From NCBI GenBank assembly GCA_018825665.1, contig JAHJEG010000005.1:31248-95247 (forward strand): a DNA stretch of 64,000 nucleotides, written 5' to 3'. This DNA is from a bacterium (GTDB taxonomy: Bacteria > Campylobacterota > Campylobacteria > Campylobacterales > Sulfurimonadaceae). Position numbers and translations under genes: made by a program. The notes below the pieces were generated by a model. That model was given only the letters and a program-made list of their open reading frames with translations. It had not been told where the DNA came from and searched no databases. Each line of letters begins with the position of its first letter. Within the stretch, counting starts at the first letter, position 1. Below are positions 1 through 64,000 of the stretch, in pieces.

Positions 1-131
1 ATTTTAAAATCTAGGATATTTTGAATGTATTGAGGAGTTTCAATCCACTCAGAGATAAAGGCACTCAAAGAATTAAATGATTTATTTGTGATATTTTCTA
101 TAGTTGCCGCATCGTTTACTGCTTCTTGCAT
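1..131 (-). CDS. N-terminus of an unidentified protein, cut by the window edge
   Basis: An open frame on the minus strand starts at ATG (131-129) behind a good Shine-Dalgarno sequence (GAGGA, about 6 bases upstream) and runs off the left edge. The 43 visible residues begin MQEAVNDAATIENITNKSFN and continue through a mildly amphipathic stretch (AFISEWIETPQYI). Too little is present to name a family. A membrane-channel N-terminus, such as a mechanosensitive channel, is only a guess. The strong ribosome site and uninterrupted frame are the main evidence. It is divergent from the phosphoribosyltransferase gene, with a 75-base gap. Confidence 0.6.
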   Translation of the reverse strand, partial: MQEAVNDAATIENITNKSFNSLSAFISEWIETPQYIQNILDFK

Positions 132-190
132 AAATTTCCTCGCTCTTTTAATTAGAAATTATACCTGTGAAGTTTTAAATAACTGTTAAT

Positions 191-199
191 TGGTATAAT
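191..199 (+). promoter_or_regulatory. Extended -10 promoter of a probably leaderless mRNA
   Basis: TGGTATAAT is a perfect extended -10 element (TGn followed by TATAAT). It ends 7 bases before the ATG at 207, so transcription should begin at or within a base or two of the start codon. No Shine-Dalgarno sequence lies between them. Confidence 0.65.
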
Positions 200-206
200 T
201 GCATTT

Positions 207-650
207 ATGAAATATTATAGTTACGAAAATTTTAAAAACGATACAAATCAGTTGCTCAAACAGTTAAAAGAATTTAACCCAGAAGCAATAGTTAGCATAG
301 CCAGAGGCGGTCTGACTCTTTCACATGCCGTGGCTGAAGGCTTAGATGTAAGGGATGTGCAGAGCATCAGAACAGAGCTGTATGACAAAACCGAAAAAAG
401 GGAAAACCTTAGCATATACGGAGAATGTTCTTTTGGCGGGGTAAAAAGAGTTTTGGTCCTTGATGACATATCAGACAGCGGAGACACGCTCAAAGCCGTG
501 ATGAACCATCTGGCATGTGGATTTGAAGAGATAGAGTTCAGGTCCGCAACGCTTTTTTATAAAAAAACATCCGTATACGAACCGGATTTTTGGATCAATG
601 AAGCCGATGACTGGATAGATTTTTTTTGGGAGAGAGATTTTAAGAGTTAG
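207..650 (+). CDS. Phosphoribosyltransferase (Gpt/Hpt-like)
   Basis: This 147-residue cytoplasmic protein is a type I phosphoribosyltransferase that would transfer a nucleobase onto PRPP, probably in purine salvage. The PRPP-binding signature VLVLDDISDSGDTL lies near residues 82-95, and the N-terminal strand has the IVSIARGGL loop typical of xanthine/guanine enzymes. The length fits the short Gpt-like group. ATG 207 has no ribosome site and sits 7 bases after TATAAT, so the mRNA is probably leaderless. The stop codon overlaps the stop of the convergent cytochrome gene (647-650). The base specificity cannot be read from the sequence. Confidence 0.85.
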   Translation: MKYYSYENFKNDTNQLLKQLKEFNPEAIVSIARGGLTLSHAVAEGLDVRDVQSIRTELYDKTEKRENLSIYGECSFGGVKRVLVLDDISDSGDTLKAVMNHLACGFEEIEFRSATLFYKKTSVYEPDFWINEADDWIDFFWERDFKS

Positions 651-1009
651 TCGGCGTGATGTTCACTGCTGTTTTTAAAATCTGTTTCATAAATATATCC
701 GGAAATCGTTCTTAGCGTCTCAATATCAAAGGCAAGTTCAGGCATAAGCCCGTGTTTTTCTATGGCTTCGAGCATTATGGACGTTTCCTCTTTTGGATGC
801 AAGACCCAAGCAGACATATACTCCACGAAATCTTCCTTTTTGGGAAACGCCGATATGTATTTGTCTCTAAAATACACAACCGAGGGAGCAGATACGGTCT
901 TGTTCTCAAAATGGCAGGTTGTACAGTTGCCGTGAAAGAGCAGGGACCCCATCTCGTCCGCCTCTATATGGAGGATAAGTACAAAAAATACAAACAGAGC
1001 TTTTTTTAT
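647..1009 (-). CDS. Monohaem cytochrome c, periplasmic (apparent ATA start)
   Basis: This is a small class I c-type cytochrome. It has one haem-binding CTTCH motif and a methionine in GLMP about 60 residues later that fits the distal ligand. Translation from ATG 952 would remove the export signal. Reading upstream in frame gives a textbook signal peptide (KKALFVFFVLILHIEA) whose first codon is ATA at 1009-1007, 7 bases after AAGG and overlapping the TAA stop of the DjlA-like gene. An in-frame TAG lies just upstream, and no ATG, GTG or TTG is available before the signal sequence. With the ATA start the protein has 120 residues. CTG at 997 is the only alternative near the signal. The function is inferred to be periplasmic electron transfer. 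Confidence 0.75.
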   Translation of the reverse strand: MKKALFVFFVLILHIEADEMGSLLFHGNCTTCHFENKTVSAPSVVYFRDKYISAFPKKEDFVEYMSAWVLHPKEETSIMLEAIEKHGLMPELAFDIETLRTISGYIYETDFKNSSEHHAD

Positions 1010-1758
1010 TTTCTAACCTTTTTAATCATCTCATACGCCTGATTTATTTCTTGGGTCTTTGCCGTTGCTTCTTGCAGATACGCTTCGTCTTTGTTCTGTG
1101 ATTTTATGATGTCGGGATGGTACTGTTTTACAAGTTTTCTATAGGCTTTTTTGATTGTATCCATATCATCACTCTCGCTTACGCCCAAAAGCTTGTATGC
1201 ATCATTGATATTTGCCTTTGGTTTTACGTTTTGCATTATCTTTTCAAACTGGTCAAATATCGCATGGTAGGCATTCGGGTCAAATTCAAAGGCTTCGGCG
1301 ATAAGCATCAGGAGTTCATTTTCACTCTCGCTTACACTGCCATCAACAAATGCAAGCTGGATTAAAAAGCCCATAAACTGCTGCTGTTTTGTCTTGTCCC
1401 TTTTTATAGCCTGACCCAAAGTCCTGGCAATGGATTGGGCATTGTCCGTTCTTTCTTTTTCCTCGGCAAAGATCTCTTTTAAAATATCTTTTGTTTTATG
1501 AGGCTCCGGAAATACCGATGATATATCATCAAACATTATCCCTACGAGCTGAGCTTCAAGAGCATCGACCTTTCCATCAGCCTTTGCAACCTTGGCAACG
1601 AGGGCTACAAAGAGCCCCAGTTCGCTGTTTTTCAGCGATTCTTTTGAGACTGAAAAGTTTTTAAACGCTTCTTTTGAATATGCGGTATATTTTGAGTAGC
1701 TTTTAAAGATCCAGTAAAAAATTGCACCTAATATCGCAAAGAGTATTATATTTCCCAT
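1006..1758 (-). CDS. djlA: DjlA-like membrane-anchored J-domain co-chaperone
   Basis: The protein has 250 residues: an N-terminal membrane segment (MGNIILFAILGAIFYWIF), a central TerB/DjlA-type helical domain (about residues 45-165, with paired DGKVD and DGSVSESE acidic turns), and a C-terminal J domain (about residues 185-250) with the essential HPD tripeptide in KQYHPDII. This order matches DjlA, which recruits DnaK at the inner membrane. ATG 1758 is chosen because AAAGGAAAA precedes it; an upstream frame extension has no ribosome site. The stop overlaps the ATA of the downstream cytochrome gene, so the two are probably co-transcribed. Confidence 0.85.
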   Translation of the reverse strand: MGNIILFAILGAIFYWIFKSYSKYTAYSKEAFKNFSVSKESLKNSELGLFVALVAKVAKADGKVDALEAQLVGIMFDDISSVFPEPHKTKDILKEIFAEEKERTDNAQSIARTLGQAIKRDKTKQQQFMGFLIQLAFVDGSVSESENELLMLIAEAFEFDPNAYHAIFDQFEKIMQNVKPKANINDAYKLLGVSESDDMDTIKKAYRKLVKQYHPDIIKSQNKDEAYLQEATAKTQEINQAYEMIKKVRK

Positions 1759-1854
1759 GATTTTCCTTTTTTTAGTGATGCAATTATAGAAAGTTGAGGT
1801 TAACGGACAGGTAAAAGTATTCAATATCTTTGAATTTTATATTTTTCCTTTGGC

Positions 1855-1860
1855 TATAAT
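1855..1860 (+). promoter_or_regulatory. -10 box of a probably leaderless mRNA (EamA gene)
   Basis: A perfect TATAAT ends 7 bases before ATG 1868, the same spacing as at 194-199. Transcription would start at the ATG, and no Shine-Dalgarno sequence is present. Confidence 0.6.
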
Positions 1861-1867
1861 TGCGCCT

Positions 1868-2752
1868 ATGAAACATGTTAATGAATTAAACGCAGGCGTA
1901 AAATATATGCTGCTTTCCTCTTTTTTATTTGCTCTTATGGGAGCTTTTGCGAAGCTTGCGAGTGAACATATGAGTTCTTTGGAAGTTGTATTCTTTAGAA
2001 ACGTTTTTGGCGTGGTTTTAATCGGTCTTGCTATTTACAAGTCTCCTATGAAACATAGGGGAGGGAAACCCTTTTTACTCTTTTTTAGGGGATTTATGGG
2101 CTTTAGCGCCCTGCTTGCATATTTTTACAATATTGCAAATATCCCTCTTGGTGATGCCGCGACTTTTTCAAAGACGGCACCTATCTTTACAGCCATTTTC
2201 GCATGGATATTTTTGCATGAAAAAATAACATTCAAAGGATGGATAGCTGTATTTATAGGCTTTTTGGGAATACTCTTTATCACGCAGCCGACAGGCGGAT
2301 TCAGTAAATACGACCTGCTTGGAATCTTCAGCGGCGTAGGTGCTGCCCTTGCGTATACCTCTGTGCGGGAGCTTAGAAAATACTATGACACAAGAGCCAT
2401 TGTCATGTCCTTTATGCTGGTGGGAACCGTGGGCCCTTTAATCCTTCTGCTGATTTCACCCTATGTTTATATGCCTTCACTTGATTTTATGTTTGGTGAA
2501 TTCATTATGCCCGAGGGTATTGTCTGGTTGTATGTAGCCGGAATGGGGATTTTGGCTACCCTTTCGCAGTATTACATGACAAAGGCCTACGGTGAGACCA
2601 AGGCAGCTATTGTCGGTGTAGTCAGTTATACAAACATAATCTTTGCTATTTTTGTAGGAGTGGCTCTTGGGGATGCCTGGCCTGATATGATTGTGGCATG
2701 TGGAATTGTGCTGATTATCTTTGCTGGGATAATGGTTGCAAGGGCTAAATAG
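1868..2752 (+). CDS. EamA/DMT-family transporter
   Basis: This is an integral membrane protein of 294 residues with about ten hydrophobic segments arranged as two EamA repeats, the drug/metabolite transporter layout. The first repeat contains FRNVFGVVLIGL and the FLHEKITFKGWIAVFIGFLG stretch; the second ends in YTNIIFAIFVGVALGD and a final helix. A TTG at 1850 is in frame, but it lies within or before the TATAAT box, so ATG 1868 is preferred. The substrate (amino acid, nucleoside or drug efflux) cannot be determined. It converges with nrdG across a 9-base gap. Confidence 0.85.
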   Translation: MKHVNELNAGVKYMLLSSFLFALMGAFAKLASEHMSSLEVVFFRNVFGVVLIGLAIYKSPMKHRGGKPFLLFFRGFMGFSALLAYFYNIANIPLGDAATFSKTAPIFTAIFAWIFLHEKITFKGWIAVFIGFLGILFITQPTGGFSKYDLLGIFSGVGAALAYTSVRELRKYYDTRAIVMSFMLVGTVGPLILLLISPYVYMPSLDFMFGEFIMPEGIVWLYVAGMGILATLSQYYMTKAYGETKAAIVGVVSYTNIIFAIFVGVALGDAWPDMIVACGIVLIIFAGIMVARAK

Positions 2753-2761
2753 GCTTTTGAG

Positions 2762-3466
2762 TTAAAAGTTTCTGTAGAGTATATTGAGGTTTTCGCTTGT
2801 GATTTTTTTTATATCAAAGCTGTCATGTCTTTTCGTCAGATTTTGGAAGTTTTTTTCACTCTCTACAAAGTTCTGGAGGCAGTAGTCGCCTCTGTAGTTG
2901 AGAGATTCCAAAACATCAACCATATTCTGTATGTCATCCAAGCCAAGCAAATCCTGATGAACAGTCGTTCTTACTTCAAACTTGGTATCGTGTTTGATGA
3001 GTATTTTCAGGGAGTTCAAGAAGAGCTTGTAGGAATAGGTCTTGTTCTTCGTTACGAGCTGAAACTTGTTTTTGGGCGCTTTAAAGTCCAGTGCTATAAA
3101 GTCCAGAACCTTTTCATCGAGGAGCCTTTGCAGGGCCTTGAAGTTCACACCGTTTGTATCAAGTTTTACCAAAAAACCCATCTCCTTGATCTCTTTGATA
3201 AAATGCAGCATCTCATCATCAAAACTAAAAAGAGGCTCTCCGCCGCAAAGCACCACACCCTGAAGAAGTCCTTTTCTTGTTTGTAAAAACTTTAGCGCAT
3301 CCTCGTAGGTATAGTTCGCGTGGCCCGTTACGATCTCGGTGTTGTAGCAGTACCCGCATCGCATACCGCAACCGCTGAACCAGACTACGCAGGCTACTTT
3401 GCCCGGAAAATCAAGTAAGGTAAAGGGCGTGAGGTTATAGATGTGCTTTTTCAAGACAGGTTTCAT
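2762..3466 (-). CDS. nrdG: Anaerobic ribonucleotide reductase activating protein NrdG (radical SAM)
   Basis: This 234-residue radical-SAM activase would generate the glycyl radical of class III ribonucleotide reductase using S-adenosylmethionine and a [4Fe-4S] cluster. The cluster motif CGMRCGYC is at about residues 33-40, and the glycine-rich SAM motif (GVVLCGGEPLF) follows. It is the third gene of an nrdD / glycyl-tail / nrdG operon. Its ATG lies 32 bases inside the small glycyl-domain gene, which implies translational coupling. It is oxygen-sensitive by family and acts with NrdD in anaerobic dNTP supply. Confidence 0.92.
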   Translation of the reverse strand: MKPVLKKHIYNLTPFTLLDFPGKVACVVWFSGCGMRCGYCYNTEIVTGHANYTYEDALKFLQTRKGLLQGVVLCGGEPLFSFDDEMLHFIKEIKEMGFLVKLDTNGVNFKALQRLLDEKVLDFIALDFKAPKNKFQLVTKNKTYSYKLFLNSLKILIKHDTKFEVRTTVHQDLLGLDDIQNMVDVLESLNYRGDYCLQNFVESEKNFQNLTKRHDSFDIKKITSENLNILYRNF

Positions 3467-3617
3467 TTTCTATAAAATATGTTCTTTGTCTGTGCTCACC
3501 GACTTTTCCGATGTTAAAACTCTCAATCGGTCTATGGTATCCCATAACTCTTGTATAGACTATACATTTTGTTCTTTTGGTTTTACTTGCTTGCAAGATC
3601 TCATTTGTACGCATCAT
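3435..3617 (-). CDS. Separate glycyl-radical tail of class III ribonucleotide reductase
   Basis: A 60-residue protein starts 9 bases after the nrdD stop, with its own ribosome site (AAGGAAAAA directly before ATG ATG). Its centre, YTRVMGYHRPIESFNIGK, matches the extreme C-terminus of ordinary NrdD proteins, where the radical-bearing glycine sits in RVxGY. The upstream NrdD ends just after its zinc knuckle and lacks this segment. The radical glycine therefore appears to be encoded on its own polypeptide, comparable to GrcA (YfiD) supplying a glycyl tail to pyruvate formate-lyase. A +1 or -1 sequencing error is unlikely because a stop codon, a new ribosome site and a start codon are all in place. 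Its 3' end overlaps nrdG. Confidence 0.78.
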   Translation of the reverse strand: MMRTNEILQASKTKRTKCIVYTRVMGYHRPIESFNIGKVGEHRQRTYFIENETCLEKAHL

Positions 3618-3626
3618 TTTTTCCTT

Positions 3627-5720
3627 TTATTTATTTTGGTGGTCTTGAAGAATCGCTTCGTCACATTTTGGACAATACTCATGCTCACCGCTTATATATC
3701 CGTGTATCGGACAAACACTAAAGAGCGGGGTTACGGTCACGTAGGGCAGTTGAAAATTTGTAATGACAGATTTTAAAAACTCTCTGCAGCTGTCTCCGCT
3801 TTGGAGCTTTTCGTTCATATACAGATGCAGTACCGTGCCTCCGGTGTATTTGCACTGTAGTTCATCCTGATGGGTCAATGCCTCAAACGGATCGGCCGTA
3901 TAATCGACCTGTAGCTGTGAAGAGTTGGTGTAATATATATTTTCGCCGCTTCCTGCTTGTAAAATATCCCCATACCGTTTTTTATCCTCCTTTGCAAATC
4001 TGTAGGTTGTTCCCTCTGCGGGAGTCGCTTCGAGATTATAGAGATTGCCGCTCTCCTCTTGGTAGCTGCTCATAAGCTCTCTTATGAAGTTGAGAATTTC
4101 AAGTGAGAAAGTCTTGCCAAATGCATCTGAGATGTCATGCGTGTCATTTGTAAAGTTTCTCACCATCTCATTGAGACCGTTGACCCCGATGGTGGAGAAA
4201 TGGTTGTTGAAGTTTCTGAGATATCTGCTTGTATATGGGTAGAGGCCCCGCTCAAACATCTGGTTTACAAAGACTCTTTTTTTCTCCAAGGTGGATTTTG
4301 AGAGATCACAAAGCTCTTTGACTCTTTGCAAAAGTGCTTCTTTGTCTCCCCGGTAAAGATATCCGAGTCTTGCCATGTTGAGTGTAACCACTCCGATGCT
4401 TCCCGTCATCTCGGCACTTCCAAAGAGTCCGCCGCCCCTTTTTAAAAGTTCACGCAAGTCTAGCTGCAGTCTACAGCACATACTCCTTACGTGTCCGGGT
4501 TTATAGGCATTTGGGTTTTCACTCAAATTTCCAAACGCATCTTTTGTGTATTGGCTTCCTATAAAGTTTTGAAAATAGCTTGAGCCTATTTTTGCCGTGT
4601 TTTCAAAAAGTATTTCCGTATTTTCACCGTACCAGTCAAAGTCCTCGGTGATATTTACGGTGGGGATAGGAAAGGTAAAAGGCTGTCCTCCCTTGTCCCC
4701 TTCGGTCATAATCTCGTAGTAGGCCTTGTTGATGAGGTTGATCTCTTTTTGAAAATATTTGTATGTCATCTCCTCTAAAGAGTCTACACCCCTTTGTCTG
4801 GCTTCTTCGAGCAGTTCACTGTCTTGGATCTCCCTAAAGAGATGTTTTTGGTTCTTTGTGGGAATCTGATCTTTTAAGTCACTTGGCACGACCCAGTCGA
4901 TCGTGATATTCGTAAAAGGGCTTTGTCCCCATCTTGCAGGTACATTCAGATTATATACAAAGCTTCTGATCGCTTTTTTGATATCGATAAAATCCAGCTT
5001 GTCTTTAAAGACATAGGGTGCCAAATAGGTATCAAAAGAGCTAAAAGCCTGCGCTCCCGCCCATTCGCTCTGAAGTATCCCGAGGAAGTTTGCCATCTGC
5101 CCGAGTGCTTCTCTGAAATGGTTGGGGGCTGAACTCTCCACTCTGCCTCTTATGCCGTTGAAACCTTCATCCAGAAGTACTCTGAGGCTCCATCCGGCGC
5201 AGTATCCTGTGAGACAATCCAGGTCGTGGATATGGATATCACCGTTTCTGTGCGCGTTTCCTTCTATCTTTGTGTAGATCTTGTCCAGCCAGTAGTTTGC
5301 TATAAGTTTTCCCGCTAGATTATTCACCATTCCCGCATTTGAATATCCGGTATTTGCGTTGGCGTTGATGCGCCAGTCGGCTTTGTTTATATACTCCTCC
5401 ACGGAGTTTGTCGAGTTTACATAGGTCGTGTCCTCATCCAGACCCAAAATATGTTCTCTTTGCATCTTGTGTAAAAATCTGTAGGTTATGAAAGATTTGG
5501 CAACATCAAAATACCCTGCATCGAAGAGCCGTTTTTCAATAAGGTCCTGGATCTCCTCTACGGTCTGAATGTTTTTGATTAGAATGTCATCAAGTACAAG
5601 AGTAACTATTTTTTCATCATATGCAGCCAAAACGCTTTTAAAAGCTTTTTTAACCGCATCTTCTATTTTGTATTTTTTAAACTCTTCCCTGCTTGAATCT
5701 CTCTTATAAATAAATTGCAT
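3627..5720 (-). CDS. nrdD: Anaerobic ribonucleoside-triphosphate reductase, catalytic chain lacking the glycyl tail
   Basis: This 697-residue chain reduces ribonucleoside triphosphates to dNTPs without oxygen. An ATP-cone regulatory domain occupies about residues 1-90. The barrel follows, with the active-site-like segment RSMCCRLQLDLREL near residue 412 and the QSPFTNITIDW region. The C-terminus has the zinc knuckle CPIHG...CPKC and stops 12 residues later. Family members normally continue into RVxGY with the radical glycine; here that part is the next gene. The start ATG 5720 has GAGGATAC upstream. The operon order is nrdD, glycyl tail, nrdG. It is presumably used under anoxic or sulfidic conditions. 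Confidence 0.93.
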   Translation of the reverse strand: MQFIYKRDSSREEFKKYKIEDAVKKAFKSVLAAYDEKIVTLVLDDILIKNIQTVEEIQDLIEKRLFDAGYFDVAKSFITYRFLHKMQREHILGLDEDTTYVNSTNSVEEYINKADWRINANANTGYSNAGMVNNLAGKLIANYWLDKIYTKIEGNAHRNGDIHIHDLDCLTGYCAGWSLRVLLDEGFNGIRGRVESSAPNHFREALGQMANFLGILQSEWAGAQAFSSFDTYLAPYVFKDKLDFIDIKKAIRSFVYNLNVPARWGQSPFTNITIDWVVPSDLKDQIPTKNQKHLFREIQDSELLEEARQRGVDSLEEMTYKYFQKEINLINKAYYEIMTEGDKGGQPFTFPIPTVNITEDFDWYGENTEILFENTAKIGSSYFQNFIGSQYTKDAFGNLSENPNAYKPGHVRSMCCRLQLDLRELLKRGGGLFGSAEMTGSIGVVTLNMARLGYLYRGDKEALLQRVKELCDLSKSTLEKKRVFVNQMFERGLYPYTSRYLRNFNNHFSTIGVNGLNEMVRNFTNDTHDISDAFGKTFSLEILNFIRELMSSYQEESGNLYNLEATPAEGTTYRFAKEDKKRYGDILQAGSGENIYYTNSSQLQVDYTADPFEALTHQDELQCKYTGGTVLHLYMNEKLQSGDSCREFLKSVITNFQLPYVTVTPLFSVCPIHGYISGEHEYCPKCDEAILQDHQNK

Positions 5721-5843
5721 TGTATCCTCTGAAAATTATGGGATTGATTTGCGTATGTTATCAAAAGGGGGGAGATTTTACTTTGATGTTTGTCAAATAA
5801 AATAAGGGTGACGTGAATCAAGAAAATAGAAAAGGATATTGTA

Positions 5844-5849
5844 TATAAT
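5844..5849 (+). promoter_or_regulatory. -10 box for the nnrS gene
   Basis: TATAAT lies 21 bases before ATG 5871. AAAAGGAAG between them serves as the ribosome site. No clear -35 hexamer is seen, as is usual in this phylum. Confidence 0.5.
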
Positions 5850-5870
5850 TTACAAAAAGGAAGTGATGCT

Positions 5871-7040
5871 ATGTTTACTCCAACAAAACCCAAAAACTAT
5901 TTTTTATCTCAGGTTCACCAGCCGTTTTTTCTTTTTGGTGTCATCTATGCGGTTGTTGTTATGCTGCTGTTTATGCTTTCCTATAAAGGGATTCTCACGC
6001 TTAGGGTGGATACGCTCTCCTTTCACAGCTACTCACTGATCTATGTCGTATTCACGCAGTTTTTTACGGGGTTTATATTTACGACCTTTCCAAGGTTTAC
6101 CCAGGGTGAGGTGATCGGGCAAAAGAGTTATATGCGTGTTTTTATCATCCACCAAGCAGGTTCGCTGCTCTTTGTCCTTGGTTCGGTATATTCCATCTAT
6201 ATGCTTTATGGCGGCTTGTTCTTTTTGTTTTTTGCCAACAGCATGATCGTAAACATATTGCAAAAAATCTATATGCAGAGCCATACCAGCCTGAGAAGCG
6301 ATCCCAGGTGGATTCTCGTCGGTTTTTATTTCGGTGTTTTTGGTCACTTCCTGTTTATATTGTCTTTTTTACAGCTTGGGGTCAATGCCGCTCCTTTTGC
6401 CTTGAATCTTTATCTTGTCTTTGTCACTTTTTCTGTAGCCCAAAGGATGGTGCCTTTTTTTAGCCACTCCTTCGCCCCGAAAAATGAGAATTTTGCTCCG
6501 ATTGTTTTTATAGGGCTGCTCCTAAAAGTAGTCGCGAACTATCTCTCGCTTGTGTATGTGGAATCGATTATCGATATTGCCCTTGGACTTTATATCGGAT
6601 ATGAGATAAAAAGATGGAAGCTCGGCTTTAAAAACGGTGCCGCAATATTAAAGATACTTCATCTGTCTCTCTATTGGCTTCTCGTCTCTTTGATTTTGGG
6701 AGCCGTATTTCATCTTTTAGAGGGTGTATTTGGTTTAAACTTTATGCAGATGCAGGTGCATCTTTTGGCTCTTGGTTTTGTAACGACCATGCTTATCGGG
6801 TTTGGAACCCGTGTTACTTTGGGTCATTCGGGTCAGCCTCCACATGCCGACGGTATTACGCTGAAGATTTTTTATATTCTTCAGGCTGTCGTCATCGGGC
6901 GAATCATATTCTCTATTGCCATGGGTGCCCAGACGCAGATGTTCTGGCTTTTTGATCTTTCCAGCGCACTTTGGCTTGTATTGTTTGTCTTTTGGGCACT
7001 GCGTTTTGGACCGGTTTTGACAAGGGCTAAAAAGCTTTGA
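5871..7040 (+). CDS. nnrS: NnrS family haem/copper membrane protein
   Basis: The protein has 389 residues with about twelve hydrophobic segments and the conserved N-terminal NnrS pattern: HQPFFLFGVIYAV near residue 16, then a histidine in the second helix (FHSYSLIY) and TTFPRFTQ. Later helices carry the histidines in VHLLALGFVTT and GHSGQPPHADG. NnrS proteins bind haem and copper and protect against nitric oxide in denitrifiers, so nitrate or nitrite respiration is likely in this organism. It is monocistronic with its own promoter, divergent from nrdD. The gene contains one copy of the uptake-like motif (CACATGCC, 6841-6848). Confidence 0.88.
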   Translation: MFTPTKPKNYFLSQVHQPFFLFGVIYAVVVMLLFMLSYKGILTLRVDTLSFHSYSLIYVVFTQFFTGFIFTTFPRFTQGEVIGQKSYMRVFIIHQAGSLLFVLGSVYSIYMLYGGLFFLFFANSMIVNILQKIYMQSHTSLRSDPRWILVGFYFGVFGHFLFILSFLQLGVNAAPFALNLYLVFVTFSVAQRMVPFFSHSFAPKNENFAPIVFIGLLLKVVANYLSLVYVESIIDIALGLYIGYEIKRWKLGFKNGAAILKILHLSLYWLLVSLILGAVFHLLEGVFGLNFMQMQVHLLALGFVTTMLIGFGTRVTLGHSGQPPHADGITLKIFYILQAVVIGRIIFSIAMGAQTQMFWLFDLSSALWLVLFVFWALRFGPVLTRAKKL

Positions 7041-7091
7041 TGAAAATATTTGTAAAAGAGACACCCTAACTTATATTTAAATCCATTATGA

Positions 7092-7097
7092 TATAAT
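7092..7097 (+). promoter_or_regulatory. -10 box for the kdsA-ribH-nusB operon
   Basis: TATAAT lies 29 bases before ATG 7127. AAAGG ahead of the ATG is the ribosome site. Confidence 0.5.
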
Positions 7098-7126
7098 CAT
7101 TTCCTATTTTTTTAAAGGCAAATATT

Positions 7127-7918
7127 ATGAAATTGTTGGCTGGACCCTGTGTTATTGAGAGTGAAGAAAATATTTTTAAGATTGCCAAATCTTTAGAAAC
7201 TTATCATAATGATGCAGCGATTGATTTTTATTTTAAGTCTAGTTTTGACAAGGCAAACAGAACTTCATTGGAGAGCTTCCGCGGGCTTGGAATCGATGAG
7301 GGTCTGAGGATCTTAGAAAAGGTCAAAAATGATTTTGGCTACAAAATAGTAACGGATGTACATGAATCACAGCAGGTGGCTCAGGTGGCGGAAGTAGCGG
7401 ACATGCTCCAGATTCCCGCTTTTTTATGCCGTCAGACAGATCTGCTCGTGGCATGTGCAAAAACGGATAAGGAAGTAAATATCAAAAAAGGGCAGTTTAT
7501 AAACCCGCCCGATATGAAACACTCCGTTATGAAAGTCTTAAAGACGCGCGGCTGTGATGAAGTGAGTTATGAAAACTCCAAAAAATACGGAGTGTATCTT
7601 TGCGAGAGAGGTTCCTCTTTCGGATACGGAAACATTATCGTGGATATGCGCTCTTTGGTGATTATGAGAGAGTTTGCACCGACTATTTTTGATGCTACGC
7701 ACTCTGTTCAAATGCCGGGCTCTTTGGGCGGCAAAACAGGCGGAGACAGTTCTATGGTGCCTTATTTGTCAAAAGCTGCCGCGGCGGTTGGAGTGGACGG
7801 GTTTTTCTTTGAAACGCACTTCGACCCGAGTATAGCGTTGAGCGACGGGCCAAACATGATAAAACTTGACGAGCTAGAAGCTCTCATAGCAACGATTAAA
7901 AAAATTCAAGAAATTTAA
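7127..7918 (+). CDS. kdsA: 3-deoxy-D-manno-octulosonate 8-phosphate (KDO-8-P) synthase
   Basis: This 263-residue enzyme condenses phosphoenolpyruvate with arabinose 5-phosphate to make KDO-8-phosphate, the first committed step to the lipopolysaccharide inner core. The N-terminal [11 protein letters not shown] motif, the [10 protein letters not shown] substrate loop and the C-terminal [17 protein letters not shown] segment are diagnostic. It is the first gene of the kdsA-ribH-nusB block common in Campylobacterota; the ribH GTG follows 9 bases after its stop. Confidence 0.95.
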
Positions 7919-7927
7919 GGAGAAAAT

Positions 7928-8392
7928 GTGAAATTAGTAGAAGGTAAGTTAAAAGTAGTAAACGGCAAGAGAGTTGCGATTGTAAGCACAAGATGGAATC
8001 ACTTTATAGTTGACAGACTCGTAGAAGGCGCGAAAGACGCATTCGCACGTCATGGCGGAAATGAAGAGGACCTTACGCATGTTTTGGTTCCGGGTGCTTT
8101 TGAGCTTCCTATGGTTGTAGACCAGCTTCTTTCGAGCGGCAAATATGACGCTGTATGTGCTTTGGGCGCTGTTATCCGCGGAGCTACGCCTCACTTTGAC
8201 TATGTTTCTGCTGAAGCGACAAAAGGTCTTGCCACAGTGAGTTTAAAATATCAGAAACCTGTATCTTTCGGTCTTTTGACTACGGACACTATAGAGCAGT
8301 CTATTGAGCGTGCGGGGACAAAAGCGGGTAACAAAGGTTTTGAAGCGATGACGGTTGTTATCGAACTTTTAGATTTATATGAGACTATGTAA
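7928..8392 (+). CDS. ribH: 6,7-dimethyl-8-ribityllumazine synthase
   Basis: This 154-residue subunit of the icosahedral lumazine synthase makes the riboflavin precursor. Diagnostic segments are [13 protein letters not shown] (substrate strand), VPGAFELP, and [14 protein letters not shown] with the catalytic histidine. The start is GTG 7928 behind AAGGAG; the ATG two bases upstream is out of frame. The stop TAA shares its last A with the nusB ATG, so the genes are coupled. Confidence 0.95.
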
Positions 8393-8790
8393 TGGCGACT
8401 AGACATCAGGCAAGAATGGCAGTCGTCAGTTTGTTGTACGCTTTTGATTTAGGAAACGGAAATATAGCCCAACACTCGGATGAGATCTTGGAAGAGAAAA
8501 AAATCCGTAACAAGCAAAAAGATTTCGCAATGGGTCTTTACGAGGGTGTTATGCAAAATCTTGAGGCTGTCGACAAGGCGATAATCGAGCATTTAAAAGA
8601 GTGGGATTTTGAGAGACTCGGAAGCATTGAACGGGCAACTTTAAGACTTGCTTCTTATGAGATACTTTTTGGTGAACTTGATTCTGCCGTTGTTATCAAT
8701 GAAGCGGTAGAGATTACCAAAGCATTCGGAACTGAACAGTCTCCAAAATTTATCAACGGTGTTCTTGACGCAATATCAAAAGATAAATAA
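8392..8790 (+). CDS. nusB: Transcription antitermination protein NusB
   Basis: This all-helical RNA-binding protein of 132 residues binds boxA of rRNA operons together with ribosomal protein S10. The N-terminal TRHQARMAVVSLLYAFD helix and the C-terminal SAVVINEAVEITKAFG and FINGVLDAI segments are classic. It starts by a one-base overlap with ribH. The next gene, the dodecahaem cytochrome, begins 8 bases after its stop and may be read through. Confidence 0.95.
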   Translation: MATRHQARMAVVSLLYAFDLGNGNIAQHSDEILEEKKIRNKQKDFAMGLYEGVMQNLEAVDKAIIEHLKEWDFERLGSIERATLRLASYEILFGELDSAVVINEAVEITKAFGTEQSPKFINGVLDAISKDK

Positions 8791-8798
8791 AAGTCATT

Positions 8799-11207
8799 AT
8801 GCTGAAGTTTGCCCTTTCATTTTTGTTTTTTTGTACGCTTGTATCGGGGGCAAACGAATGTATTACATGCCATAAAGGGATAGAACCCATTCGCGAGGAA
8901 AACTCGGGGATGATGCGGGCTATACTTGAAGTGGCACAAAAAGCAGGATATGAAGGCAATGACTGTATCGTCTGCCACGGAGGCAATCCGACTGCCAAAA
9001 CGAAAAACGAAGCACATTCGGGCACGGTAGAATACTTTAAGAATAACAAGGGTCCAAAAGAGTATTATCCCGCGCCCGGCAGTACCTGGATCAATCACAA
9101 CACATGCGGGATGTGCCACGAAAATCAGGTGAACTCCCAAATGAATTCTCTTATGATGACCGAACAGGGAAAGATTCAGGGCGCTCTTTGGAGTTTTGGA
9201 GCTAAAAACGGCTACGAGCACGATATAGGAAACTACAAAACAAAAAACCCGCAAGACCCACATAAACGCCTCGGAACTGATTCTTACAAAAAATATATGG
9301 ATAAACTCTCACGTATGGAGCCTCAGGCATTTCCAAAAGAGATGCAGGAACTGCCGGATGCACCGACAGCCGAAGAAGTTGAAAAAGACCCCTCTTTGGC
9401 AGTGTATACGTATCTCCGCCAGGAGTGTCTGCGATGCCATACCGGTTCAAAAGGGCGTTTGGTTCGGGGTGATTACAGGGGTATAGGCTGTGCCTCCTGC
9501 CATATTCCGTACTCCAACAACGGCTATTATGAGGGAGATGACAAGAGTATAGACAAAAAAAATCCTGGGCATCTTCTGGTGCACTCCATTCAGTCTTCCC
9601 GCGGGACAAAGGTGAAAGTGCATGAACAAGAGTATTCGGGTGTTCCGGTCGAGACATGTTCCACATGCCATAATCGCGGAAAGCGTATAGGTGTATCATA
9701 TCAGGGTTTGATGGAGCAAGCTTATTCTTCCCCCTTTGACGATGAGGGAAATGAACAGCCTAAGCTCCATACGAAACGATATATGCATATGCAAGAAGAT
9801 ATCCATTTTCAAAAAGGGATGCTTTGTCAGGACTGTCACACATCCAACGATATGCACGGTGACGGATTTTTAAGCGGGGCAAATCTTGCAGCCGTTGAGG
9901 TGGAGTGTCAGGATTGTCATGGAACTACAAAGGCTTATCCTTGGGAACTGCCTCTTGGATATTCGGATGAGTTTAACACAACTGCAATGACAGGAGAGGC
10001 CAGGGGAACGACCAAAACGGTATCCGAGTATCTTAAACAGGGCAGTGTGAGTGAAGCAAATGAGGGGTATTTACTTACCGCCAGAGGGAACCCTTTCGTC
10101 CATGCCACCCGAGTCGGCGAACAAGTGAAAATAGAGCTTGCAAGCGGCAAAGATATACTTTTGACACCTCTTAAAAAGTTAAAAGAGGAGGAAAAACTCT
10201 CCAAAAAAGGGCTTTTAGCCATGGACGGTATAGCTGCGCATAATGACAATATGGAATGCTACACCTGCCACGCTGCCTGGGCTCCCCAGTGTTACGGCTG
10301 CCATGTGAAGATCGACTACTCCAAGGGAAAACAAAATCCGGATTATCTCAAAGCTTCCCATGATCAGGATATCCACGGAAGAACAGGCGGGATGAAGGAT
10401 CTTAAAAAGTATCTTGTAGACGGAGAGGTAACCGAGAGCAGAAGTTTTATGCGCTGGGAAGATCCCCCCTTGTCTCAAAACGGTGAAGGGCGTATCAGCC
10501 CTACGATCCCTGGATGTCAGACTACGATTACCGTGATTGGAAAAGATGGAAAAGCACTTTTGCAAAACCATATCTTTAAAGTTCCACATGCCGAGGGTGC
10601 CGCAGAAGAAGGACAAAATGCTATAGATATGTCCCCCGTTCAGCCGCATACCATTACCAAAGAGGCGAGAACATGTGAGAGCTGTCATACGAATCCAAAA
10701 TCCATGGGGATGGGAATAAGCGGTTCAAAAACCACAAAAGACCCATCAATGAAAACTATTGTGGATATTATGAGTGCGGATGCAAAAGTGATGCCGGGCA
10801 TACTCGATACTCAAATCGAAGCGATACCCAATCTGCAGTTTGATTATTCAAGATTTTTGGATGAAAATGCAACGCAGCTTCAAACAGTCGGACATCACTT
10901 TACGCTTTCGGGGCCCTTGAGCAAAGCACAACGCGACAAGCTCGATAGAAGCGGAATCTGTTTCTCCTGTCACCAGGATATCCCCAAGGGAGATCTGGGC
11001 GTATCTGCTTTGAATCATATGGCGGAGATGGCGGAGATAAACATCGACAACACGAGGCATAAAGAGATAGTAAATAAGAGCTTAAAAATCTCAGCTTGGA
11101 CACAGCTCTTAGGTGGAATTATTACAGGAGTGCTTATTATGCTGTTTGTATATTACAAATTTATAAAAGAAGCGCCCCAAAATCCAAGAAACAAAGGATG
11201 GAAATAG
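8799..11207 (+). CDS. Membrane-anchored dodecahaem cytochrome c
   Basis: The protein has 802 residues, with an N-terminal signal peptide (LKFALSFLFFCTLVSG), twelve CxxCH haem motifs (CITCH, CIVCH, CGMCH, CLRCH, CASCH, CSTCH, CQDCH twice, CYTCH, CYGCH, CESCH, CFSCH) and a C-terminal transmembrane helix (LLGGIITGVLIMLFVYYKF) followed by a short basic tail. This indicates a periplasmic electron-transfer or reductase protein anchored in the inner membrane. All sites are the standard type, with no CxxCK. I cannot assign a substrate. Similar large multihaem proteins include octahaem nitrite and tetrathionate reductases, but the haem count and anchor differ. A DUF302 gene overlaps its stop. It carries two exact TTCCACATGCC copies (9659, 10582). 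Confidence 0.85.
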   Translation: MLKFALSFLFFCTLVSGANECITCHKGIEPIREENSGMMRAILEVAQKAGYEGNDCIVCHGGNPTAKTKNEAHSGTVEYFKNNKGPKEYYPAPGSTWINHNTCGMCHENQVNSQMNSLMMTEQGKIQGALWSFGAKNGYEHDIGNYKTKNPQDPHKRLGTDSYKKYMDKLSRMEPQAFPKEMQELPDAPTAEEVEKDPSLAVYTYLRQECLRCHTGSKGRLVRGDYRGIGCASCHIPYSNNGYYEGDDKSIDKKNPGHLLVHSIQSSRGTKVKVHEQEYSGVPVETCSTCHNRGKRIGVSYQGLMEQAYSSPFDDEGNEQPKLHTKRYMHMQEDIHFQKGMLCQDCHTSNDMHGDGFLSGANLAAVEVECQDCHGTTKAYPWELPLGYSDEFNTTAMTGEARGTTKTVSEYLKQGSVSEANEGYLLTARGNPFVHATRVGEQVKIELASGKDILLTPLKKLKEEEKLSKKGLLAMDGIAAHNDNMECYTCHAAWAPQCYGCHVKIDYSKGKQNPDYLKASHDQDIHGRTGGMKDLKKYLVDGEVTESRSFMRWEDPPLSQNGEGRISPTIPGCQTTITVIGKDGKALLQNHIFKVPHAEGAAEEGQNAIDMSPVQPHTITKEARTCESCHTNPKSMGMGISGSKTTKDPSMKTIVDIMSADAKVMPGILDTQIEAIPNLQFDYSRFLDENATQLQTVGHHFTLSGPLSKAQRDKLDRSGICFSCHQDIPKGDLGVSALNHMAEMAEINIDNTRHKEIVNKSLKISAWTQLLGGIITGVLIMLFVYYKFIKEAPQNPRNKGWK

Positions 11208-11638
11208 TGAAAAAGTTTTTGTTGTTTTTGGCATGTGCAATAACACTAAGTGCCAATGAGCTAATAATCAAACAAAGCAAATACGGTGTATCCCAGACTA
11301 TACAGAATATTAAAGAGATAGTGACAAAAGAGGGGATGGGCGTATTTGCGATTATAAACCATCACGGAAATGCCGGCATGGTGGGGATGGAGATGCGTGA
11401 GGCCAAGCTTATAATCTTTGGCAATCCCAAGATGGGAACAAAACTGATGCAGGAAAACATACTGCTGGGGCTTGATCTGCCTATGAAGGTATTGGTTTTC
11501 AGGGATAAAGATGAAAAAGTCAAACTGGCATACAGAAACGCTTCCTGGCTAAAAGATGCACATGCCCTGAAAAACGAAACACTTATACAAGAAGCAGACA
11601 AGAGATTAGACGATATTACAGACAAAGCAAGCAAATGA
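11207..11638 (+). CDS. Exported DUF302 protein
   Basis: The protein has 143 residues, with a signal peptide (KKFLLFLACAITLSA) followed by a DUF302 domain, a small alpha/beta fold often encoded beside sulfur or haem proteins. GTG 11207 is preferred because AAAGGA lies 8 bases upstream and it begins the signal peptide directly; ATG 11198 would add three residues. The G of the GTG is also the last base of the cytochrome stop codon, so the pair is coupled and probably acts together in the periplasm. The C-terminus overlaps mqnC by 4 bases (ATGA). No catalytic role is known for the family. Confidence 0.8.
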   Translation: MKKFLLFLACAITLSANELIIKQSKYGVSQTIQNIKEIVTKEGMGVFAIINHHGNAGMVGMEMREAKLIIFGNPKMGTKLMQENILLGLDLPMKVLVFRDKDEKVKLAYRNASWLKDAHALKNETLIQEADKRLDDITDKASK

Positions 11639-12684
11639 ATAAAAGATTGACAAAAGAAGATGCACTGTATTTATTGAAAAATGCAGATCTTAAAGAACTC
11701 GGACGTATGGCAAGCGCCAGAAAGAAGGAACTTCATCCAAAAGGTGTGACAACTTTTGTGGTTGACAGAAACATAAACTATACAAACATCTGTTGGGTGG
11801 ATTGCAAGTTTTGTGCATTTTACAGACATGAAAAAGATGCGGACGCCTACGTGCTCACATTTGACGAGATAGACGCAAAGATAGATGAGCTTTTAGAGAT
11901 AGGGGGAACGCAGATCCTTTTTCAGGGAGGAGTGCATCCCAAGCTTAAAATCGAGTGGTACGAGGATCTGGTGGAGCATATCCATACGAAATATCCTCAA
12001 ATCACCATACACGGATTTTCCTCTATAGAGATAGATTTTATCGCCAAAGTCTCACGTATCAGCGTAGAAGAAGTGCTTACCCGATTAAAAGCCAAGGGTC
12101 TGGCTTCTATACCCGGAGCGGGAGCGGAGATACTGAGCGATGAGGTCAGAGATATTATCGCACCTAAAAAAATAGATTCCGATGTGTGGGTGGATATACA
12201 CAGAAAAGCGCATAAACTTGATATCAAGTCCACTGCTACGATGATGTACGGAACGGTTGAGACGGATGAGGATATTATCGACCACTTTGATATGATACGC
12301 GAACTTCAGGATGAGACGGGCGGTTTTAGAGCTTTTATCATGTGGAGTTTTCAGGGACAAAACACGGAGCTTCTAAAACAGATTCCTGACATGGAAAAAC
12401 CCTCATCCAACAGATATTTAAGACTTTTGGCTGTTGCAAGACTTTATCTGGACAATGTCCAAAACATCCAAAGCTCATGGGTGACACAGGGTCCTTATAT
12501 CGGCCAGATGGCTTTGAGATTTGGAGCCAATGATTTGGGTTCTACGATGATGGAAGAAAATGTCGTACGAAGTGCCGGAGCCGGTTTTAGAATGGCAAAG
12601 GAAGAGATGGTAAGACTTATACGCGATCTTGGTGAGACACCGGCTATCCGCAATACAGCTTATGAAACTTTAGAACTTTTTTAA
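11635..12684 (+). CDS. mqnC: Cyclic dehypoxanthinyl futalosine synthase (menaquinone biosynthesis)
   Basis: This 349-residue radical-SAM enzyme of the futalosine pathway for menaquinone is cytoplasmic. The cluster motif lies in NYTNICWVDCKFCAFYR (CxxxCxxC, about residues 55-62). The GGTQILFQGGVHP segment and a histidine/glutamate-rich core (IHGFSSIEIDF) match MqnC rather than MqnE. Menaquinone made here would serve complex I and anaerobic respiratory chains. ATG 11635 overlaps the DUF302 stop by 4 bases. Confidence 0.93.
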   Translation: MNKRLTKEDALYLLKNADLKELGRMASARKKELHPKGVTTFVVDRNINYTNICWVDCKFCAFYRHEKDADAYVLTFDEIDAKIDELLEIGGTQILFQGGVHPKLKIEWYEDLVEHIHTKYPQITIHGFSSIEIDFIAKVSRISVEEVLTRLKAKGLASIPGAGAEILSDEVRDIIAPKKIDSDVWVDIHRKAHKLDIKSTATMMYGTVETDEDIIDHFDMIRELQDETGGFRAFIMWSFQGQNTELLKQIPDMEKPSSNRYLRLLAVARLYLDNVQNIQSSWVTQGPYIGQMALRFGANDLGSTMMEENVVRSAGAGFRMAKEEMVRLIRDLGETPAIRNTAYETLELF

Positions 12685-12686
12685 CA

Positions 12687-13970
12687 ATGAAAAAAATACT
12701 ATTTACACTACTAATTTTAGGACAGATAATAATGGCAGCAACTATAGAATATATTGAGACCAACGGTATAAAGGTACCTCTTATTTTTGAGGAAGACAAA
12801 CGCCTGCCGCTTGTGACAACGCAGTTTATTTTTACAAACAGCGGAAGCATAACAGATACGAATAAAGCAGGTTTGGCAAAGTTCAGCGCGAAGCTTATGG
12901 GCGAAGGTACCAAGAAAATGGGTTCAAGTGCTTTTGCGGATGCGCTTGAGGCAAAGGCGATACATATATCTTCTTCCGTTGGAACCGAAACTTTTGTTAT
13001 AGAGCTTGGATGTTTAAAGGAGGAGTTTGATGATGGCTTGAAATACCTGGATTTACTTCTCAAAGATCCCAATTTCACCCAAGAGGCCATAGACAAGGTC
13101 AAAGCGACCACCATCGGTTCACTCAGTTCAAAAGAGAGTGATTTTGATTATGTGGCATCCAATGAGTTAAAGGCGCTTATGTTTGAACAAAGCGTACTCG
13201 CGCAACCTGCAGCAGGTACCGTACAGAGCGTTAAAAGCATAGAACTCTCAGACGTAAAGGAGTTTGTAGCCCAAAACATAGTAAGGTCAAAACTTATTGT
13301 GGTGATTGGCGGAGATATCGATCTGAGCACTGCAAAAAATAAAATTGCCAAGATTATCGACGCTATGCAAAAGGGTGAAAAAAGCGAAACCAAATACATC
13401 AGCGCTTCGCAAAAACCTAAAGAAAACATCCTTATAAAAGATACCCAGCAGGCATATATCTATTTTGGTTCCCCTTATAATATGAGGGAAAACGATAAAG
13501 AATATTATAAAGCAAGAGTAGCGACATACATCTTGGGAACAGGCGGTTTTGGCTCAAGACTTATGGAAGAGATACGGGTAAAAAGGGGTCTTGCATACTC
13601 AGCCTATGCCAATGTTCAGGTGACAAAATCAAGCAGTTACTTCAGCGGCTATCTGCAGACGAAGATAGAATCCCTTAAAGAGGCTCAAAAAACAGTAAAC
13701 GAAGTGATCGCCGAGTTTGTAAAGAACGGCGTGAGCGAGGCTGAACTGGAACAGACCAAAAGATTCCTGCTCGGGAGTGAACCGCTAAGGGTTGAGACTA
13801 TGAGTCAGAGACTCAACCGTACTTTTATGGAGTTTTACAAAGGGCAGGAACTTGGCTATTCCGATAAAGAGCTTGAACTTATAAAAGAGCTGAAACTTGA
13901 AGATTTGAATGCATATATCAAGCATCACAAAGAGATACAGGAACTGACATACGCAATTGTGACGAAATAA
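12687..13970 (+). CDS. M16-family (insulinase-like) protein lacking the zinc motif
   Basis: This exported 427-residue protein has a signal peptide (KKILFTLLILGQIIMAA) and the two-lobe M16 layout. The HxxEH zinc site expected near residue 55 is replaced by LAKFSAKLMGEGT, so the protein should not be a peptidase on its own. The C-terminal RVKRGLAYSAYA segment, which shapes the substrate cavity in the non-catalytic partner of M16B heterodimers, is kept. It probably pairs with a catalytic M16 protein encoded elsewhere or has another periplasmic role. The ATG lies 2 bases after the mqnC stop. Confidence 0.85.
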   Translation: MKKILFTLLILGQIIMAATIEYIETNGIKVPLIFEEDKRLPLVTTQFIFTNSGSITDTNKAGLAKFSAKLMGEGTKKMGSSAFADALEAKAIHISSSVGTETFVIELGCLKEEFDDGLKYLDLLLKDPNFTQEAIDKVKATTIGSLSSKESDFDYVASNELKALMFEQSVLAQPAAGTVQSVKSIELSDVKEFVAQNIVRSKLIVVIGGDIDLSTAKNKIAKIIDAMQKGEKSETKYISASQKPKENILIKDTQQAYIYFGSPYNMRENDKEYYKARVATYILGTGGFGSRLMEEIRVKRGLAYSAYANVQVTKSSSYFSGYLQTKIESLKEAQKTVNEVIAEFVKNGVSEAELEQTKRFLLGSEPLRVETMSQRLNRTFMEFYKGQELGYSDKELELIKELKLEDLNAYIKHHKEIQELTYAIVTK

Positions 13971-14013
13971 AATCTTTTTAAAATATTGCAAAATGAAATA
14001 TATTTGCATAAGG

Positions 14014-14019
14014 TATAAA
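14014..14019 (+). promoter_or_regulatory. -10 box for recG
   Basis: TATAAA in a GGTATAAA context lies 33 bases upstream of ATG 14053. AAGGA precedes the ATG. A TATACT at 14036-14041 is too close to the start to leave the ribosome site intact. Confidence 0.4.
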
Positions 14020-14052
14020 AAAATAGCTACTCTTTTATACTAAGGATATAAG

Positions 14053-15849
14053 ATGAATTACACAAAAGAGCAAGAAGAAAAGTTTAAAAAACTAGGTATC
14101 AACAGCATCTCGGAACTTGCTCTTAGTGTTCCCTCCTCATACGAAGACTTTCGTATTCATGATACACTCAAACTCCACATGCCGCAGGTGATAGATGCGA
14201 CGGTAGAGTCGGTGCATCGCGCTCCAAATTCCATACAGATAACATTTTTCGCACATAATTTCGGATACAGGATCCAAGGCGTGCTGTTTCGCCCCAAGCC
14301 CTATATGATGCATCAGTTTAAAGCGGGTGAGAGAGATTATTTTTATGGGCTCATCGACTGCAAGGGGGGAGTCTGCAGTATGAGTATGCCCAAAAAAGTG
14401 ATCAAAACAGGCGCCATTTATCCAAAATACAAATCCAGTCTCAGAAGTGACGTCATGAACCGTTTTATAGAAAAAAACCTTAATGCTGAGAACTTAAAGG
14501 CGGAGGGTTTAAAAGATGAGATAGTCACAGAACTTTTAAAGCCGCATTTCCCGCGAGATGAATATTTGCAAAGTAAAGAGCTTGACACAAAAATACTGCA
14601 TGCCCTGAAGTATACGGAGCTGTTTTGCTATATGAAACTGCTCGCGGGAAAAAGACGCTACTTTAAGCCTTTGATATCCAAAGAGGGGCATTACAGCCAA
14701 TGGGCAAAGAGTCTGCCCTTTAAGCTTACGGATGAGCAGATAAGTACCATAGAGGATATAAAAAAAGATTTCGCCAAAGAGGTGGCGGCAAAGCGTATGG
14801 TCGTGGGTGATGTGGGAAGCGGAAAGACCATGGTTATTTTAGCTTCAGCCCTTATGATGATGCCTGAGCGCTCAATACTTATGGCGCCCACGACCATCCT
14901 CGCAAACCAACTTTTTGAAGAAGCGCTAAGATTTCTGCCCGGAATCAGATGTGTTCTTGTCAGCAATAAGAGCAAAAAAATAGATTTGCAAGAGTTCGAT
15001 TTTATAATCGGCACACATGCCTTGCTCTACAGAGAACTTCCACATGCCAAGCTGGTAATGGTGGATGAACAGCACCGTTTTGGAACCCAGCAAAGAAATC
15101 TGCTTGAGAAACTAGTGAGCAGCGGCGATAAAAAACCGCATTTTTTACAGTTTTCCGCCACCCCCATTCCAAGAACGCAGGCTATGATAGAAACGGCACA
15201 TATTGACGTAAGCCTGATTACCACCACCCCTTTTAAGAAAAATATTGCCAGCAAGGTGATTCACAAGAGCGATTTTAAGGAGTTGCTCGAACATATAAAA
15301 GATGAGATACAAAAGAAGCATCAGGTGTTACTCGTCTATCCGCTGGTGGAGCAAAGCCGGCTTATGGAGTATCAGAGTATTGAAGAAGCCCGCGGCTACT
15401 GGGAAAAAAACTTTGAGGGTGTGTATGTGACACACGGAAAAGACAAGGAAAAAGAGCAGGTACTTCTGGATTTTAGAGAGAAGGGGACGATACTTATAGC
15501 CACAACCGTTGTGGAGGTGGGTATTTCTTTGCCAAGACTCAGTACCGTGGTTATAGTGGGTGCGGAGAGGCTCGGGCTTTCAACCCTGCATCAGCTCAGA
15601 GGCAGAGTGAGCAGAACAGGGCTTCAAGGGTATTGTTATCTTTATACAAATCAAACTTCATCTGCAAGACTTGAGCAGTTTGTGGAGACTTTCAGCGGAT
15701 TTGACATAGCAAATCTGGATTTGAAGTTTAGAAAAAGCGGAGACTTGCTAAAGGGCTCAAATCAAAGCGGAAGTCAGTTTAAATGGGTTGATATTGCCGA
15801 AGACGAAGAGATTGTAAAGAGTGTAAAAAAAGATTTGAATATTATCTGA
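14053..15849 (+). CDS. recG: ATP-dependent DNA helicase RecG
   Basis: This 598-residue branch-migration helicase remodels stalled forks and Holliday junctions. An N-terminal wedge (OB-fold) domain occupies about residues 50-150. The helicase lobes follow, with Walker A GDVGSGKTM (near residue 255), VDEQHRFG in place of DEAH, SATPIPRT, and motif VI QLRGRVSR. The protein is shorter than E. coli RecG (693), as usual in this phylum. It holds four copies of CACATGCC, one an exact TTCCACATGCC, and ends one base before an inverted motif pair. Confidence 0.94.
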   Translation: MNYTKEQEEKFKKLGINSISELALSVPSSYEDFRIHDTLKLHMPQVIDATVESVHRAPNSIQITFFAHNFGYRIQGVLFRPKPYMMHQFKAGERDYFYGLIDCKGGVCSMSMPKKVIKTGAIYPKYKSSLRSDVMNRFIEKNLNAENLKAEGLKDEIVTELLKPHFPRDEYLQSKELDTKILHALKYTELFCYMKLLAGKRRYFKPLISKEGHYSQWAKSLPFKLTDEQISTIEDIKKDFAKEVAAKRMVVGDVGSGKTMVILASALMMMPERSILMAPTTILANQLFEEALRFLPGIRCVLVSNKSKKIDLQEFDFIIGTHALLYRELPHAKLVMVDEQHRFGTQQRNLLEKLVSSGDKKPHFLQFSATPIPRTQAMIETAHIDVSLITTTPFKKNIASKVIHKSDFKELLEHIKDEIQKKHQVLLVYPLVEQSRLMEYQSIEEARGYWEKNFEGVYVTHGKDKEKEQVLLDFREKGTILIATTVVEVGISLPRLSTVVIVGAERLGLSTLHQLRGRVSRTGLQGYCYLYTNQTSSARLEQFVETFSGFDIANLDLKFRKSGDLLKGSNQSGSQFKWVDIAEDEEIVKSVKKDLNII

Positions 15850-15880
15850 TTCCACATGCCAAGCTTTGCCTGGCATGTTC
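15850..15880. terminator. Inverted pair of uptake-like motifs between recG and hpf, likely bidirectional terminator
   Basis: TTCCACATGCC (15850-15860) is followed 11 bases later by GGCATGT (15872-15878). An 8-base stem, ACATGCCA with TGGCATGT, can form around a 9-base loop (AGCTTTGCC). It lies immediately after the recG stop and 15 bases beyond the convergent hpf stop. The T-tracts are weak, so termination is inferred mainly from position. Arrangement of uptake sequences as terminators is characteristic of Neisseria and Haemophilus. Confidence 0.6.
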
Positions 15881-15894
15881 TGTAAAAATGACTA

Positions 15895-16428
15895 TTAATA
15901 AAGTCCGAATTTACCGTCGTTTCTTTTGTAGAGAACACGTGTTTTGTCTTCATTGTCCAAGAATATCTCAAACATTTTTCCGCTTTCTTTCAAGTCGTTT
16001 AAAACATCTTCAACTTCACGAGGTTTGTAAAGATCTAACTCAACAGGTACGATCTCATCTTCACTGGCTTCTGCTGCAGCTTTAACGTCTACGTTCTCAG
16101 CTTTGAGTCCGTTGAGTCCTACTTTATGGTGTGCAGAATCACGGTCATGCATACGACCCATAGCTTTTTGAGCTCTACTGATTGCCAGATCTATAGCAGC
16201 ATACAAATCACTGTCACTTTGTTTGATAATGATCGAGTTTTTATGAGCGAGATGGATAGCAAATTCAACTACCATATGCTCTTTGCCCTTTTTATTTTGG
16301 GCAGTTGCAACGACATTTGCTGAGATTATGTCCATGTTAAACTTGGCAAGTGTTTCGATTGATGTATTCATATGAGATTTGATAGCTTCTGTAAGCTCCA
16401 AATGTCTTCCTGTCAGGGAAATATTCAT
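15895..16428 (-). CDS. hpf: Ribosome hibernation promoting factor, long form
   Basis: The protein has 177 residues: an N-terminal HPF/RaiA domain (about 1-100, starting MNISLTGRHLELTEAI) that binds the decoding centre, and a C-terminal dimerisation domain (about 125-177, with DLYKPREVEDVLNDL and the final GKFGLY) that joins two 70S ribosomes into 100S particles. The start ATG 16428 has AAAGGA upstream. It converges with recG and has its own promoter just downstream of the pilin operon. Confidence 0.93.
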   Translation of the reverse strand: MNISLTGRHLELTEAIKSHMNTSIETLAKFNMDIISANVVATAQNKKGKEHMVVEFAIHLAHKNSIIIKQSDSDLYAAIDLAISRAQKAMGRMHDRDSAHHKVGLNGLKAENVDVKAAAEASEDEIVPVELDLYKPREVEDVLNDLKESGKMFEIFLDNEDKTRVLYKRNDGKFGLY

Positions 16429-16458
16429 AATAAAATCCTTTTTATATAGTAAAAAATA

Positions 16459-16464
16459 ATTATA
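16459..16464 (-). promoter_or_regulatory. -10 box for hpf
   Basis: TATAAT on the minus strand lies 30 bases before ATG 16428, within the 66-base gap after the pilin operon. Confidence 0.5.
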
Positions 16465-16494
16465 TCATTAAAAGGTTTAGAAAAATTTATTTTA

Positions 16495-16977
16495 TTAAAG
16501 TTTTTGAATACTTCTTCTGAAAAATCTTACAGGCTCTGTAGCAACGGTCGTGTCATTGACGCTTACGGTGATATCCATCACTACGGAGCCGTTTTGCTCG
16601 GGGGTAGTTACCGTCGCATAGTCTGCATTTGCAATTGCTGCACATGGCGAGGGAGCGGTATAGATGTATTGTAGGCTGATATTAATATCAAAATAATCAG
16701 CGGTGCCGTCTCCATCAAGATCTGGAGAAAATATCAGGTCGTTTAGATGGGTGCAGCTTCCATCCTGTGCAATTCTAAGCAAGGCATACTCCGCCGCACT
16801 TTTGGAAAGCAGTACCGCCTGTTCATGGATATACAGGTCGGTTGTTCTTTTTGTTGTTTGTGATGTAAGAGACAGCGCGATTGCCATAATCGTAGCTATA
16901 ATGACGATTACGGCAATCGCAATAATCATTGCCATTGCGTTTCGAGAAGATTTTAAAAGATTGTTTTTTCTTTGCAT
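16495..16977 (-). CDS. PilX-like minor pilin
   Basis: This 160-residue membrane protein has a type IV pilin-like N-terminus: a basic leader (MQRKNNLLKSSRN), then AMAMIIAIAVIVIIATIMAIALSLTSQ as the hydrophobic helix. As in PilX/GspK proteins, the canonical glutamate at +5 is missing. The C-terminal globular part contains a DLDGDGTADYFD stretch resembling a calcium loop. It is the last gene of the operon and overlaps the PilW-like gene by 25 bases. It would sit at the tip of a type IV pilus or secretion pseudopilus. Confidence 0.75.
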   Translation of the reverse strand: MQRKNNLLKSSRNAMAMIIAIAVIVIIATIMAIALSLTSQTTKRTTDLYIHEQAVLLSKSAAEYALLRIAQDGSCTHLNDLIFSPDLDGDGTADYFDINISLQYIYTAPSPCAAIANADYATVTTPEQNGSVVMDITVSVNDTTVATEPVRFFRRSIQKL

Positions 16978-17855
16978 AAAGAGTACTCCTCAACTAAATC
17001 ACTTTTTGTACATACCTGTATCTTTACCACGGAGCCCGCAGCCATAAACTGAAAAGTACTTACATTCTCCATGATTACAGATTCATTGCCGTCCGTATAC
17101 GCTTCACCCTGCCAAGGCTGGTAATTGTAATGCAAGACCAAATTACCCATTTTGCTTGTCGTATTGTAATCTTCAATAGATATCGCATAGGCACTCCAGG
17201 CTAATTGGTAGTACTCATAAATATCGATACCGCTGAAATTATCCACTGCCGGAGCAAACTGGGTTATATCTCCCGCAACATCGACAACGGGATGCATAGC
17301 CCCCTCTTGTAAATCTATAGCAGTGGTATTGCCGTCCCAGGCATAGTCTGTTTTGATATCACTGTTTGAACCGATAAAATAAAGGGCTGCATCATCAATT
17401 GTGGCTGTTGAATGAGACAATATTTGTATCAGAGCATCTGCAGCGCTTGTATTCGTTTCCGGAGAAACTAAGATGCTGTTTGTGGCATTGGGGTGGTTCA
17501 AATCTACGATACCGCTCCAATAAGGGGTGGAATCTCCACGAAATCCTGCTATATCCGCACCGACCCATTCCAAAACCGTGTAACTGCTGGCAACAGTTGG
17601 ATCTACGCCTGCCAGAGCTTCAAATGTTCCGTCGGCTTTTTTGGCGATTATCGAGTCTTTTATGCGGTATTGAAGTCTTGCAGCTATTGATTCGACCGCA
17701 AACTGGCTATTGGACTGCAGGGTATGGTTTATATTTGAGAATATAAAGCTTTTATATGCCTGAGCCAAAAATTCCACTCCGAATTTTCCAAGAATTCCCA
17801 TAATTACAATAACAAAGAGAAGTTCGAGCATTGTAAAGGCACTGCGGTTTATCAT
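16953..17855 (-). CDS. PilW-like minor pilin
   Basis: This 300-residue prepilin has a short leader (MINRS) and a class III-type start AFTMLELLFVIVIMGILG, including the conserved glutamate at +5 after the expected cleavage. It is long for a pilin, with an acidic, Asn/Thr-rich globular domain and a C-terminal cysteine pair (CTKSDLVEEYSLC) that could form a loop. Its start shares base 17855 with the preceding gene. With its neighbours it resembles the MSHA or PilVWX minor-pilin sets. Confidence 0.8.
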   Translation of the reverse strand: MINRSAFTMLELLFVIVIMGILGKFGVEFLAQAYKSFIFSNINHTLQSNSQFAVESIAARLQYRIKDSIIAKKADGTFEALAGVDPTVASSYTVLEWVGADIAGFRGDSTPYWSGIVDLNHPNATNSILVSPETNTSAADALIQILSHSTATIDDAALYFIGSNSDIKTDYAWDGNTTAIDLQEGAMHPVVDVAGDITQFAPAVDNFSGIDIYEYYQLAWSAYAISIEDYNTTSKMGNLVLHYNYQPWQGEAYTDGNESVIMENVSTFQFMAAGSVVKIQVCTKSDLVEEYSLCKEKTIF

Positions 17856-18475
17856 CAGTAGCTCCTCTTGTAATAATCAACTTCACCTATGTTGGCACTA
17901 TAGGTTACCAAAGAAGTGATTATATCCCCGTCTGAATTTTTAATACTCACTGCAATGCGTTTTATATCGGGATTGTTTGCAATGCCAAAGTCGGCATCGG
18001 GCGTTATTGTTATTTTACTTGTATAGGCATTTTTGTACCCCGATTCTCCGGGAGTGTTGTTGATAAAAATATTCTCATAGTTTGCCTGATGCATATCATC
18101 GAGGGAATCATTGGCATTGATATTTGCATTTGAGGCTCCGGTGCCACCATTGTCAAGGCATCTTCTGTGTAAGGGCTGGTCTATGTGACCGGGTCTTAGT
18201 CTATATCTTGGTGAAGATGTATTGTTGTCGCAATCTCCCGTCGTATCTATAACCCTCGCCAAAGTTGCACCCGCTTCTATCGAATTGTCATCCCAATTTG
18301 CGGTTGTAACCTGGTTTAATTCCGTCGTGGCTGCGAAGATAGCTTCTTGAACGATATTGCTATCTATGGCAGAAGAGAGTACAGTCGTCATCCTGGGAAG
18401 GGAAATAACAGCTATCGCAATGATGACAATCGCAAAGATAAGCTCTATCATCGTGAATGCATATCTCTTTACCAC
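17855..18475 (-). CDS. PilV-like minor pilin
   Basis: This 206-residue prepilin has leader MVKRY and an AFTMIELIFAIVIIAIAVISLP helix with the +5 glutamate. The globular part contains a cysteine pair (DCDNN and RRCLDN) and a repeated Asn-rich run (ASNANINANDS). Its start lies 7 bases inside the end of the giant surface-protein gene, so the two are translationally linked, which supports a pilus-tip complex. Confidence 0.8.
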   Translation of the reverse strand: MVKRYAFTMIELIFAIVIIAIAVISLPRMTTVLSSAIDSNIVQEAIFAATTELNQVTTANWDDNSIEAGATLARVIDTTGDCDNNTSSPRYRLRPGHIDQPLHRRCLDNGGTGASNANINANDSLDDMHQANYENIFINNTPGESGYKNAYTSKITITPDADFGIANNPDIKRIAVSIKNSDGDIITSLVTYSANIGEVDYYKRSY

Positions 18476-21400
18476 ATAAGTCTCCTGTTGGTTTTAGTAG
18501 ATGCATTTGGATTTGTCGTCGTATTGGTTTCACGCATTCCGGCCCATGAAGCAGAATCACCCAGGAATTCGACTTCAAACTCATTGCTGGTAGCAGCGTT
18601 ATATTTATTAAATATCAGCCAGCTCGATGCATTGTTTTGCATCGTAGTCTTATACGGATAGCCTTTTGTGGCCGATGCATTGTAGGTGAGATTTACCGTC
18701 TCAGGATTCGTGGCAGACGCAGCGCCTGCACTTACAATGTTGAGTCCGTTTTTTTGTACTATATTTGAGATATTTCCGTCATTGGCAACAACATGGGCGG
18801 CGTTTGTAAACCATCTCGGATCATCTGAAAATGTAGAGGCAGTTCCGTTTGGCAGCAGTGATTTGTCACATGTGTTTCCGTTTGGATCGGTTCCAAAACA
18901 GTAAGACTCATAGTAGATAAGGGCAGAACCGTTGTTGCCGGTAATCATGGTTCTTGGAGAATGCGTACGCCCATACACAAAAGTAGTATTGTTGAGAGCC
19001 GTTGCATTCCCCGCTACATTTGCCGCATTGCCTGATGTGGCTGCGGTGTATACGGAGCTGGCAGTCACAGTTAGGGTATTTCCGTTTACAAGGACAGGAT
19101 TCAGTTCATTGTTTACAGTTCTGTTGAAATTGAACATAAGTTTTTTGGAGTCATTGCTTTCGTTCCATGGAACCGTAAGCGCGCCGTTGGCAAAACCAAG
19201 GTTGAGTGTTTCATTGATATCATCTTGATGTGATGTCATACCCGCTACTGCAGGAACATTTATGAATATGTCCACAGGGTTTTCCCAGGAATTACTGTCG
19301 AAATTATTTGTAGTATCGCCTGCTGAGTTTTTAGCTTCTATCGTCAAGGCAATATGTGCAGACATATTAAGGTCGTTTGAGATGTAGGTATAGTTTGAAT
19401 CATTGTTATTATGCAGGGTGATTCCGGCAAAAGAAAAATAGCTTGGAATAAAAGTGGCATTCACATCGCCACATACCCATGCACCGCTCGCAGAACACTC
19501 AGGAAGCGTGTCTGCGTTGTTTATATCTATCTGAGCCCATGTCTTGTCTATAAGTTTGAGATTGACCTGTCCAACATCGGAGAAGCTCATTTTTACTACG
19601 TCCAGTGCTTCTCCCGAGATGATATTAAAGGCGTACAGGGCATCGAAATTTAAATCCCCCGCAAGTGTCCCTGATCCGTCTGAGCCATCCGGATTATAGA
19701 GCAGCAGTTCATTCTCAAGTATCGAATTTGCACCAAGTACATCATAACCTATAGTTGCAGTCGTTGCAGAGGCCTGTGCCGCCGTAAGTGAGAACATATA
19801 ATTTTGACCGGCGGTTAAGAGTTCTATATCTTCTCCCGCAGGGGTACCTAAAATAAATCTGTCCGGACGAATTGCAAAACTGTCAAGGGAACAGGCAAAT
19901 TTAGTACCGCCATTGTAGGCGACTTTAAATGAAACACTCTGACTGGCATTGTTATGGCTCAGATTCAAAATCTTACTGCTTTCATTTGTAAAGGTAACAT
20001 CGGCAGTGGCGGAGATGGAGGGCTGTGCGTCGCAGAGACTCTGCTTACAAGTTGCGTTGTCGCCACATGAAGGATAATCAGGTGTCGCAATCAAAGAAAC
20101 CGTGACATCACCCGTATAAGCGCTGAGCGCATCATTTGTAGAGTTCAGGGAGATCAGTTTTACATTAAAAGGTCTTGCAGCTACTTGTGTAACGAGCCAT
20201 GTCTGATTGCTGCTTGCATCATTGAAATCGGAAGCTCCGCCTGTCTCATTCACGACATTGAAGGCTCCTAATATTCCTGAAACGCCCAAGGATGTGTTAA
20301 CATCCTTACAGATACCGATATTAAGAGGCGACTCATCCCCAAATCTAACACCCAGCAAGCTGTTTTCATAAGAGACCTTATAGATATTCTCTATGCTTAT
20401 ATCTCCTGATTGGAGCAGTTTTGTTTGGAAACTGACAAATGATTTGAGGCTGTCAGAACCCGTGACATTTGGAAGCAGCTGTCCCCCGTCCACCGAACTA
20501 GCACCGGTTCCTACTCTCCACTTCGTAGTGTCCGTGTCCGTAAAGTAATCCACTTTGTCACTGCTGGATGTGTTGGGACTGTCTGTCTGTGCAGTGTAAA
20601 CGGACTCACCTATATTTTTCATTAAAAATGTATTTGGAACATATTCAAGGTTTTGTGTATCTAGTTCCATCGTGATTTCAACTTTGTCGGCTATTTCAAG
20701 GTTACCATCAGCCGCATCTTTTTTCATATTGGATATCCAGGTGTTGACGGTAATAGTGTCTCCGACGCTCACACTCTCAAGAACATTTCCGCTCGCATCC
20801 AAAAACTGCTGTCTGTAGCAGACTCTAGGTTCATAAAGCTCCGTGGTAAAGGCGACCATACTAGGATAATAGGCATCAGAAGATGATGTCATATTGATGG
20901 TCGCGCTTTGTTGGCCGTTTTGGATTATATTTAAGCCGCTTGTTCCGACATCATGGTTTTGAATATCTATACCGGAGTTGTTTGCCAAACTTGGATCGGC
21001 TGTAAATCCGCTTGTAGAGGAGTTAAAGGCATTCGTGCTGTTGATTGGCTCTCCATCCAGATTAAGTTTGTCTCCCGTGTAGGCGATATCTCCCTCCCCT
21101 ACAAAAAGAGAAAGGGTAGATGCGATATCTCCGCTTGTAGGAGTTAAAAAACCATCCACCGTGATATCTACATTTTTATAGGCAGTTTGGGAGGAAACTC
21201 TTTTGTAGCCGTCAAAGACGGATATATTTTTTAGAGTTTCCGTGCTGCTTGCAGAGTTGTCCTGATAAATAACAACCAAAGACCATGCCCCAAAATAACC
21301 TAGGTTACTATGTTTCCCCTCTGTTGCTTTTATATTGGCTCCGGTGAACCATCCGTTTGCCTGGGAACCTGAGAGTCCAAGGAGCTCTGATACTTCATTA

Positions 21401-24400
21401 AAAGTGGAGTAGGTGTATTGGTTGCTGGAATATTCAAAGACATCGATCACATTTGGAAGAAGCTCAATTACAGTTCCATCAGGAGTTGTGAGTTTAGATG
21501 CAGAGGCTTGTAGGTCGGCTATCGTGTTATCCATACTCTTTGCCAAAAATCCCTGTGTATAAAAACCTGCCCAAACAATTTTTGCATTTGCGGGGATACC
21601 TGAGATTTCCGCTTTTGAAGAGTTTTGTGTTGTCGTGTCCGAATCTATATCAATATAGCTTAGGTTCAAGTTATTGTTTGACTGTGTCGTAGCCTTACAT
21701 GTGCTGCCCCCGTCTTTCCAGCATAAAACGGTATTTCCTATAACTTTTAGATTCCCCTTGATATTTCTTGTGTTTATAGGATTTCTTATAGTGAACTCTC
21801 TTTCCTGGCTTGTAATAGTGCTACATTCTCCCACCCCGTTTTGATCCAGACCCGTGCTGTCATAAACGAAGGTTTGATTATTTCTCATGACTATGTTGCC
21901 CTCTGCGGTGATACCGCCTTTCCAGCCGTCTGTGTTGTTTGAGTTTCCATCAAGATTGAAGTTTTTTTGCGTGTAGAAGAAAGCCGTTATGTCATATTGT
22001 CCGCTGCTGCTTGTAAAGGTGATATCCCCTCTTGAGAATATTATAAAATCAGATGCCGTACCGTTATCATTCATAGTGATGGGATGACCGCCGAAAGTAG
22101 CTCCGTTTTCTAAAAATATACGTACCTGACCTTGTATCTCAACAACAAACTTATCCCCGTGGTGAATCCACTCTCCGATATAGTAATCCCCGCTTTTGAA
22201 GATATATGTAACGTCACTTGTGGAACTTTGAAGAGATTTTATTTTCATATAGCTTGTACCCGAATCGTTGTAGACAGAGCCCGGGTCAAAGGTGACGGTA
22301 GTTTTTGCGTTTACGGTTATATCACCGTAGTCTGCATCGCCAAGGGTAGTGGCACTTGTAATGCTGAGTGCCGCGGCATTGCTTGAGGCATAAAAAGGAA
22401 CGGCAAACTTATCAAATTCAGGCGTATTCACATTACAGTCGACTCCGTCACAGCTTACCTTACTTGTAAGCGGTGAGGGATTGGTAGTTGTAGCAACGAC
22501 AGAATCTACGTTAAGTATCGTTGTCCCGCTGCTGGCCGAACTAAGGTCTAGTGTTTGGTAGGTCGCTAAAGCACTCGGGAAGATACCGCACTGCGAGATA
22601 GCGGGATCTGTAACAGGAGGAGCACACTCTCCAAGTACACCGCTGTAGGTCGTTCCGTTTTTTACATAAGTAGCCTGCAGGGTACCGCTTGTACTGAAAA
22701 AACTGTTCATTATATCTATAAAGCTGCTGCCTTTATAGACACTGACGCTGCGATTTTGATTTGCTGTTACCCCATTAAGCTCAAAAGTCCAGCCGCCGTT
22801 GTTAAACATACTGATGGGACCGATTGTGTTTCCATTGCTGTCCTCATTACAATTGTCACCCTTTGCACCTGCGTCTACAGAACAATCATCAAAACTGCCA
22901 AAGGAGAATAGGCTCGATGTGTCAAAGTACACTATAACATTTTCAAGGCTGTCTGTGCCGTTTAGATTGTTTATAGGTGTTGTAGTTTGGCAGATTTGAC
23001 CGGAGCGTCTACTGCTGACACAATTCTCGGTTGGAGTGCCATAACACATATCATCGGCATTTGCAATGACACAGACCGTTTGATTGCTGCCGCTGTCTAT
23101 CCCTTTTACACGGCTGTCATATGTAACCGAAGTGTACGCATCAAGATAGATATTGTTTTTTGCAATGATAGCTCCGTTTACAGCGGCATTATTGCTGGCC
23201 AGGCGTACATCGCCTTCTGAAATGACCAATCCCGAGACTTTCGTATTTCCGTTGAGCTGGATTCCGTTTTTGGAATAAAGAAGGAATTTGGAAGGATCTC
23301 CCCCCTCGTTCATCTTCATACCCAGTCCGCTGCTGCTGTCGCTAAAAGAGCTGTAGGTAAAAATGCGGACGGTGCCGTCGCCTGTAGGGATTATTTGAAC
23401 GTTGCTTCCGATGATAAGATTTTGGAAGTAGTAGTCACCGGGTGCAAGATAGATGATTGAATTGTATTTGAAATTTACCGTACCATTGACTTTCATCGCG
23501 ATGCGAGATTGTCTGTTTGTATCGATTTTTACAACACCGTTTTCGGTGATACTGAGCTCCCCGTTGATATAAATCGTATCGGCATGAATGTCGAAGTTTT
23601 GTACCTTGAGTCCCTGTGCGTAAAAACTGTCGGCGCTTGCAATATTTATCGATGTATTGCCCGTACCTGCGTCTATACCGTCTTTAAACTTGTAGTCTCC
23701 GTTTGATCCGCCGATATTGAGCGTGGCTCCGTCTCCGCTCATTTTCCAGCTTCCGGCATCGATTGTCTTGGCATCGGGAAGATTGACCGTGGAGTTATCC
23801 CCCTGAGTGAGCCTTCGGGTCTGAAAGGAAGAGGCGTTGTTGAGTGTCAAAGAGGTTTGAGAGTTTATCCCTCCGCTGGCATCTTCAATCTCAACGGCAT
23901 AGGAACTTGACTTATTGACAATCAGTTGGGAGTTTGTGTCATGGATTGCAAGTGATTTGATTTTGAATGTTGAAGTGTTGCTTTTGACATTCATCTTTAC
24001 GGTTGCGTAACTGCGGACTTTGACATCATCAAATTCTTTTACATTGTTTTCGGTGGTATCGCTTGTGTAGTCTTTATCCGTCCTGCTGTTATTTCTGAAT
24101 GACTGGTCTATACTAGGGCTTGAAGGACTCGGAGTGTTTAAAAAGCTGCTAAATGAGATCGGTGCTCCATCTGCCGTACATCTTGTTCCCTGCGCTTTAC
24201 AGGAATCCGAAGCGGTATCTGCCGCATTGACCACAAAAGAGGTGGAGAGGGCGCTGTCGGGATTGTTATAAATATAACTTTGTCCCCCGAAATTGATTCT
24301 GCTTGATGAACCGTAGGTGTTCACCGCATCATCGATACACATCCCTGAACCGGATACGGCAAACACCATTGCAAGACCAAGAACGGCCGGCAGGCGCGTA

Positions 24401-24420
24401 AAATTTTTAAAAGCTTTCAT
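18469..24420 (-). CDS. Giant MshQ-like secreted surface protein of the minor-pilin operon
   Basis: The protein has 1,983 residues. ATG 24420 is chosen because AAAGGAGG lies just upstream and it gives a clean signal peptide (KNFTRLPAVLGLAMVFAVSGSG). The layout has two related beta-helix-like modules (about residues 280-470 and 690-890), both with GDYY, VRIF and a later MN.G...F...S pattern. A surface-protein domain follows (about 900-1,180; AKIVWAGFY). A DUF11-like domain comes next (about 1,200; VSVGDTITVNTWISN), and then a C-terminal region resembling DUF6701 of MSHA protein MshQ (FSDVGQVNLKL, IPSYFSFAG). It is the first gene of an operon with three minor pilins, so it is probably carried at or exported by the pilus tip. 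It contains no copy of the uptake-like motif. Confidence 0.78.
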   Translation of the reverse strand: MKAFKNFTRLPAVLGLAMVFAVSGSGMCIDDAVNTYGSSSRINFGGQSYIYNNPDSALSTSFVVNAADTASDSCKAQGTRCTADGAPISFSSFLNTPSPSSPSIDQSFRNNSRTDKDYTSDTTENNVKEFDDVKVRSYATVKMNVKSNTSTFKIKSLAIHDTNSQLIVNKSSSYAVEIEDASGGINSQTSLTLNNASSFQTRRLTQGDNSTVNLPDAKTIDAGSWKMSGDGATLNIGGSNGDYKFKDGIDAGTGNTSINIASADSFYAQGLKVQNFDIHADTIYINGELSITENGVVKIDTNRQSRIAMKVNGTVNFKYNSIIYLAPGDYYFQNLIIGSNVQIIPTGDGTVRIFTYSSFSDSSSGLGMKMNEGGDPSKFLLYSKNGIQLNGNTKVSGLVISEGDVRLASNNAAVNGAIIAKNNIYLDAYTSVTYDSRVKGIDSGSNQTVCVIANADDMCYGTPTENCVSSRRSGQICQTTTPINNLNGTDSLENVIVYFDTSSLFSFGSFDDCSVDAGAKGDNCNEDSNGNTIGPISMFNNGGWTFELNGVTANQNRSVSVYKGSSFIDIMNSFFSTSGTLQATYVKNGTTYSGVLGECAPPVTDPAISQCGIFPSALATYQTLDLSSASSGTTILNVDSVVATTTNPSPLTSKVSCDGVDCNVNTPEFDKFAVPFYASSNAAALSITSATTLGDADYGDITVNAKTTVTFDPGSVYNDSGTSYMKIKSLQSSTSDVTYIFKSGDYYIGEWIHHGDKFVVEIQGQVRIFLENGATFGGHPITMNDNGTASDFIIFSRGDITFTSSSGQYDITAFFYTQKNFNLDGNSNNTDGWKGGITAEGNIVMRNNQTFVYDSTGLDQNGVGECSTITSQEREFTIRNPINTRNIKGNLKVIGNTVLCWKDGGSTCKATTQSNNNLNLSYIDIDSDTTTQNSSKAEISGIPANAKIVWAGFYTQGFLAKSMDNTIADLQASASKLTTPDGTVIELLPNVIDVFEYSSNQYTYSTFNEVSELLGLSGSQANGWFTGANIKATEGKHSNLGYFGAWSLVVIYQDNSASSTETLKNISVFDGYKRVSSQTAYKNVDITVDGFLTPTSGDIASTLSLFVGEGDIAYTGDKLNLDGEPINSTNAFNSSTSGFTADPSLANNSGIDIQNHDVGTSGLNIIQNGQQSATINMTSSSDAYYPSMVAFTTELYEPRVCYRQQFLDASGNVLESVSVGDTITVNTWISNMKKDAADGNLEIADKVEITMELDTQNLEYVPNTFLMKNIGESVYTAQTDSPNTSSSDKVDYFTDTDTTKWRVGTGASSVDGGQLLPNVTGSDSLKSFVSFQTKLLQSGDISIENIYKVSYENSLLGVRFGDESPLNIGICKDVNTSLGVSGILGAFNVVNETGGASDFNDASSNQTWLVTQVAARPFNVKLISLNSTNDALSAYTGDVTVSLIATPDYPSCGDNATCKQSLCDAQPSISATADVTFTNESSKILNLSHNNASQSVSFKVAYNGGTKFACSLDSFAIRPDRFILGTPAGEDIELLTAGQNYMFSLTAAQASATTATIGYDVLGANSILENELLLYNPDGSDGSGTLAGDLNFDALYAFNIISGEALDVVKMSFSDVGQVNLKLIDKTWAQIDINNADTLPECSASGAWVCGDVNATFIPSYFSFAGITLHNNNDSNYTYISNDLNMSAHIALTIEAKNSAGDTTNNFDSNSWENPVDIFINVPAVAGMTSHQDDINETLNLGFANGALTVPWNESNDSKKLMFNFNRTVNNELNPVLVNGNTLTVTASSVYTAATSGNAANVAGNATALNNTTFVYGRTHSPRTMITGNNGSALIYYESYCFGTDPNGNTCDKSLLPNGTASTFSDDPRWFTNAAHVVANDGNISNIVQKNGLNIVSAGAASATNPETVNLTYNASATKGYPYKTTMQNNASSWLIFNKYNAATSNEFEVEFLGDSASWAGMRETNTTTNPNASTKTNRRLMW

Positions 24421-24495
24421 AACAGCCTCCTTTGAAGCAAAAAAAACAAGCACACAAAAAGTGGGCTCAGTAGCAATCATTACTATACATACTTA

Positions 24496-24501
24496 ATTAT
24501 A
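24496..24501 (-). promoter_or_regulatory. -10 box for the MshQ-like/minor-pilin operon
   Basis: GTATAAT on the minus strand lies about 75 bases before ATG 24420. The transcribed leader of roughly 70 bases contains AAAGGAGG before the ATG. No recognisable riboswitch was seen in it. Confidence 0.45.
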
Positions 24502-24601
24502 CTACCATCTGACCTTGTTTATTACTTAAAGTGAATGGATTTGTTCAAATATGATACAAATAAACAGAGTGAAGCCTTGGCATACGGCTGTAAAAAGTTT
24601 T

Positions 24602-24636
24602 ATTTCCACATGCCGCACTCTTTGGCATGTGGAAAT
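24602..24636 (-). terminator. Perfect inverted pair of uptake-like motifs downstream of fliW
   Basis: TTCCACATGCC (24604-24614) and GGCATGTGGAA (24624-24634) are exact copies of the 11-mer in opposite orientation, with a 9-base loop. The arms extend the pairing to ATTTCC/GGAAAT. On the minus strand the hairpin starts 13 bases after the fliW stop and is followed by AACTTTTTA, a plausible U-tract. Confidence 0.75.
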
Positions 24637-24648
24637 ATTTATGCTGGG

Positions 24649-25029
24649 TTATTTTTTCAAAAAAGCGGAAATTTTTTCAGCCACGCCGTATTTTGTGGAT
24701 TCGGGAAGGATAATCTGAATAGCTTTTTTGTTATCGGTATTAAAGACAAGCGGTCCTATGAAGTTTACAATCGAATCTTCGATAGGGGTTTGAATTAGCA
24801 CGATGTTTAAAACCAGCAGGTTTGAATCTTTGGCGGCGCCGATAGCATCTTCTACGCTCTTTGTTACTTCAAAATCGTACTCTCTAAGGACAAAAGGATC
24901 TATAAGCGTAAAAGAGATATGTTCATCTTCTACAGCTTGCATTTTCATAAAAATATCATCTATCTTTTCTAGTTTAACTTGCTTTATGCTTTCAAAGCCT
25001 AAAATTGGCGCACTTATATCAAATATCAT
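24649..25029 (-). CDS. fliW: Flagellar assembly factor FliW
   Basis: This 126-residue protein binds flagellin and antagonises the mRNA-binding regulator CsrA, so flagellin synthesis is tied to its export. The conserved GFE segment near the N-terminus (APILGFESIKQVKL), the FTLIDPF motif and the NFIGPLVFN segment are diagnostic. The start ATG 25029 has AAAAGG upstream. It is divergent from bamD, and the fliW-bamD-lon arrangement is conserved in Campylobacterota. Transcription ends at an inverted uptake-motif pair. Confidence 0.92.
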   Translation of the reverse strand: MIFDISAPILGFESIKQVKLEKIDDIFMKMQAVEDEHISFTLIDPFVLREYDFEVTKSVEDAIGAAKDSNLLVLNIVLIQTPIEDSIVNFIGPLVFNTDNKKAIQIILPESTKYGVAEKISAFLKK

Positions 25030-25174
25030 AAAAAAACCTTTTATCGAGACACCTTTTTTGGTGTTTAAAATTTAGTGATTATAACAGTTTAAGCATAAAA
25101 TGTACCCACTTTAATAAGAGATAGAGTTCTTTTTGATAAAATAGCAAGTTATTTAAAACTAGGAAAATATTTAT

Positions 25175-25912
25175 ATGAATGTAAAAATTAATTTTACTTT
25201 GGTCGTACTGGCTGTTTCTATCTTTTTTGGAGGATGTTCCAAAGATGTAGAAGAATATAATAAACCGGCTATTTATTGGTATGGTAAGATCGTGAAGTCA
25301 ATCTCAGACGGAAGCCTGGAAAAGGCGGACAGTTACTACAGCTCTCTTCAGGGAGAGCATATAGGCTCTCCTCTTTTGCCTGAAGCTACGATGATTTTGG
25401 CAATTGCCCACATGCAGTATGAAGAGTATCTGCTGAGCGAGCATTTTTTGGATGAGTATATAAAACGCTATGCCAATCCAAATGAAAAAGAGTTTGCAGA
25501 GTTTATCAAGATAAAATCAAAATATCTGGCTCTGCCCAACCCCAGAAGAGACCAGGCCCTAATCGATGAGGCGATAAGCGATGCCAAGGCATTCAAGCTT
25601 AATTATCCTTATTCTATGTATTACACGATAGTCGATACTATGCTCACCAACCTTTATATGGCACAGACATCATTAAACGAATCTATAGCAGATTTGTATG
25701 AGAGACTCGATAAGCCAAAAAGTGCAAGCTATTACAGAGCTATGAAGCCGCAGCCTTGGATCAACTGGGATGATGTGGATCAGGCGAATATCCCTTGGTA
25801 CAGAGCCTGGTTTGAAGGTGACGGTACACAGAGTTGGTACGGATTTATAGTACCTGATACCAGAAGTGTCGTATCAAGAAACTCTGTTCATGATGAAAAT
25901 GAAACAAAATAA
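25175..25912 (+). CDS. bamD: Outer-membrane assembly lipoprotein BamD
   Basis: This 245-residue lipoprotein of the BAM complex helps BamA insert beta-barrels. The lipobox FFGGC puts the lipidated cysteine at residue 21. TPR-like helical repeats follow (SYYSSLQGEH..., HFLDEYIKRYANP), and the C-terminal PWINWDDVD...IPWYRAWFEGDG tail is conserved in epsilonproteobacterial BamD. lon follows after 24 bases and is probably co-transcribed. Confidence 0.88.
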   Translation: MNVKINFTLVVLAVSIFFGGCSKDVEEYNKPAIYWYGKIVKSISDGSLEKADSYYSSLQGEHIGSPLLPEATMILAIAHMQYEEYLLSEHFLDEYIKRYANPNEKEFAEFIKIKSKYLALPNPRRDQALIDEAISDAKAFKLNYPYSMYYTIVDTMLTNLYMAQTSLNESIADLYERLDKPKSASYYRAMKPQPWINWDDVDQANIPWYRAWFEGDGTQSWYGFIVPDTRSVVSRNSVHDENETK

Positions 25913-25936
25913 ATAATTTAACAAATAGGAAGATGA

Positions 25937-28354
25937 ATGAAACTAAGCAATTATGGTGAATTTCCTGCAGATATTCCGGTTATAGCAGAAGATGAACTTT
26001 TTTTATATCCATTTATGATATCACCGCTTTTTTTAAGCGATGAAAGCAATATAAAGGCGGCCGCAAAAGCGATAGAGGATGATTCTTTGGTGATAGTCTG
26101 CTCTACAAAGCCGTCCCACGAGGGGGAGAGAACCTACGATTCTCTTTATGATACGGGAGTTGTCGGTTCTATTATGAGAAAAGTGGCACTTCCCGATGGA
26201 AGATTCAAGGTGCTTTTTCAGGGACTCGCACGTGCAAAAATACTTCATCAGGTGGGTGAAGCGCCTTTGATCGCGCATGTCGATGTCTTAAACCCGACAA
26301 ACGTGAACTCACTTAAAATCGATGCTATTTTAGAAGTGGTTCGCGAAAAGGTGAGAACATTATCCACCGTGAGCAACTATTTCCCGCCTGACCTGCTCAG
26401 AACCATAGAAGAAAACCATGACCACAACCGTATCATAGACCTTATATGCAGTACCGTAAAACTAAAAAAAGAACAGGCCTACAAGCTGTTTGTCGAGGTG
26501 GATACGGAGCAGAGATTCCTGCATCTTATCGATTATCTTATAGAGGAGATAGAAGCGAACAAACTTCAAAAAGAGATTCGTTCAAAAGTGCATACGCATA
26601 TAGAAAAGGTCAATAAAGAATACTTTTTAAAAGAGCAGTTGAAGCAGATTCAAAAAGAGCTTGGCACGGACACCTCAAGAGATGAAGAGATAGAAGAATA
26701 CCGTAAAAAACTTGAAGCCAAAAAAGACAAAATGGGTTCAGAGGCCTACAAGGAGATAAGCAAGCAGATTGAGAGATTCTCAAGAATGCATCCGGATTCT
26801 TCTGATGCGTCTATGACTCAGACCTATTTGGATTGGGTTTTGGAGATTCCATTCGGTGAGAAGGCGAAAAAAGCTCTTAAGATAGCAGATGTCGAGACTC
26901 AGCTTGACAGCGACCACTTCTCGCTTGAAAAACCAAAGAAAAGAATAGTAGAGTATTTCGCAGTAAAAGAACTTTTGGAGCTAAGAGGCATAAGCAATGC
27001 AAATTCAAGCGGAGCTATCCTTTGTTTTTCGGGACCTCCGGGTGTGGGTAAGACCTCCCTTGCAAACTCTATCGCCACAGCGCTCAAGCGTCCTCTTGTA
27101 AGAATCGCACTAGGCGGGCTTGAAGACGTGAATGAGCTTCGCGGACACAGAAGAACCTATGTCGGAGCAATGCCTGGGCGTATTACACAAGGTCTGATAG
27201 ATGCCAAAAAAATGAACCCTGTCGTGGTTCTGGATGAGATAGACAAGGTGAGCCGCTCTCAAAGAGGAGACCCAACGGCAGCACTTTTAGAGATTTTGGA
27301 CCCTGAGCAAAATAAAGATTTCAGAGATTACTATCTGAACTTCAACATAGACCTGAGCGACGTTATCTTTATAGCAACAGCCAATGACGTAGGGCGCATA
27401 CCTGCACCGCTTCGTGACAGAATGGAGTTTATCACGGTCAGCTCATACACTCCTCAGGAGAAGTTTGAGATAGCAAAAAGATACCTTATCCCTCAGGAAC
27501 TTAAAAAACACGGGCTTAAAAGCTCTGAGGTAAGTATCTCCAAACCGGCGCTCAAAGAACTGATACACAGTTATACGCGTGAAGCAGGGGTAAGAAATCT
27601 TCGCCGAAGAATTGCAGATATGAGCAGAAAGGCGGCAAAAGAAATTTTACAACATCCTGACGTTCAGAAGATTTCCGTGACTCTGAAAAATTTAAAAGAC
27701 TACTTTGACAAAAGCGTATTCGAGATTGAAAAAACAAACAAAATCCCTGTCGTAGGAGTTGTCAACGGCCTTGCATGGACGGCGGTCGGCGGAGATGTCT
27801 TAAAAATAGAGAGCATCCGCATTAAGGGCAAGGGCAATCTGCAGCTTACGGGCAGTCTTGGCGATGTTATGAAAGAATCGGCGAGAATTGCCATGAGTGT
27901 TGTAAAGACTTTGATAGACACTAAAAAGCTTAAAATTTCCGATGATAATCTGCCTATGAGTTTTAAAGAGCTCGAAGAGAAGATCAAAGTGGACCCGAGC
28001 GAAGTGTATAAACGCTATGACCTGCATATACATGTCCCAGACGGTGCGACGCCAAAAGACGGTCCAAGTGCAGGTATAGCGATGGTGAGCGTCATCTCAT
28101 CGATACTCAGCTCACAAAAGATACGTTCAGAAATCGCAATGACGGGAGAGGTTTCACTAAGCGGAGACGTTTTGCCTATAGGCGGACTCAAAGAGAAACT
28201 GATCGCCGCGCATAAGGCGGGTATGACAAAGGCGATTATCCCTGCCAAAAATTATGAAAGAGATTTGGAAGATATTCCAAAAGAGGTCAGAGACGCCGTT
28301 GAGATTGTCGGTGTCAGCAGAGTGGAAGAAGTCTTAAAAATGGTTTTAGTGTAG
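25937..28354 (+). CDS. lon: ATP-dependent protease Lon
   Basis: This cytoplasmic AAA+ serine protease has 805 residues. The N-terminal LON substrate domain (about 1-200) starts at FPADIPVIAEDELFLYPFMI. The AAA module has Walker A GPPGVGKTS (near residue 365) and Walker B VVVLDEIDK. The C-terminal protease domain has the catalytic serine in DGPSAGIAM and the lysine in GGLKEKLIAA. It overlaps the convergent epimerase gene by 9 bases. No uptake-like motif is present in its 2.4 kb. Confidence 0.96.
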   Translation: MKLSNYGEFPADIPVIAEDELFLYPFMISPLFLSDESNIKAAAKAIEDDSLVIVCSTKPSHEGERTYDSLYDTGVVGSIMRKVALPDGRFKVLFQGLARAKILHQVGEAPLIAHVDVLNPTNVNSLKIDAILEVVREKVRTLSTVSNYFPPDLLRTIEENHDHNRIIDLICSTVKLKKEQAYKLFVEVDTEQRFLHLIDYLIEEIEANKLQKEIRSKVHTHIEKVNKEYFLKEQLKQIQKELGTDTSRDEEIEEYRKKLEAKKDKMGSEAYKEISKQIERFSRMHPDSSDASMTQTYLDWVLEIPFGEKAKKALKIADVETQLDSDHFSLEKPKKRIVEYFAVKELLELRGISNANSSGAILCFSGPPGVGKTSLANSIATALKRPLVRIALGGLEDVNELRGHRRTYVGAMPGRITQGLIDAKKMNPVVVLDEIDKVSRSQRGDPTAALLEILDPEQNKDFRDYYLNFNIDLSDVIFIATANDVGRIPAPLRDRMEFITVSSYTPQEKFEIAKRYLIPQELKKHGLKSSEVSISKPALKELIHSYTREAGVRNLRRRIADMSRKAAKEILQHPDVQKISVTLKNLKDYFDKSVFEIEKTNKIPVVGVVNGLAWTAVGGDVLKIESIRIKGKGNLQLTGSLGDVMKESARIAMSVVKTLIDTKKLKISDDNLPMSFKELEEKIKVDPSEVYKRYDLHIHVPDGATPKDGPSAGIAMVSVISSILSSQKIRSEIAMTGEVSLSGDVLPIGGLKEKLIAAHKAGMTKAIIPAKNYERDLEDIPKEVRDAVEIVGVSRVEEVLKMVLV

Positions 28355-29383
28355 CTTATCTGCTTTGAGCGTGATAGCACAGCCATTATAGTCAAAATCA
28401 AGTTCACCTGGAAGTCCTTTGCAGAGCAAAGGACTGTCCAAGTCCACATGCCGAATCACATCCCGATATGCAAAAGCCAGATGCAGTGCGGTATTGATTG
28501 AACAGGGACCTTCAAGCATAGAGCCGAGCATACACTCTATCCGGTTTTCTCTGGCATAATCGAGTATCTCTATCGCCTTGGTCACTCCCCCGCATTTCAT
28601 AAGCTTGATATTTATCATATCCGCACATTTGTGCAAGGTCACATTTTTTACATCATCCAAGGTATACACGGCCTCATCCGCGAGTATCGGTATCTCTGAA
28701 TATGCAGTGATTTTTTTGAGACCGCTCAAATCATCTGCAGCTACAGGCTGCTCAATCAGCTCAATATCCAAATCTTTTACGGCATCTATAAATTTTAGCG
28801 TATTTTGCACATGCCAGGCCTGATTGGCATCTACGAGTATCTTTGCACCTTTTATATTCTGTGATATGCTTTTTACAACTTCTATGGCATGTGCAATATC
28901 GCTTCCGAGTTTTACTTTTAAAATCCACATGCCCCCATCAAAGGCTTTTTTTGCGTCAGCGAGCATGGCATGTGGATCCTTCAGACTGATTGTTATCGCG
29001 GTATGAATCGGGCTAAAATCAGAGGCTTGAAAATACTCATACAGCTCCTTATTGTTCGCCTGGGCAAGCAGACTTACACATGCCATATCGATAGCGGCCT
29101 TTGCGCTTGAACCTATGTGAGAGGCATGCAGGAGTTTCAGGGCATCTTTGGGAGTTTGAAAAAGAAGGGAGTGTTTTATTTTTTTGACAGAGGACAAGAT
29201 GCTTGGTATATCCTCACCCGTAACGGCCTTGGTCGCGGGTGCCTCTCCGTAGGCAAACAATCCGTTCTCACATCGGAGTGTCACACGCACATATTCAACG
29301 GAATCCACTCTTCTAAGGGCAGTAATAAAGGGTGTTTTTAAAGGGATATGTTTTAGCTCTGTGGATATGCTGAGTATTTTCAT
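28346..29383 (-). CDS. Dipeptide (L-Ala-D/L-Glu) epimerase, enolase superfamily
   Basis: This 345-residue member of the muconate-lactonising/dipeptide-epimerase branch has the KxK base in LKVKLGSD, metal ligands in LVDANQAW, IEQPV and ILADEA, and the second base in IKLMKCGG. The family interconverts L-Ala-D-Glu and L-Ala-L-Glu during murein peptide recycling. It overlaps the upstream DUF819 gene by 4 bases (ATGA), which suggests the membrane protein brings in or exports a related substrate. It is unusually rich in the uptake-like motif (six CACATGCC copies between 28445 and 29084). Confidence 0.86.
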   Translation of the reverse strand: MKILSISTELKHIPLKTPFITALRRVDSVEYVRVTLRCENGLFAYGEAPATKAVTGEDIPSILSSVKKIKHSLLFQTPKDALKLLHASHIGSSAKAAIDMACVSLLAQANNKELYEYFQASDFSPIHTAITISLKDPHAMLADAKKAFDGGMWILKVKLGSDIAHAIEVVKSISQNIKGAKILVDANQAWHVQNTLKFIDAVKDLDIELIEQPVAADDLSGLKKITAYSEIPILADEAVYTLDDVKNVTLHKCADMINIKLMKCGGVTKAIEILDYARENRIECMLGSMLEGPCSINTALHLAFAYRDVIRHVDLDSPLLCKGLPGELDFDYNGCAITLKADKLH

Positions 29384-30510
29384 TTGCTCATCCCCACCAA
29401 AACAGTACCGATAATCAGTCCGCCAAAGGTGCCTATGAGATATCCCATAACAGCCATCAACACACCTACGCTTACAAGGGATTTATTGTATGCCGCGGCT
29501 AAAATAGGTGCAGAAGCTACTCCTCCGATATTCGCCAAAGAAGCCACTGCAACTGAAAAAAGGTCAAGTTTGAATATTTTCGCACCTGCCGTCATGATGA
29601 GGGCATGGACGACAAGGATACAAAAGCCCGCCAAAACATACACCCCGACCTCACTAAAGCTCTCAAATACAGCCTTGGAACCTATAAGTGCAATCATAAT
29701 ATAGAGCATGGTAGAAGAAACCTCGCTTGAGCCGTTTATGCTTTTTAGTTTTGTAAATGAGCCAAGCACCCCAAAAAGGGTGGCAAGAAGAACCACCGTC
29801 GTTGTTTGACTGAGTATCTCTATATGTGTAGCGATTATCTGCGATATCAAAGAAACAAGCACTGCAAAGAGGATTAAAAGCCAGTATCTTTTAGCTCCCA
29901 TATTGCAGGCACATCCAATCTGCGAAAAAAGGGCTTCACTCTTTTTGGCGCCTGAGAAGGTGTTGAATTTTTTGGCAAAAGGGACCAGAAACAACAAGAA
30001 CATAACCCAAACCGTATAATTGACACTGTCAACGATAAGCGCGTAGCCGTAAGCCTCGTTTGATACATTCAATGCGGAACCGACTGCAATCATATTGGCT
30101 GTTCCGCCCATCCAGCTTCCCGAGAGTGCCCCAAATGCCGCAGCCTCGGTTTGGTTGAAATCAAAAAGCGCCGCTATGAGGATAAATCCAAGAGCAAGAC
30201 TTAAAACAGCCAAGATATAGGAGAGGAGCAGGGTCTTTCCAAGTTTTAGAAAATGGGAAAAGTCAACCTGAAGCAGCATTAAAAAAAGCATGGCCGGAAG
30301 AAGATTGGACTTTGCAAGAGAATAGACGGCATCAATCTGTTCATTTTTTTCATAGATGCCCAAACCCGCAAGAAGCATGCTAAATGCATAAATCATAACC
30401 ACACCCGGGACAAACTGGAATATTTTAGCCCTGCTTTTTGATTCTAGGAGATGAAAAATTGAAGCAATAAGTGCCAAAGAAAAAAGATAAACAGCTCCGG
30501 AGCTAATCAC
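29380..30510 (-). CDS. DUF819 integral membrane protein
   Basis: This 376-residue protein has about ten hydrophobic helices. The glycine-rich GALSGSWMGGTANMIAVG segment near residue 130 and the ANIGGVASAPILAAAYN segment near residue 330 are the DUF819 (YjcL) signature and look like inverted-repeat re-entrant loops of a transporter. GTG 30510 follows AAGGAG. Coupling to a dipeptide epimerase makes a peptide or amino-acid transporter plausible, but this is unproven. Confidence 0.8.
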   Translation of the reverse strand: MISSGAVYLFSLALIASIFHLLESKSRAKIFQFVPGVVMIYAFSMLLAGLGIYEKNEQIDAVYSLAKSNLLPAMLFLMLLQVDFSHFLKLGKTLLLSYILAVLSLALGFILIAALFDFNQTEAAAFGALSGSWMGGTANMIAVGSALNVSNEAYGYALIVDSVNYTVWVMFLLFLVPFAKKFNTFSGAKKSEALFSQIGCACNMGAKRYWLLILFAVLVSLISQIIATHIEILSQTTTVVLLATLFGVLGSFTKLKSINGSSEVSSTMLYIMIALIGSKAVFESFSEVGVYVLAGFCILVVHALIMTAGAKIFKLDLFSVAVASLANIGGVASAPILAAAYNKSLVSVGVLMAVMGYLIGTFGGLIIGTVLVGMSK

Positions 30511-30630
30511 AATGCTCTCCTTGTATATTTTTGACAGTGTAGCATATATTTAAAAGAGTAAAACAGACAAAATTGAAGCAAAAAGAGGATATTTATAGGG
30601 TTTTAATTATAAAATGAATATATTACGGGC

Positions 30631-31017
30631 ATGAGTTTACATACAATAACTAAGCAGAAATTATTATCAGAACCATTTAGTTATGAAGCTCTCAGGCTTG
30701 CCCGTGCCATTTACAATACCTATGTCAATTTAGATAAAGAGTTGTCGATGGAGATAAAAATCAAGTCCGTTGAAAATCTTTTAAAACTTGATTCGGGCGT
30801 TGATACGGTTTCATATATCAAAAAGTTGTTTGAGGAATTGAATGAACCGCTGGCGGTAAGAGATTTTAAATTTTACGCGCAGGTCTATCCCATCAGGTTT
30901 ATTACTTTTTGTAGATACACCATAAAAGATACTCTCATTGAGATTGAACTAAGTGAAGAGTTTTTGCATGCGGAGAGTGAGTACATGCTTGAACCCTTTT
31001 TAACAGATAAAAGGTAA
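30631..31017 (+). CDS. Hypothetical 128-residue protein upstream of the ExoX-like gene
   Basis: I do not recognise the family. The sequence is soluble, helix-rich at the N-terminus (SYEALRLARAIYNTYVNLDKEL) and beta-like at the C-terminus, without signal peptide or cysteine motifs. TATATT ends 6 bases before ATG 30631 and no ribosome site is visible, so this may be another leaderless transcript. The exonuclease TTG lies 3 bases after its stop, so the two probably form an operon. Confidence 0.65.
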   Translation: MSLHTITKQKLLSEPFSYEALRLARAIYNTYVNLDKELSMEIKIKSVENLLKLDSGVDTVSYIKKLFEELNEPLAVRDFKFYAQVYPIRFITFCRYTIKDTLIEIELSEEFLHAESEYMLEPFLTDKR

Positions 31018-31020
31018 ATT

Positions 31021-31764
31021 TTGGCAAAGAAATATGTGATTTTAGACACGGAAACAACAGGTGCAGGCGAGACGGACAAAGTGATACAGCTTGGATATAT
31101 AGTTCTTGGGGCCAAAGAGATTGAGGTGCACAATGAGCTTTGCAGTACGGATATCCCTATTGGTTACGGAGCTATGGAAGTACACGGAATCGTACCGAGT
31201 ATGATTGAGGGAAAACCCCTGTGCCGGGAAACTTCAGCCTATAAAAGACTGCTTGAGTTAAATACGGCGGATAACTATATGATAATCCACAATGCACCTT
31301 TTGACTTGGGGATGCTTGAAAAAGAGGGTTTCAACACAAAGATGAAAGTGATAGACACGCTTAGGGTGGCAAAACATATATTTGCCGATGAAGAAGCGCA
31401 CAGACTGCAGTACTTTCGTTATAAACTTGAGCTTTATAAAGAGGAACAAAAAGAGGCTGATGCCCTTGGTATCGTCGTAAAAGCGCATGATGCCATAGGA
31501 GATGTCCTCATTCTCAAGCTGTTTTTGTCAAAACTCAAAGATGAGGTTTTAAAACAGTTTCCACATGCCAATCCGGTTGAGAAGATGGTGGACTTGACCA
31601 ATACGCCGATTCTGATAAAAACCTTTAGATTTGGGAAATACAAAGGCAAGAGCCTCGAAGAGGTGGCGGCAAGCGATGCCGGTTATCTGAGATGGATGCT
31701 AAGCAATATGGAAAATCTTGATGAAGATATGAGATATTCCATCAATTGCGTCATGGGCGTTTAA
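31021..31764 (+). CDS. ExoX-like 3'-5' exonuclease (DnaQ fold)
   Basis: This 247-residue protein has a DEDD exonuclease domain at residues 1-175 (Exo I VILDTETTG, Exo II IIHNAPFDLGML, Exo III HDAIGDVL with the HxxxxxD pattern of the DEDDh class). A C-terminal ExoX/DUF3820 domain follows (RFGKYKGKSLEEV ... YLRWML). TTG 31021 is the start, behind AAAAGG. It could trim DNA ends in repair or serve as a proofreading-like enzyme. The stop overlaps the convergent NhaC gene by 4 bases. It holds an exact TTCCACATGCC in a PHA reading frame (31559). Confidence 0.85.
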   Translation: MAKKYVILDTETTGAGETDKVIQLGYIVLGAKEIEVHNELCSTDIPIGYGAMEVHGIVPSMIEGKPLCRETSAYKRLLELNTADNYMIIHNAPFDLGMLEKEGFNTKMKVIDTLRVAKHIFADEEAHRLQYFRYKLELYKEEQKEADALGIVVKAHDAIGDVLILKLFLSKLKDEVLKQFPHANPVEKMVDLTNTPILIKTFRFGKYKGKSLEEVAASDAGYLRWMLSNMENLDEDMRYSINCVMGV

Positions 31765-33131
31765 AACACACTAAAAACAATAAACAGCACAAGTGCGATG
31801 AAGCCGCTGATAAGTGCGTAGGGGAGTTGCGTCCTGACATGCTCTATCACTTCGCAGTCGCTTGCCATAGAAGATATGATGGTCGTATCGGATATGGGCG
31901 AGCAGTGGTCACCAAAGACTCCGCCTGAGATAACCGCTCCGATACAAAGAGCGACATCCGCATCCATCCCGACCGCCATAGGCACCGCTATGGGAATCAT
32001 GATGCTAAAAGTCCCCCAGCTTGTACCCGTAGAAAAGGCCATGACCGAGCTTAGCAAAAAAATGACTGCTCCAAGCAAAGAGATGCTCAAACTATCACTT
32101 GCCAAAGATGCAAGATACAAACCTGTCTTAAGCTCACCCGTCACCTCTCCGATAGCAAAGGCAAATAAGAGTATGGCAGCAATCGGGAGAAGCTTCTTTG
32201 CTCCAAGATACGAAGTCTTGCCCCAGTAGGAGAAGCTCATATTTTTTGTGCCGACAAAATACAAAAGGGTAAAAACAAGGGTTGCGATCATGGTATAAAA
32301 AATGGAACTTGAACCGCTGCCTTTTAAAATATTCCCATCGCCGGTGATATACAAAAATAAAAAAGTAAAAAATACTATCAGAACAATCGGCAAAACCATA
32401 AAATACATACTCTCACTTTTTTGATGCCTGCTTTTTGTTTTGTCCGGCGTGTATCGTGTAGTTTTCATCGCCCCTATGTCTGCATTGAACCAAATATACA
32501 CAAAGGTAACAAGCAAAGCACTCATGGCATAAAAGTTATAAACAACGGAGTCTATAAGAATATCTACGCTGTTTCCGCCAATCATTCCCTGTGTGATTTG
32601 GGCAGAGATCAGACCAAGCAGCAAGGCTCCCCAGCCGTTAAATACAATCAAAGAACTGATAGGCGCTGAAGTGGAATCGCATACAAAGGCAAGCTTGGCA
32701 TGTGGAATCTTGTAGGCATCGCACAGGGGTTTTCCCACTGCACCGGAAATAAGGGCAGTTATCGACGATTCGACAAAGATGACGACACCCACGATATAGC
32801 TGAGCATCAAAGCAGAGCGGGGGGATTTGACAAAAGATCTTTTATTTTGAACAAACTCTACAAATCCGCCCACACCTCCTGATCTTTCTATCAATGCCAT
32901 AATACTTCCGACTAAAACCGCAAAAGCCAAGGTCTTGAGTATCCATTCCGTAGAGAGCAGGGTGAGAAAAAGTGAAATCAATGCATCAAAAGAGTCTAGA
33001 ATATTAAAGCCGTTTATCACCAAGAGCCCCAAGATTATTCCGCCGAGCAAAGATAAAAGTACATTTTTTGTATAGATAGCCAAGGCAATGGATAATAGAG
33101 GGGGAAGCAGAGATAAGGGCGAGAGTTCTAT
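31761..33131 (-). CDS. NhaC-family Na+/H+ antiporter (apparent ATA start)
   Basis: This membrane protein has about ten to twelve helices with NhaC hallmarks: VGVVIFVESSITALISG, DSTSAPISSLIVFNGWG and GGVFGDHCSPISDTTIISS. The only common start codon (TTG 33083) would begin inside the first conserved segment and has no ribosome site. Upstream in frame the sequence reads ELSPLSLLPPLLSIALAIYTKN, the usual NhaC N-terminus, beginning at ATA 33131-33129, 6 bases after AGGA. With that start the protein has 456 residues. The acetyltransferase gene ends just upstream at 33140. Sodium export fits a marine organism. Confidence 0.78.
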   Translation of the reverse strand: MELSPLSLLPPLLSIALAIYTKNVLLSLLGGIILGLLVINGFNILDSFDALISLFLTLLSTEWILKTLAFAVLVGSIMALIERSGGVGGFVEFVQNKRSFVKSPRSALMLSYIVGVVIFVESSITALISGAVGKPLCDAYKIPHAKLAFVCDSTSAPISSLIVFNGWGALLLGLISAQITQGMIGGNSVDILIDSVVYNFYAMSALLVTFVYIWFNADIGAMKTTRYTPDKTKSRHQKSESMYFMVLPIVLIVFFTFLFLYITGDGNILKGSGSSSIFYTMIATLVFTLLYFVGTKNMSFSYWGKTSYLGAKKLLPIAAILLFAFAIGEVTGELKTGLYLASLASDSLSISLLGAVIFLLSSVMAFSTGTSWGTFSIMIPIAVPMAVGMDADVALCIGAVISGGVFGDHCSPISDTTIISSMASDCEVIEHVRTQLPYALISGFIALVLFIVFSVF

Positions 33132-33139
33132 GAAAATTC

Positions 33140-33763
33140 CTAAAACTCTATGCTAAGAAGAACGAGACCGGATCTTCCGAATTTTTCTTTATAAAGTTCG
33201 CAGTTTTTTTCCTGAACCTCTTTGAAGCCTAGTTTTTTATAATCGAGTTTTGCTTCCAATGAACCGATTTCTATAATAGTTTGCGCTATTCTGTAGCCCT
33301 TGAGTCTGGCATTTAGGAGACTTTTTTGCATAAGAGCTTTTAAGACACCGACATCCTCGTATCCTTCAAGCTCTTCCATGTAGTCAAACATCAAAGTTCT
33401 GGTGTTTAGTTTAAAATCGCATTCATCCAGAAATTCCAACTTCTCTTCCACGGTATCACAGCACTCCGTCTCGTTCAAAGCATCTATAAAAGCTTGTTTT
33501 GTAGCAATCCTGGGCTCATAGCTGCAAAGTGTACCGACACATTGATTATCTGCTTCTGCAACAAGAAAATTATCAAATCTGCACTGGTTTTTGGAGGTGC
33601 TCTGCGTCAATTTTTCCAAACACTTTAAAATGACTTCACTGTCATTTGTATCAAAGAGTACATCAAACATGCCAATCTTTTTTCCGGCTCTGCTACTCTG
33701 CAATATCATTTTTGCTAAGAAAGAAGCATCTTCCACCGTAGCTTTTCGTATTTTTATACTCAT
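33140..33763 (-). CDS. GNAT-family N-acetyltransferase
   Basis: This protein of about 207 residues begins SIKIRKATVEDASFLAKMIL, the typical first strand and helix of GNAT enzymes. The acetyl-CoA region is loosely conserved (NARLKGYRIAQTIIEIG, replacing the R/QxxGxG/A loop), and the C-terminal KLGFKEVQEK segment is characteristic. Two ATGs are possible (33775 and 33763); the second is preferred because GGGACG precedes it. The substrate is unknown. A central cysteine-rich, acidic insert (NETECCDTVEEKLEFLDEC) is unusual. Confidence 0.65.
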   Translation of the reverse strand: MSIKIRKATVEDASFLAKMILQSSRAGKKIGMFDVLFDTNDSEVILKCLEKLTQSTSKNQCRFDNFLVAEADNQCVGTLCSYEPRIATKQAFIDALNETECCDTVEEKLEFLDECDFKLNTRTLMFDYMEELEGYEDVGVLKALMQKSLLNARLKGYRIAQTIIEIGSLEAKLDYKKLGFKEVQEKNCELYKEKFGRSGLVLLSIEF

Positions 33764-33818
33764 TACGCGTCCCATATTTATTAAACTGATTCATATATTA
33801 GTAATAGTACCATACCTT

Positions 33819-34526
33819 ATGATAAAAAGTTTCTTAATCCTTATAAGTTTTCAAATTCTGTTGTTTTCATCACAGCAGATTATTTTAGTGGTGAGTGATG
33901 ATTTTAACTCTTCCAAGGGCTTGCTTGAGTGTTATGAGAATGGCAAAAAAGTTTTTAAAAGCATAGAGGTCAACATTGGAAAAAATGGTTTGGGATGGGG
34001 TTTGGGGGAACTTGAGTTAACCCGCAACAGCTACGAGCCTATTAAAAAAGAGGGAGATAAAAAAGCACCCGCAGGGGTATTCAAACTCATTAGCGTTTTT
34101 GGATACAAAGAAAAGCAAAATTTCACTATGCCGTATATACACGCATCAAAAAATCTGATATGTGTGGATGACGTACGCTCCAAAGACTATAATACTATAA
34201 TCAAGAGCGAGACCAAGAGCACTGAAAGTTTTGAATATATGAGAAGAGAAGACCATCAGTACGAGCTTGGGATTGTGGTGCAGCACAATGAAGACGCCAT
34301 AAAGGGGAGGGGTTCTTGTATCTTTATGCATGTGCAAAAAGAGAAAGATGCGCCAACGGCAGGGTGTACGGCCATGAGCCTTGCAGAGCTTCAAAAAATC
34401 ATATCATGGCTTGATGCAAAAAAGAATCCTATCCTTATACAGATCCCAAAGTCATCGGCTGAAGAAATTTTAAGACTCTACCCAAAACTCAGTGACTCTA
34501 AACTACTCCAGACAAAGAGTCGTTAA
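33819..34526 (+). CDS. Exported L,D-transpeptidase-like protein (YkuD)
   Basis: This 235-residue protein has a signal peptide (MIKSFLILISFQILLFSS) and an L,D-transpeptidase catalytic domain. The signature runs from the histidine in CIFMHVQK to the nucleophile in PTAGCTAMSLAEL, the HX(n)SxGC pattern with threonine-alanine-glycine before the cysteine. The family crosslinks or trims peptidoglycan, which in this phylum shapes the cell. ATG 33819 begins the signal peptide; no ribosome site is visible. The last 24 bases overlap the convergent hypothetical gene. Confidence 0.82.
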   Translation: MIKSFLILISFQILLFSSQQIILVVSDDFNSSKGLLECYENGKKVFKSIEVNIGKNGLGWGLGELELTRNSYEPIKKEGDKKAPAGVFKLISVFGYKEKQNFTMPYIHASKNLICVDDVRSKDYNTIIKSETKSTESFEYMRREDHQYELGIVVQHNEDAIKGRGSCIFMHVQKEKDAPTAGCTAMSLAELQKIISWLDAKKNPILIQIPKSSAEEILRLYPKLSDSKLLQTKSR

Positions 34527-35267
34527 ATCTTTCAGGGTGTTTTCTCTGTAGGGCCCGGATCTCTCATCCCATAATTCATAATAGGAGCTGTTGTATTGGC
34601 AGGTGTTTCTGGATGCTGTCGAATGTTCTATAAGTTTTCTTACGTATTCCAGGGATTTGCAATACTCTTTGGCGCTGTGCATTGCATCTATCTGCAGCAT
34701 CAGGTAATTGATTGCGGCGATGTCGTTTAGACAGAGTGCAAGTCCTTTGTCTTTTCCTCTTGAGAAAAGCAGTTTCTCTTTTAGAATACCTAAAGAGCCT
34801 TCGAGTGCTACCTGCTTCAAGGTATCGATATTATGCGGACTTGGAGCCTGATACGCCTGTACAGAGAAACTGACGGCCTGAGAAGTCCTTATAAAATCAA
34901 GGGGATTGTCCCGGAGTAGGATCAAAATTTTGTATTGTTTGTTTTTTAGAAGTTTTGTGAGTTCGTGGGCTATAGTATGATTCGTTTTTTTGATTTTATT
35001 TTTTTGGCTTCGCAAAGATTTTGCATAGAGATTGATATCACTGCTCTTTGGATCTGCATCAAGCGTGTACCCCTCTGCTTTTAAAAGCTCCAACTCTTTT
35101 GCGTGATTTTGCAGTTTTATGCAATTCTCTTTGAAATAGGGCAGCGTCAAAAGTTCTTTGTATCCATCAAGATGCGTGTAAAGAGTATCAGAAAGGGAGT
35201 TAAATATAAAAGGATAGGGGGCTTTTGCCCAAAGCAGAATGGGCAAAAACAGCAGGATAAATTTCAA
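34503..35267 (-). CDS. Exported hypothetical protein
   Basis: This 254-residue protein has a clear signal peptide (MKFILLFLPILLWAKA) and no recognised domain. It is helix-rich, contains several conserved-looking cysteines (ENCIKLQ, LALCLND, KEYCKSL, RNTCQYN, TTLCLE), and ends in a Tyr/Trp-rich region. The even number of cysteines in an exported protein suggests disulfides. It lies 11 bases after argS in the same direction, at the end of a long operon. Confidence 0.65.
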   Translation of the reverse strand: MKFILLFLPILLWAKAPYPFIFNSLSDTLYTHLDGYKELLTLPYFKENCIKLQNHAKELELLKAEGYTLDADPKSSDINLYAKSLRSQKNKIKKTNHTIAHELTKLLKNKQYKILILLRDNPLDFIRTSQAVSFSVQAYQAPSPHNIDTLKQVALEGSLGILKEKLLFSRGKDKGLALCLNDIAAINYLMLQIDAMHSAKEYCKSLEYVRKLIEHSTASRNTCQYNSSYYELWDERSGPYRENTLKDLTTLCLE

Positions 35268-35278
35268 TATCTTTCCCG

Positions 35279-36874
35279 CTACTCGTCTTCTTTGCTCATG
35301 CGGTCCTTAGCTTCTATCCCCATCAAACCAAGTCCGGTTTTAAGAGATAGTGCTACAACCATAAGCAGTTTTAAAAGTTTTGCTTCATCTTCAGTTCCTA
35401 TGATTCTGCAATCATAATAAAACTTATGCAAAGATGCAGCAAGTGATTTGAGATAATCAGGAAGTTTTTGAACCTGTCTTGAGATAAAAGCGTCTTCCAC
35501 AATCTCAGGAAGAAGCAGAGCGTCAAATAAAAGCGAATCTGCATTTTCACCCAAACCTTTCAGTGAAGCTTCTAAAATCTCTTTTTCACTTAAATCACTT
35601 TTACCGATAATAGTCTTTATTCTGGCATGTGCATATTGTATATAAAAAATAGGGTTTGAACTGTCTTGCTTTTTGAACTCTGCCAAATCAAATTCAAGAG
35701 CCGTATCGCTCTTTTTTGAAGCAAAGATAAATCTTAGCGCATCAGAACCTATCTCCTCTACTATATCGCTCATAAGAATGACATTGCCGGCTCGTTTACT
35801 CATCTTGTAGGGTGCACCGTCTTTTAAAAGACTCACCATCTGAGAGAGCAAGACTTCAAGTTTCTTCGAGTCATAGCCCAAAAATTCAACCGCTGCATTT
35901 ACACGAGGGATATAACCGTGGTGGTCTGCACCCCAGATGTTGATGTAGTGGTCATATCCGCGCTCAAATTTTTGATTGTGATAGACGATATCGCCTGCAA
36001 GATATGTAGGTCTTCCGTCTTCACGCACCACGACTCTGTCGTGGTCATCTCCCTTGGACTCAGAGGCTATCCAGACTTTTGAGTCTTTTTCGTAGACCCC
36101 TTCACCCATCTTGCCAAGAACTCTGTTCCAGTCATCATATAAAGAGGACTCGTTGACAAAGGTGTCAAAAAATATATTTGTATCACCCAAATCTTTGACG
36201 ATTATCTGCATAACCTTATCTTTTGCCCAAAGAGCAAGCTCTTTTTGACGAGACTCGTCCGAGAGAATACCTTTGCCGAATTTTTCAACAGCGCCTGAAA
36301 CAAGTTCTGCTAAATACTCACCTCTGTAATAACTCTCAGGGTATTGAACATCTTCACCAAGAACACTGGAACGGCCCTCAAGCTGAATAGAGAGGCCAAG
36401 AAGGTCTATCTGGTTGCCCGCATCATTCACATAGTATTCTGCCGTAATATCATATCCGAGGTGTCTGCCTAAACGAAGAAGAGTGTCTCCGTAAACAGCA
36501 CCGCGGGCATGACCGATATGAAGAGGTCCGGTTGGATTTGCGCTTACAAATTCCAAAAGGATTTTTTCATCTCTGTCTTGTTTGGCGAATTGTGTCGTAT
36601 TGTCCAATGCCCATGTAGCGTATTCGCTTAAAAAGTTTTCACTTAAACGGAAGTTTAAATACCCTTTTACAGACTCAACACTGGTAAAAATCTCATTGTC
36701 ATCAAATGAAGAAGCCAGTTCTTCGGCGATGGCCATAGGAGACTTTCTGAGTTCCTTTGCCAAAGAAAAAGCTATTGGAGTAGCAAAATGACCAAAAGAG
36801 CGGTCTTTTGGTTTTTCTAAAACAACTTCACGACCAAATTTTTCACGCAAAAGCGCCGATACTCGTTGTTTCAA
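35279..36874 (-). CDS. argS: Arginyl-tRNA synthetase
   Basis: This 531-residue class I synthetase charges tRNA-Arg. It has the HIGH motif in PLHIGHARGA and the KMSK motif in YKMSKRAGN. The N-terminal Add-1 domain carries RSFGHFATPIAF, and the C-terminal anticodon-binding domain ends with the usual KLLKLLMVVALSLKTGLGLMGI. The start is TTG 36874, 3 bases after the tatA stop; no good ribosome site is visible, so coupling to tatA is likely. Confidence 0.95.
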   Translation of the reverse strand: MKQRVSALLREKFGREVVLEKPKDRSFGHFATPIAFSLAKELRKSPMAIAEELASSFDDNEIFTSVESVKGYLNFRLSENFLSEYATWALDNTTQFAKQDRDEKILLEFVSANPTGPLHIGHARGAVYGDTLLRLGRHLGYDITAEYYVNDAGNQIDLLGLSIQLEGRSSVLGEDVQYPESYYRGEYLAELVSGAVEKFGKGILSDESRQKELALWAKDKVMQIIVKDLGDTNIFFDTFVNESSLYDDWNRVLGKMGEGVYEKDSKVWIASESKGDDHDRVVVREDGRPTYLAGDIVYHNQKFERGYDHYINIWGADHHGYIPRVNAAVEFLGYDSKKLEVLLSQMVSLLKDGAPYKMSKRAGNVILMSDIVEEIGSDALRFIFASKKSDTALEFDLAEFKKQDSSNPIFYIQYAHARIKTIIGKSDLSEKEILEASLKGLGENADSLLFDALLLPEIVEDAFISRQVQKLPDYLKSLAASLHKFYYDCRIIGTEDEAKLLKLLMVVALSLKTGLGLMGIEAKDRMSKEDE

Positions 36875-36877
36875 GAT

Positions 36878-37111
36878 TTACGCTTGAGTAGTTGTTTTTG
36901 GAGCTTCTGTAGAAGCAACTTCTTCTTTGCCCTCTACTTTTTTTGGAGCTTCGGTAGAAGCACTTTCCGGTGCATCATCTTTCATTTCTGACTTGAAGTT
37001 TTTAATACCTTTGCCGATTCCTTTTGCTAAATCAGGTATCTTTTTTGCACCAAACAATAAAACGATGATTCCAAAAATTATTAATAGTTCTGTTCCACTA
37101 GGCATTCCCAT
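36878..37111 (-). CDS. tatA: Twin-arginine translocase subunit TatA
   Basis: This 77-residue protein has one N-terminal transmembrane helix (ELLIIFGIIVLLFGAKKIPDLAKGIG) and the FG hinge before an amphipathic helix, which forms the Tat pore for folded, cofactor-loaded exports such as hydrogenases and nitrate reductase. The tail contains a duplicated STEAPK motif. ATG 37111 follows AAAAGG; a TATACT on the minus strand at about 37143-37148 may be its -10 box. Confidence 0.93.
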   Translation of the reverse strand: MGMPSGTELLIIFGIIVLLFGAKKIPDLAKGIGKGIKNFKSEMKDDAPESASTEAPKKVEGKEEVASTEAPKTTTQA

Positions 37112-37200
37112 AGTATGTATCCTTTTTTTAATTAAGTCGAAAAGTATATCTACTCTTTGCTGTAACTACTCTTATCGAAATAGTTTATATTTTACAATTG

Positions 37201-37824
37201 TTATGTAACTTCCCATTTTTGGACAAATTCGTTTATATTTTCACTTGAAATCTTAAGCTTGGCGAATTGTACGATCAGTTTTAGCCGTTTTGCTGCTTCA
37301 TCGAGTTTGTCATTGATTATCAGATAATCATATTCAGAGATTCTCTGCACTTCTCTCACAGCCATTTTCATACGTTTGTCAATAATCTCCTGTGAATCCG
37401 TTGCGCGGCTTTTCAAGCGTTTTTTGAGTTCAGAGAGACTTGGTGTGGTTATAAATACAGAGGTGGTAATGTCACCAAGACGGTTTTTGACTGCGGTGTT
37501 TCCCTGAACATCTATGTCGAAGATAACGAGCTTGCCCTGGTGCAGAGCATCTCTGACAGGTTTAAGCGAAGTTCCGTAATAGTTTCCGTGAACAACTGCA
37601 TATTCTAAAAAGTTATCATTCTCTATCTCTTTTTTAAACTCTTCTTCGCTTACGAAATGATAGTGCACACCCTCTATCTCTCCCTCTCTCATCGGACGGG
37701 TCGTTGTTGAAATAGAAAAATAGAAATCCCCGATATCCGCAGAGACCTCTTTAATCAAAGAACTTTTTCCCGCCCCGCTGGGGCCGGAAAGAACAAGGAC
37801 AACACCACTCGTATTTTGCATCAT
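37201..37824 (-). CDS. gmk: Guanylate kinase
   Basis: This 207-residue enzyme phosphorylates GMP to GDP. It has P-loop GPSGAGKSSL, the GMP-binding STTTRPMREGE and GVHYHFVS segments, and the lid ATDSQEIIDKRM. The ATG overlaps the stop of the acidic receiver-like gene by 4 bases, an odd pairing of a nucleotide kinase with a very acidic protein. Confidence 0.95.
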   Translation of the reverse strand: MMQNTSGVVLVLSGPSGAGKSSLIKEVSADIGDFYFSISTTTRPMREGEIEGVHYHFVSEEEFKKEIENDNFLEYAVVHGNYYGTSLKPVRDALHQGKLVIFDIDVQGNTAVKNRLGDITTSVFITTPSLSELKKRLKSRATDSQEIIDKRMKMAVREVQRISEYDYLIINDKLDEAAKRLKLIVQFAKLKISSENINEFVQKWEVT

Positions 37825-39326
37825 TTACCACCTAAAGTTATATTTATATTGATTGTCATCCCTTTTAATGACGCCGCCACATTTTCATTGCTAAGAGCAT
37901 TGAGAAGATTTTTAAGGGCTTCAACTCCTTGATTTTCGTCCTCATTGTCTGCTTGTGTATCAGAAACGGGAAGTTCTTCGAGAACTTCATCAAAAAGGGC
38001 TTCTTCAGCTTTTTCAGGTTCGTCTACCTCTTCGCCTATAGCCAGTTTCAAATCTCTTGAAGTGAGCGAATCGATATCTCCTAGTTGGCTTCCCATAATC
38101 TCAAGCAAGGTGTCTTCGTCTAATTCACTCTCAAGCTCTTCCTCGCTTAGTTCTTCTACGGCATTTTGTATTTGTGCTTCGAGGTCATCTTCGGACTCAG
38201 CTTCTTCAAGCTCTTCATCTGCCGGTGTATCTTCCAAAACAGGCTCATCTTCCAAAGCAAGCTCGTCTTCCAAAGCAGGTTCATCATCGAGTTCGAAATC
38301 ATCATCCAAATCCAATTCCTCTTGGGATGCCTCATTATCATTTTCTACTGAAACTGAGGTATTCTCAGGCACTGATTCTTTATCCGGAGTGTCTTGGGAA
38401 ATTGTATCCTCTTCCAAAGCAAGCTCGTCATCCAAAGCAAGCTCGTCATCGAGTTCGAAATCATCACCCAAATCCAATTCATCTTCCGAATCGGAGTTTT
38501 CATCTAAAGTGCTTTTGGAAATACTGTCATCTTCCAAAATCAGCTCTTCATCCAAATCTGGCTCTTCATCGAGCGTAAGCGTGTCATCAGGTTCTGTTTC
38601 TTCATCTAAAGCATCCTCGTCATCGAGTTCGAAATCATCATCCAAATCCAATTCGTCCTGTGATGTTTCATTGAGCAGTTCTTGAACCTCCTGCAGGTCT
38701 TCTTTGTCGAGTATCCCCTCTGTAAGCTCCTCATCGGAGGATCTCTCTTCATCTAGAGTGTCTTCGAGGTTTATTTCATCATTCAGATCAAGGTCATCAT
38801 CCAAATCATCATCCAGATCAAGATCATCATCCAGTTCCATATTGTCCAAATCATCAAGAACATCCAAATCTTCATCCAGTGATATCTCCTTACCGACATC
38901 ACCCAGGTCATCTTCATCAAGGTTTAGGATATCATCATTGTTAAACTCATCTGTTTCTTCAAGGGTATCGTCTATTGCAAGAAGCTCTTCATCTTTTTTG
39001 ATACTGTCTATATCTTTTCCTAAACCTGCGAACAATTCAACCAGATCAGTAGGTAAAAAAGGTTTTTTTATTGTGGAGCTGAATCCTTCAATATTTTGTG
39101 CATCTCTGGCACATATCAGAAGAGATTTATGAAAATTTATTTTGGCAGTTAATTCCGGCATAAGAGCATCACTGTATTTCGTATCATCTACCACGAGGAG
39201 ATCATAATTTTCTGACTCTATTTCATCAACGCTTGAAACCACATCCAATTCATCAGAAGTTTTCTGAGCACTTAGGGTTACTAACTTGTTGACTACCGGA
39301 TTATCATTTAAAAGCAATATCTTCAC
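37821..39326 (-). CDS. Very acidic repeat protein with a degenerate receiver domain
   Basis: This 501-residue protein has an N-terminal domain (about 1-110) that looks like a response-regulator receiver (KILLLNDNPVVNKLV, YDLLVVDD, KKPFLPTDLVELF) but with changed acidic-pocket residues. About 330 residues consist almost wholly of Asp, Glu and Leu with three copies of an ELDLDDDFELDDE-like unit. A short C-terminal module (GVEALKNLLNALSNENVAASLKGMTININI) ends the protein. GTG 39326 is behind AAAGGA. The acidic arm could bind cations or basic surfaces; the function is unknown. It starts the gmk-tatA-argS gene string. Confidence 0.75.
   Translation of the reverse strand: MKILLLNDNPVVNKLVTLSAQKTSDELDVVSSVDEIESENYDLLVVDDTKYSDALMPELTAKINFHKSLLICARDAQNIEGFSSTIKKPFLPTDLVELFAGLGKDIDSIKKDEELLAIDDTLEETDEFNNDDILNLDEDDLGDVGKEISLDEDLDVLDDLDNMELDDDLDLDDDLDDDLDLNDEINLEDTLDEERSSDEELTEGILDKEDLQEVQELLNETSQDELDLDDDFELDDEDALDEETEPDDTLTLDEEPDLDEELILEDDSISKSTLDENSDSEDELDLGDDFELDDELALDDELALEEDTISQDTPDKESVPENTSVSVENDNEASQEELDLDDDFELDDEPALEDELALEDEPVLEDTPADEELEEAESEDDLEAQIQNAVEELSEEELESELDEDTLLEIMGSQLGDIDSLTSRDLKLAIGEEVDEPEKAEEALFDEVLEELPVSDTQADNEDENQGVEALKNLLNALSNENVAASLKGMTININITLGGK
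38288..38654 (-). repeat. Three 31-base direct repeats inside the acidic gene
   Basis: Near-identical 31-base copies lie at 38288-38318, 38450-38480 and 38624-38654 (one base differs in the middle copy). Each encodes the LDLDDDFELD core. Spacings of 162 and 174 bases are multiples of three, so recombination between copies would keep the frame. Confidence 0.85.
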
Positions 39327-39397
39327 TTAGGATTCCTTTGAGGGTATTAGGACAGTGTTTTACAAAATCTCTGTTGACATTATTGTATCAAAAAAAA

Positions 39398-40162
39398 CTA
39401 AAAAAACATCTCCAGAGCATTAAATGCATCTTGCATCTGTGTTTTTAGAATCAGCATAATCGTACTGAATGTTGCAATCAGGACAACAAATGCGACCATA
39501 ATCTTTATAGGAAAACCGATAACAAGCAGGTTGAACTGAGGCATTGTTTTCATAAGCATACCAAATATTATATCCGCCAGCAAAGACAAGGCGATAATGG
39601 GAAAAGCGATAACAAAACCCACGACAAACATGTTTACGGTCGCATGCATGATGTACTCAAAAAGATTTTTACTCATAAGAAATCCGCCAAGAGGCACGCT
39701 GCTGAGTGAATTGTCGATAAACAAGAGCATCCAGTGATGCATATCTATAGCTAAAAGAATCATCAATCCCATCAGAGATAAAAACTGTGAAATGATAGGC
39801 ATGGACACCCCTGATTGCGGGTCAATGGCACTTGCCATTGAAAATCCCATCATAAAGGAGATCTGCCCGCCGGCAAAGGTTATGACATTGTACGCAAGAA
39901 GCAGGACTATCCCAATCGCCAACCCAAACATAAACTCACTCAAAATCGCGATTACGATAGTGGCTAAATTTATCTCTATAGCCAGCGGCGGCATGGATGA
40001 ATAAAACACAATGGAGAAGAAAAAAGCCATGGCGGCTTTGATGGTCATAGGGATATTTTGATGCGAGAAAATCGGAACCGCTAGAAAAAGTGCCCCAAAA
40101 CGAAAAAACAGAAGTATGAAACCCACCATATACGTGTCGGTAAAAACTTCTGCCCAGCCCAT
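39398..40162 (-). CDS. fliR: Flagellar biosynthetic protein FliR
   Basis: This 254-residue inner-membrane protein of the flagellar type III export gate has about six helices, with the family's LFLAVPIFSHQNIPMTIKAAMAF near the N-terminus and the AFPIIALSLLADIIFGMLMKTMPQ segment. ATG 40162 shares its first base with the last base of the LolD-type gene stop. It is isolated from other flagellar genes in this window except fliW at 24.6 kb. Confidence 0.92.
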   Translation of the reverse strand: MGWAEVFTDTYMVGFILLFFRFGALFLAVPIFSHQNIPMTIKAAMAFFFSIVFYSSMPPLAIEINLATIVIAILSEFMFGLAIGIVLLLAYNVITFAGGQISFMMGFSMASAIDPQSGVSMPIISQFLSLMGLMILLAIDMHHWMLLFIDNSLSSVPLGGFLMSKNLFEYIMHATVNMFVVGFVIAFPIIALSLLADIIFGMLMKTMPQFNLLVIGFPIKIMVAFVVLIATFSTIMLILKTQMQDAFNALEMFF

Positions 40163-40806
40163 TAGTTGACCCTGACCAGCTCTTTGTTCTCAAGTCTGTA
40201 AACTTTTTTACACATATGGGCAAGTGTTTCATCATGCGTGACGAGCACCATCGCGGCATTATGGGTATCACAATATTCAAAAAACAGTTTCATAACCTCA
40301 TTTGCAGTATTTTTATCAAGATTTCCCGTAGGCTCATCTGCGAAGATTATCCGAGGTTTTTTTGTGAGGACTCTTGCAATAGATACCCTTTGCTGCTGTC
40401 CTCCTGAGAGTTCCGTTACTTTTTGTCTGATGCACTCATCGATTCCTAGTCTCTGAAGCAGAGTCTCTTCGATATCCTGGTTTGAGAGCATTGCAGCGAC
40501 TTCAAGGTTTTCATAAGCGCTAAAGCCTTTAAAAAGATAATGGGACTGAAATACAAGACCCAGAGAATCTCTTTTGATCTGGCCCAGTTTTTTTTTATTC
40601 ATGTTTGAGGTGTCCTCTCCAAAGAGTTCAACTGATCCGCTGTCGGCCTTTAAGAGTGTAGAGAGAATATGAAGCAGAGTAGATTTTCCGCTCCCGCTTA
40701 TGCCTATGATCGCGATAGAGTCTTTGGGCGCCAAATCCAAGGATACATCATGAAAAAGTTCGTATTCAAAAGTGTGTGATAAGTTTTTCGCAGATAATAA
40801 ATTCAT
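40162..40806 (-). CDS. LolD-type ABC transporter ATPase
   Basis: This 214-residue ATP-binding subunit has Walker A GISGSGKST, Q-loop FQSHYLF, signature LSGGQQQRVSIARVL, Walker B RIIFADEPTG and H-loop VTHDE. The size and sequence fit the MacB/LolD group, which powers lipoprotein release or MacB-type export. No permease gene is adjacent. It overlaps fliR by one base. Confidence 0.85.
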   Translation of the reverse strand: MNLLSAKNLSHTFEYELFHDVSLDLAPKDSIAIIGISGSGKSTLLHILSTLLKADSGSVELFGEDTSNMNKKKLGQIKRDSLGLVFQSHYLFKGFSAYENLEVAAMLSNQDIEETLLQRLGIDECIRQKVTELSGGQQQRVSIARVLTKKPRIIFADEPTGNLDKNTANEVMKLFFEYCDTHNAAMVLVTHDETLAHMCKKVYRLENKELVRVN

Positions 40807-40889
40807 AAACAGGATTATATCAGATATAGCTAAATTTTACGTTTTGTATAGCTTTTCTCAGGGGGATTCAAACCCGAGAGAGTTTCCCC

Positions 40890-42380
40890 TTACATAGCCA
40901 GTGATTCTATGGCGAATCTGGCCAGCTCGTTTAGAGCATTGATCCCGGGAAGATTAAAAAGCAGGGAGGTTCCTACTCCGCCCCATAAAACCGTAAAAGC
41001 GGAAAGAACAATAAAGGCGAAGGAGATCTTGTATCCGTAGTGCACTTTCATATGCGGGTTTTCTTTGAAATAGAGATGCATGATCACTTTGAAATAATAA
41101 TAGATGGAGATAAATGCCGTAATCGCCCCGAAGATGGCAAAGAGGGTGTACCCCGCTTCTATGGCCGAAGTGAAAATATAAAATTTACCGATAAATCCTA
41201 TAGTGGATGGAAAGCCGGCTAAGGAGAGCATGAACACCGTAAGCGACGCGGCAATGATGGGATTGGTTCTGGCCAGGCCGTTTAAATCGTCGTAGTTTAT
41301 GGTTTTAGCACTCCCCTGGCTTATATAGCTTAAAACTCCAAAGGCACCGATGGCGCTGATAAAATAGGCAAAAAGATAAAAGATTATCGCACTTGCGGCA
41401 CCTGAGGTGTCTTCAGACGTAGATGCAAAAGCGATGAGCAGATAGCCGCTGTGCACGACGGAGGAGGCGGCGAGCATTTTTTTGACGCTGTTTTGGATGA
41501 TCGCAAGAAGTGAACCGCCGACCATAGTCACCAAAGCGCCTCCTATGATGAGAATGTCGTAATAGGCCTCAAACTGTATATAGTCGAGCAAAAACATCCT
41601 AAGAGCAAAGGCAAAAACCGCAATTTTAAAGACCCCCGCCATATATGCAGTAATGGGCAAAGACGCACCCTCATAGACATCAAGGACCCATGCCCCAAAA
41701 GGAACAGAAGCTATTTTAAACATAATCGTAATCATAATGAGCATACTTCCCGCGATGATAAGCAGTTGGGAATGTATATCGGTGCTCAATACATAGTGCG
41801 CAATGATGTCGAGGTTGGTACTTTTTGCCTGTGCGTAGATAAACATCATCCCAAGCAGGTAGAACGAAGCTGCAAAAGAACCCAGAAGAAGGTACTTGAA
41901 AAATGCTTCGGATGCCTTGAGCGAATCCCTGTTGAGTCCTACCAATATATAGACGGACATAGAAGCTATCTCCAAAGAGATAAAGGCGGTGATAAGTTCA
42001 TTCGCCATACTCAAAACAACCATCCCAAAAAGAGAAAGAAGGAGCAAGACGAAGGATTCATGGGTAAAATAATCGGTACTGTCGATAAAGGATTTTGCAA
42101 TAGCAAGCGTGAAAAATCCGCCAAGTAAAAACAAAGAGATAAAGGTAGCTCCGAAGGTGTCATACACCAGCATAGAGTTGAATATCCCGGGCAGAAGATC
42201 CATGGAGTGTTTTTCACTCACCCCTGAAGCAGATATCAAAAAGCTGACAACGAGAGTGCCCAGGGTAATATAGTAGCCCCTGTTTTTCGTATAGTGGGAG
42301 CTAAGCCCAAAGAGGAGTAAAAAGACAGCACTCAAAACCAATAAGCCCGGTACGGCTAATGCAATAAACTCATTTGTCAT
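40890..42380 (-). CDS. nuoN: Complex I subunit NuoN
   Basis: This antiporter-like proton-pumping subunit has 496 residues and about fourteen helices. The conserved lysine/glutamate helices include FISLEIASMSVYILVG and FKIASVPFGAWVLDVYEGAS. ATG 42380 is preferred over an upstream frame extension; AGAGG lies 9 bases ahead. It overlaps nuoM by 11 bases and is the last gene of the operon. Confidence 0.95.
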   Translation of the reverse strand: MTNEFIALAVPGLLVLSAVFLLLFGLSSHYTKNRGYYITLGTLVVSFLISASGVSEKHSMDLLPGIFNSMLVYDTFGATFISLFLLGGFFTLAIAKSFIDSTDYFTHESFVLLLLSLFGMVVLSMANELITAFISLEIASMSVYILVGLNRDSLKASEAFFKYLLLGSFAASFYLLGMMFIYAQAKSTNLDIIAHYVLSTDIHSQLLIIAGSMLIMITIMFKIASVPFGAWVLDVYEGASLPITAYMAGVFKIAVFAFALRMFLLDYIQFEAYYDILIIGGALVTMVGGSLLAIIQNSVKKMLAASSVVHSGYLLIAFASTSEDTSGAASAIIFYLFAYFISAIGAFGVLSYISQGSAKTINYDDLNGLARTNPIIAASLTVFMLSLAGFPSTIGFIGKFYIFTSAIEAGYTLFAIFGAITAFISIYYYFKVIMHLYFKENPHMKVHYGYKISFAFIVLSAFTVLWGGVGTSLLFNLPGINALNELARFAIESLAM

Positions 42381-43845
42381 AAGAAGGAGCCTCTTTTTGA
42401 GATGTGTAAGATGAGGCGGTAGGCTCAATCTTTTGTATAAAATAATTTGGGAAAATACCCATGGCAAGAATCAGCAGGGCGAGAGGTACAAGGGCAAAGA
42501 GCTCATGCATGCGCAGGTCCTCAAACCCGGCCGTAGCATCGCGAAGTTCACCGTAGAGGACTCTGCTTATCATCCTAAACATAAACATCATCGCTATAAG
42601 TATAGAAGTAGCCGCTATAAATCCCACATATATATTATAATGAAAGGCTCCAAGAATAATAAGCACCTCCGCCACAAAGCCCGAAGTGAGGGGAATACCC
42701 ACGATACTCAAAGAGAAAAACGCAAAAAACAGCGCAAATTTGGGAGCAATCCGGGCTATTCCTCCGAGCATAGCAATAGAATATGTATCGGTTCTCTCAT
42801 AAAGCATACCTGCCATCAAAAAGATTGCCGCTGAGGAGAGGGCATGGGAGACGATAAGGTAGGAGGAGCCGATAAGACCGTAAATGTCATAGATAAAAAA
42901 TCCCACTACGATTAAAGAGAGATGCGAAGCGGATGAAAGTGCAAACATCCTCTTTAGGTGTGTCTGGCTCATGGCGGAGATACCAAAATATATCAATCCA
43001 AAAAGTCCCAGACCTATGAAATAGGGTGCGACCTCGTGTGAAGTCTCGCTAAACATCGTAAAGAGAAATCTCCAAATTGCATAGGTGCCAAGTTTTGCCA
43101 TAAGGGAGGACATCACGATAACTATTCCCGTAGGCGCACTTCTGTAGGTGTCGCTCAGCCATGTATGAAATGGAAAAATAGGGATTTTTATAGCAAATGC
43201 GAGCATAAATCCGCCAAAGACCAGCAGAGATTCACCCGAGGAAAGCCTAAGGTCTTTAAGCTCATCCAGGGCAAAAGAGTAGGAGCCAAACTGCTCTTTG
43301 TAGGCTACGGCTATATACAAAATAGAGATAAGCATCATCAAAGAGCCTAAAATAGTGTATATATTGAATTTCATTGCAATAAAATTCTTTTTGCCGTAGC
43401 CAAAAAGACCTATCATAAAAAATATCGGCAGGAGCATTATCTCCCAAAAAAGATAAAACAGCATCAGATCAAGGGAGAGCGCTGCTCCCATAACACCGCC
43501 CTGGACGAACAAAAGGTTTATCCAGTATCCTTTTTTGTCTCTTTGTTTATACAAAGCTATTGCCACGAGCGGCATAAGAATGGCATTCATCATAACAATA
43601 CCCAGAGAAACACCGTCTACGCCTACATGGTAATTGATTCCGTATTCGGAGATCCAAGGGTGCAGTACCACAAACTGCATCGATGCCTCCGGGTCGAAAT
43701 TGATATAGAGTTCGAGGGAGAGATAAAGGACTGTAAATGTCACAAGCATATAGATGACTTTGACTACAGTGATATTCAGGCGTTTGAGAAATAAAAACAG
43801 CGCTGCAAGGATAGGCAGAAAGATAATAAGACTCAAACTGCTCAT
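42370..43845 (-). CDS. nuoM: Complex I subunit NuoM
   Basis: This 491-residue antiporter-like membrane subunit has FYLFWEIMLLPIFFMIG (key glutamate), FAIKIPIFPFHTWLSDTYRSAPT and the HLKRMFALSSASHLS segment. ATG 43845 follows AAGGGG and overlaps the nuoL stop by 4 bases (ATGA). A proton channel of the peripheral membrane arm. Confidence 0.96.
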   Translation of the reverse strand: MSSLSLIIFLPILAALFLFLKRLNITVVKVIYMLVTFTVLYLSLELYINFDPEASMQFVVLHPWISEYGINYHVGVDGVSLGIVMMNAILMPLVAIALYKQRDKKGYWINLLFVQGGVMGAALSLDLMLFYLFWEIMLLPIFFMIGLFGYGKKNFIAMKFNIYTILGSLMMLISILYIAVAYKEQFGSYSFALDELKDLRLSSGESLLVFGGFMLAFAIKIPIFPFHTWLSDTYRSAPTGIVIVMSSLMAKLGTYAIWRFLFTMFSETSHEVAPYFIGLGLFGLIYFGISAMSQTHLKRMFALSSASHLSLIVVGFFIYDIYGLIGSSYLIVSHALSSAAIFLMAGMLYERTDTYSIAMLGGIARIAPKFALFFAFFSLSIVGIPLTSGFVAEVLIILGAFHYNIYVGFIAATSILIAMMFMFRMISRVLYGELRDATAGFEDLRMHELFALVPLALLILAMGIFPNYFIQKIEPTASSYTSQKEAPSYDK

Positions 43846-45719
43846 AGCACACCCCTTAGGGCCCAATATAAATACACAAATCCCGATACAACTCCAATCA
43901 GCATATACAGGGCATAAAAACGGACATTCCCGTTTTCAAGATAGGAAAAAAGTATCCCCGCTCTTGCATAGTAGAGTGCACTGAGGTTGATGAGTCTGTC
44001 TATAATCCCATGGCTGATTTTTTGTTCAAAGAAAATGGAGAGATAGTGTAACGGCTGAGTGATGAGCAGAGTATATATCTCATCGACGTAGAACTTCTTC
44101 GCGACGAGATTCTCTTGGCTCTCTTTGTGTATCGCTTGGGTATAGGCGTATCTTTTGTATGTATAGAGTATCACGCCGAGGATAAGCAGAGTGTTTACAG
44201 AGATAAGCAAAAGTTCTTTGGCATGTGGAAGCAGGAGTTCTTTGTCCAAAAGATTTAGCCAATTTGAAATATTTAGGTTTCCTCCAAAGAGCTCAGGCAG
44301 ATTGAGCAGACCCGCAAAGACGGAAAGAACAGTTAAGACCACCATGGGATACAGCATGGATTTGCTGCTCTTTTTCGTGCTTTGTGTTTTTTGGCTGTAA
44401 AAGAGTACGAATACCATCCTGAACATATAATACGCCGTGAGCAAAGATGCGACAAGCGCCATAAGAAACAGTTCCACATGCCCGCTTGCATAAAGCGCGC
44501 CCATAATCGCATCCTTGGAGAAAAAAGCTGAGAGCGGAGGGATGGCGCTGATACTCAAGGATGCTGTGAACATCATCACAAAGAGCAGGGGGAGAGATTT
44601 TCTAATCCCCTGAAGCTCTCTGATATCCTGCTTGTGATGAAAAGCGACTATGATATAGCCCGCCGCCATAAAGAGCAGACCTTTAAAAAAGGCATGTGTA
44701 AACATATGAAACAGCGCTGTCGAGTACGCGCCTACACCCAAAGCCATAAACATAAATCCAAGCTGGCTCATTGTGGAGTATGCGAGGATCTTCTTGATGT
44801 CATACTGTCTTGTCGCCACAATAGCCGCGAACAAGGCACTAAAGGCACCCACATAAGCGATAAAGAGTGAGATGTCGGGTGTCATAGTATATAAGGGAGC
44901 AAATCTTGCGACCATATACACACCCGCAGTTACCATTGTTGCCGCATGTATAAGTGCAGATACGGGTGTCGGTCCGGCCATCGCATCAGGCAGCCAGACA
45001 AAAAGAGGAATCTGGGCAGATTTCCCCATTGCTCCTACAAAGAGTAAAAATGCGATAAGACTCAGCATGGAAGGGTCAATCTGTGCAAGGCTTAAAAATA
45101 TGGAATCAAAACTGAATCCGGCACTCCCTGCTTCGATAAAAAGAAGCATTAAAGCGCTTAAAAAACCAAAATCTCCGACTCTGTTTACTATAAAAGCCTT
45201 ATTTCCGGCATAGGTGTTTTGGATATCTTCAAAATAAAAGCCTATCAGCGCATAGGAGACAAGCCCGACGCCTTCCCAGCCGATAAACATAATGATGGGA
45301 TTATCCGCCAAAACCAGTAAAAACATAAAAAAGATAAAGAGATTGAAGTATGTGAAAAATCTTCCGTAACTCTTGTCCTTATCCATGTATCCGCTTGCAT
45401 ACAGATGTATCAAAAAGCTTACGGGCGCCACGAAAAGAAGCATAAAAGAGCCAAGTGCGTCCGCTTTGAGTGCAAGCTCAATAGTGAATTCACCGATACT
45501 CAGCCATGTAAAAAGGTGTGATGTAAAAACCTGAGCGTGAAAATAACTCTGATAACTGACAATCAGGGCAAGAACGGCACTGACACCCGAACCTGTCAAA
45601 GCCAAAAATGTGAAGAGAGACTGTCTAGGATTTAAAAACAGCATATTGATGAAAAAAATCAAAGCCGCACTGATGAGAGGCGACAAAAGCAAAGTGCTTA
45701 AAAGGGTGCTGTCGCTCAT
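43842..45719 (-). CDS. nuoL: Complex I subunit NuoL
   Basis: This largest antiporter-like subunit has 625 residues with a long C-terminal lateral-helix region. FIGWEGVGLVSYALIGFYFE, SAQIPLFVWLPDAMAGPTPVSALIHAATMV and YSTMSQLGFMFMALG are diagnostic. It overlaps nuoK by 4 bases. Three uptake-like motifs lie within it (44220, 44472, 44691), two of them exact 11-mers read in different frames (PHA and HVE). Confidence 0.96.
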   Translation of the reverse strand: MSDSTLLSTLLLSPLISAALIFFINMLFLNPRQSLFTFLALTGSGVSAVLALIVSYQSYFHAQVFTSHLFTWLSIGEFTIELALKADALGSFMLLFVAPVSFLIHLYASGYMDKDKSYGRFFTYFNLFIFFMFLLVLADNPIIMFIGWEGVGLVSYALIGFYFEDIQNTYAGNKAFIVNRVGDFGFLSALMLLFIEAGSAGFSFDSIFLSLAQIDPSMLSLIAFLLFVGAMGKSAQIPLFVWLPDAMAGPTPVSALIHAATMVTAGVYMVARFAPLYTMTPDISLFIAYVGAFSALFAAIVATRQYDIKKILAYSTMSQLGFMFMALGVGAYSTALFHMFTHAFFKGLLFMAAGYIIVAFHHKQDIRELQGIRKSLPLLFVMMFTASLSISAIPPLSAFFSKDAIMGALYASGHVELFLMALVASLLTAYYMFRMVFVLFYSQKTQSTKKSSKSMLYPMVVLTVLSVFAGLLNLPELFGGNLNISNWLNLLDKELLLPHAKELLLISVNTLLILGVILYTYKRYAYTQAIHKESQENLVAKKFYVDEIYTLLITQPLHYLSIFFEQKISHGIIDRLINLSALYYARAGILFSYLENGNVRFYALYMLIGVVSGFVYLYWALRGVL

Positions 45720-46018
45720 CTTTTATTTCCCAGTATGTCAAAGAGATTCACATCCAGTGAAGCCTTGTTTCTGAATAAGACCACAAATAAAGCCATAAAC
45801 AAAGCCGCCTCACTCGCAGTAATAGCGATAATAAGCATAGAGACAACCTGTGCGGATGCATCGGCCGTATCAGCGCTGATGGCTATGAGCGAAAGGTTTA
45901 CGGCATTGAGCAGAAGTTCTATGGACATATAGATAACGATGATGTTTCTTCTGCTTATCAAGCCGACGATCCCTATGGAAAAAAGTATAATCGAGAGTAT
46001 CATATATTTTTCTAACAT
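45716..46018 (-). CDS. nuoK: Complex I subunit NuoK
   Basis: This 100-residue, three-helix subunit has the conserved membrane glutamates in SIELLLNAVNLSL and ITASEAALFMALFVVLFR. ATG 46018 sits 5 bases after AAGGAGG and overlaps the nuoJ TGA by one base; an in-frame TTG just upstream is less likely. Confidence 0.95.
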   Translation of the reverse strand: MLEKYMILSIILFSIGIVGLISRRNIIVIYMSIELLLNAVNLSLIAISADTADASAQVVSMLIIAITASEAALFMALFVVLFRNKASLDVNLFDILGNKR

Positions 46019-46518
46019 CAAGCCTCCTTCTTTGAGAGTATCACAGCACCGATAAGTGCAACAAGCAGTAAAATCGATACCAGTTCAAAAGGGAGTATCC
46101 ATTTGTCAAAGAGTGTCAGACCGACATCTTTTATGGTTCCAAACTCTTCACTGATCTGTGCTTTGAGTGCGATATTGCTTCGCAGGATGAGGTCAATCAG
46201 AATGAATGAAAATGGAGCCACAATCAGAGATGTCCCAAGAAGCCAATAGTTTTTATATCTCTCATCCGGAAGATTCTCATCCTTGATATTTAAAAACATG
46301 ATGATAAAAAGTATCAAAGATAAAATAGCACCCGCATAGATGATAATCTGAACAACAAATAAAAAGGTAGCGTTCACAAGAGCGAATAATGCAGCGATGC
46401 TCACAAGCGTGACAATAAAACTCAGGGCAGAATCAATCGGCCGATGCGCACTTATCATAACAATGGAACTGACAATTGTTATAAGAGCCAACAGGAAAAA
46501 AATACTATCACTTTGCAA
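46018..46518 (-). CDS. nuoJ: Complex I subunit NuoJ (TTG start)
   Basis: This 166-residue subunit has five helices, including the LVNATFLFVVQIIIYAGAILSLILFIIMFLN region with the NuoJ glycine-tyrosine pattern and a final SILLLVALIGAVILSKKE helix. The start is TTG 46518, 7 bases after GAGGAG and 11 bases inside the nuoI gene; longer readings lack a ribosome site. Confidence 0.93.
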   Translation of the reverse strand: MQSDSIFFLLALITIVSSIVMISAHRPIDSALSFIVTLVSIAALFALVNATFLFVVQIIIYAGAILSLILFIIMFLNIKDENLPDERYKNYWLLGTSLIVAPFSFILIDLILRSNIALKAQISEEFGTIKDVGLTLFDKWILPFELVSILLLVALIGAVILSKKEA

Positions 46519-47026
46519 GACTGAACTCCTCTTTTGATATCCCCTGTATGCTGAGAAGTTTGGCCTTGTTATAGATGAAGTCTTCTCTGCATTCGCCGAT
46601 AACGGAGTAGATCCCGCTATCCATCCGTATGGCATCACAGGGACACGCTTCTACGCAGTAGCCGCAAAAAACACACTCAAGCAGGTCGATATTAAACACC
46701 TGGGGCATCTTCTCGTCTCTCCCGTCTTCTCTGTCTGCGGCAACTATTTCTATGCAGTTCGCAGGGCAGGCGGTAGCGCACATAAAACATGCGACACAGG
46801 CGATAGAATCATCCTCTTTTCTGTGTGTGAGCCTATGCACGCCGCGATATCTTGGAGTGATATCGGTGGGTTTTTGCTCAGGGTAACAGAGTGTAGGAAG
46901 ATTGGACGCATCCCTCAGGTTTGCAGTAAAATGTTTGAGCGTTGTCTTCATTCCCGAAAAAACGGCATGCAGGTATATTTTTTCTTTGAAGGTGTTTCCG
47001 TGACGCTCTACAACTTTAATTCCCAT
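46508..47026 (-). CDS. nuoI: Complex I subunit NuoI (two 4Fe-4S clusters)
   Basis: This 172-residue iron-sulfur subunit carries clusters N6a and N6b, with CVACFMCATACP and CVFCGYCVEACP motifs. The N-terminal helix lies along the membrane, and RYRGVHRL precedes the first cluster. It overlaps nuoH by 11 bases. Confidence 0.96.
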   Translation of the reverse strand: MGIKVVERHGNTFKEKIYLHAVFSGMKTTLKHFTANLRDASNLPTLCYPEQKPTDITPRYRGVHRLTHRKEDDSIACVACFMCATACPANCIEIVAADREDGRDEKMPQVFNIDLLECVFCGYCVEACPCDAIRMDSGIYSVIGECREDFIYNKAKLLSIQGISKEEFSLAK

Positions 47027-48278
47027 AATTCACCCCCACTACAACGATAGCCGTAATAAAGATATTTGCCAGGGAGAGGGGAAGCAGGATATTCCACCCG
47101 AGTTTTTGGGTCTGGTCATACCTAAAACGCGGCAGAGTCCATCTGACCCAGATAAAGACAAAGTGTAAAAAGAAAAGCTTTATCGTAAAAACTGCAAACT
47201 GCAAGAGCATAACACCCACTTCATTCGCATCTCCGAATCCAAGCGCATAATACGACATCACCAGGATTGCAAAAATCGTAAAACCGATAACAACCGTCGT
47301 GTATATCTTCGTCTCATCCAAACCCGACATGGCAAAGATATTGTGTTGTTTCATCCATCTTAAAAAAAGCAGTGAGGTGACAATGGCAAAAGCTATGATC
47401 CCCCAGAGGATAAGTTCAAAATTGTTAATAAGTTCGGACGTATTGAGATAGGGAAGCTGATATCCGCCCAGAAAAATGGTGACTATCAGAGCCCCTGAAG
47501 CAGCCATCGCTATGTACTCGGCTACAAAATAAAGACCAAACTTCATGGCCCCGTATTCGGTGTGATACCCTGCAACTATCTCGCTTTCCCCCTCGGCCGC
47601 ATCAAAGGGTGCTCTGTTGGTCTCGGCAAAGGCTGTCACGATAAAAATAATGCTAGCAAGAGGCTGTATAAACAGACCCCAGGCAGGAAAAATAAAAAAA
47701 CTTTGGGTCTGGTAGCTCACCATCTCGTTGAGACTGATTGTTCCATAGGTTATCAGGATTGAGACAAGGGACAATCCCATGGCAACTTCATATCCAATGA
47801 CCTGAGCAGAAGCTCTGATAGCACCTAGAATCGCATATTTGTTATGACTTGCCCAGCCTCCCAGGATAATCCCGTATACTCCCAGACCTGCAAAAGCCAA
47901 AAACCACAATACTCCCAAATCCGTAGGAAGAGCCTGCATGGAATAGCTCTGCTCGTTTATCGTAAGAGTGTCGGCATAGGGGATTACCATAAAAGTCAAA
48001 AAGGCACTCATAAAGGCAAGAGAGGGTGCTACCAGATAGTAAAACCTGTTTTTAATATGCGAAGGTAAAAATTCCTCTTTAAAAACAAGCTTCATCATAT
48101 CTGCAATAGACTGGATAATCCCCCCAAGACGGATACCGTTGATGTGGCATCGGTTTGGTCCCAGTCTGTCTTGGATGAGGGCGGCTATACGTCTCTCCAT
48201 CCATACCAAAACAGGTACGGTTGCAAGGGAGTAAAGCAGGGTTAAAACAAGAGGAAGAAGAATCAAAACGGTATTCAT
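47016..48278 (-). CDS. nuoH: Complex I subunit NuoH, long form with an inserted helix pair
   Basis: This 420-residue subunit forms the quinone chamber. Canonical segments are ERRIAALIQDRLGPNR, AFAETNRAPFDAAEGESEIVAGYHTEYG and WVRWTLPRFRYDQTQKLGW. The protein is about 80-90 residues longer than the usual 325-350. The extra stretch (about residues 275-355) lies between the YLGGYQ-like loop and the final helices and contains at least two more hydrophobic segments. ATG 48278 overlaps the nuoG stop by 4 bases. Confidence 0.93.
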   Translation of the reverse strand: MNTVLILLPLVLTLLYSLATVPVLVWMERRIAALIQDRLGPNRCHINGIRLGGIIQSIADMMKLVFKEEFLPSHIKNRFYYLVAPSLAFMSAFLTFMVIPYADTLTINEQSYSMQALPTDLGVLWFLAFAGLGVYGIILGGWASHNKYAILGAIRASAQVIGYEVAMGLSLVSILITYGTISLNEMVSYQTQSFFIFPAWGLFIQPLASIIFIVTAFAETNRAPFDAAEGESEIVAGYHTEYGAMKFGLYFVAEYIAMAASGALIVTIFLGGYQLPYLNTSELINNFELILWGIIAFAIVTSLLFLRWMKQHNIFAMSGLDETKIYTTVVIGFTIFAILVMSYYALGFGDANEVGVMLLQFAVFTIKLFFLHFVFIWVRWTLPRFRYDQTQKLGWNILLPLSLANIFITAIVVVGVNYGN

Positions 48279-49618
48279 CGCAATTGCTCCAAAAGCTCAC
48301 TCAGGCTTGGGTTTTTATCCCTGAATCTTGTCGCATAAAACTTTTGGGTTATCCCCTCACAGTTGATGAGTGTTCCCGTGTCATGGGCAAAATTTGCAAA
48401 ACCAAAACAATATCCACATGCCGGGGGCAGATGTGTACTTGTGAACTGGACTGATTTTTTATTGCCAAATTCCTGATGTTTTAAAAGTGTATGGTCAAAG
48501 TTGAGTATCAGCTCTGCCTCTTGTAAAGCGGCATCAAACTCTTCTTGGCATGTGCAAATCCCAAGCTTTTTCACCGAGGCGAGATTTGCACTCTTATCAT
48601 TTGTTTTGAGCCACCCATCGCCGAAACTCTCATCGTAGTAGGCAAGACAGAAGAGCTTTATATTGTGCGTTTGACACAATGTTTGGATTGCCTGGAGCTG
48701 TTCAAGACTCAGCGACGGAGAAGCCAAAGCAAGTTTTTTATCCTCTTTAAGCAGTTCCTTTAGATCCTCTATGCTTGAAGAGGTGCCCTTAAAACTGTTG
48801 TTGAGTTCTTTATAGCTCAGTCTGCCGTAATCGCATAAAAAGGATTGGTTTATTCGGGCATTTCTTCTGGCTCTGAATCTGTGTATCTTCTCGCGGGTAT
48901 ATTTTGTCTCATTGTAATCGATACTGATATTGCATCCGCGGGAACAGCCGTGGCAGATACTCTTAGAAGTGTCTAAAAACCATACACGCTGTTTGAATCT
49001 GAAATCTTTTGAGGTTAAAGCTCCCACGGGGCAGAGTTCAACTACGTTCATGGCATAAGGGTTGTTAAGCTCGTGCCCGGGTGCTACGCCGACTCTCGCA
49101 CTGTCTCCCCGTCCTATAATCCCCAGCTCACCTGTTTTTGTAATCTCCGAGGTAAAACGTGTGCATCTGGTGCAAAGCACACATCTCTCCTGATCAAGCA
49201 TAACATTCGAGCCAAGTTCTATAGCCTTGCCTTTTTTTGTTTTTGGGGTAGTGAGGTGACTCTCATACAAACCGTAATCCATATAATAGTCCTGAAGTTT
49301 GCATTCCCCTGCCTGATCACAGATAGGGCAGTCTACGGGGTGGTTTAAAAGTTCAAGTTCTAAAATAGAGCGTTTTACTTCGTTGATGTTCTCACTCTTG
49401 GTTATCACTTCAAGGTTTTCTTTTACAAAGGTGTCGCAGGCGATCTGCGGACGTTTTGCTCCCTTGATCTCTACCATGCACATTCTGCAGTTACCGTCTG
49501 CACCCAAATCCTGATGATAACAAAAATGAGGGATGTTTATGTTGTTGTTTAACATCACATCTATGAGAAGTTCACCCTCTTCGCACTCTATGGAAATGTC
49601 ATCAATCGTGATCCTCAC
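48275..49618 (-). CDS. nuoG: Complex I subunit NuoG, short form
   Basis: This 447-residue protein has an N-terminal [2Fe-2S] ferredoxin domain (CYHQDLGADGNCRMCMVE), CPICDQAGECKLQDY and CVLCTRCTRF clusters, and CHGCSRGCN at about residue 225. The molybdopterin-like domain that makes typical NuoG 650-900 residues long is reduced to about 200 residues, but the terminal DTGTLINCEGITQKF motif of that domain is kept. GTG 49618 is chosen because it overlaps the nuoF TGA by 4 bases and has GGAG upstream; GTG 49627 is the alternative. Confidence 0.92.
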   Translation of the reverse strand: MRITIDDISIECEEGELLIDVMLNNNINIPHFCYHQDLGADGNCRMCMVEIKGAKRPQIACDTFVKENLEVITKSENINEVKRSILELELLNHPVDCPICDQAGECKLQDYYMDYGLYESHLTTPKTKKGKAIELGSNVMLDQERCVLCTRCTRFTSEITKTGELGIIGRGDSARVGVAPGHELNNPYAMNVVELCPVGALTSKDFRFKQRVWFLDTSKSICHGCSRGCNISIDYNETKYTREKIHRFRARRNARINQSFLCDYGRLSYKELNNSFKGTSSSIEDLKELLKEDKKLALASPSLSLEQLQAIQTLCQTHNIKLFCLAYYDESFGDGWLKTNDKSANLASVKKLGICTCQEEFDAALQEAELILNFDHTLLKHQEFGNKKSVQFTSTHLPPACGYCFGFANFAHDTGTLINCEGITQKFYATRFRDKNPSLSELLEQLR

Positions 49619-50847
49619 TGTATACACTCCAGAAATTCATTCTCAAAATGCTTTAAAAAGCCGTTTATGACACCGCTTGCAGCAGGAGCGAAAACGCAAA
49701 TCGTTTTTCCGTTCATGCTTTTTGAGACTGACTTTAAAATCTTTAGATCCTCTGTTGTCGCTGTTTTTGCGATGAATTTGTCAAGTGTCTTATCCACCCA
49801 GGAGGTTCCCTCGCGGCAAGGGGTACACTGTCCGCATGATTCGTGATGATAAAATCTGAGCAGATTTTTCAAGGCCTTGACCATAGAGGCATCTTCGTCC
49901 AGAAGTATCATTCCCCCTGTTCCAAGCTCTGTGCCCAGACTTTTCAGGCTCTCATAATCAAGCTTTGCTTCTTGAACCAGATGTGCGGGAAGTATGGGGG
50001 TTGAAGCTCCGCCGGGGATGACGGCTTTTAACATTTTGCCGTTTTTGACTCCGCCGCCGAGGGTATGTATATATTCCCACATGCCAAGACCAAACTCAGC
50101 CTCGTAGACACCCGGTTTTTCCACATGCCCGCTTAAAGCGAACAAAAGAGTTCCCGGAGATTTTTCGGTGCCGTACGCTCTGTAGGCTTCTGCGCCGTTT
50201 TCCACGATAAAAGGGACCGAGGCAATTGTTTCAACATTGTTGACAAGAGCGGGTTCTCCAAAATAAGACTCCGCCTGAGGTGTATGCGGTTTGAGTCTCG
50301 GATGCCCGCGATTTCCTTCAAGAGATTCCAAAAGAGCGGATTTTTCACCGCAGATATAAGCACCTCCGCCTCTATGGACGGTGATATCCAGCGGGTATTG
50401 TGCGCCAGAGCCTATAATGTTTTTTTCGTATGCCTCATCTATGGCAGACTGTAAAATATCGCTGAACTCCTCATATTCTCCCCGCACATATATATAAGAG
50501 ATATGTGAACCGATTGCGTAGCAGGTGCAGATGATTCCCTCTATCAGAAGATGAGGGTCTTTTGAGAGAATCTGTCTGTCTTTAAATGTTCCGGGTTCAC
50601 TCTCATCCGCATTGACGACAAGGTATTTTGTCCCCTGCGTATCAGCGGCCAACTGCCATTTGCTTCCGGCATGTGCGCCGCCGCCCCCTTTTCCGCGAAG
50701 ACCGCTTTGTGAGATTGTATCGATAATCTCCCGGGGCTTTTGTAAAAAAAGATTTTCAAGTGATGCATATCTTCCGTTTTCAAGCGCTACAGCCATAGTA
50801 TGGGAATTTAAAATCTCAAAATTTTTACTGACAATCTTAGTTATCAT
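49615..50847 (-). CDS. nuoF: Complex I subunit NuoF (NADH/FMN site)
   Basis: This 410-residue flavoprotein has an FMN/NAD segment SGLRGKGGGGAHAGSKW, GGGAYICGEKSALLESLEGNRGHPRLKP, and the N3 cluster motif SCGQCTPCREGTSW. The first loop differs from the common GRGGAGFPTGLKW form, so the dinucleotide pocket may be altered. Presence of NuoF with NuoE is notable because many Campylobacterota lack both. ATG 50847 is 11 bases inside nuoE. It contains three uptake-like motifs (50078, 50119, 50668). Confidence 0.94.
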   Translation of the reverse strand: MITKIVSKNFEILNSHTMAVALENGRYASLENLFLQKPREIIDTISQSGLRGKGGGGAHAGSKWQLAADTQGTKYLVVNADESEPGTFKDRQILSKDPHLLIEGIICTCYAIGSHISYIYVRGEYEEFSDILQSAIDEAYEKNIIGSGAQYPLDITVHRGGGAYICGEKSALLESLEGNRGHPRLKPHTPQAESYFGEPALVNNVETIASVPFIVENGAEAYRAYGTEKSPGTLLFALSGHVEKPGVYEAEFGLGMWEYIHTLGGGVKNGKMLKAVIPGGASTPILPAHLVQEAKLDYESLKSLGTELGTGGMILLDEDASMVKALKNLLRFYHHESCGQCTPCREGTSWVDKTLDKFIAKTATTEDLKILKSVSKSMNGKTICVFAPAASGVINGFLKHFENEFLECIQ

Positions 50848-51280
50848 TGAAAACCTTATCTATTTTTTGTGGTGTCACATTCTCAAAATATTTTCCCTCA
50901 AGCGTACACATAGGCGCACCCGAACATGCTCCCATGCATTCCACTTCAACGATCTCAAACCTGTCACTGTAGTTACTTTGTATATATTTTTTTATATCTT
51001 CGCTTCCGTTGAGTTCACAAGAGAGAGTGCGACACACCTCAATCACTTTTTTTTCATTTTTTGCAAATCGAAACATCGTATAAAAGCTGGCAACGCTGTA
51101 AACATGCATAAGGGGAAGCTCTAGAAATTCAGAGATATTTTTCATAGCCGCATCGCTTATAAAACCCTCCTGTTTTTGAGCTAGCCATAAAAGAGGAAGA
51201 ATCAGAGCTTTTTTTTGCGGATAACGGTTTAAAAGCGAAGCGATTTTTATGGTATTTTCCTGATTAAATCTAAAACTCAT
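50837..51280 (-). CDS. nuoE: Complex I subunit NuoE ([2Fe-2S] N1a)
   Basis: This 147-residue thioredoxin-like subunit carries cluster N1a with CRTLSC (Cx4C) and CMGAC (Cx3C) ligand pairs. The PLLWLAQKQEGFIS helix and MHVYSVASFYTMF segment are diagnostic. It overlaps nuoCD by 4 bases. With NuoF it forms the NADH-oxidising tip. Confidence 0.95.
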   Translation of the reverse strand: MSFRFNQENTIKIASLLNRYPQKKALILPLLWLAQKQEGFISDAAMKNISEFLELPLMHVYSVASFYTMFRFAKNEKKVIEVCRTLSCELNGSEDIKKYIQSNYSDRFEIVEVECMGACSGAPMCTLEGKYFENVTPQKIDKVFNDN

Positions 51281-52926
51281 CTATCCATCTCCCCTGCGAT
51301 AATATTGAGACTTCCAAGTGTAAGGATTGCATCAGCAAGCTGAGATCCTTCTATGATATCCGGATATGCGGACATTGCAGTAAATGAGGGTGCTTTGACC
51401 TTTACCTTGTAGGGTATTCCGCTTCCGTCACTCACGATAAAAAAACCAAGCTCGCCGTTTGTCGCTTCTAGAGAACTGTAATACTCACCTGCGGGAACTT
51501 TCACACCCTCGTAGGTGAGTTTGAAATGATTCATTACCCCTTCTATCGTATTATAGACAGCTTCTTTGTGCGGCAAGGTTATCGCGGCATCTTTGATGTT
51601 TACTTCGCCCTCAGGCAAGTTCTGCATAACCTGTTCTATAATCTTTATACTCTCCTGTATCTCCCCAAAACGAACCATTACTCTGTCATAGACATCACCG
51701 ACACTGCCCACGATAACATCAAACGTGTAGTTTTCATACCCGTAATACGGGGTGTCTTTGCGCATGTCAAAAGGGACACCCGAAGCTCTTAAATTTGGTC
51801 CTGTCATGGACGCGTTAAGCGCATCTTGTGCATTGATGACACCGACATTCTGCGTTCTGTCATGAAAGATCCTGTTGTGTTTAATCAGTGAGAGAGTCTC
51901 CTCTACGCCATACTGTACTTTTTTGATAACATCTTTTAGATCCTCTTCAAAACCCTCATACAGATCGTTCGTCATTCCGCCGACTCTCATGTAGGAGTTT
52001 GTCAGCCTCGCACCGGTGAGCTTGGAGAGCAGTTCATAGATATCCTCTCTGGGATTATACATATACCAATAGTTTGTGAGTCCGCCCATATCTACCAAAA
52101 CAGCGGCCAAACAGACAACATGGTCTTCAATGCGCGAGAGTTCAAGCAACATAACTCTAATAGCCTGTGCACGCAAAGGGAGAGTGATTCCCAACATCTC
52201 TTCGACTGTTTTTACATAAGCGATATTATTGCTGATGGCAGAACAGTAATTAAGTCTGTCTGTATAGGGAACGATCTGATTGTAGCTATGGTTCTCACAG
52301 CTCTTCTCAAATCCGCGATGCAGGTAGCCTATCTCTGAAACTGCCGCTTCGACCGTTTCGCCGTCAAGGGCTACATAGGTTCGTATCGTTCCGTGGCTTG
52401 CAGGGTGGGATGGCCCTAGATTTAAAAACATAAGGTCTTTGTTGCATTCACTGAATGAGCCGCTCTCAAGTCTGCAGACGACATTCTTGCTCAGCAGCCT
52501 GTTGTTCATCTCATCGATTAAGTCATCGACTTCATAAGAGAGTTGTCCCTTGGTGATAGGGTACGATTTTCGCAAAGGATGGCCTACAAACTGGTGATGG
52601 TTTAAGATTCTTCTTAAATTTGGATGATGCAAAAATGTAATGCCGTACTGGTCGTACACTTCTCTTTCTAACCAGTTGGCACCTTTGAAGATATCTGTTA
52701 CAGTTTCGATTTCAAGCGTATGCAAATATGTTTTAATAAGGATATGCTCTTGAAAACTTTTATGACGGATAATATAGACTAAGGCATATGCCTCTTCTTT
52801 TGCCTGTGGATATTCGCTGTAATCCACAGCAGTGATATCCAGAAGATAGATGAAGCCCTCATTATATTTGTTTTGTAGAGATGCATGAAGTTCTTCGGGC
52901 AAGAGCGTGATAAACTTAGACATCAT
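51277..52926 (-). CDS. nuoCD: Fused complex I subunit NuoCD
   Basis: The protein has 549 residues. Residues about 1-150 are NuoC (REVYDQYGITFLHHPNLRRIL). The rest is NuoD, the 49-kDa quinone-pocket subunit (LNLGPSHPASHGTIRTYVALDG, RGFEKSC, PYTDRLNYCS, and a C-terminal LGSLNIIAGEMDR). A fusion of this kind is known from enterobacteria; separate genes are more usual in this phylum. Start ATG 52926 (or 52923) is 8 bases after AAAGG and lies within the nuoB end. Confidence 0.95.
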   Translation of the reverse strand: MMSKFITLLPEELHASLQNKYNEGFIYLLDITAVDYSEYPQAKEEAYALVYIIRHKSFQEHILIKTYLHTLEIETVTDIFKGANWLEREVYDQYGITFLHHPNLRRILNHHQFVGHPLRKSYPITKGQLSYEVDDLIDEMNNRLLSKNVVCRLESGSFSECNKDLMFLNLGPSHPASHGTIRTYVALDGETVEAAVSEIGYLHRGFEKSCENHSYNQIVPYTDRLNYCSAISNNIAYVKTVEEMLGITLPLRAQAIRVMLLELSRIEDHVVCLAAVLVDMGGLTNYWYMYNPREDIYELLSKLTGARLTNSYMRVGGMTNDLYEGFEEDLKDVIKKVQYGVEETLSLIKHNRIFHDRTQNVGVINAQDALNASMTGPNLRASGVPFDMRKDTPYYGYENYTFDVIVGSVGDVYDRVMVRFGEIQESIKIIEQVMQNLPEGEVNIKDAAITLPHKEAVYNTIEGVMNHFKLTYEGVKVPAGEYYSSLEATNGELGFFIVSDGSGIPYKVKVKAPSFTAMSAYPDIIEGSQLADAILTLGSLNIIAGEMDR

Positions 52927-53434
52927 CAAGCAAACCTTTAAAATCCTTATGTCTGTCCGGATTATAGGTATGGGTTCTTAAATCTTTTTGCAAGGACAAA
53001 AGTGCATCCAATAAGGCTTCAGGCCGCGGTGGACAACCGCCGACATACAGATCAACGGGAATAATCTCATCAATCCCCTGCATGGTTGAGTAGTTGTCGT
53101 AAAAACCGCCGCTGCATGCGCATGCCCCCATACTGATAACCCATTTAGGCTCACTCATCTGATCATATATCTGTTTTAGTATCGGGGCTTGTTTGTATGT
53201 AATGGTTCCTGCTACTATAAGCAGGTCTGCCTGACGAGGTGAAAAACGGACCACTTCCGCTCCAAAACGGGATATGTCATATTTACTCGCAGCCGCACTC
53301 ATAAACTCTATGGCACAGCAGGCCGTTCCAAAAATCATAGGCCATAAAGAGGATTCTCTAGCCCATCCTATCGCATCGTCGAGTCTTGTTGTGATTGCTG
53401 TCTCAAGAGGCAGAGTTTGAGTGTTTATTTCCAT
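52916..53434 (-). CDS. nuoB: Complex I subunit NuoB (cluster N2)
   Basis: This 172-residue subunit binds the terminal cluster N2: paired cysteines in FGTACCAIEFMS plus CACSGGFYDNYS and YVGGCPPRPEALL. It overlaps nuoA by 10 bases and nuoCD by about 11 bases. Confidence 0.96.
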   Translation of the reverse strand: MEINTQTLPLETAITTRLDDAIGWARESSLWPMIFGTACCAIEFMSAAASKYDISRFGAEVVRFSPRQADLLIVAGTITYKQAPILKQIYDQMSEPKWVISMGACACSGGFYDNYSTMQGIDEIIPVDLYVGGCPPRPEALLDALLSLQKDLRTHTYNPDRHKDFKGLLDDV

Positions 53435-53787
53435 TTCAAAGCCCCTTTTTTGTAAATATAGATAAGACCAGCCAACAGAAGGAACATAAAAGCAAACATC
53501 TCAAAAAGACCGGGAACACCTGTCTCTCTGAGTGTCACAGCCCAGGGGAACATAAAGAGTATTTCAACATCAAATATTACGAATATAATTGCTACAAGAT
53601 AATATTTGACGTTAAAACGCTCAAAACTGTCTTTATATGTTTTTTTTATACCGCTCTCATAGGTCTCGTTGATGGCAGTACCGGGTTTTGATTTTTCACC
53701 GATATAACGGCTCAAATGAAATAAAAAAGGGATTAAGATTGTCAGAAGAAGGATAGTTGCAAGAGGCAAGAAAAAATTGTAATTCAA
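53425..53787 (-). CDS. nuoA: Complex I subunit NuoA (TTG start)
   Basis: This 120-residue, three-helix subunit has the conserved YESGIKKTYKDSFERFNVKYYLVAIIFVIFDVEILFMFPWA region. It is the first gene of the thirteen-gene nuo operon (A, B, CD, E-N). The start is TTG 53787 with AAGGGTGG upstream. A TATAAT box precedes it. Confidence 0.94.
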   Translation of the reverse strand: MNYNFFLPLATILLLTILIPFLFHLSRYIGEKSKPGTAINETYESGIKKTYKDSFERFNVKYYLVAIIFVIFDVEILFMFPWAVTLRETGVPGLFEMFAFMFLLLAGLIYIYKKGALKWK

Positions 53788-53812
53788 TATACCACCCTTT
53801 TAAAGTGCAATT

Positions 53813-53818
53813 ATTATA
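53813..53818 (-). promoter_or_regulatory. -10 box for the nuo operon
   Basis: TATAAT on the minus strand lies about 25 bases before the nuoA TTG. It sits in the 78-base gap between the tsf terminator and nuoA, so nuo has its own promoter. Confidence 0.5.
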
Positions 53819-53844
53819 TAACAATATTTCTTAATTAAATAAAG

Positions 53845-53872
53845 AAAAACGGGTAAGGAAAATCCTTAACCC
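53845..53872 (-). terminator. Intrinsic terminator of rpsB-tsf
   Basis: On the minus strand GGGTTAAGGA pairs with TCCTTACCC (one bulged base) around a 3-base loop, followed by GTTTTTCTTTATTT. The stem begins inside the tsf stop codon region. Confidence 0.8.
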
Positions 53873-54921
53873 ATTTGAGCTGCAACTTCAGCAGCAAAGT
53901 CATCAACTTTTTTCTCAATTCCTTCACCCACTTCAAGGCGAACGAAATCTACGATCTCTGCAGAACCGCCAAGTTTTTTAGCTTCTGCTTCAACAGCTTC
54001 AGCTACAGTCAACTTGTCGTCCATTACATATTTTTGATCTAAAAGAGCTTGTTCTTTATCCAAAGTAGTATTGTCATCAATAAAACGAGCTAATTGACCC
54101 GGAACAATTTTATCCCAGATTTTTTCAGGTTTGTTTTGTGCTTGTAATTCTGCTTTGATATCAGCTTCTGCCTGAGCCAAAACTTCATCAGTCAATTGAA
54201 TCATAGAGATATATAAAGGAACATTTTTAAGCGGTTTTTTCAAACGTGCAAGTTCTTCATTGTCTTTTTTAATAACTTCAATTCTTCCGATAGTTTCAGA
54301 TTCAACATAACTTGGATCAAAATCTTTATAGCTTAATGTTGTCGGCTTCATAGCAGATGCATGCATAGCTATGTTTTTTAGTAAAGGTCTGATACCTTCA
54401 GCTGTTTTAGCGCTGTCACATTTTGCAGAGATAATAACTGCTATACGGTTGTTTGAGTGAATATACCCGTTAATAGCAACAGTATCATCATCAGCATTCA
54501 AGGTTGCAAAACGGCGAACTTCTATCTTTTCACCAATTTTTGCAACTTTTTCACTGAAGTAAGAACCAAATGCAGAAGCATTTAAAGTTGTTACGTCAGC
54601 AGGAGATGTTGCGTAAATCTCTTCTGTTGTTTTGAGTACTAAATCTTTGAAACCTTCATTTTGAGCAACGAAGTCAGTTTCTGAATTTATTTCTACTACT
54701 GTAGCCTTAGTAAAATCATCAGAGATTTTAAGACCTACAAGACCTTCAGCAGCAACTCTGTCAGCTTTTTTAGCCGCTTTAGCGATGCCTCTTTCTTTTA
54801 AAAGTTCAGTAGCCTTAGCCATGTCTCCATCAGCTTCAACCAAAACTTTTTTACAATCCATCATAGGAGCATCTGTTGCCTGACGCAACTCTTTTACCAT
54901 TGCTGCTGTAATTGCTGCCAT
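53866..54921 (-). CDS. tsf: Elongation factor Ts
   Basis: This 351-residue nucleotide-exchange factor for EF-Tu has the N-terminal [21 protein letters not shown] helix pair and the core [11 protein letters not shown] that displaces Mg-GDP, followed by the duplicated C-terminal core. The gene starts 2 bases after rpsB ends, the usual pairing. Confidence 0.96.
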
Positions 54922-54923
54922 GA

Positions 54924-55682
54924 TTATACTTCCTCTGTTGCTACTGGAGCTTCTGCAGCTTCTTCTGTCTCTACTTCTTCTTGAGCAGCGTCAGAACCAC
55001 CTTCAGCCAAGGCTTTACCTTCGTTGATTGCAGCAGTCATTTCACGACAGAAAAGTTGGATAGAACGGATAGCATCATCATTACCAGGAATTGGATAAGT
55101 GATAAGATCCGGATCACAGTTCGTATCAAGTGGAGCAACTACAGGGATACCTAAACAACGAGCTTCCAAGATAGCGATGTGCTCTTTTGCAGCATCTACT
55201 ACGAACATCATATCAGGAAGTTTTTTCATATTACGGATACCACCGAAATAGATTTCAAGTTTCTCTTTTTTTCTAGAAAGCATTAAAGCTTCTTTTTTAG
55301 TTAAAAGATCGATTTGACCGTTTTCTTGCATCTCAGTGATAAGGTCAAGTTTACGGATAGATTTTTGAATAGTAGGGAAGTTTGTAAGCATACCGCCTAA
55401 CCATCTGTTCTCTACGTACGGCATTCCACATGCAATCGCTGCTTCTTTTACAGAGTTACGAGCTTGTTTTTTAGTACCAACGAAAAGTACTGTTTTGCCT
55501 TCAGCTGCAGCATCAACAACGATTTGGTATGTGTTACGGAAATAACGAAGAGTTTTTTGTAAATCTATAATATAGATATTTTTACGAACACCGAAGATAT
55601 ATTTTTTCATTTTCGGGTTCCAGCGACGTGTTTGGTGTCCGAAGTGTACACCACATTCTAAGAGGTCTTTCATAGTTACCAT
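54924..55682 (-). CDS. rpsB: Ribosomal protein S2
   Basis: This 252-residue small-subunit protein has [24 protein letters not shown], the VGTKKQA loop, and [23 protein letters not shown]. The C-terminal tail is rich in Glu and Ala ([15 protein letters not shown]). A roughly 150-base leader precedes it, long enough for S2-mediated autoregulation as known for rpsB in other proteobacteria, though no specific fold was confirmed. Confidence 0.97.
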
Positions 55683-56052
55683 ATAAGGTCCTTTAAGGGC
55701 TGTTTTTCAAGCCAGAAATTTTGTCAGTTTGCTACGGCAATGTCGAACAATTTTTCTCTAAAAAGAGGGTTGCACTGACTTTTTGACACATACCTGTTAA
55801 TGTTTTCTTTTAGGCGTATAGAAAAGAAAAATCGCGGAATTATACTGGAAATATGTTTAATTGAAGCTTTTTTTCTCTTTCGTAAAAGGATTGGATTTTA
55901 TTGACTTTGTTACTTATAATATTTTTTTATACTACTAAATCAAGGAATTAAAATAGAATTTATATACTCTGATGTATAGTATCACATTAATAATATAAAA
56001 ATGTGTTATACATGTGACGCTGTTTTTATATTAAAATTTTTAAGGATATCTA
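55683..56052. other. 370-base divergent control region between rpsB and the DUF3373 gene
   Basis: The left half is the rpsB leader, containing short self-complementary runs (CCTTTAAGGG; TCTAAAAAGAG). The right half is AT-rich. A 6-base perfect inverted repeat, CACATT at 55983-55988 and AATGTG at 56000-56005 separated by 11 bases, may be an operator for the outer-membrane protein gene. No open frame of note and no uptake-like motif occur here. Confidence 0.55.
55839..55844 (-). promoter_or_regulatory. -10 box for rpsB-tsf
   Basis: TATAAT on the minus strand in an AGTATAATTCCGCG context, about 155 bases before the rpsB ATG. The GC-rich discriminator just downstream (CCGCG) resembles stringently controlled promoters. 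Confidence 0.6.
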
Positions 56053-57657
56053 ATGAATAAGCCTCTAATACTCTCTTTGGCTGCTGCCACTATTTTGGCA
56101 ACAAATTTAAGTGCAGAAACCATGTTTGACAGATTTCAAGCTATGGAATCTGAGATGCAAAAACTAAAAGAGGAGATAGCTTCTTTAAAAAAAGTCAAAG
56201 CAGCGGCTCCTGTCTTAGCAAAAGATGAAGATGAAGACGAAGCAGAAGATTCTTCCGAAAAAGAAGAAGACGAGGATGAGGAATCAGAAGAAAGTGATTT
56301 AAAAGAGGATATTAAAGATCTTCAGGAAACTGTAATGGAAATAAACAAAGCAACTTCCGGCAGTCATTTGAAATTTGGAGTCGATTACAGATTTGCAGTT
56401 GAAAATATGAAATATACTATGGCAAATGGTGACGATGCCGGCAATGATGCTCTTATGACAAATAGATTTTGGATGAATATGGACTGGTTGGCAACTAAAA
56501 ACTTAAGTTTTGCCGGGCAGTTGGCATATAGCAAAACATTTGGTTCAAGAAGCGGATGGCAAACGAATGTAGCAGGAATGGAAGGCTTTGATTGGATAAC
56601 AAATGAAAATCCGTATGATGACAATGTGCGAGTGCGTTCAGCATACTTTCTTTACAGAAATGATACTTTTATGGAATCTGATGTTCCGTGGACTTTTAGT
56701 ATAGGTCGTCGTCCTTCTACGAATGGGCATTTGATAAATCTAAGAGATGATGATAAGGCTGCTTCTCCTATGGGACATAGCATCAATGTTGAATTTGACG
56801 GGCTTAGTTCTAAATTTGCTTTGGAAAATATTACCGGTGTAAGCGGCATGTATATCAAATTCTGTGCAGGTCGTGGCGGAACAAATGCAGGTGCTAAGTT
56901 TTTTTCAGTCAATCCTCAAACGGGTGCCGTAGTACCAAATGCTCCCTACGCAACGAACAAAGATGATTTACAAGATATTGATTTGGCAGGTTTGATTTTT
57001 GTACCATATAATGATGGGCAATATTCTTTAAGTACCCAATATTATTATGCAAATAATTTAATTGATGCAGATATCCAGTATCCTGGCGGAGTACCTACGA
57101 TGACCGGTATGAAAACTGTTGGTGGAATGCATAGCTTTACGGCAAATGTAGTTATGAACGGTATTGGTGATGGTATTAATGACTTTTTGGATGATACCAT
57201 ATTCTTTGCAAGTGGAGCACTTAGTAAAACAAATCCTTATGCAGATCAAGGAATGCTCGGCTCAAAAGCAGGTGAAAGCAAAACCGGATATTCAGTATGG
57301 ATAGGAACGCAATTCCCTTCATTGCTAACGGATGATGGGAGATGGGGTGTTGAATATAATAAAGGTTCAGCGTATTGGAGAAGTATAACATATGCCGAAG
57401 ATACAAATATAGGCTCTAAGATAGCTGCTCGCGGTGATGCTTATGAGGCTTATTTTACAGAGTATTTGGTAGAAGATATTTTGTCTATGCAGCTTCGTTA
57501 TACATATATCGACTATAAATATACAGGCAGCAACGGTTTCTTTGGAAATGATACAGGGACATCTACTCTTATAGATAATCTAACGCTTGCTCAAGGAAGC
57601 GGTGTAACAGTGGATAAAGCGCAGGATATACGCTTTTATATCAGATATAAATATTAA
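56053..57657 (+). CDS. DUF3373 outer-membrane beta-barrel protein
   Basis: This 534-residue protein has a signal peptide (MNKPLILSLAAATILATNLSA), a coiled-coil segment (FDRFQAMESEMQKLKEEIASLKK), a very acidic linker (about residues 55-85), then a barrel-like body with alternating aromatic strands and a C-terminal aromatic residue (FYIRYKY). DUF3373 proteins are abundant porin-like proteins of Campylobacterota whose substrates are not established. The acidic linker between coiled coil and barrel may reach through the periplasm. ATG 56053 follows AAGGA. An excellent terminator follows. Confidence 0.85.
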   Translation: MNKPLILSLAAATILATNLSAETMFDRFQAMESEMQKLKEEIASLKKVKAAAPVLAKDEDEDEAEDSSEKEEDEDEESEESDLKEDIKDLQETVMEINKATSGSHLKFGVDYRFAVENMKYTMANGDDAGNDALMTNRFWMNMDWLATKNLSFAGQLAYSKTFGSRSGWQTNVAGMEGFDWITNENPYDDNVRVRSAYFLYRNDTFMESDVPWTFSIGRRPSTNGHLINLRDDDKAASPMGHSINVEFDGLSSKFALENITGVSGMYIKFCAGRGGTNAGAKFFSVNPQTGAVVPNAPYATNKDDLQDIDLAGLIFVPYNDGQYSLSTQYYYANNLIDADIQYPGGVPTMTGMKTVGGMHSFTANVVMNGIGDGINDFLDDTIFFASGALSKTNPYADQGMLGSKAGESKTGYSVWIGTQFPSLLTDDGRWGVEYNKGSAYWRSITYAEDTNIGSKIAARGDAYEAYFTEYLVEDILSMQLRYTYIDYKYTGSNGFFGNDTGTSTLIDNLTLAQGSGVTVDKAQDIRFYIRYKY

Positions 57658-57660
57658 TAG

Positions 57661-57705
57661 GAGAGTATTACAAACCGTGTAAATACGCACGGTTTACTCT
57701 CTTTT
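57661..57705 (+). terminator. Intrinsic terminator of the DUF3373 gene
   Basis: AAACCGTG and CACGGTTT form an 8-base perfect stem around TAAATACG; GAGAGT and ACTCTC extend it, and CTCTTTT follows. It starts 3 bases after the stop codon. Confidence 0.88.
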
Positions 57706-57748
57706 GAGTTTTAATGTTGAATATTTTTGAACTAAGAACAGTTATAGT

Positions 57749-58126
57749 TTAGACTATAACTGTAGCTATTTTTTTTAGCAGATCATCATTTCTGATCGGT
57801 TTCATTAAGAAACCGTTGGCCCCAAACTCCAGAGCTTCACTTTTTTTTGTTTCATCCGTTGTTAAAACAATTATAGGCAACTGACGCAGATTGTCATCGG
57901 CACGTACTACTTTTAGCATCTCTATTCCGCCCATTACAGGCATGATAATGTCTAAAAGAATAAGATCTATGTCATCTCTTGATTTAAGCACACCTATGGC
58001 ATCTGAGCCGTTTTTAACTTCAATTACCTCTTTTACTTTTCCGCTTTTATTCAGCATGGACTTGAGCAATTTTAAATTAATCATATCATCATCCACTGCT
58101 AGAACAACTAAATCGTCTTTTGACAT
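57749..58126 (-). CDS. CheY-like single-domain response regulator
   Basis: This 125-residue receiver domain has acidic pair DDD near residue 12, phospho-acceptor in LILLDIIMPVMGG (Asp near residue 57), threonine in VLTTDE and lysine in FLMKPIRNDDL. It has no output domain. It is the last gene of the PAS / Hpt / hybrid kinase / receiver operon, 9 bases after the kinase, so it is the likely final phosphate sink. Confidence 0.92.
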   Translation of the reverse strand: MSKDDLVVLAVDDDMINLKLLKSMLNKSGKVKEVIEVKNGSDAIGVLKSRDDIDLILLDIIMPVMGGIEMLKVVRADDNLRQLPIIVLTTDETKKSEALEFGANGFLMKPIRNDDLLKKIATVIV

Positions 58127-58135
58127 TTTTTATCC

Positions 58136-61100
58136 TTAAATAAATTTTTCAAATACTAGTCTTAGTAAATCTTTGTTCACTATATTTTTTATAAACTCAT
58201 GCACGTAAAGTGCATCATCTTTATCTTCCGGTGTCGAAATGTCATTGATAAGGACAAGAAATGATTCCAGTCCAGTATTGGAGTTTGACTCTTTTATTTT
58301 TGCTGAAAAAGAAGCTAAGTCCAATCCCTCTATCTCTTTGTCAAAAAGGATAAGTTTAAATGTGTCACGCATGGTTAACTCATTTAACTCATCTATACCG
58401 TTTGCCACCTGATATGTATATCCCAAAGCCTCTAAAAGCTGTACATAAAGTTTAGATTCAAAAGAACTTTTTTTGGCCAGGAGTATATCCGCTTTGTATG
58501 TTGCTTTTTGTACTTCCTCTTCCAAAGGCTCTTCAGTCTCAAAAGGCTCTTGGGGTTCTTGAATCTCTTGGGGTTCTTGAATCTCTTGAACCTCTTGCGT
58601 TTCATCCAATATATATTGCGGTTCTGCAGATTCAGGCTCTTTTAGAGTCTCTGATTCTAAAGCATCCTCTTCAGGAATAAATAAATCTTCCTGGAATGCG
58701 ACCTTTGTCTCTTTAGGAACAGCCGCAGTTTCCGCTTTTAGCTCATTTATATTTTTAGGAACATGTTTGTCCTCAACTATATAATCTACAAGAAAGTGGT
58801 TTAACAGTGAGATAATATCAGAGCGGACTAAAGGTTTTGTCGTATACTCATCCAAGCCGGCTTCTAGGAATCTTTCTCTATCTCCTTTTAAGGCGTTGGC
58901 AGTAAGTGCCAAAATAGGAACATGCGGCTGGTTGTATTCCTCTTCATATTCGAGTATCTCTGCAGTTGCTTCAACTCCGTCGAGGAAAGGCATTTGAATA
59001 TCCATAAAGATAAGATCAAAGTTTTCATCTTTTCTTTTTTGGAAGGCTTCGAGTCCGTTGCTTGCAATAGATACAGTAAGGCCCAGGTCTTCCAATGTTC
59101 TTTTAATAAGCTTTTGGTTAATGATATTATCTTCGGCTACAAGCACATTGGCATCAAATTTTGATGTTTTGGCATCAAATTTTTTACGGCTTACTTTTTT
59201 AGATTTTTTGGCACTGTAGTTTTCAATGTTGAAATTTTCAAGCGCAAGTTTCACTTTGGATATATTTAAAGGCTCATAGATCGTTTTGAATATGTTGATA
59301 TTTAAAGACTCTATTTTTTTCATATAATATGACTTAGTCAATAAAATAAGAGCCTGAGGCAGTTGAGAATAACTCACCAAATCTTTTTCATCCGTATAAT
59401 CAAAATCAATAAAAACCAAATCATAACTTACTTGTTTTTGCAGTGTTTCGAGTTCACTCAAGTCTTTGAATGAAGTATAGCTTACACCGTAAAAATCAAG
59501 GTATTCACGAAGATATGTTTCTTGTCTTTTTGTTTTATGCTCTGTTTCTAGAACTAAGGCATTCAGGTTGGCAAAAGTGCCTTTTGAACTTTCGTTTAAT
59601 GTCTCAACTTCCTCAAAATCAATGGTAAAGAAGAATGTAGTCCCCTCTCCTGGCTCACTTTGTATATCAAGCTGTCCACCCATAAGTTCAACAAATCTGC
59701 TTGAAATCGTAAGCCCAAGACCTGTACCTCCGTATTTACGCGTAATAGAAGTATCTGCTTGTGAAAATGCCTCAAAGATTCTGGCTTTTTGCTCACTGGT
59801 AACACCAATACCGCTGTCTTGCACTTCAAATCTGATTCTTGTAATACCCTCTTCTTCAGATTCAAGTTTTCTGATATCCACATTGATGGTTCCGGCACTG
59901 CTTGTAAATTTGATAGCATTGGACAGAAGATTGATCAAGACTTCTTTAATCTTGGTCGGATCCCCTTTTATCGGCTGTTCTAGCGCCGGATCAACAAAAC
60001 AACCAAGGTCTATATGTTTTTCACTCGCTCTAACGGCATATACGTCCACAGCACTCTCAAACTCTTCAATCGGGTTAAATACAATATCTTCAATTTCAAG
60101 TTTGTTACTTTCGATTTTTGAAAGGTCAAGGATGTTGTTAATAATCTCGAGCAGGTTTTCTGAACTTTTTTCAATAATCTCAACAAATTCGTTTTGCTCT
60201 TCTTTGAGCCCAGTGTCTTTGAGAAGTTCCGTAAATCCGACAATACCGTTAAGAGGCGTACGTATCTCATGTGACATATTGGCAAGGAACATTGATTTTG
60301 CTTCACTCGCTTCTTGCGCAGACTCTTTATCTTTTCTGGTCTGTTCAATGATTTTTTCAAGCAGGGTATACGCTTCTGCCGTTCCTTCTGCCGTATGAAG
60401 GTTTATATTCATTTTTGCTTCATCGGTGTCTTTGGTGTCTTCCGCAACCCTTCTTAAAACATCCTCAAGGTTTTTGATGTTTTTTGCAATTTCGTTTGAG
60501 AGTAAAAAGCCCAAAATCGCCAAAATAACAGAAACCAGCCAAATACTGAGGGTAATACTCAGAAACTGTAAGGCCTGCTCCTGAACACTTTGCGCTCTGT
60601 CATCCAGAGCATTAAGCAGGATATCCTCAGACTCTGAAAGCAGATTCGCTTTTTCTGAAAGCATAGTAAACCAGATACCCGAACTTGTCTCATATTCACC
60701 GCTGGCTGCAGCTGATAAAATAGAAGCTCTTTCTGTGTTTATATCTTCAAAAAGTTCTTTGGAATCTTCATTTTTATAGATAGAGTCAAGCTTAGCAACT
60801 ATGTCTTTGTTTCGAAGAGTATCGTAGTTGATAGCATCAGCTTTTGCGATAAGTGATATCCAGACATTGAGTTCATCTTCTTCAAGTTCTGTAGAACTCG
60901 CGATTGTAAATGAGATAAAGTCTCTTTCTGAAGCTGTAAACTCTTTGGCTCTAACTATGGAGAGATATATAGAAGATAATTCATTGATTTCTTGGTCAAT
61001 TTGGTTCTTGGTTATATTTTCAAGTTGAAGAATAGCTTTATGCTGTGCTTTTCCGTATACCGTCTCGTAAACATTTTTGAAATTTGCCTGATGTTTATCT

Positions 61101-61510
61101 ACCAGGTTTCTTAAATTTTTAATTTCGCTAATGGAATCCGCTATCGACTTTGTGTTGACACATGTAGCACATTTTTCTTTGCCCTCAGCGTGATCATGCA
61201 GGCTCAGATTGTTGTTGGTATTTTGCAGATAAGCCTGGAATTTACTATCGACTATCTTTCTTTGTTGTGATAAAGACTTAAGTGTATTTGGAGAGGAATT
61301 CCCAAGATACATTACCGTCATACCTCTTTCACGGGATATGTTACCGACGAGTTCGTTTAGATCCCTATTCTCAGAAAGTTTATCTTTAAGGACCTGAGCA
61401 GCCTTGTAGTTTGCATATGATTCGTATACATAATAACTTGTCAACATAAATAAGACAGTTATCGGTAGTAAACTGATTAATCTTAGTCTGTTTTTTAATC
61501 CTAATTGCAT
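58136..61510 (-). CDS. Hybrid sensor histidine kinase with NIT-type sensor and CxxC loop
   Basis: The protein has 1,124 residues. TM1 is at about 10-30. A periplasmic NIT-like helical sensor (about 40-310) starts at [17 protein letters not shown] and contains an inserted loop [13 protein letters not shown] (about 105-117). TM2 is at about 316-339. HisKA has phospho-histidine in [10 protein letters not shown] (residue 414). The ATPase has G-boxes DSGIGV and [10 protein letters not shown] degenerate receiver follows ([11 protein letters not shown]), then an intact receiver (VLVAEDN ... [10 protein letters not shown]), a Glu/Pro repeat linker and a degenerate final receiver. NIT domains sense nitrate or nitrite; the cysteine loop suggests metal or redox input instead or in addition. 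Confidence 0.9.
58549..58584 (-). repeat. Tandem 18-base repeat in the kinase linker
   Basis: CTTGGGGTTCTTGAATCT occurs twice in tandem (58549-58566 and 58567-58584), followed by a decayed third copy. It encodes the IQEPQE repeat. The unit is a multiple of three, so the linker length can change by slippage without losing frame. Confidence 0.85.
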
Positions 61511-61513
61511 CTA

Positions 61514-63505
61514 TTAACCCTCTAAATTTGATATTTGGTTTAACTTTGTACCAATTGCAGCGGCACACTCTTTTGCTAAGTCTACATCTGTAGTGCTCAT
61601 GATCGTCTCTAACTCTTGAGTGAAGTTATGAATTCTCATGTTGTCACTCATCCCTTTTAATTGAATTGCAGCTTTTTTAGATCTGTTCATATCATCCTGC
61701 TCTATTGCATCGCGTATAGAATTCAATGATGTATTAGCCTCTTCCAAATAGTCTTGGAAGAGTGCATTAAAACTTTCTATACCGATTCCGATTTCACCTG
61801 CAACCAGGGTTTTGTTGTAGTTGATCTTTGGAAGTATCTCTTCTTGCTTTGGTTCTTCATCGAGTTTTGCTTCTTCATCGTGTTGCAAGTCGAATTCATA
61901 AGTATCTTCTTCATCGAATGAATCAGGAATTACATCCTGCAGTTCCGGTATTTCATCTTTGAATTTGAGTTGCGAATCCTCTTCATCCATTGCGTCCGTG
62001 GTGAACTCTTCTAAGTCGTCTTGCAGTTGGAGTTCGCTTTGTGCGTCTTCTTCAAATGAAAGTTCTTCCTTGTATTCTTCTGCATTCTCGGTCGCTATTG
62101 CATCATCATCAAGCAGGGCAATCTCTTCATAGTCCAAGTCTTTTTTTTCTTCGGGCTGATTGTCATTATGCAAAAAGTCATCATCAGCCAATTCAAGCAT
62201 CTCTATTTTATCCGGAACTTCCGAATCATCTATCTCTTTTTCTTTGAACTCATGCGGAGCGTCTTGCGTATCTATATACAGGTCGTCTTCCGTATTTGAT
62301 GCTAATGTGTCTTCCTTGAAGTCAATAAGCAGATCATCATCCTCTTTGTGTGGAAGTTCTTCAGAAGGCAAGTCCGCAACCTTATCTTCCTCAACAGCTG
62401 TAACATTGTTTACAGGTGCTTCTTGAAGCTCTTCACCTGATAGTTTGGAAATTATTCTATAAAATTTATTAAGACTGTTCCTAATAACGGTATGGTCGGC
62501 CGATGTATTGATTATGACCAAGGCTTCAAAAGCATCTTCTATTCTTAGATTGGCCGCAACACCTTTGAGTTTGTGGGATAAAACTTTTACATTGTCAATA
62601 TCGGCTTCTTCAAGTGATTTATACAGATCGTCTTTGAACTCTTTTGCCTGATTGATAAAGTCTTGTATAAACTCTTCGATTAAATCTACAGGAAGTCCAA
62701 GCTCATCAGACGCTACATGAGGATCGTAAACATAGTCACTTTCGGGTTCAAGATCTTTTTCCTCTGTTGCAGGGATTTCTTTTGCCTGCGTATCTTCGAG
62801 TTCAATATGAACATCATCAATGTCCAATTTAAAATCTTCATCAGTTTCTTCTTGGGCTTCAAGAGTAGTTTCTTCTTCTTTGATAAAATCTGTACTTGGC
62901 GTCGTGAGAGGTTCTTTAGGTTTGTGGTACGCCGTATCTTCGTATATATCTTCATCGAATGCAGGTTCAGAATCAAATTCATCGATAAGCTCTTCCTCAG
63001 CACTGAACTCGTACTCGTCCTGCAATGCTTTTGGCTGTTGTTTTATTTCAACTTCCCGGGTGTCGGCAAAGTCATCCGCTTCCTCAATTTTTTCTGCCAT
63101 CAAACTGCCGGGTGCTATTGTTTTTGGAGCAGGTCTCTCTAGCAGGTCTCCAGCGATTTGTTCATTTTCTTTATGTGTGAGTTCCCTTACATTGCCCAAG
63201 TTTACGATATACGCTTTTTTTGAGGGATGATCAAGCAGATAGATGGTGTTTATCCCCAGGGTACATTTATAATTTTTGTTGTTCGCATGTATGATTACTT
63301 TTGAATCTTCCGCACTTTCGGCACATGTAATAAAGTCTATCCAGTGCACGTGCTTAAAATTATGAATATACCCAGGTGTCTTAACAAACAAATCCGCAAA
63401 ATCCGCAGCTTCTGATAATAATCCCTGCAAGTCCGAAAAACCAAGAGAGTCTAAATCATGATCATCAATTCCTATAAACTCTTTTTTATAATTGTAGATT
63501 AACAT
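61514..63505 (-). CDS. Histidine phosphotransfer protein with PAS-like N-terminus
   Basis: The protein has 663 residues. Residues 1-120 look PAS-like (EFIGIDDHDLDSLGFSDLQGLL ... ITCAESAEDSKVIIH). A long acidic, repeat-poor linker follows. An Hpt domain at about 270-350 has the phospho-accepting histidine in LSHKLKGVAANLRI (near residue 311). After a second acidic stretch a C-terminal Hpt-like domain reads AIQLKGMSDNMRI, with the histidine replaced. The kinase lacks its own Hpt, so this protein should relay phosphate between its receiver and the CheY-like partner. The kinase gene follows after 3 bases. Confidence 0.85.
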   Translation of the reverse strand: MLIYNYKKEFIGIDDHDLDSLGFSDLQGLLSEAADFADLFVKTPGYIHNFKHVHWIDFITCAESAEDSKVIIHANNKNYKCTLGINTIYLLDHPSKKAYIVNLGNVRELTHKENEQIAGDLLERPAPKTIAPGSLMAEKIEEADDFADTREVEIKQQPKALQDEYEFSAEEELIDEFDSEPAFDEDIYEDTAYHKPKEPLTTPSTDFIKEEETTLEAQEETDEDFKLDIDDVHIELEDTQAKEIPATEEKDLEPESDYVYDPHVASDELGLPVDLIEEFIQDFINQAKEFKDDLYKSLEEADIDNVKVLSHKLKGVAANLRIEDAFEALVIINTSADHTVIRNSLNKFYRIISKLSGEELQEAPVNNVTAVEEDKVADLPSEELPHKEDDDLLIDFKEDTLASNTEDDLYIDTQDAPHEFKEKEIDDSEVPDKIEMLELADDDFLHNDNQPEEKKDLDYEEIALLDDDAIATENAEEYKEELSFEEDAQSELQLQDDLEEFTTDAMDEEDSQLKFKDEIPELQDVIPDSFDEEDTYEFDLQHDEEAKLDEEPKQEEILPKINYNKTLVAGEIGIGIESFNALFQDYLEEANTSLNSIRDAIEQDDMNRSKKAAIQLKGMSDNMRIHNFTQELETIMSTTDVDLAKECAAAIGTKLNQISNLEG

Positions 63506-63514
63506 GAATCTCCT

Positions 63515-63928
63515 TTAAGCCTCTGAGCTTAGCATTTTTTTGTAGAGCTCTTCATTCTCTTTGATATCTTTTCTAGAAGCGGGTTTTCTGGCGGCAATGT
63601 AGCCTATCACCTTAAAGTCCTCATCAACAATAGGAAGGATCTCTGTATCTACCCAATAGAACAAACCGTCTTTTCTGAGGTTCTTGACCAGACCGTTCCA
63701 TGCCTGTCCGCCCTGGATGGTTTCCCACATCTTTTTAAATGCGGCTTTTGGCATATCAGGATGTCTTATAATATTGTGCGGCTGTCCTACAAGTTCATCG
63801 ACTTTGTAGCCTGAGACCTCACAAAATTTTCTGTTTGCATAAGTTATGATGCCATCCAAATCTGTCTGGCTTATAATTACCCGGCCTTCATAAAGAAACT
63901 CTTCGTTTATAGGTTTGATCTTACCCAT
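63515..63928 (-). CDS. Stand-alone PAS-domain sensor (aerotaxis-like)
   Basis: This 137-residue protein is a single PAS domain of the Aer/CetB type: TYANRKFCEVSGYKVDELVGQPHNIIRHPDMP, with the NxxRHPDMP segment, then WETIQGGQAWNGLVKNLRKDGLFYWV. In this phylum such proteins bind FAD and report redox or energy status to chemotaxis partners. It heads the phosphorelay operon, 9 bases before the Hpt gene. ATG 63928 follows GAGG. Confidence 0.88.
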   Translation of the reverse strand: MGKIKPINEEFLYEGRVIISQTDLDGIITYANRKFCEVSGYKVDELVGQPHNIIRHPDMPKAAFKKMWETIQGGQAWNGLVKNLRKDGLFYWVDTEILPIVDEDFKVIGYIAARKPASRKDIKENEELYKKMLSSEA

Positions 63929-63956
63929 CTGTGTACCTCAATTGTATAAAAAAATA

Positions 63957-63962
63957 ACTATA
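63957..63962 (-). promoter_or_regulatory. -10 box for the PAS-Hpt-kinase-receiver operon
   Basis: TATAGT on the minus strand lies about 28 bases before ATG 63928. TATACA slightly downstream is an alternative. Confidence 0.4.
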
Positions 63963-64000
63963 ATTCTCACAAATATATCATAATATATTGAAGAAAAACT

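What the first reader, a model, noticed from the sequence alone, without database searches (positions are those of the whole stretch)
322..50675. Candidate DNA uptake sequence: 12 exact copies of TTCCACATGCC and 32 of its core
The core CACATGCC appears 32 times in 64 kb in both orientations; random expectation is about 2 (64,000 x 2 / 4^8). The full 11-mer appears 12 times against about 0.03 expected. Copies inside genes are read as P-H-A, S-T-C-H, A-C-G, H-V-E and G-M-W, that is, in several frames and on both strands, so protein or codon constraint cannot explain them. Positions 1-3 of the 11-mer degrade gradually (ATCC, CTCC, GCACATGCC), as expected for a sequence kept by biased uptake. This matches the DUS of Neisseriaceae and USS of Pasteurellaceae. 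For Campylobacterota I know only of methylation-based recognition in Campylobacter jejuni, so a sequence-based system here would be new. A Chi-like or FtsK-orienting role is less likely because orientations are mixed (19 plus, 13 minus) and inverted pairs occur.
Basis: partly seen in the sequence, partly recalled or inferred. Interest (0 to 1): 0.95.

Follow-up and report, generated by a model that had tools for sequence, protein, structure and literature searches.

The report
Likely DNA uptake code in Sulfurimonas
This likely Sulfurimonas genome carries one short DNA word 535 times, and relatives carry altered versions of it, some at the very same gene positions, so the word is likely a self-recognition tag for taking up DNA, something so far reported for only two other bacterial families.

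Summary
TTCCACATGCC occurs 535 times in the 2.34 Mb genome (reversed control 0). It shows no significant strand bias against GC skew, is three times denser outside ORFs than inside, and forms inverted terminator-like pairs. De novo counts in relatives show one dialect of an ACATG-core family: TTCCACATGCC, TTCCACATGCTAAG, TTCTACATGTAG, TTACATGTAA and, in a second family (f20), the palindromic consensus CTTTACATGTAAAG. In codon alignments two dialects share 6 columns against 0.20 expected, so the words arise by point mutation and are rewritten in place. These are genomic marks of Neisseria DUS and Haemophilus USS, in another phylum. Uptake was not tested and no receptor was found; type II secretion, pilin charge and D12 methyltransferases do not explain the whole family. 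The main rival is a methylation-linked iterated word like cyanobacterial HIP1, which fits the palindromic dialects better than the asymmetric one in this window. Seven of 135 genus genomes are instead rich in an unrelated, Chi-like word, TGCGTGAG. Verdict: a likely new uptake-sequence system.

The parts
322..329 (+). core CACATGCC
512..519 (-). core CACATGCC
2695..2705 (-). full TTCCACATGCC
6841..6848 (+). core CACATGCC
7450..7457 (-). core CACATGCC
9659..9669 (+). full TTCCACATGCC
10582..10592 (+). full TTCCACATGCC
11230..11237 (-). core CACATGCC
11559..11566 (+). core CACATGCC
14176..14183 (+). core CACATGCC (inside recG)
15014..15021 (+). core CACATGCC (inside recG)
15038..15048 (+). full TTCCACATGCC (inside recG)
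15850..15860 (+). full TTCCACATGCC just after the recG stop
24604..24614 (+). full TTCCACATGCC, left arm of an inverted pair
24624..24634 (-). full TTCCACATGCC, right arm of an inverted pair
24601..24637 (-). 14-bp perfect hairpin made by the inverted pair, after the stop of fliW, followed by AAACTTTTT: terminator-like
   Evidence: MFE -21.6 kcal/mol, z -5.25
28445..28452 (+). core CACATGCC
28808..28815 (+). core CACATGCC
28886..28893 (-). core CACATGCC
28926..28933 (+). core CACATGCC
28967..28974 (-). core CACATGCC
29077..29084 (+). core CACATGCC
31559..31569 (+). full TTCCACATGCC
32697..32707 (-). full TTCCACATGCC
35624..35631 (-). core CACATGCC
44220..44230 (-). full TTCCACATGCC
44472..44482 (+). 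full TTCCACATGCC
44691..44698 (-). core CACATGCC
48415..48422 (+). core CACATGCC
48547..48554 (-). core CACATGCC
50078..50085 (+). core CACATGCC
50119..50129 (+). full TTCCACATGCC
50668..50675 (-). core CACATGCC

Best explanation
TTCCACATGCC is repeated 535 times in this genome and likely works as a DNA uptake sequence: a surface protein of the competence machinery is predicted to bind it, so that DNA of the cell's own kind would be imported and recombined more often. Shown here: the enrichment, the dialect family in relatives, substitutions rather than insertions at orthologous sites, balanced orientation, inverted terminator-like pairs, and a ComEC gene in the same genome. Inferred: biased uptake followed by homologous recombination spreads and purifies the copies (molecular drive), and dialects differ because the receptor's preference drifted, probably from an older palindromic form (TTACATGTAA, CTTTACATGTAAAG) to the asymmetric TTCCACATGCC. 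Not identified: the receptor, which by analogy to Neisseria ComP would be a minor pilin.
For: 535 copies, reversed control 0; 0.46 core sites per kb over 417,554 bases. De novo k-mers put this word on top here and close variants on top in G036 (TTCCACATGCTA), the same word in G419, G307, G401, TCTACATGTA(G)-type words in G032, G429, G215, TTACATGTAA in G160, G011, G434, and CTTTACATGTAAAG as consensus in G055 of f20. Genus counts: A (TCCACATGY, 200 or more) in 16 of 135 genomes, B (TACATGTA, 200 or more sites) in 21 of 135, both only in G502. Order sample of 398: B in 39 of 44 f20 genomes, 3 of 17 of other f1 genera, 4 of 29 of this genus, 0 of 308 elsewhere. Codon alignments: A and B share 6 columns, 0.20 expected, 0 of 2000 circular shifts reach it; at one priA column two A genomes read TTTCCA-CATG-CCG and two B genomes TTTCTA-CATG-TAA. 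Pairs within 20 bp, inverted:direct: 9:1 here, 6:2 G419, 4:1 G036, 2:0 G307. 1.19 per kb outside ORFs against 0.38 inside, p=1e-9. ComEC in 123 of 135 genus genomes, this one included.
Against: No uptake experiment exists. No receptor was found: pilins near priA/comEC are mostly acidic in A, B and motif-poor loci alike, and ComEC is near-universal in the genus, so it does not discriminate. The longest motif-free stretch held (14.7 kb) encodes ordinary housekeeping genes in the 9 of its 10 listed ORFs that I scanned, so depletion in acquired DNA was not shown. The excess outside ORFs is absent or not significant in G307 (p=0.33), in the two B samples of this genus (p=1.0, 0.77) and in the two f20 samples (p=0.11, 0.39). 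Uptake words known to me are not palindromic (recalled; for USS stated in PMC12616744, passage). One of three word-pair controls, the reversed words, also shared 1 column against 0.01 expected, so amino-acid constraint explains part of the co-location. 92 of 135 genus genomes pass the threshold for none of the three words. G503 (99% complete) has 383 A-type words but gave no ComEC match.
Confidence: 0.7

Rival explanations
1. A methylation-linked iterated sequence like HIP1 of cyanobacteria: an orphan methyltransferase and a repair process would create and keep the word; uptake would play no part.
For: The B dialects are palindromes. HIPs have lineage-specific replacement words, matching methyltransferases and single-base deviations at their ends (PMC4390886, passages). 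HIP1 is said to propagate by substitutions (title of a cited paper), as here.
Against: The word in this window is asymmetric, with a strict core longer than a usual methyltransferase site. D12-class methyltransferases do not track it: matched in 10 of 16 A genomes, 15 of 21 B genomes and 77 of 135 overall; none listed for motif-rich G160, G011, G032, G434, G441, and only a partial match (E 5e-5) here. CATG is not enriched outside the motif (observed/expected 0.73 here). Inverted terminator-like pairs are not a HIP feature known to me (recalled).
Confidence: 0.15
2. A site for a nucleoid, segregation or replication protein (Noc-, MatP- or ParB-like), bound at hundreds of places.
For: Fourteen-base palindromic consensus in f20.
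Against: Far more copies than such sites usually have (recalled), an asymmetric form in this genome, and loss or replacement between species of one genus. Not tested directly.
Confidence: 0.06
3. A Chi site recognised by AddAB/RecBCD.
For: Short, abundant, lineage-specific word.
Against: No bias to the G-rich strand (73:97), perfect inverted pairs, palindromic sister dialects, conserved 10-11 bases. The unrelated TGCGTGAG of G060 does look Chi-like (31:13 on the G-rich strand, p=0.01).
Confidence: 0.05
4. Only a terminator motif, a dispersed mobile element or codon/protein constraint.
For: Some copies form hairpins between genes and codon phase is uneven.
Against: 145 of 191 sites lie inside ORFs on either strand; no conserved sequence beyond about five flanking bases; aligned relatives differ by substitutions.
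Confidence: 0.02

Closest known systems
DNA uptake sequence (DUS) of Neisseriaceae, receptor ComP
   Same: Very abundant short word in both orientations, inverted terminator-like pairs, dialects that share a short core (CTG there, ACATG here) (PMC3630211, passages).
   Different: Unrelated sequence, other phylum, some dialects palindromic, no ComP-like receptor identified, uptake not tested.
Uptake signal sequence (USS) of Pasteurellaceae
   Same: Copies evolve by point mutation and are under-represented in coding sequence (PMC7811141, passages; here).
   Different: Different word; USS is not palindromic (PMC12616744, passage); depletion in newly acquired DNA not shown here.
Methylated RAATTY recognition in Campylobacter jejuni
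   Same: Same phylum; own DNA is favoured for uptake by a sequence-linked tag (PMC10046745, passages).
   Different: There the tag is a methylated 6-mer; here it is a long, strongly enriched word. Methylation was not testable here.
HIP1 (GCGATCGC) of cyanobacteria
   Same: Highly iterated short word with lineage-specific replacements (PMC4390886, passages).
   Different: HIP1 is palindromic and goes with methyltransferases; the word here is asymmetric and D12 methyltransferases do not track it.

Membership tests
Uptake sequence (DUS/USS) | short word strongly over-represented genome-wide | tested here: met
   535 copies, reversed control 0
Uptake sequence (DUS/USS) | both orientations, no replication-strand bias | tested here: met
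   281/254; 73:97 against GC skew, p=0.08; strand counts over 13 contigs are borderline uneven (p=0.05)
Uptake sequence (DUS/USS) | copies arise by point mutation | tested here: met
   codon alignments of priA, comEC, recG; 6 shared A/B columns against 0.20 expected
Uptake sequence (DUS/USS) | inverted pairs that look like terminators | tested here: met
   sequence only: 9 inverted against 1 direct pair within 20 bp; fold of one pair; termination itself not tested
Uptake sequence (DUS/USS) | denser between genes than inside | tested here: met
   this genome p=1e-9, G419 p=1e-6, G036 p=0.04, G137 p=0.03; not significant in G307, in two B samples of this genus and in two f20 samples
Uptake sequence (DUS/USS) | depleted in newly acquired DNA and rRNA genes | tested here: inconclusive
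   longest motif-free stretch holds ordinary genes; rRNA genes not examined
Uptake sequence (DUS/USS) | dialects that follow phylogeny | tested here: inconclusive
   RecG tree of 30 genomes puts most A genomes in one weakly held group and pairs some B genomes; G458 and G036 unplaced, 9 of 27 inner forks open
Uptake sequence (DUS/USS) | competence machinery present | tested here: met
   ComEC in this genome and in 123 of 135; pilin pair by priA and comEC in G307 and G055; competence itself not tested
Uptake sequence (DUS/USS) | dedicated sequence-specific receptor (ComP-like minor pilin) | tested here: inconclusive
   no pilin or secretion gene examined tracked the motif
Uptake sequence (DUS/USS) | the word raises DNA uptake or transformation | not testable with these tools
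   needs an experiment
HIP-type iterated palindrome | the word is a palindrome | tested here: not met
   TTCCACATGCC is not one; the B dialects are
HIP-type iterated palindrome | matching methyltransferase present | tested here: inconclusive
   D12 class does not track the word; other classes not searched
Chi site | bias to the leading (G-rich) strand | tested here: not met
   73:97

The most novel reading that the evidence does not exclude
Campylobacterota run a third, independent DNA uptake code. It spans two families, began as a palindrome read by a symmetric receptor (CTTTACATGTAAAG), and in one Sulfurimonas clade became a one-sided word (TTCCACATGCC) by rewriting hundreds of sites in place.
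Probability: 0.5. Interest if true: 0.9.

Novelty: new variant of a known kind. Interest (0 to 1): 0.82.

Why it matters
A 2025 paper calls Neisseriaceae and Pasteurellaceae the only families known to tell own from foreign DNA by short enriched motifs at this first step (PMC12616744, passage). A third case in another phylum would allow a test of whether such codes always evolve by the same drive. Its dialect series, from palindrome to asymmetric word within one genus, would be a natural experiment on how a receptor and hundreds of genomic sites change together. The bacteria are mostly environmental (record titles), which would move the question away from mucosal pathogens.

Tried and rejected
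Type II secretion as the machine behind the word: the GspK-like protein of this genome matches 78 of 135 genus genomes, 13 of the 16 A genomes but only 8 of the 21 B genomes (not B-rich G160, G366, G215), and also A/B-poor G009 and G031. Rejected as the determinant of the whole family; a link to the A dialect alone is not excluded.

Electropositive pilin as receptor: soluble-domain charge of pilins near priA/comEC does not separate A, B, C and motif-poor loci.

D12 methyltransferase as driver: 10 of 16 A, 15 of 21 B, 77 of 135 overall; no clear link.

Foreign DNA in motif-free gaps: 9 of the 10 ORFs listed in the largest gap were scanned; they are LptF/LptG, a pyridoxal-dependent decarboxylase, a HAD hydrolase, chorismate mutase/prephenate dehydratase, an aminotransferase, FliF, FliH, DXP synthase and a GGDEF/EAL protein.

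AGATGC/AGCATCTA-type words in G493, G395, G378, G349 and weak words in G009 and G031: a few-fold over a Markov model; not followed.

Seeded motif refinement was clean for the A genomes but drifted to simple or codon-like patterns, with high reversed controls, for other seeds; I rely on raw k-mer counts instead.

First RecG tree was wrong because minus-strand loci were translated on the plus strand; replaced. One search ended with a script error at the fourth of twelve groups. The pair count held duplicate genomes and was replaced.

Name of f20: not obtained. I suspect Sulfurovaceae, from memory only.
Full report
CHECK OF THE OBSERVATION. CACATGCC occurs 32 times in the 64 kb window (shuffle mean 1.36) and TTCCACATGCC 12 times (mean 0.04). 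In the whole 2.34 Mb genome the 11-mer occurs 535 times, 281 forward and 254 reverse; the same letters read backwards occur 0 times. In 386,929 bases of this genome an unsupervised k-mer ranking puts this word and its shifts at the top. The profile of 173 core sites reads a.TTCCACATGCC(A/G).(A/G), with information fading within about five bases on either side.

ANATOMY. In 417,554 bases (18% of the genome) there are 191 core sites. In one search, 145 lie inside ORFs (0.38 per kb) and 46 outside (1.19 per kb), p=1e-9, on joined contigs, gave 146 and 45. Inside ORFs they read with the gene 70 times and against it 76 times. Codon phases are uneven, as expected if proteins limit where the word can sit. 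Neighbouring sites within 20 bp are inverted 9 times and direct once. The pair at 24604-24634 makes a 14-bp perfect hairpin at 24601-24637 after the stop of fliW, followed by AAACTTTTT. Single-base variants of the 11-mer are found almost only at positions 1 and 3 (37 and 25, against 116 exact); positions 4-10 have 3 in all.

STRAND. Against local GC skew 73 sites lie on the G-rich and 97 on the C-rich strand (p=0.077; 170 of 191 sites had enough skew); with 3-kb half-windows 75:85 (p=0.48). G036 59:65, G419 19:12, G307 17:11, none significant. Strand counts over the 13 contigs are borderline uneven (p=0.05). This is not the strong leading-strand bias expected of Chi or KOPS.

WHO. A scan of named genomes with an alignment of ComEC proteins kept the best 80 of 359 relatives; most titles say Sulfurimonas, the rest Helicobacteraceae, Campylobacterales, Sulfuricurvum, Sulfurimonadaceae or less. 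I take the genus as Sulfurimonas (inference).

RELATIVES AND DIALECTS. Among 60 genomes searched, G000 included, the exact 11-mer is found 33 times in G036 and at most 7 times in any other relative. De novo counts in stretches of relatives gave the same word in G419, G307 and G401, TTCCACATGCTA in G036, TCTACATGTA(G)-type words in G032, G429 and G215, and TTACATGTAA in G160, G011 and G434. In 80 kb of G055, from another family (f20), the consensus is the palindrome CTTTACATGTAAAG. Over 135 genus genomes, A (TCCACATGY, 200 or more) is met in 16 and B (TACATGTA, 200 or more sites) in 21; only G502 meets both. By chance about 2.5 would, so this exclusivity alone is weak. In an order-wide sample of 398, B passes 200 in 39 of 44 f20 genomes, 3 of 17 of other f1 genera, 4 of 29 of this genus and 0 of 308 of the other families; TCCACATG passes 200 in 4 of 29 of this genus and 0 of 369 others. 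In a RecG tree of 30 genomes B occurs in f20, in two other f1 genera and in several clades of this genus, while most A genomes fall in one weakly held group; many forks are open. The simplest reading is that B is older and A derived (inference).

IN-PLACE REWRITING. Codon alignments of priA, comEC, recG and neighbouring genes hold 123 A and 81 B sites on 38 and 50 distinct columns; 6 columns are shared against 0.20 under circular shifts (0 of 2000). Of three control word pairs two share none and the reversed words share 1 against 0.01, so amino-acid constraint contributes. The slices show substitutions, not insertions: at priA column 2206 both A genomes read TTTCCA-CATG-CCG, two B genomes TTTCTA-CATG-TAA, a third TATCTA-CATG-TAG, and a genome of f20 CTCATA-CATG-TAA.

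MACHINERY. ComEC (PF03772) is found in 123 of 135 genus genomes, this one included, about 25 kb before the window on the same contig. A pilin pair sits by priA and comEC in G307 and in f20; in this genome a comparable pair ends a short contig. The window holds a minor-pilin-like cluster at 16495-18475 beside a 2003-aa protein. No gene that I tested singles out a receptor: gsp cluster (13 of 16 A, 8 of 21 B), pilin charge.

RIVALS. The strongest rival is a HIP1-like, methylation-linked word; the paper on HIPs reports replacement words and matching methyltransferases (PMC4390886, passages). The palindromic B dialects fit this, the asymmetric A dialect does not. D12 methyltransferases do not track A or B and CATG is not enriched outside the motif, but other classes were not searched. 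Chi is disfavoured by strand balance, inverted pairs and palindromic dialects.

A THIRD WORD. G060, poor in A and B, has TGCGTGAG 44 times in 100 kb (expected 1.8) and 962 times in its genome; 7 of 135 genus genomes exceed 200, and the locus of the named Sulfurimonas indica NW8N has 7 in 21 kb. It leans to the G-rich strand 31:13 (p=0.01) and has little flank and no close inverted pairs. It may be a Chi site and is not counted as evidence here.

LITERATURE. [quoted passage not shown] 'DNA uptake sequence' with Campylobacterota or Sulfurimonas gave 0 papers; 'uptake sequence' with Sulfurovum gave one, which names Sulfurovum only in its reference list; the listings showed no title or abstract start that reports such words in these bacteria. 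The library holds only open-licence papers, so this is not proof of absence. Campylobacter jejuni depends on methylated RAATTY (PMC10046745, passages).

VERDICT. A real, strong and lineage-wide feature. Of ten features listed for uptake sequences six are met, three inconclusive, and the decisive one, uptake itself, is untested. Confidence in the uptake reading 0.7.

Noticed in passing
G060 stretches L276-L280; genus counts: Unrelated word TGCGTGAG: 44 in 100 kb against 1.8 expected, above 200 copies in 7 of 135 genus genomes; leans to the G-rich strand, so Chi-like.
   Followed up: partly
window 16495-24480: Minor-pilin-like cluster and a 2003-aa protein with a sub-threshold DUF7305 match; pilin-like genes also lie near recG in seven of the other genomes searched. 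No copy of the word for 8.7 kb.
   Followed up: partly
L171 6682-16802: gsp-type (type II secretion) cluster of this genome: GspD and GspG over their cut-offs, GspE and GspF below, other members by eye; its GspK-like protein is patchy in the genus.
   Followed up: partly
G493, G395, G378, G349 stretches: Words around AGATGC/AGCATCTA are several-fold enriched; perhaps a further weak dialect, perhaps a codon effect.
   Followed up: no
G503: 99% complete genome with 383 A-type words but no ComEC match: perhaps competence was lost, or the gene is split.
   Followed up: no
G344 (f20): TCCACATG 25 forward and 111 reverse: one-sided, perhaps a repeat array rather than scattered sites.
   Followed up: no
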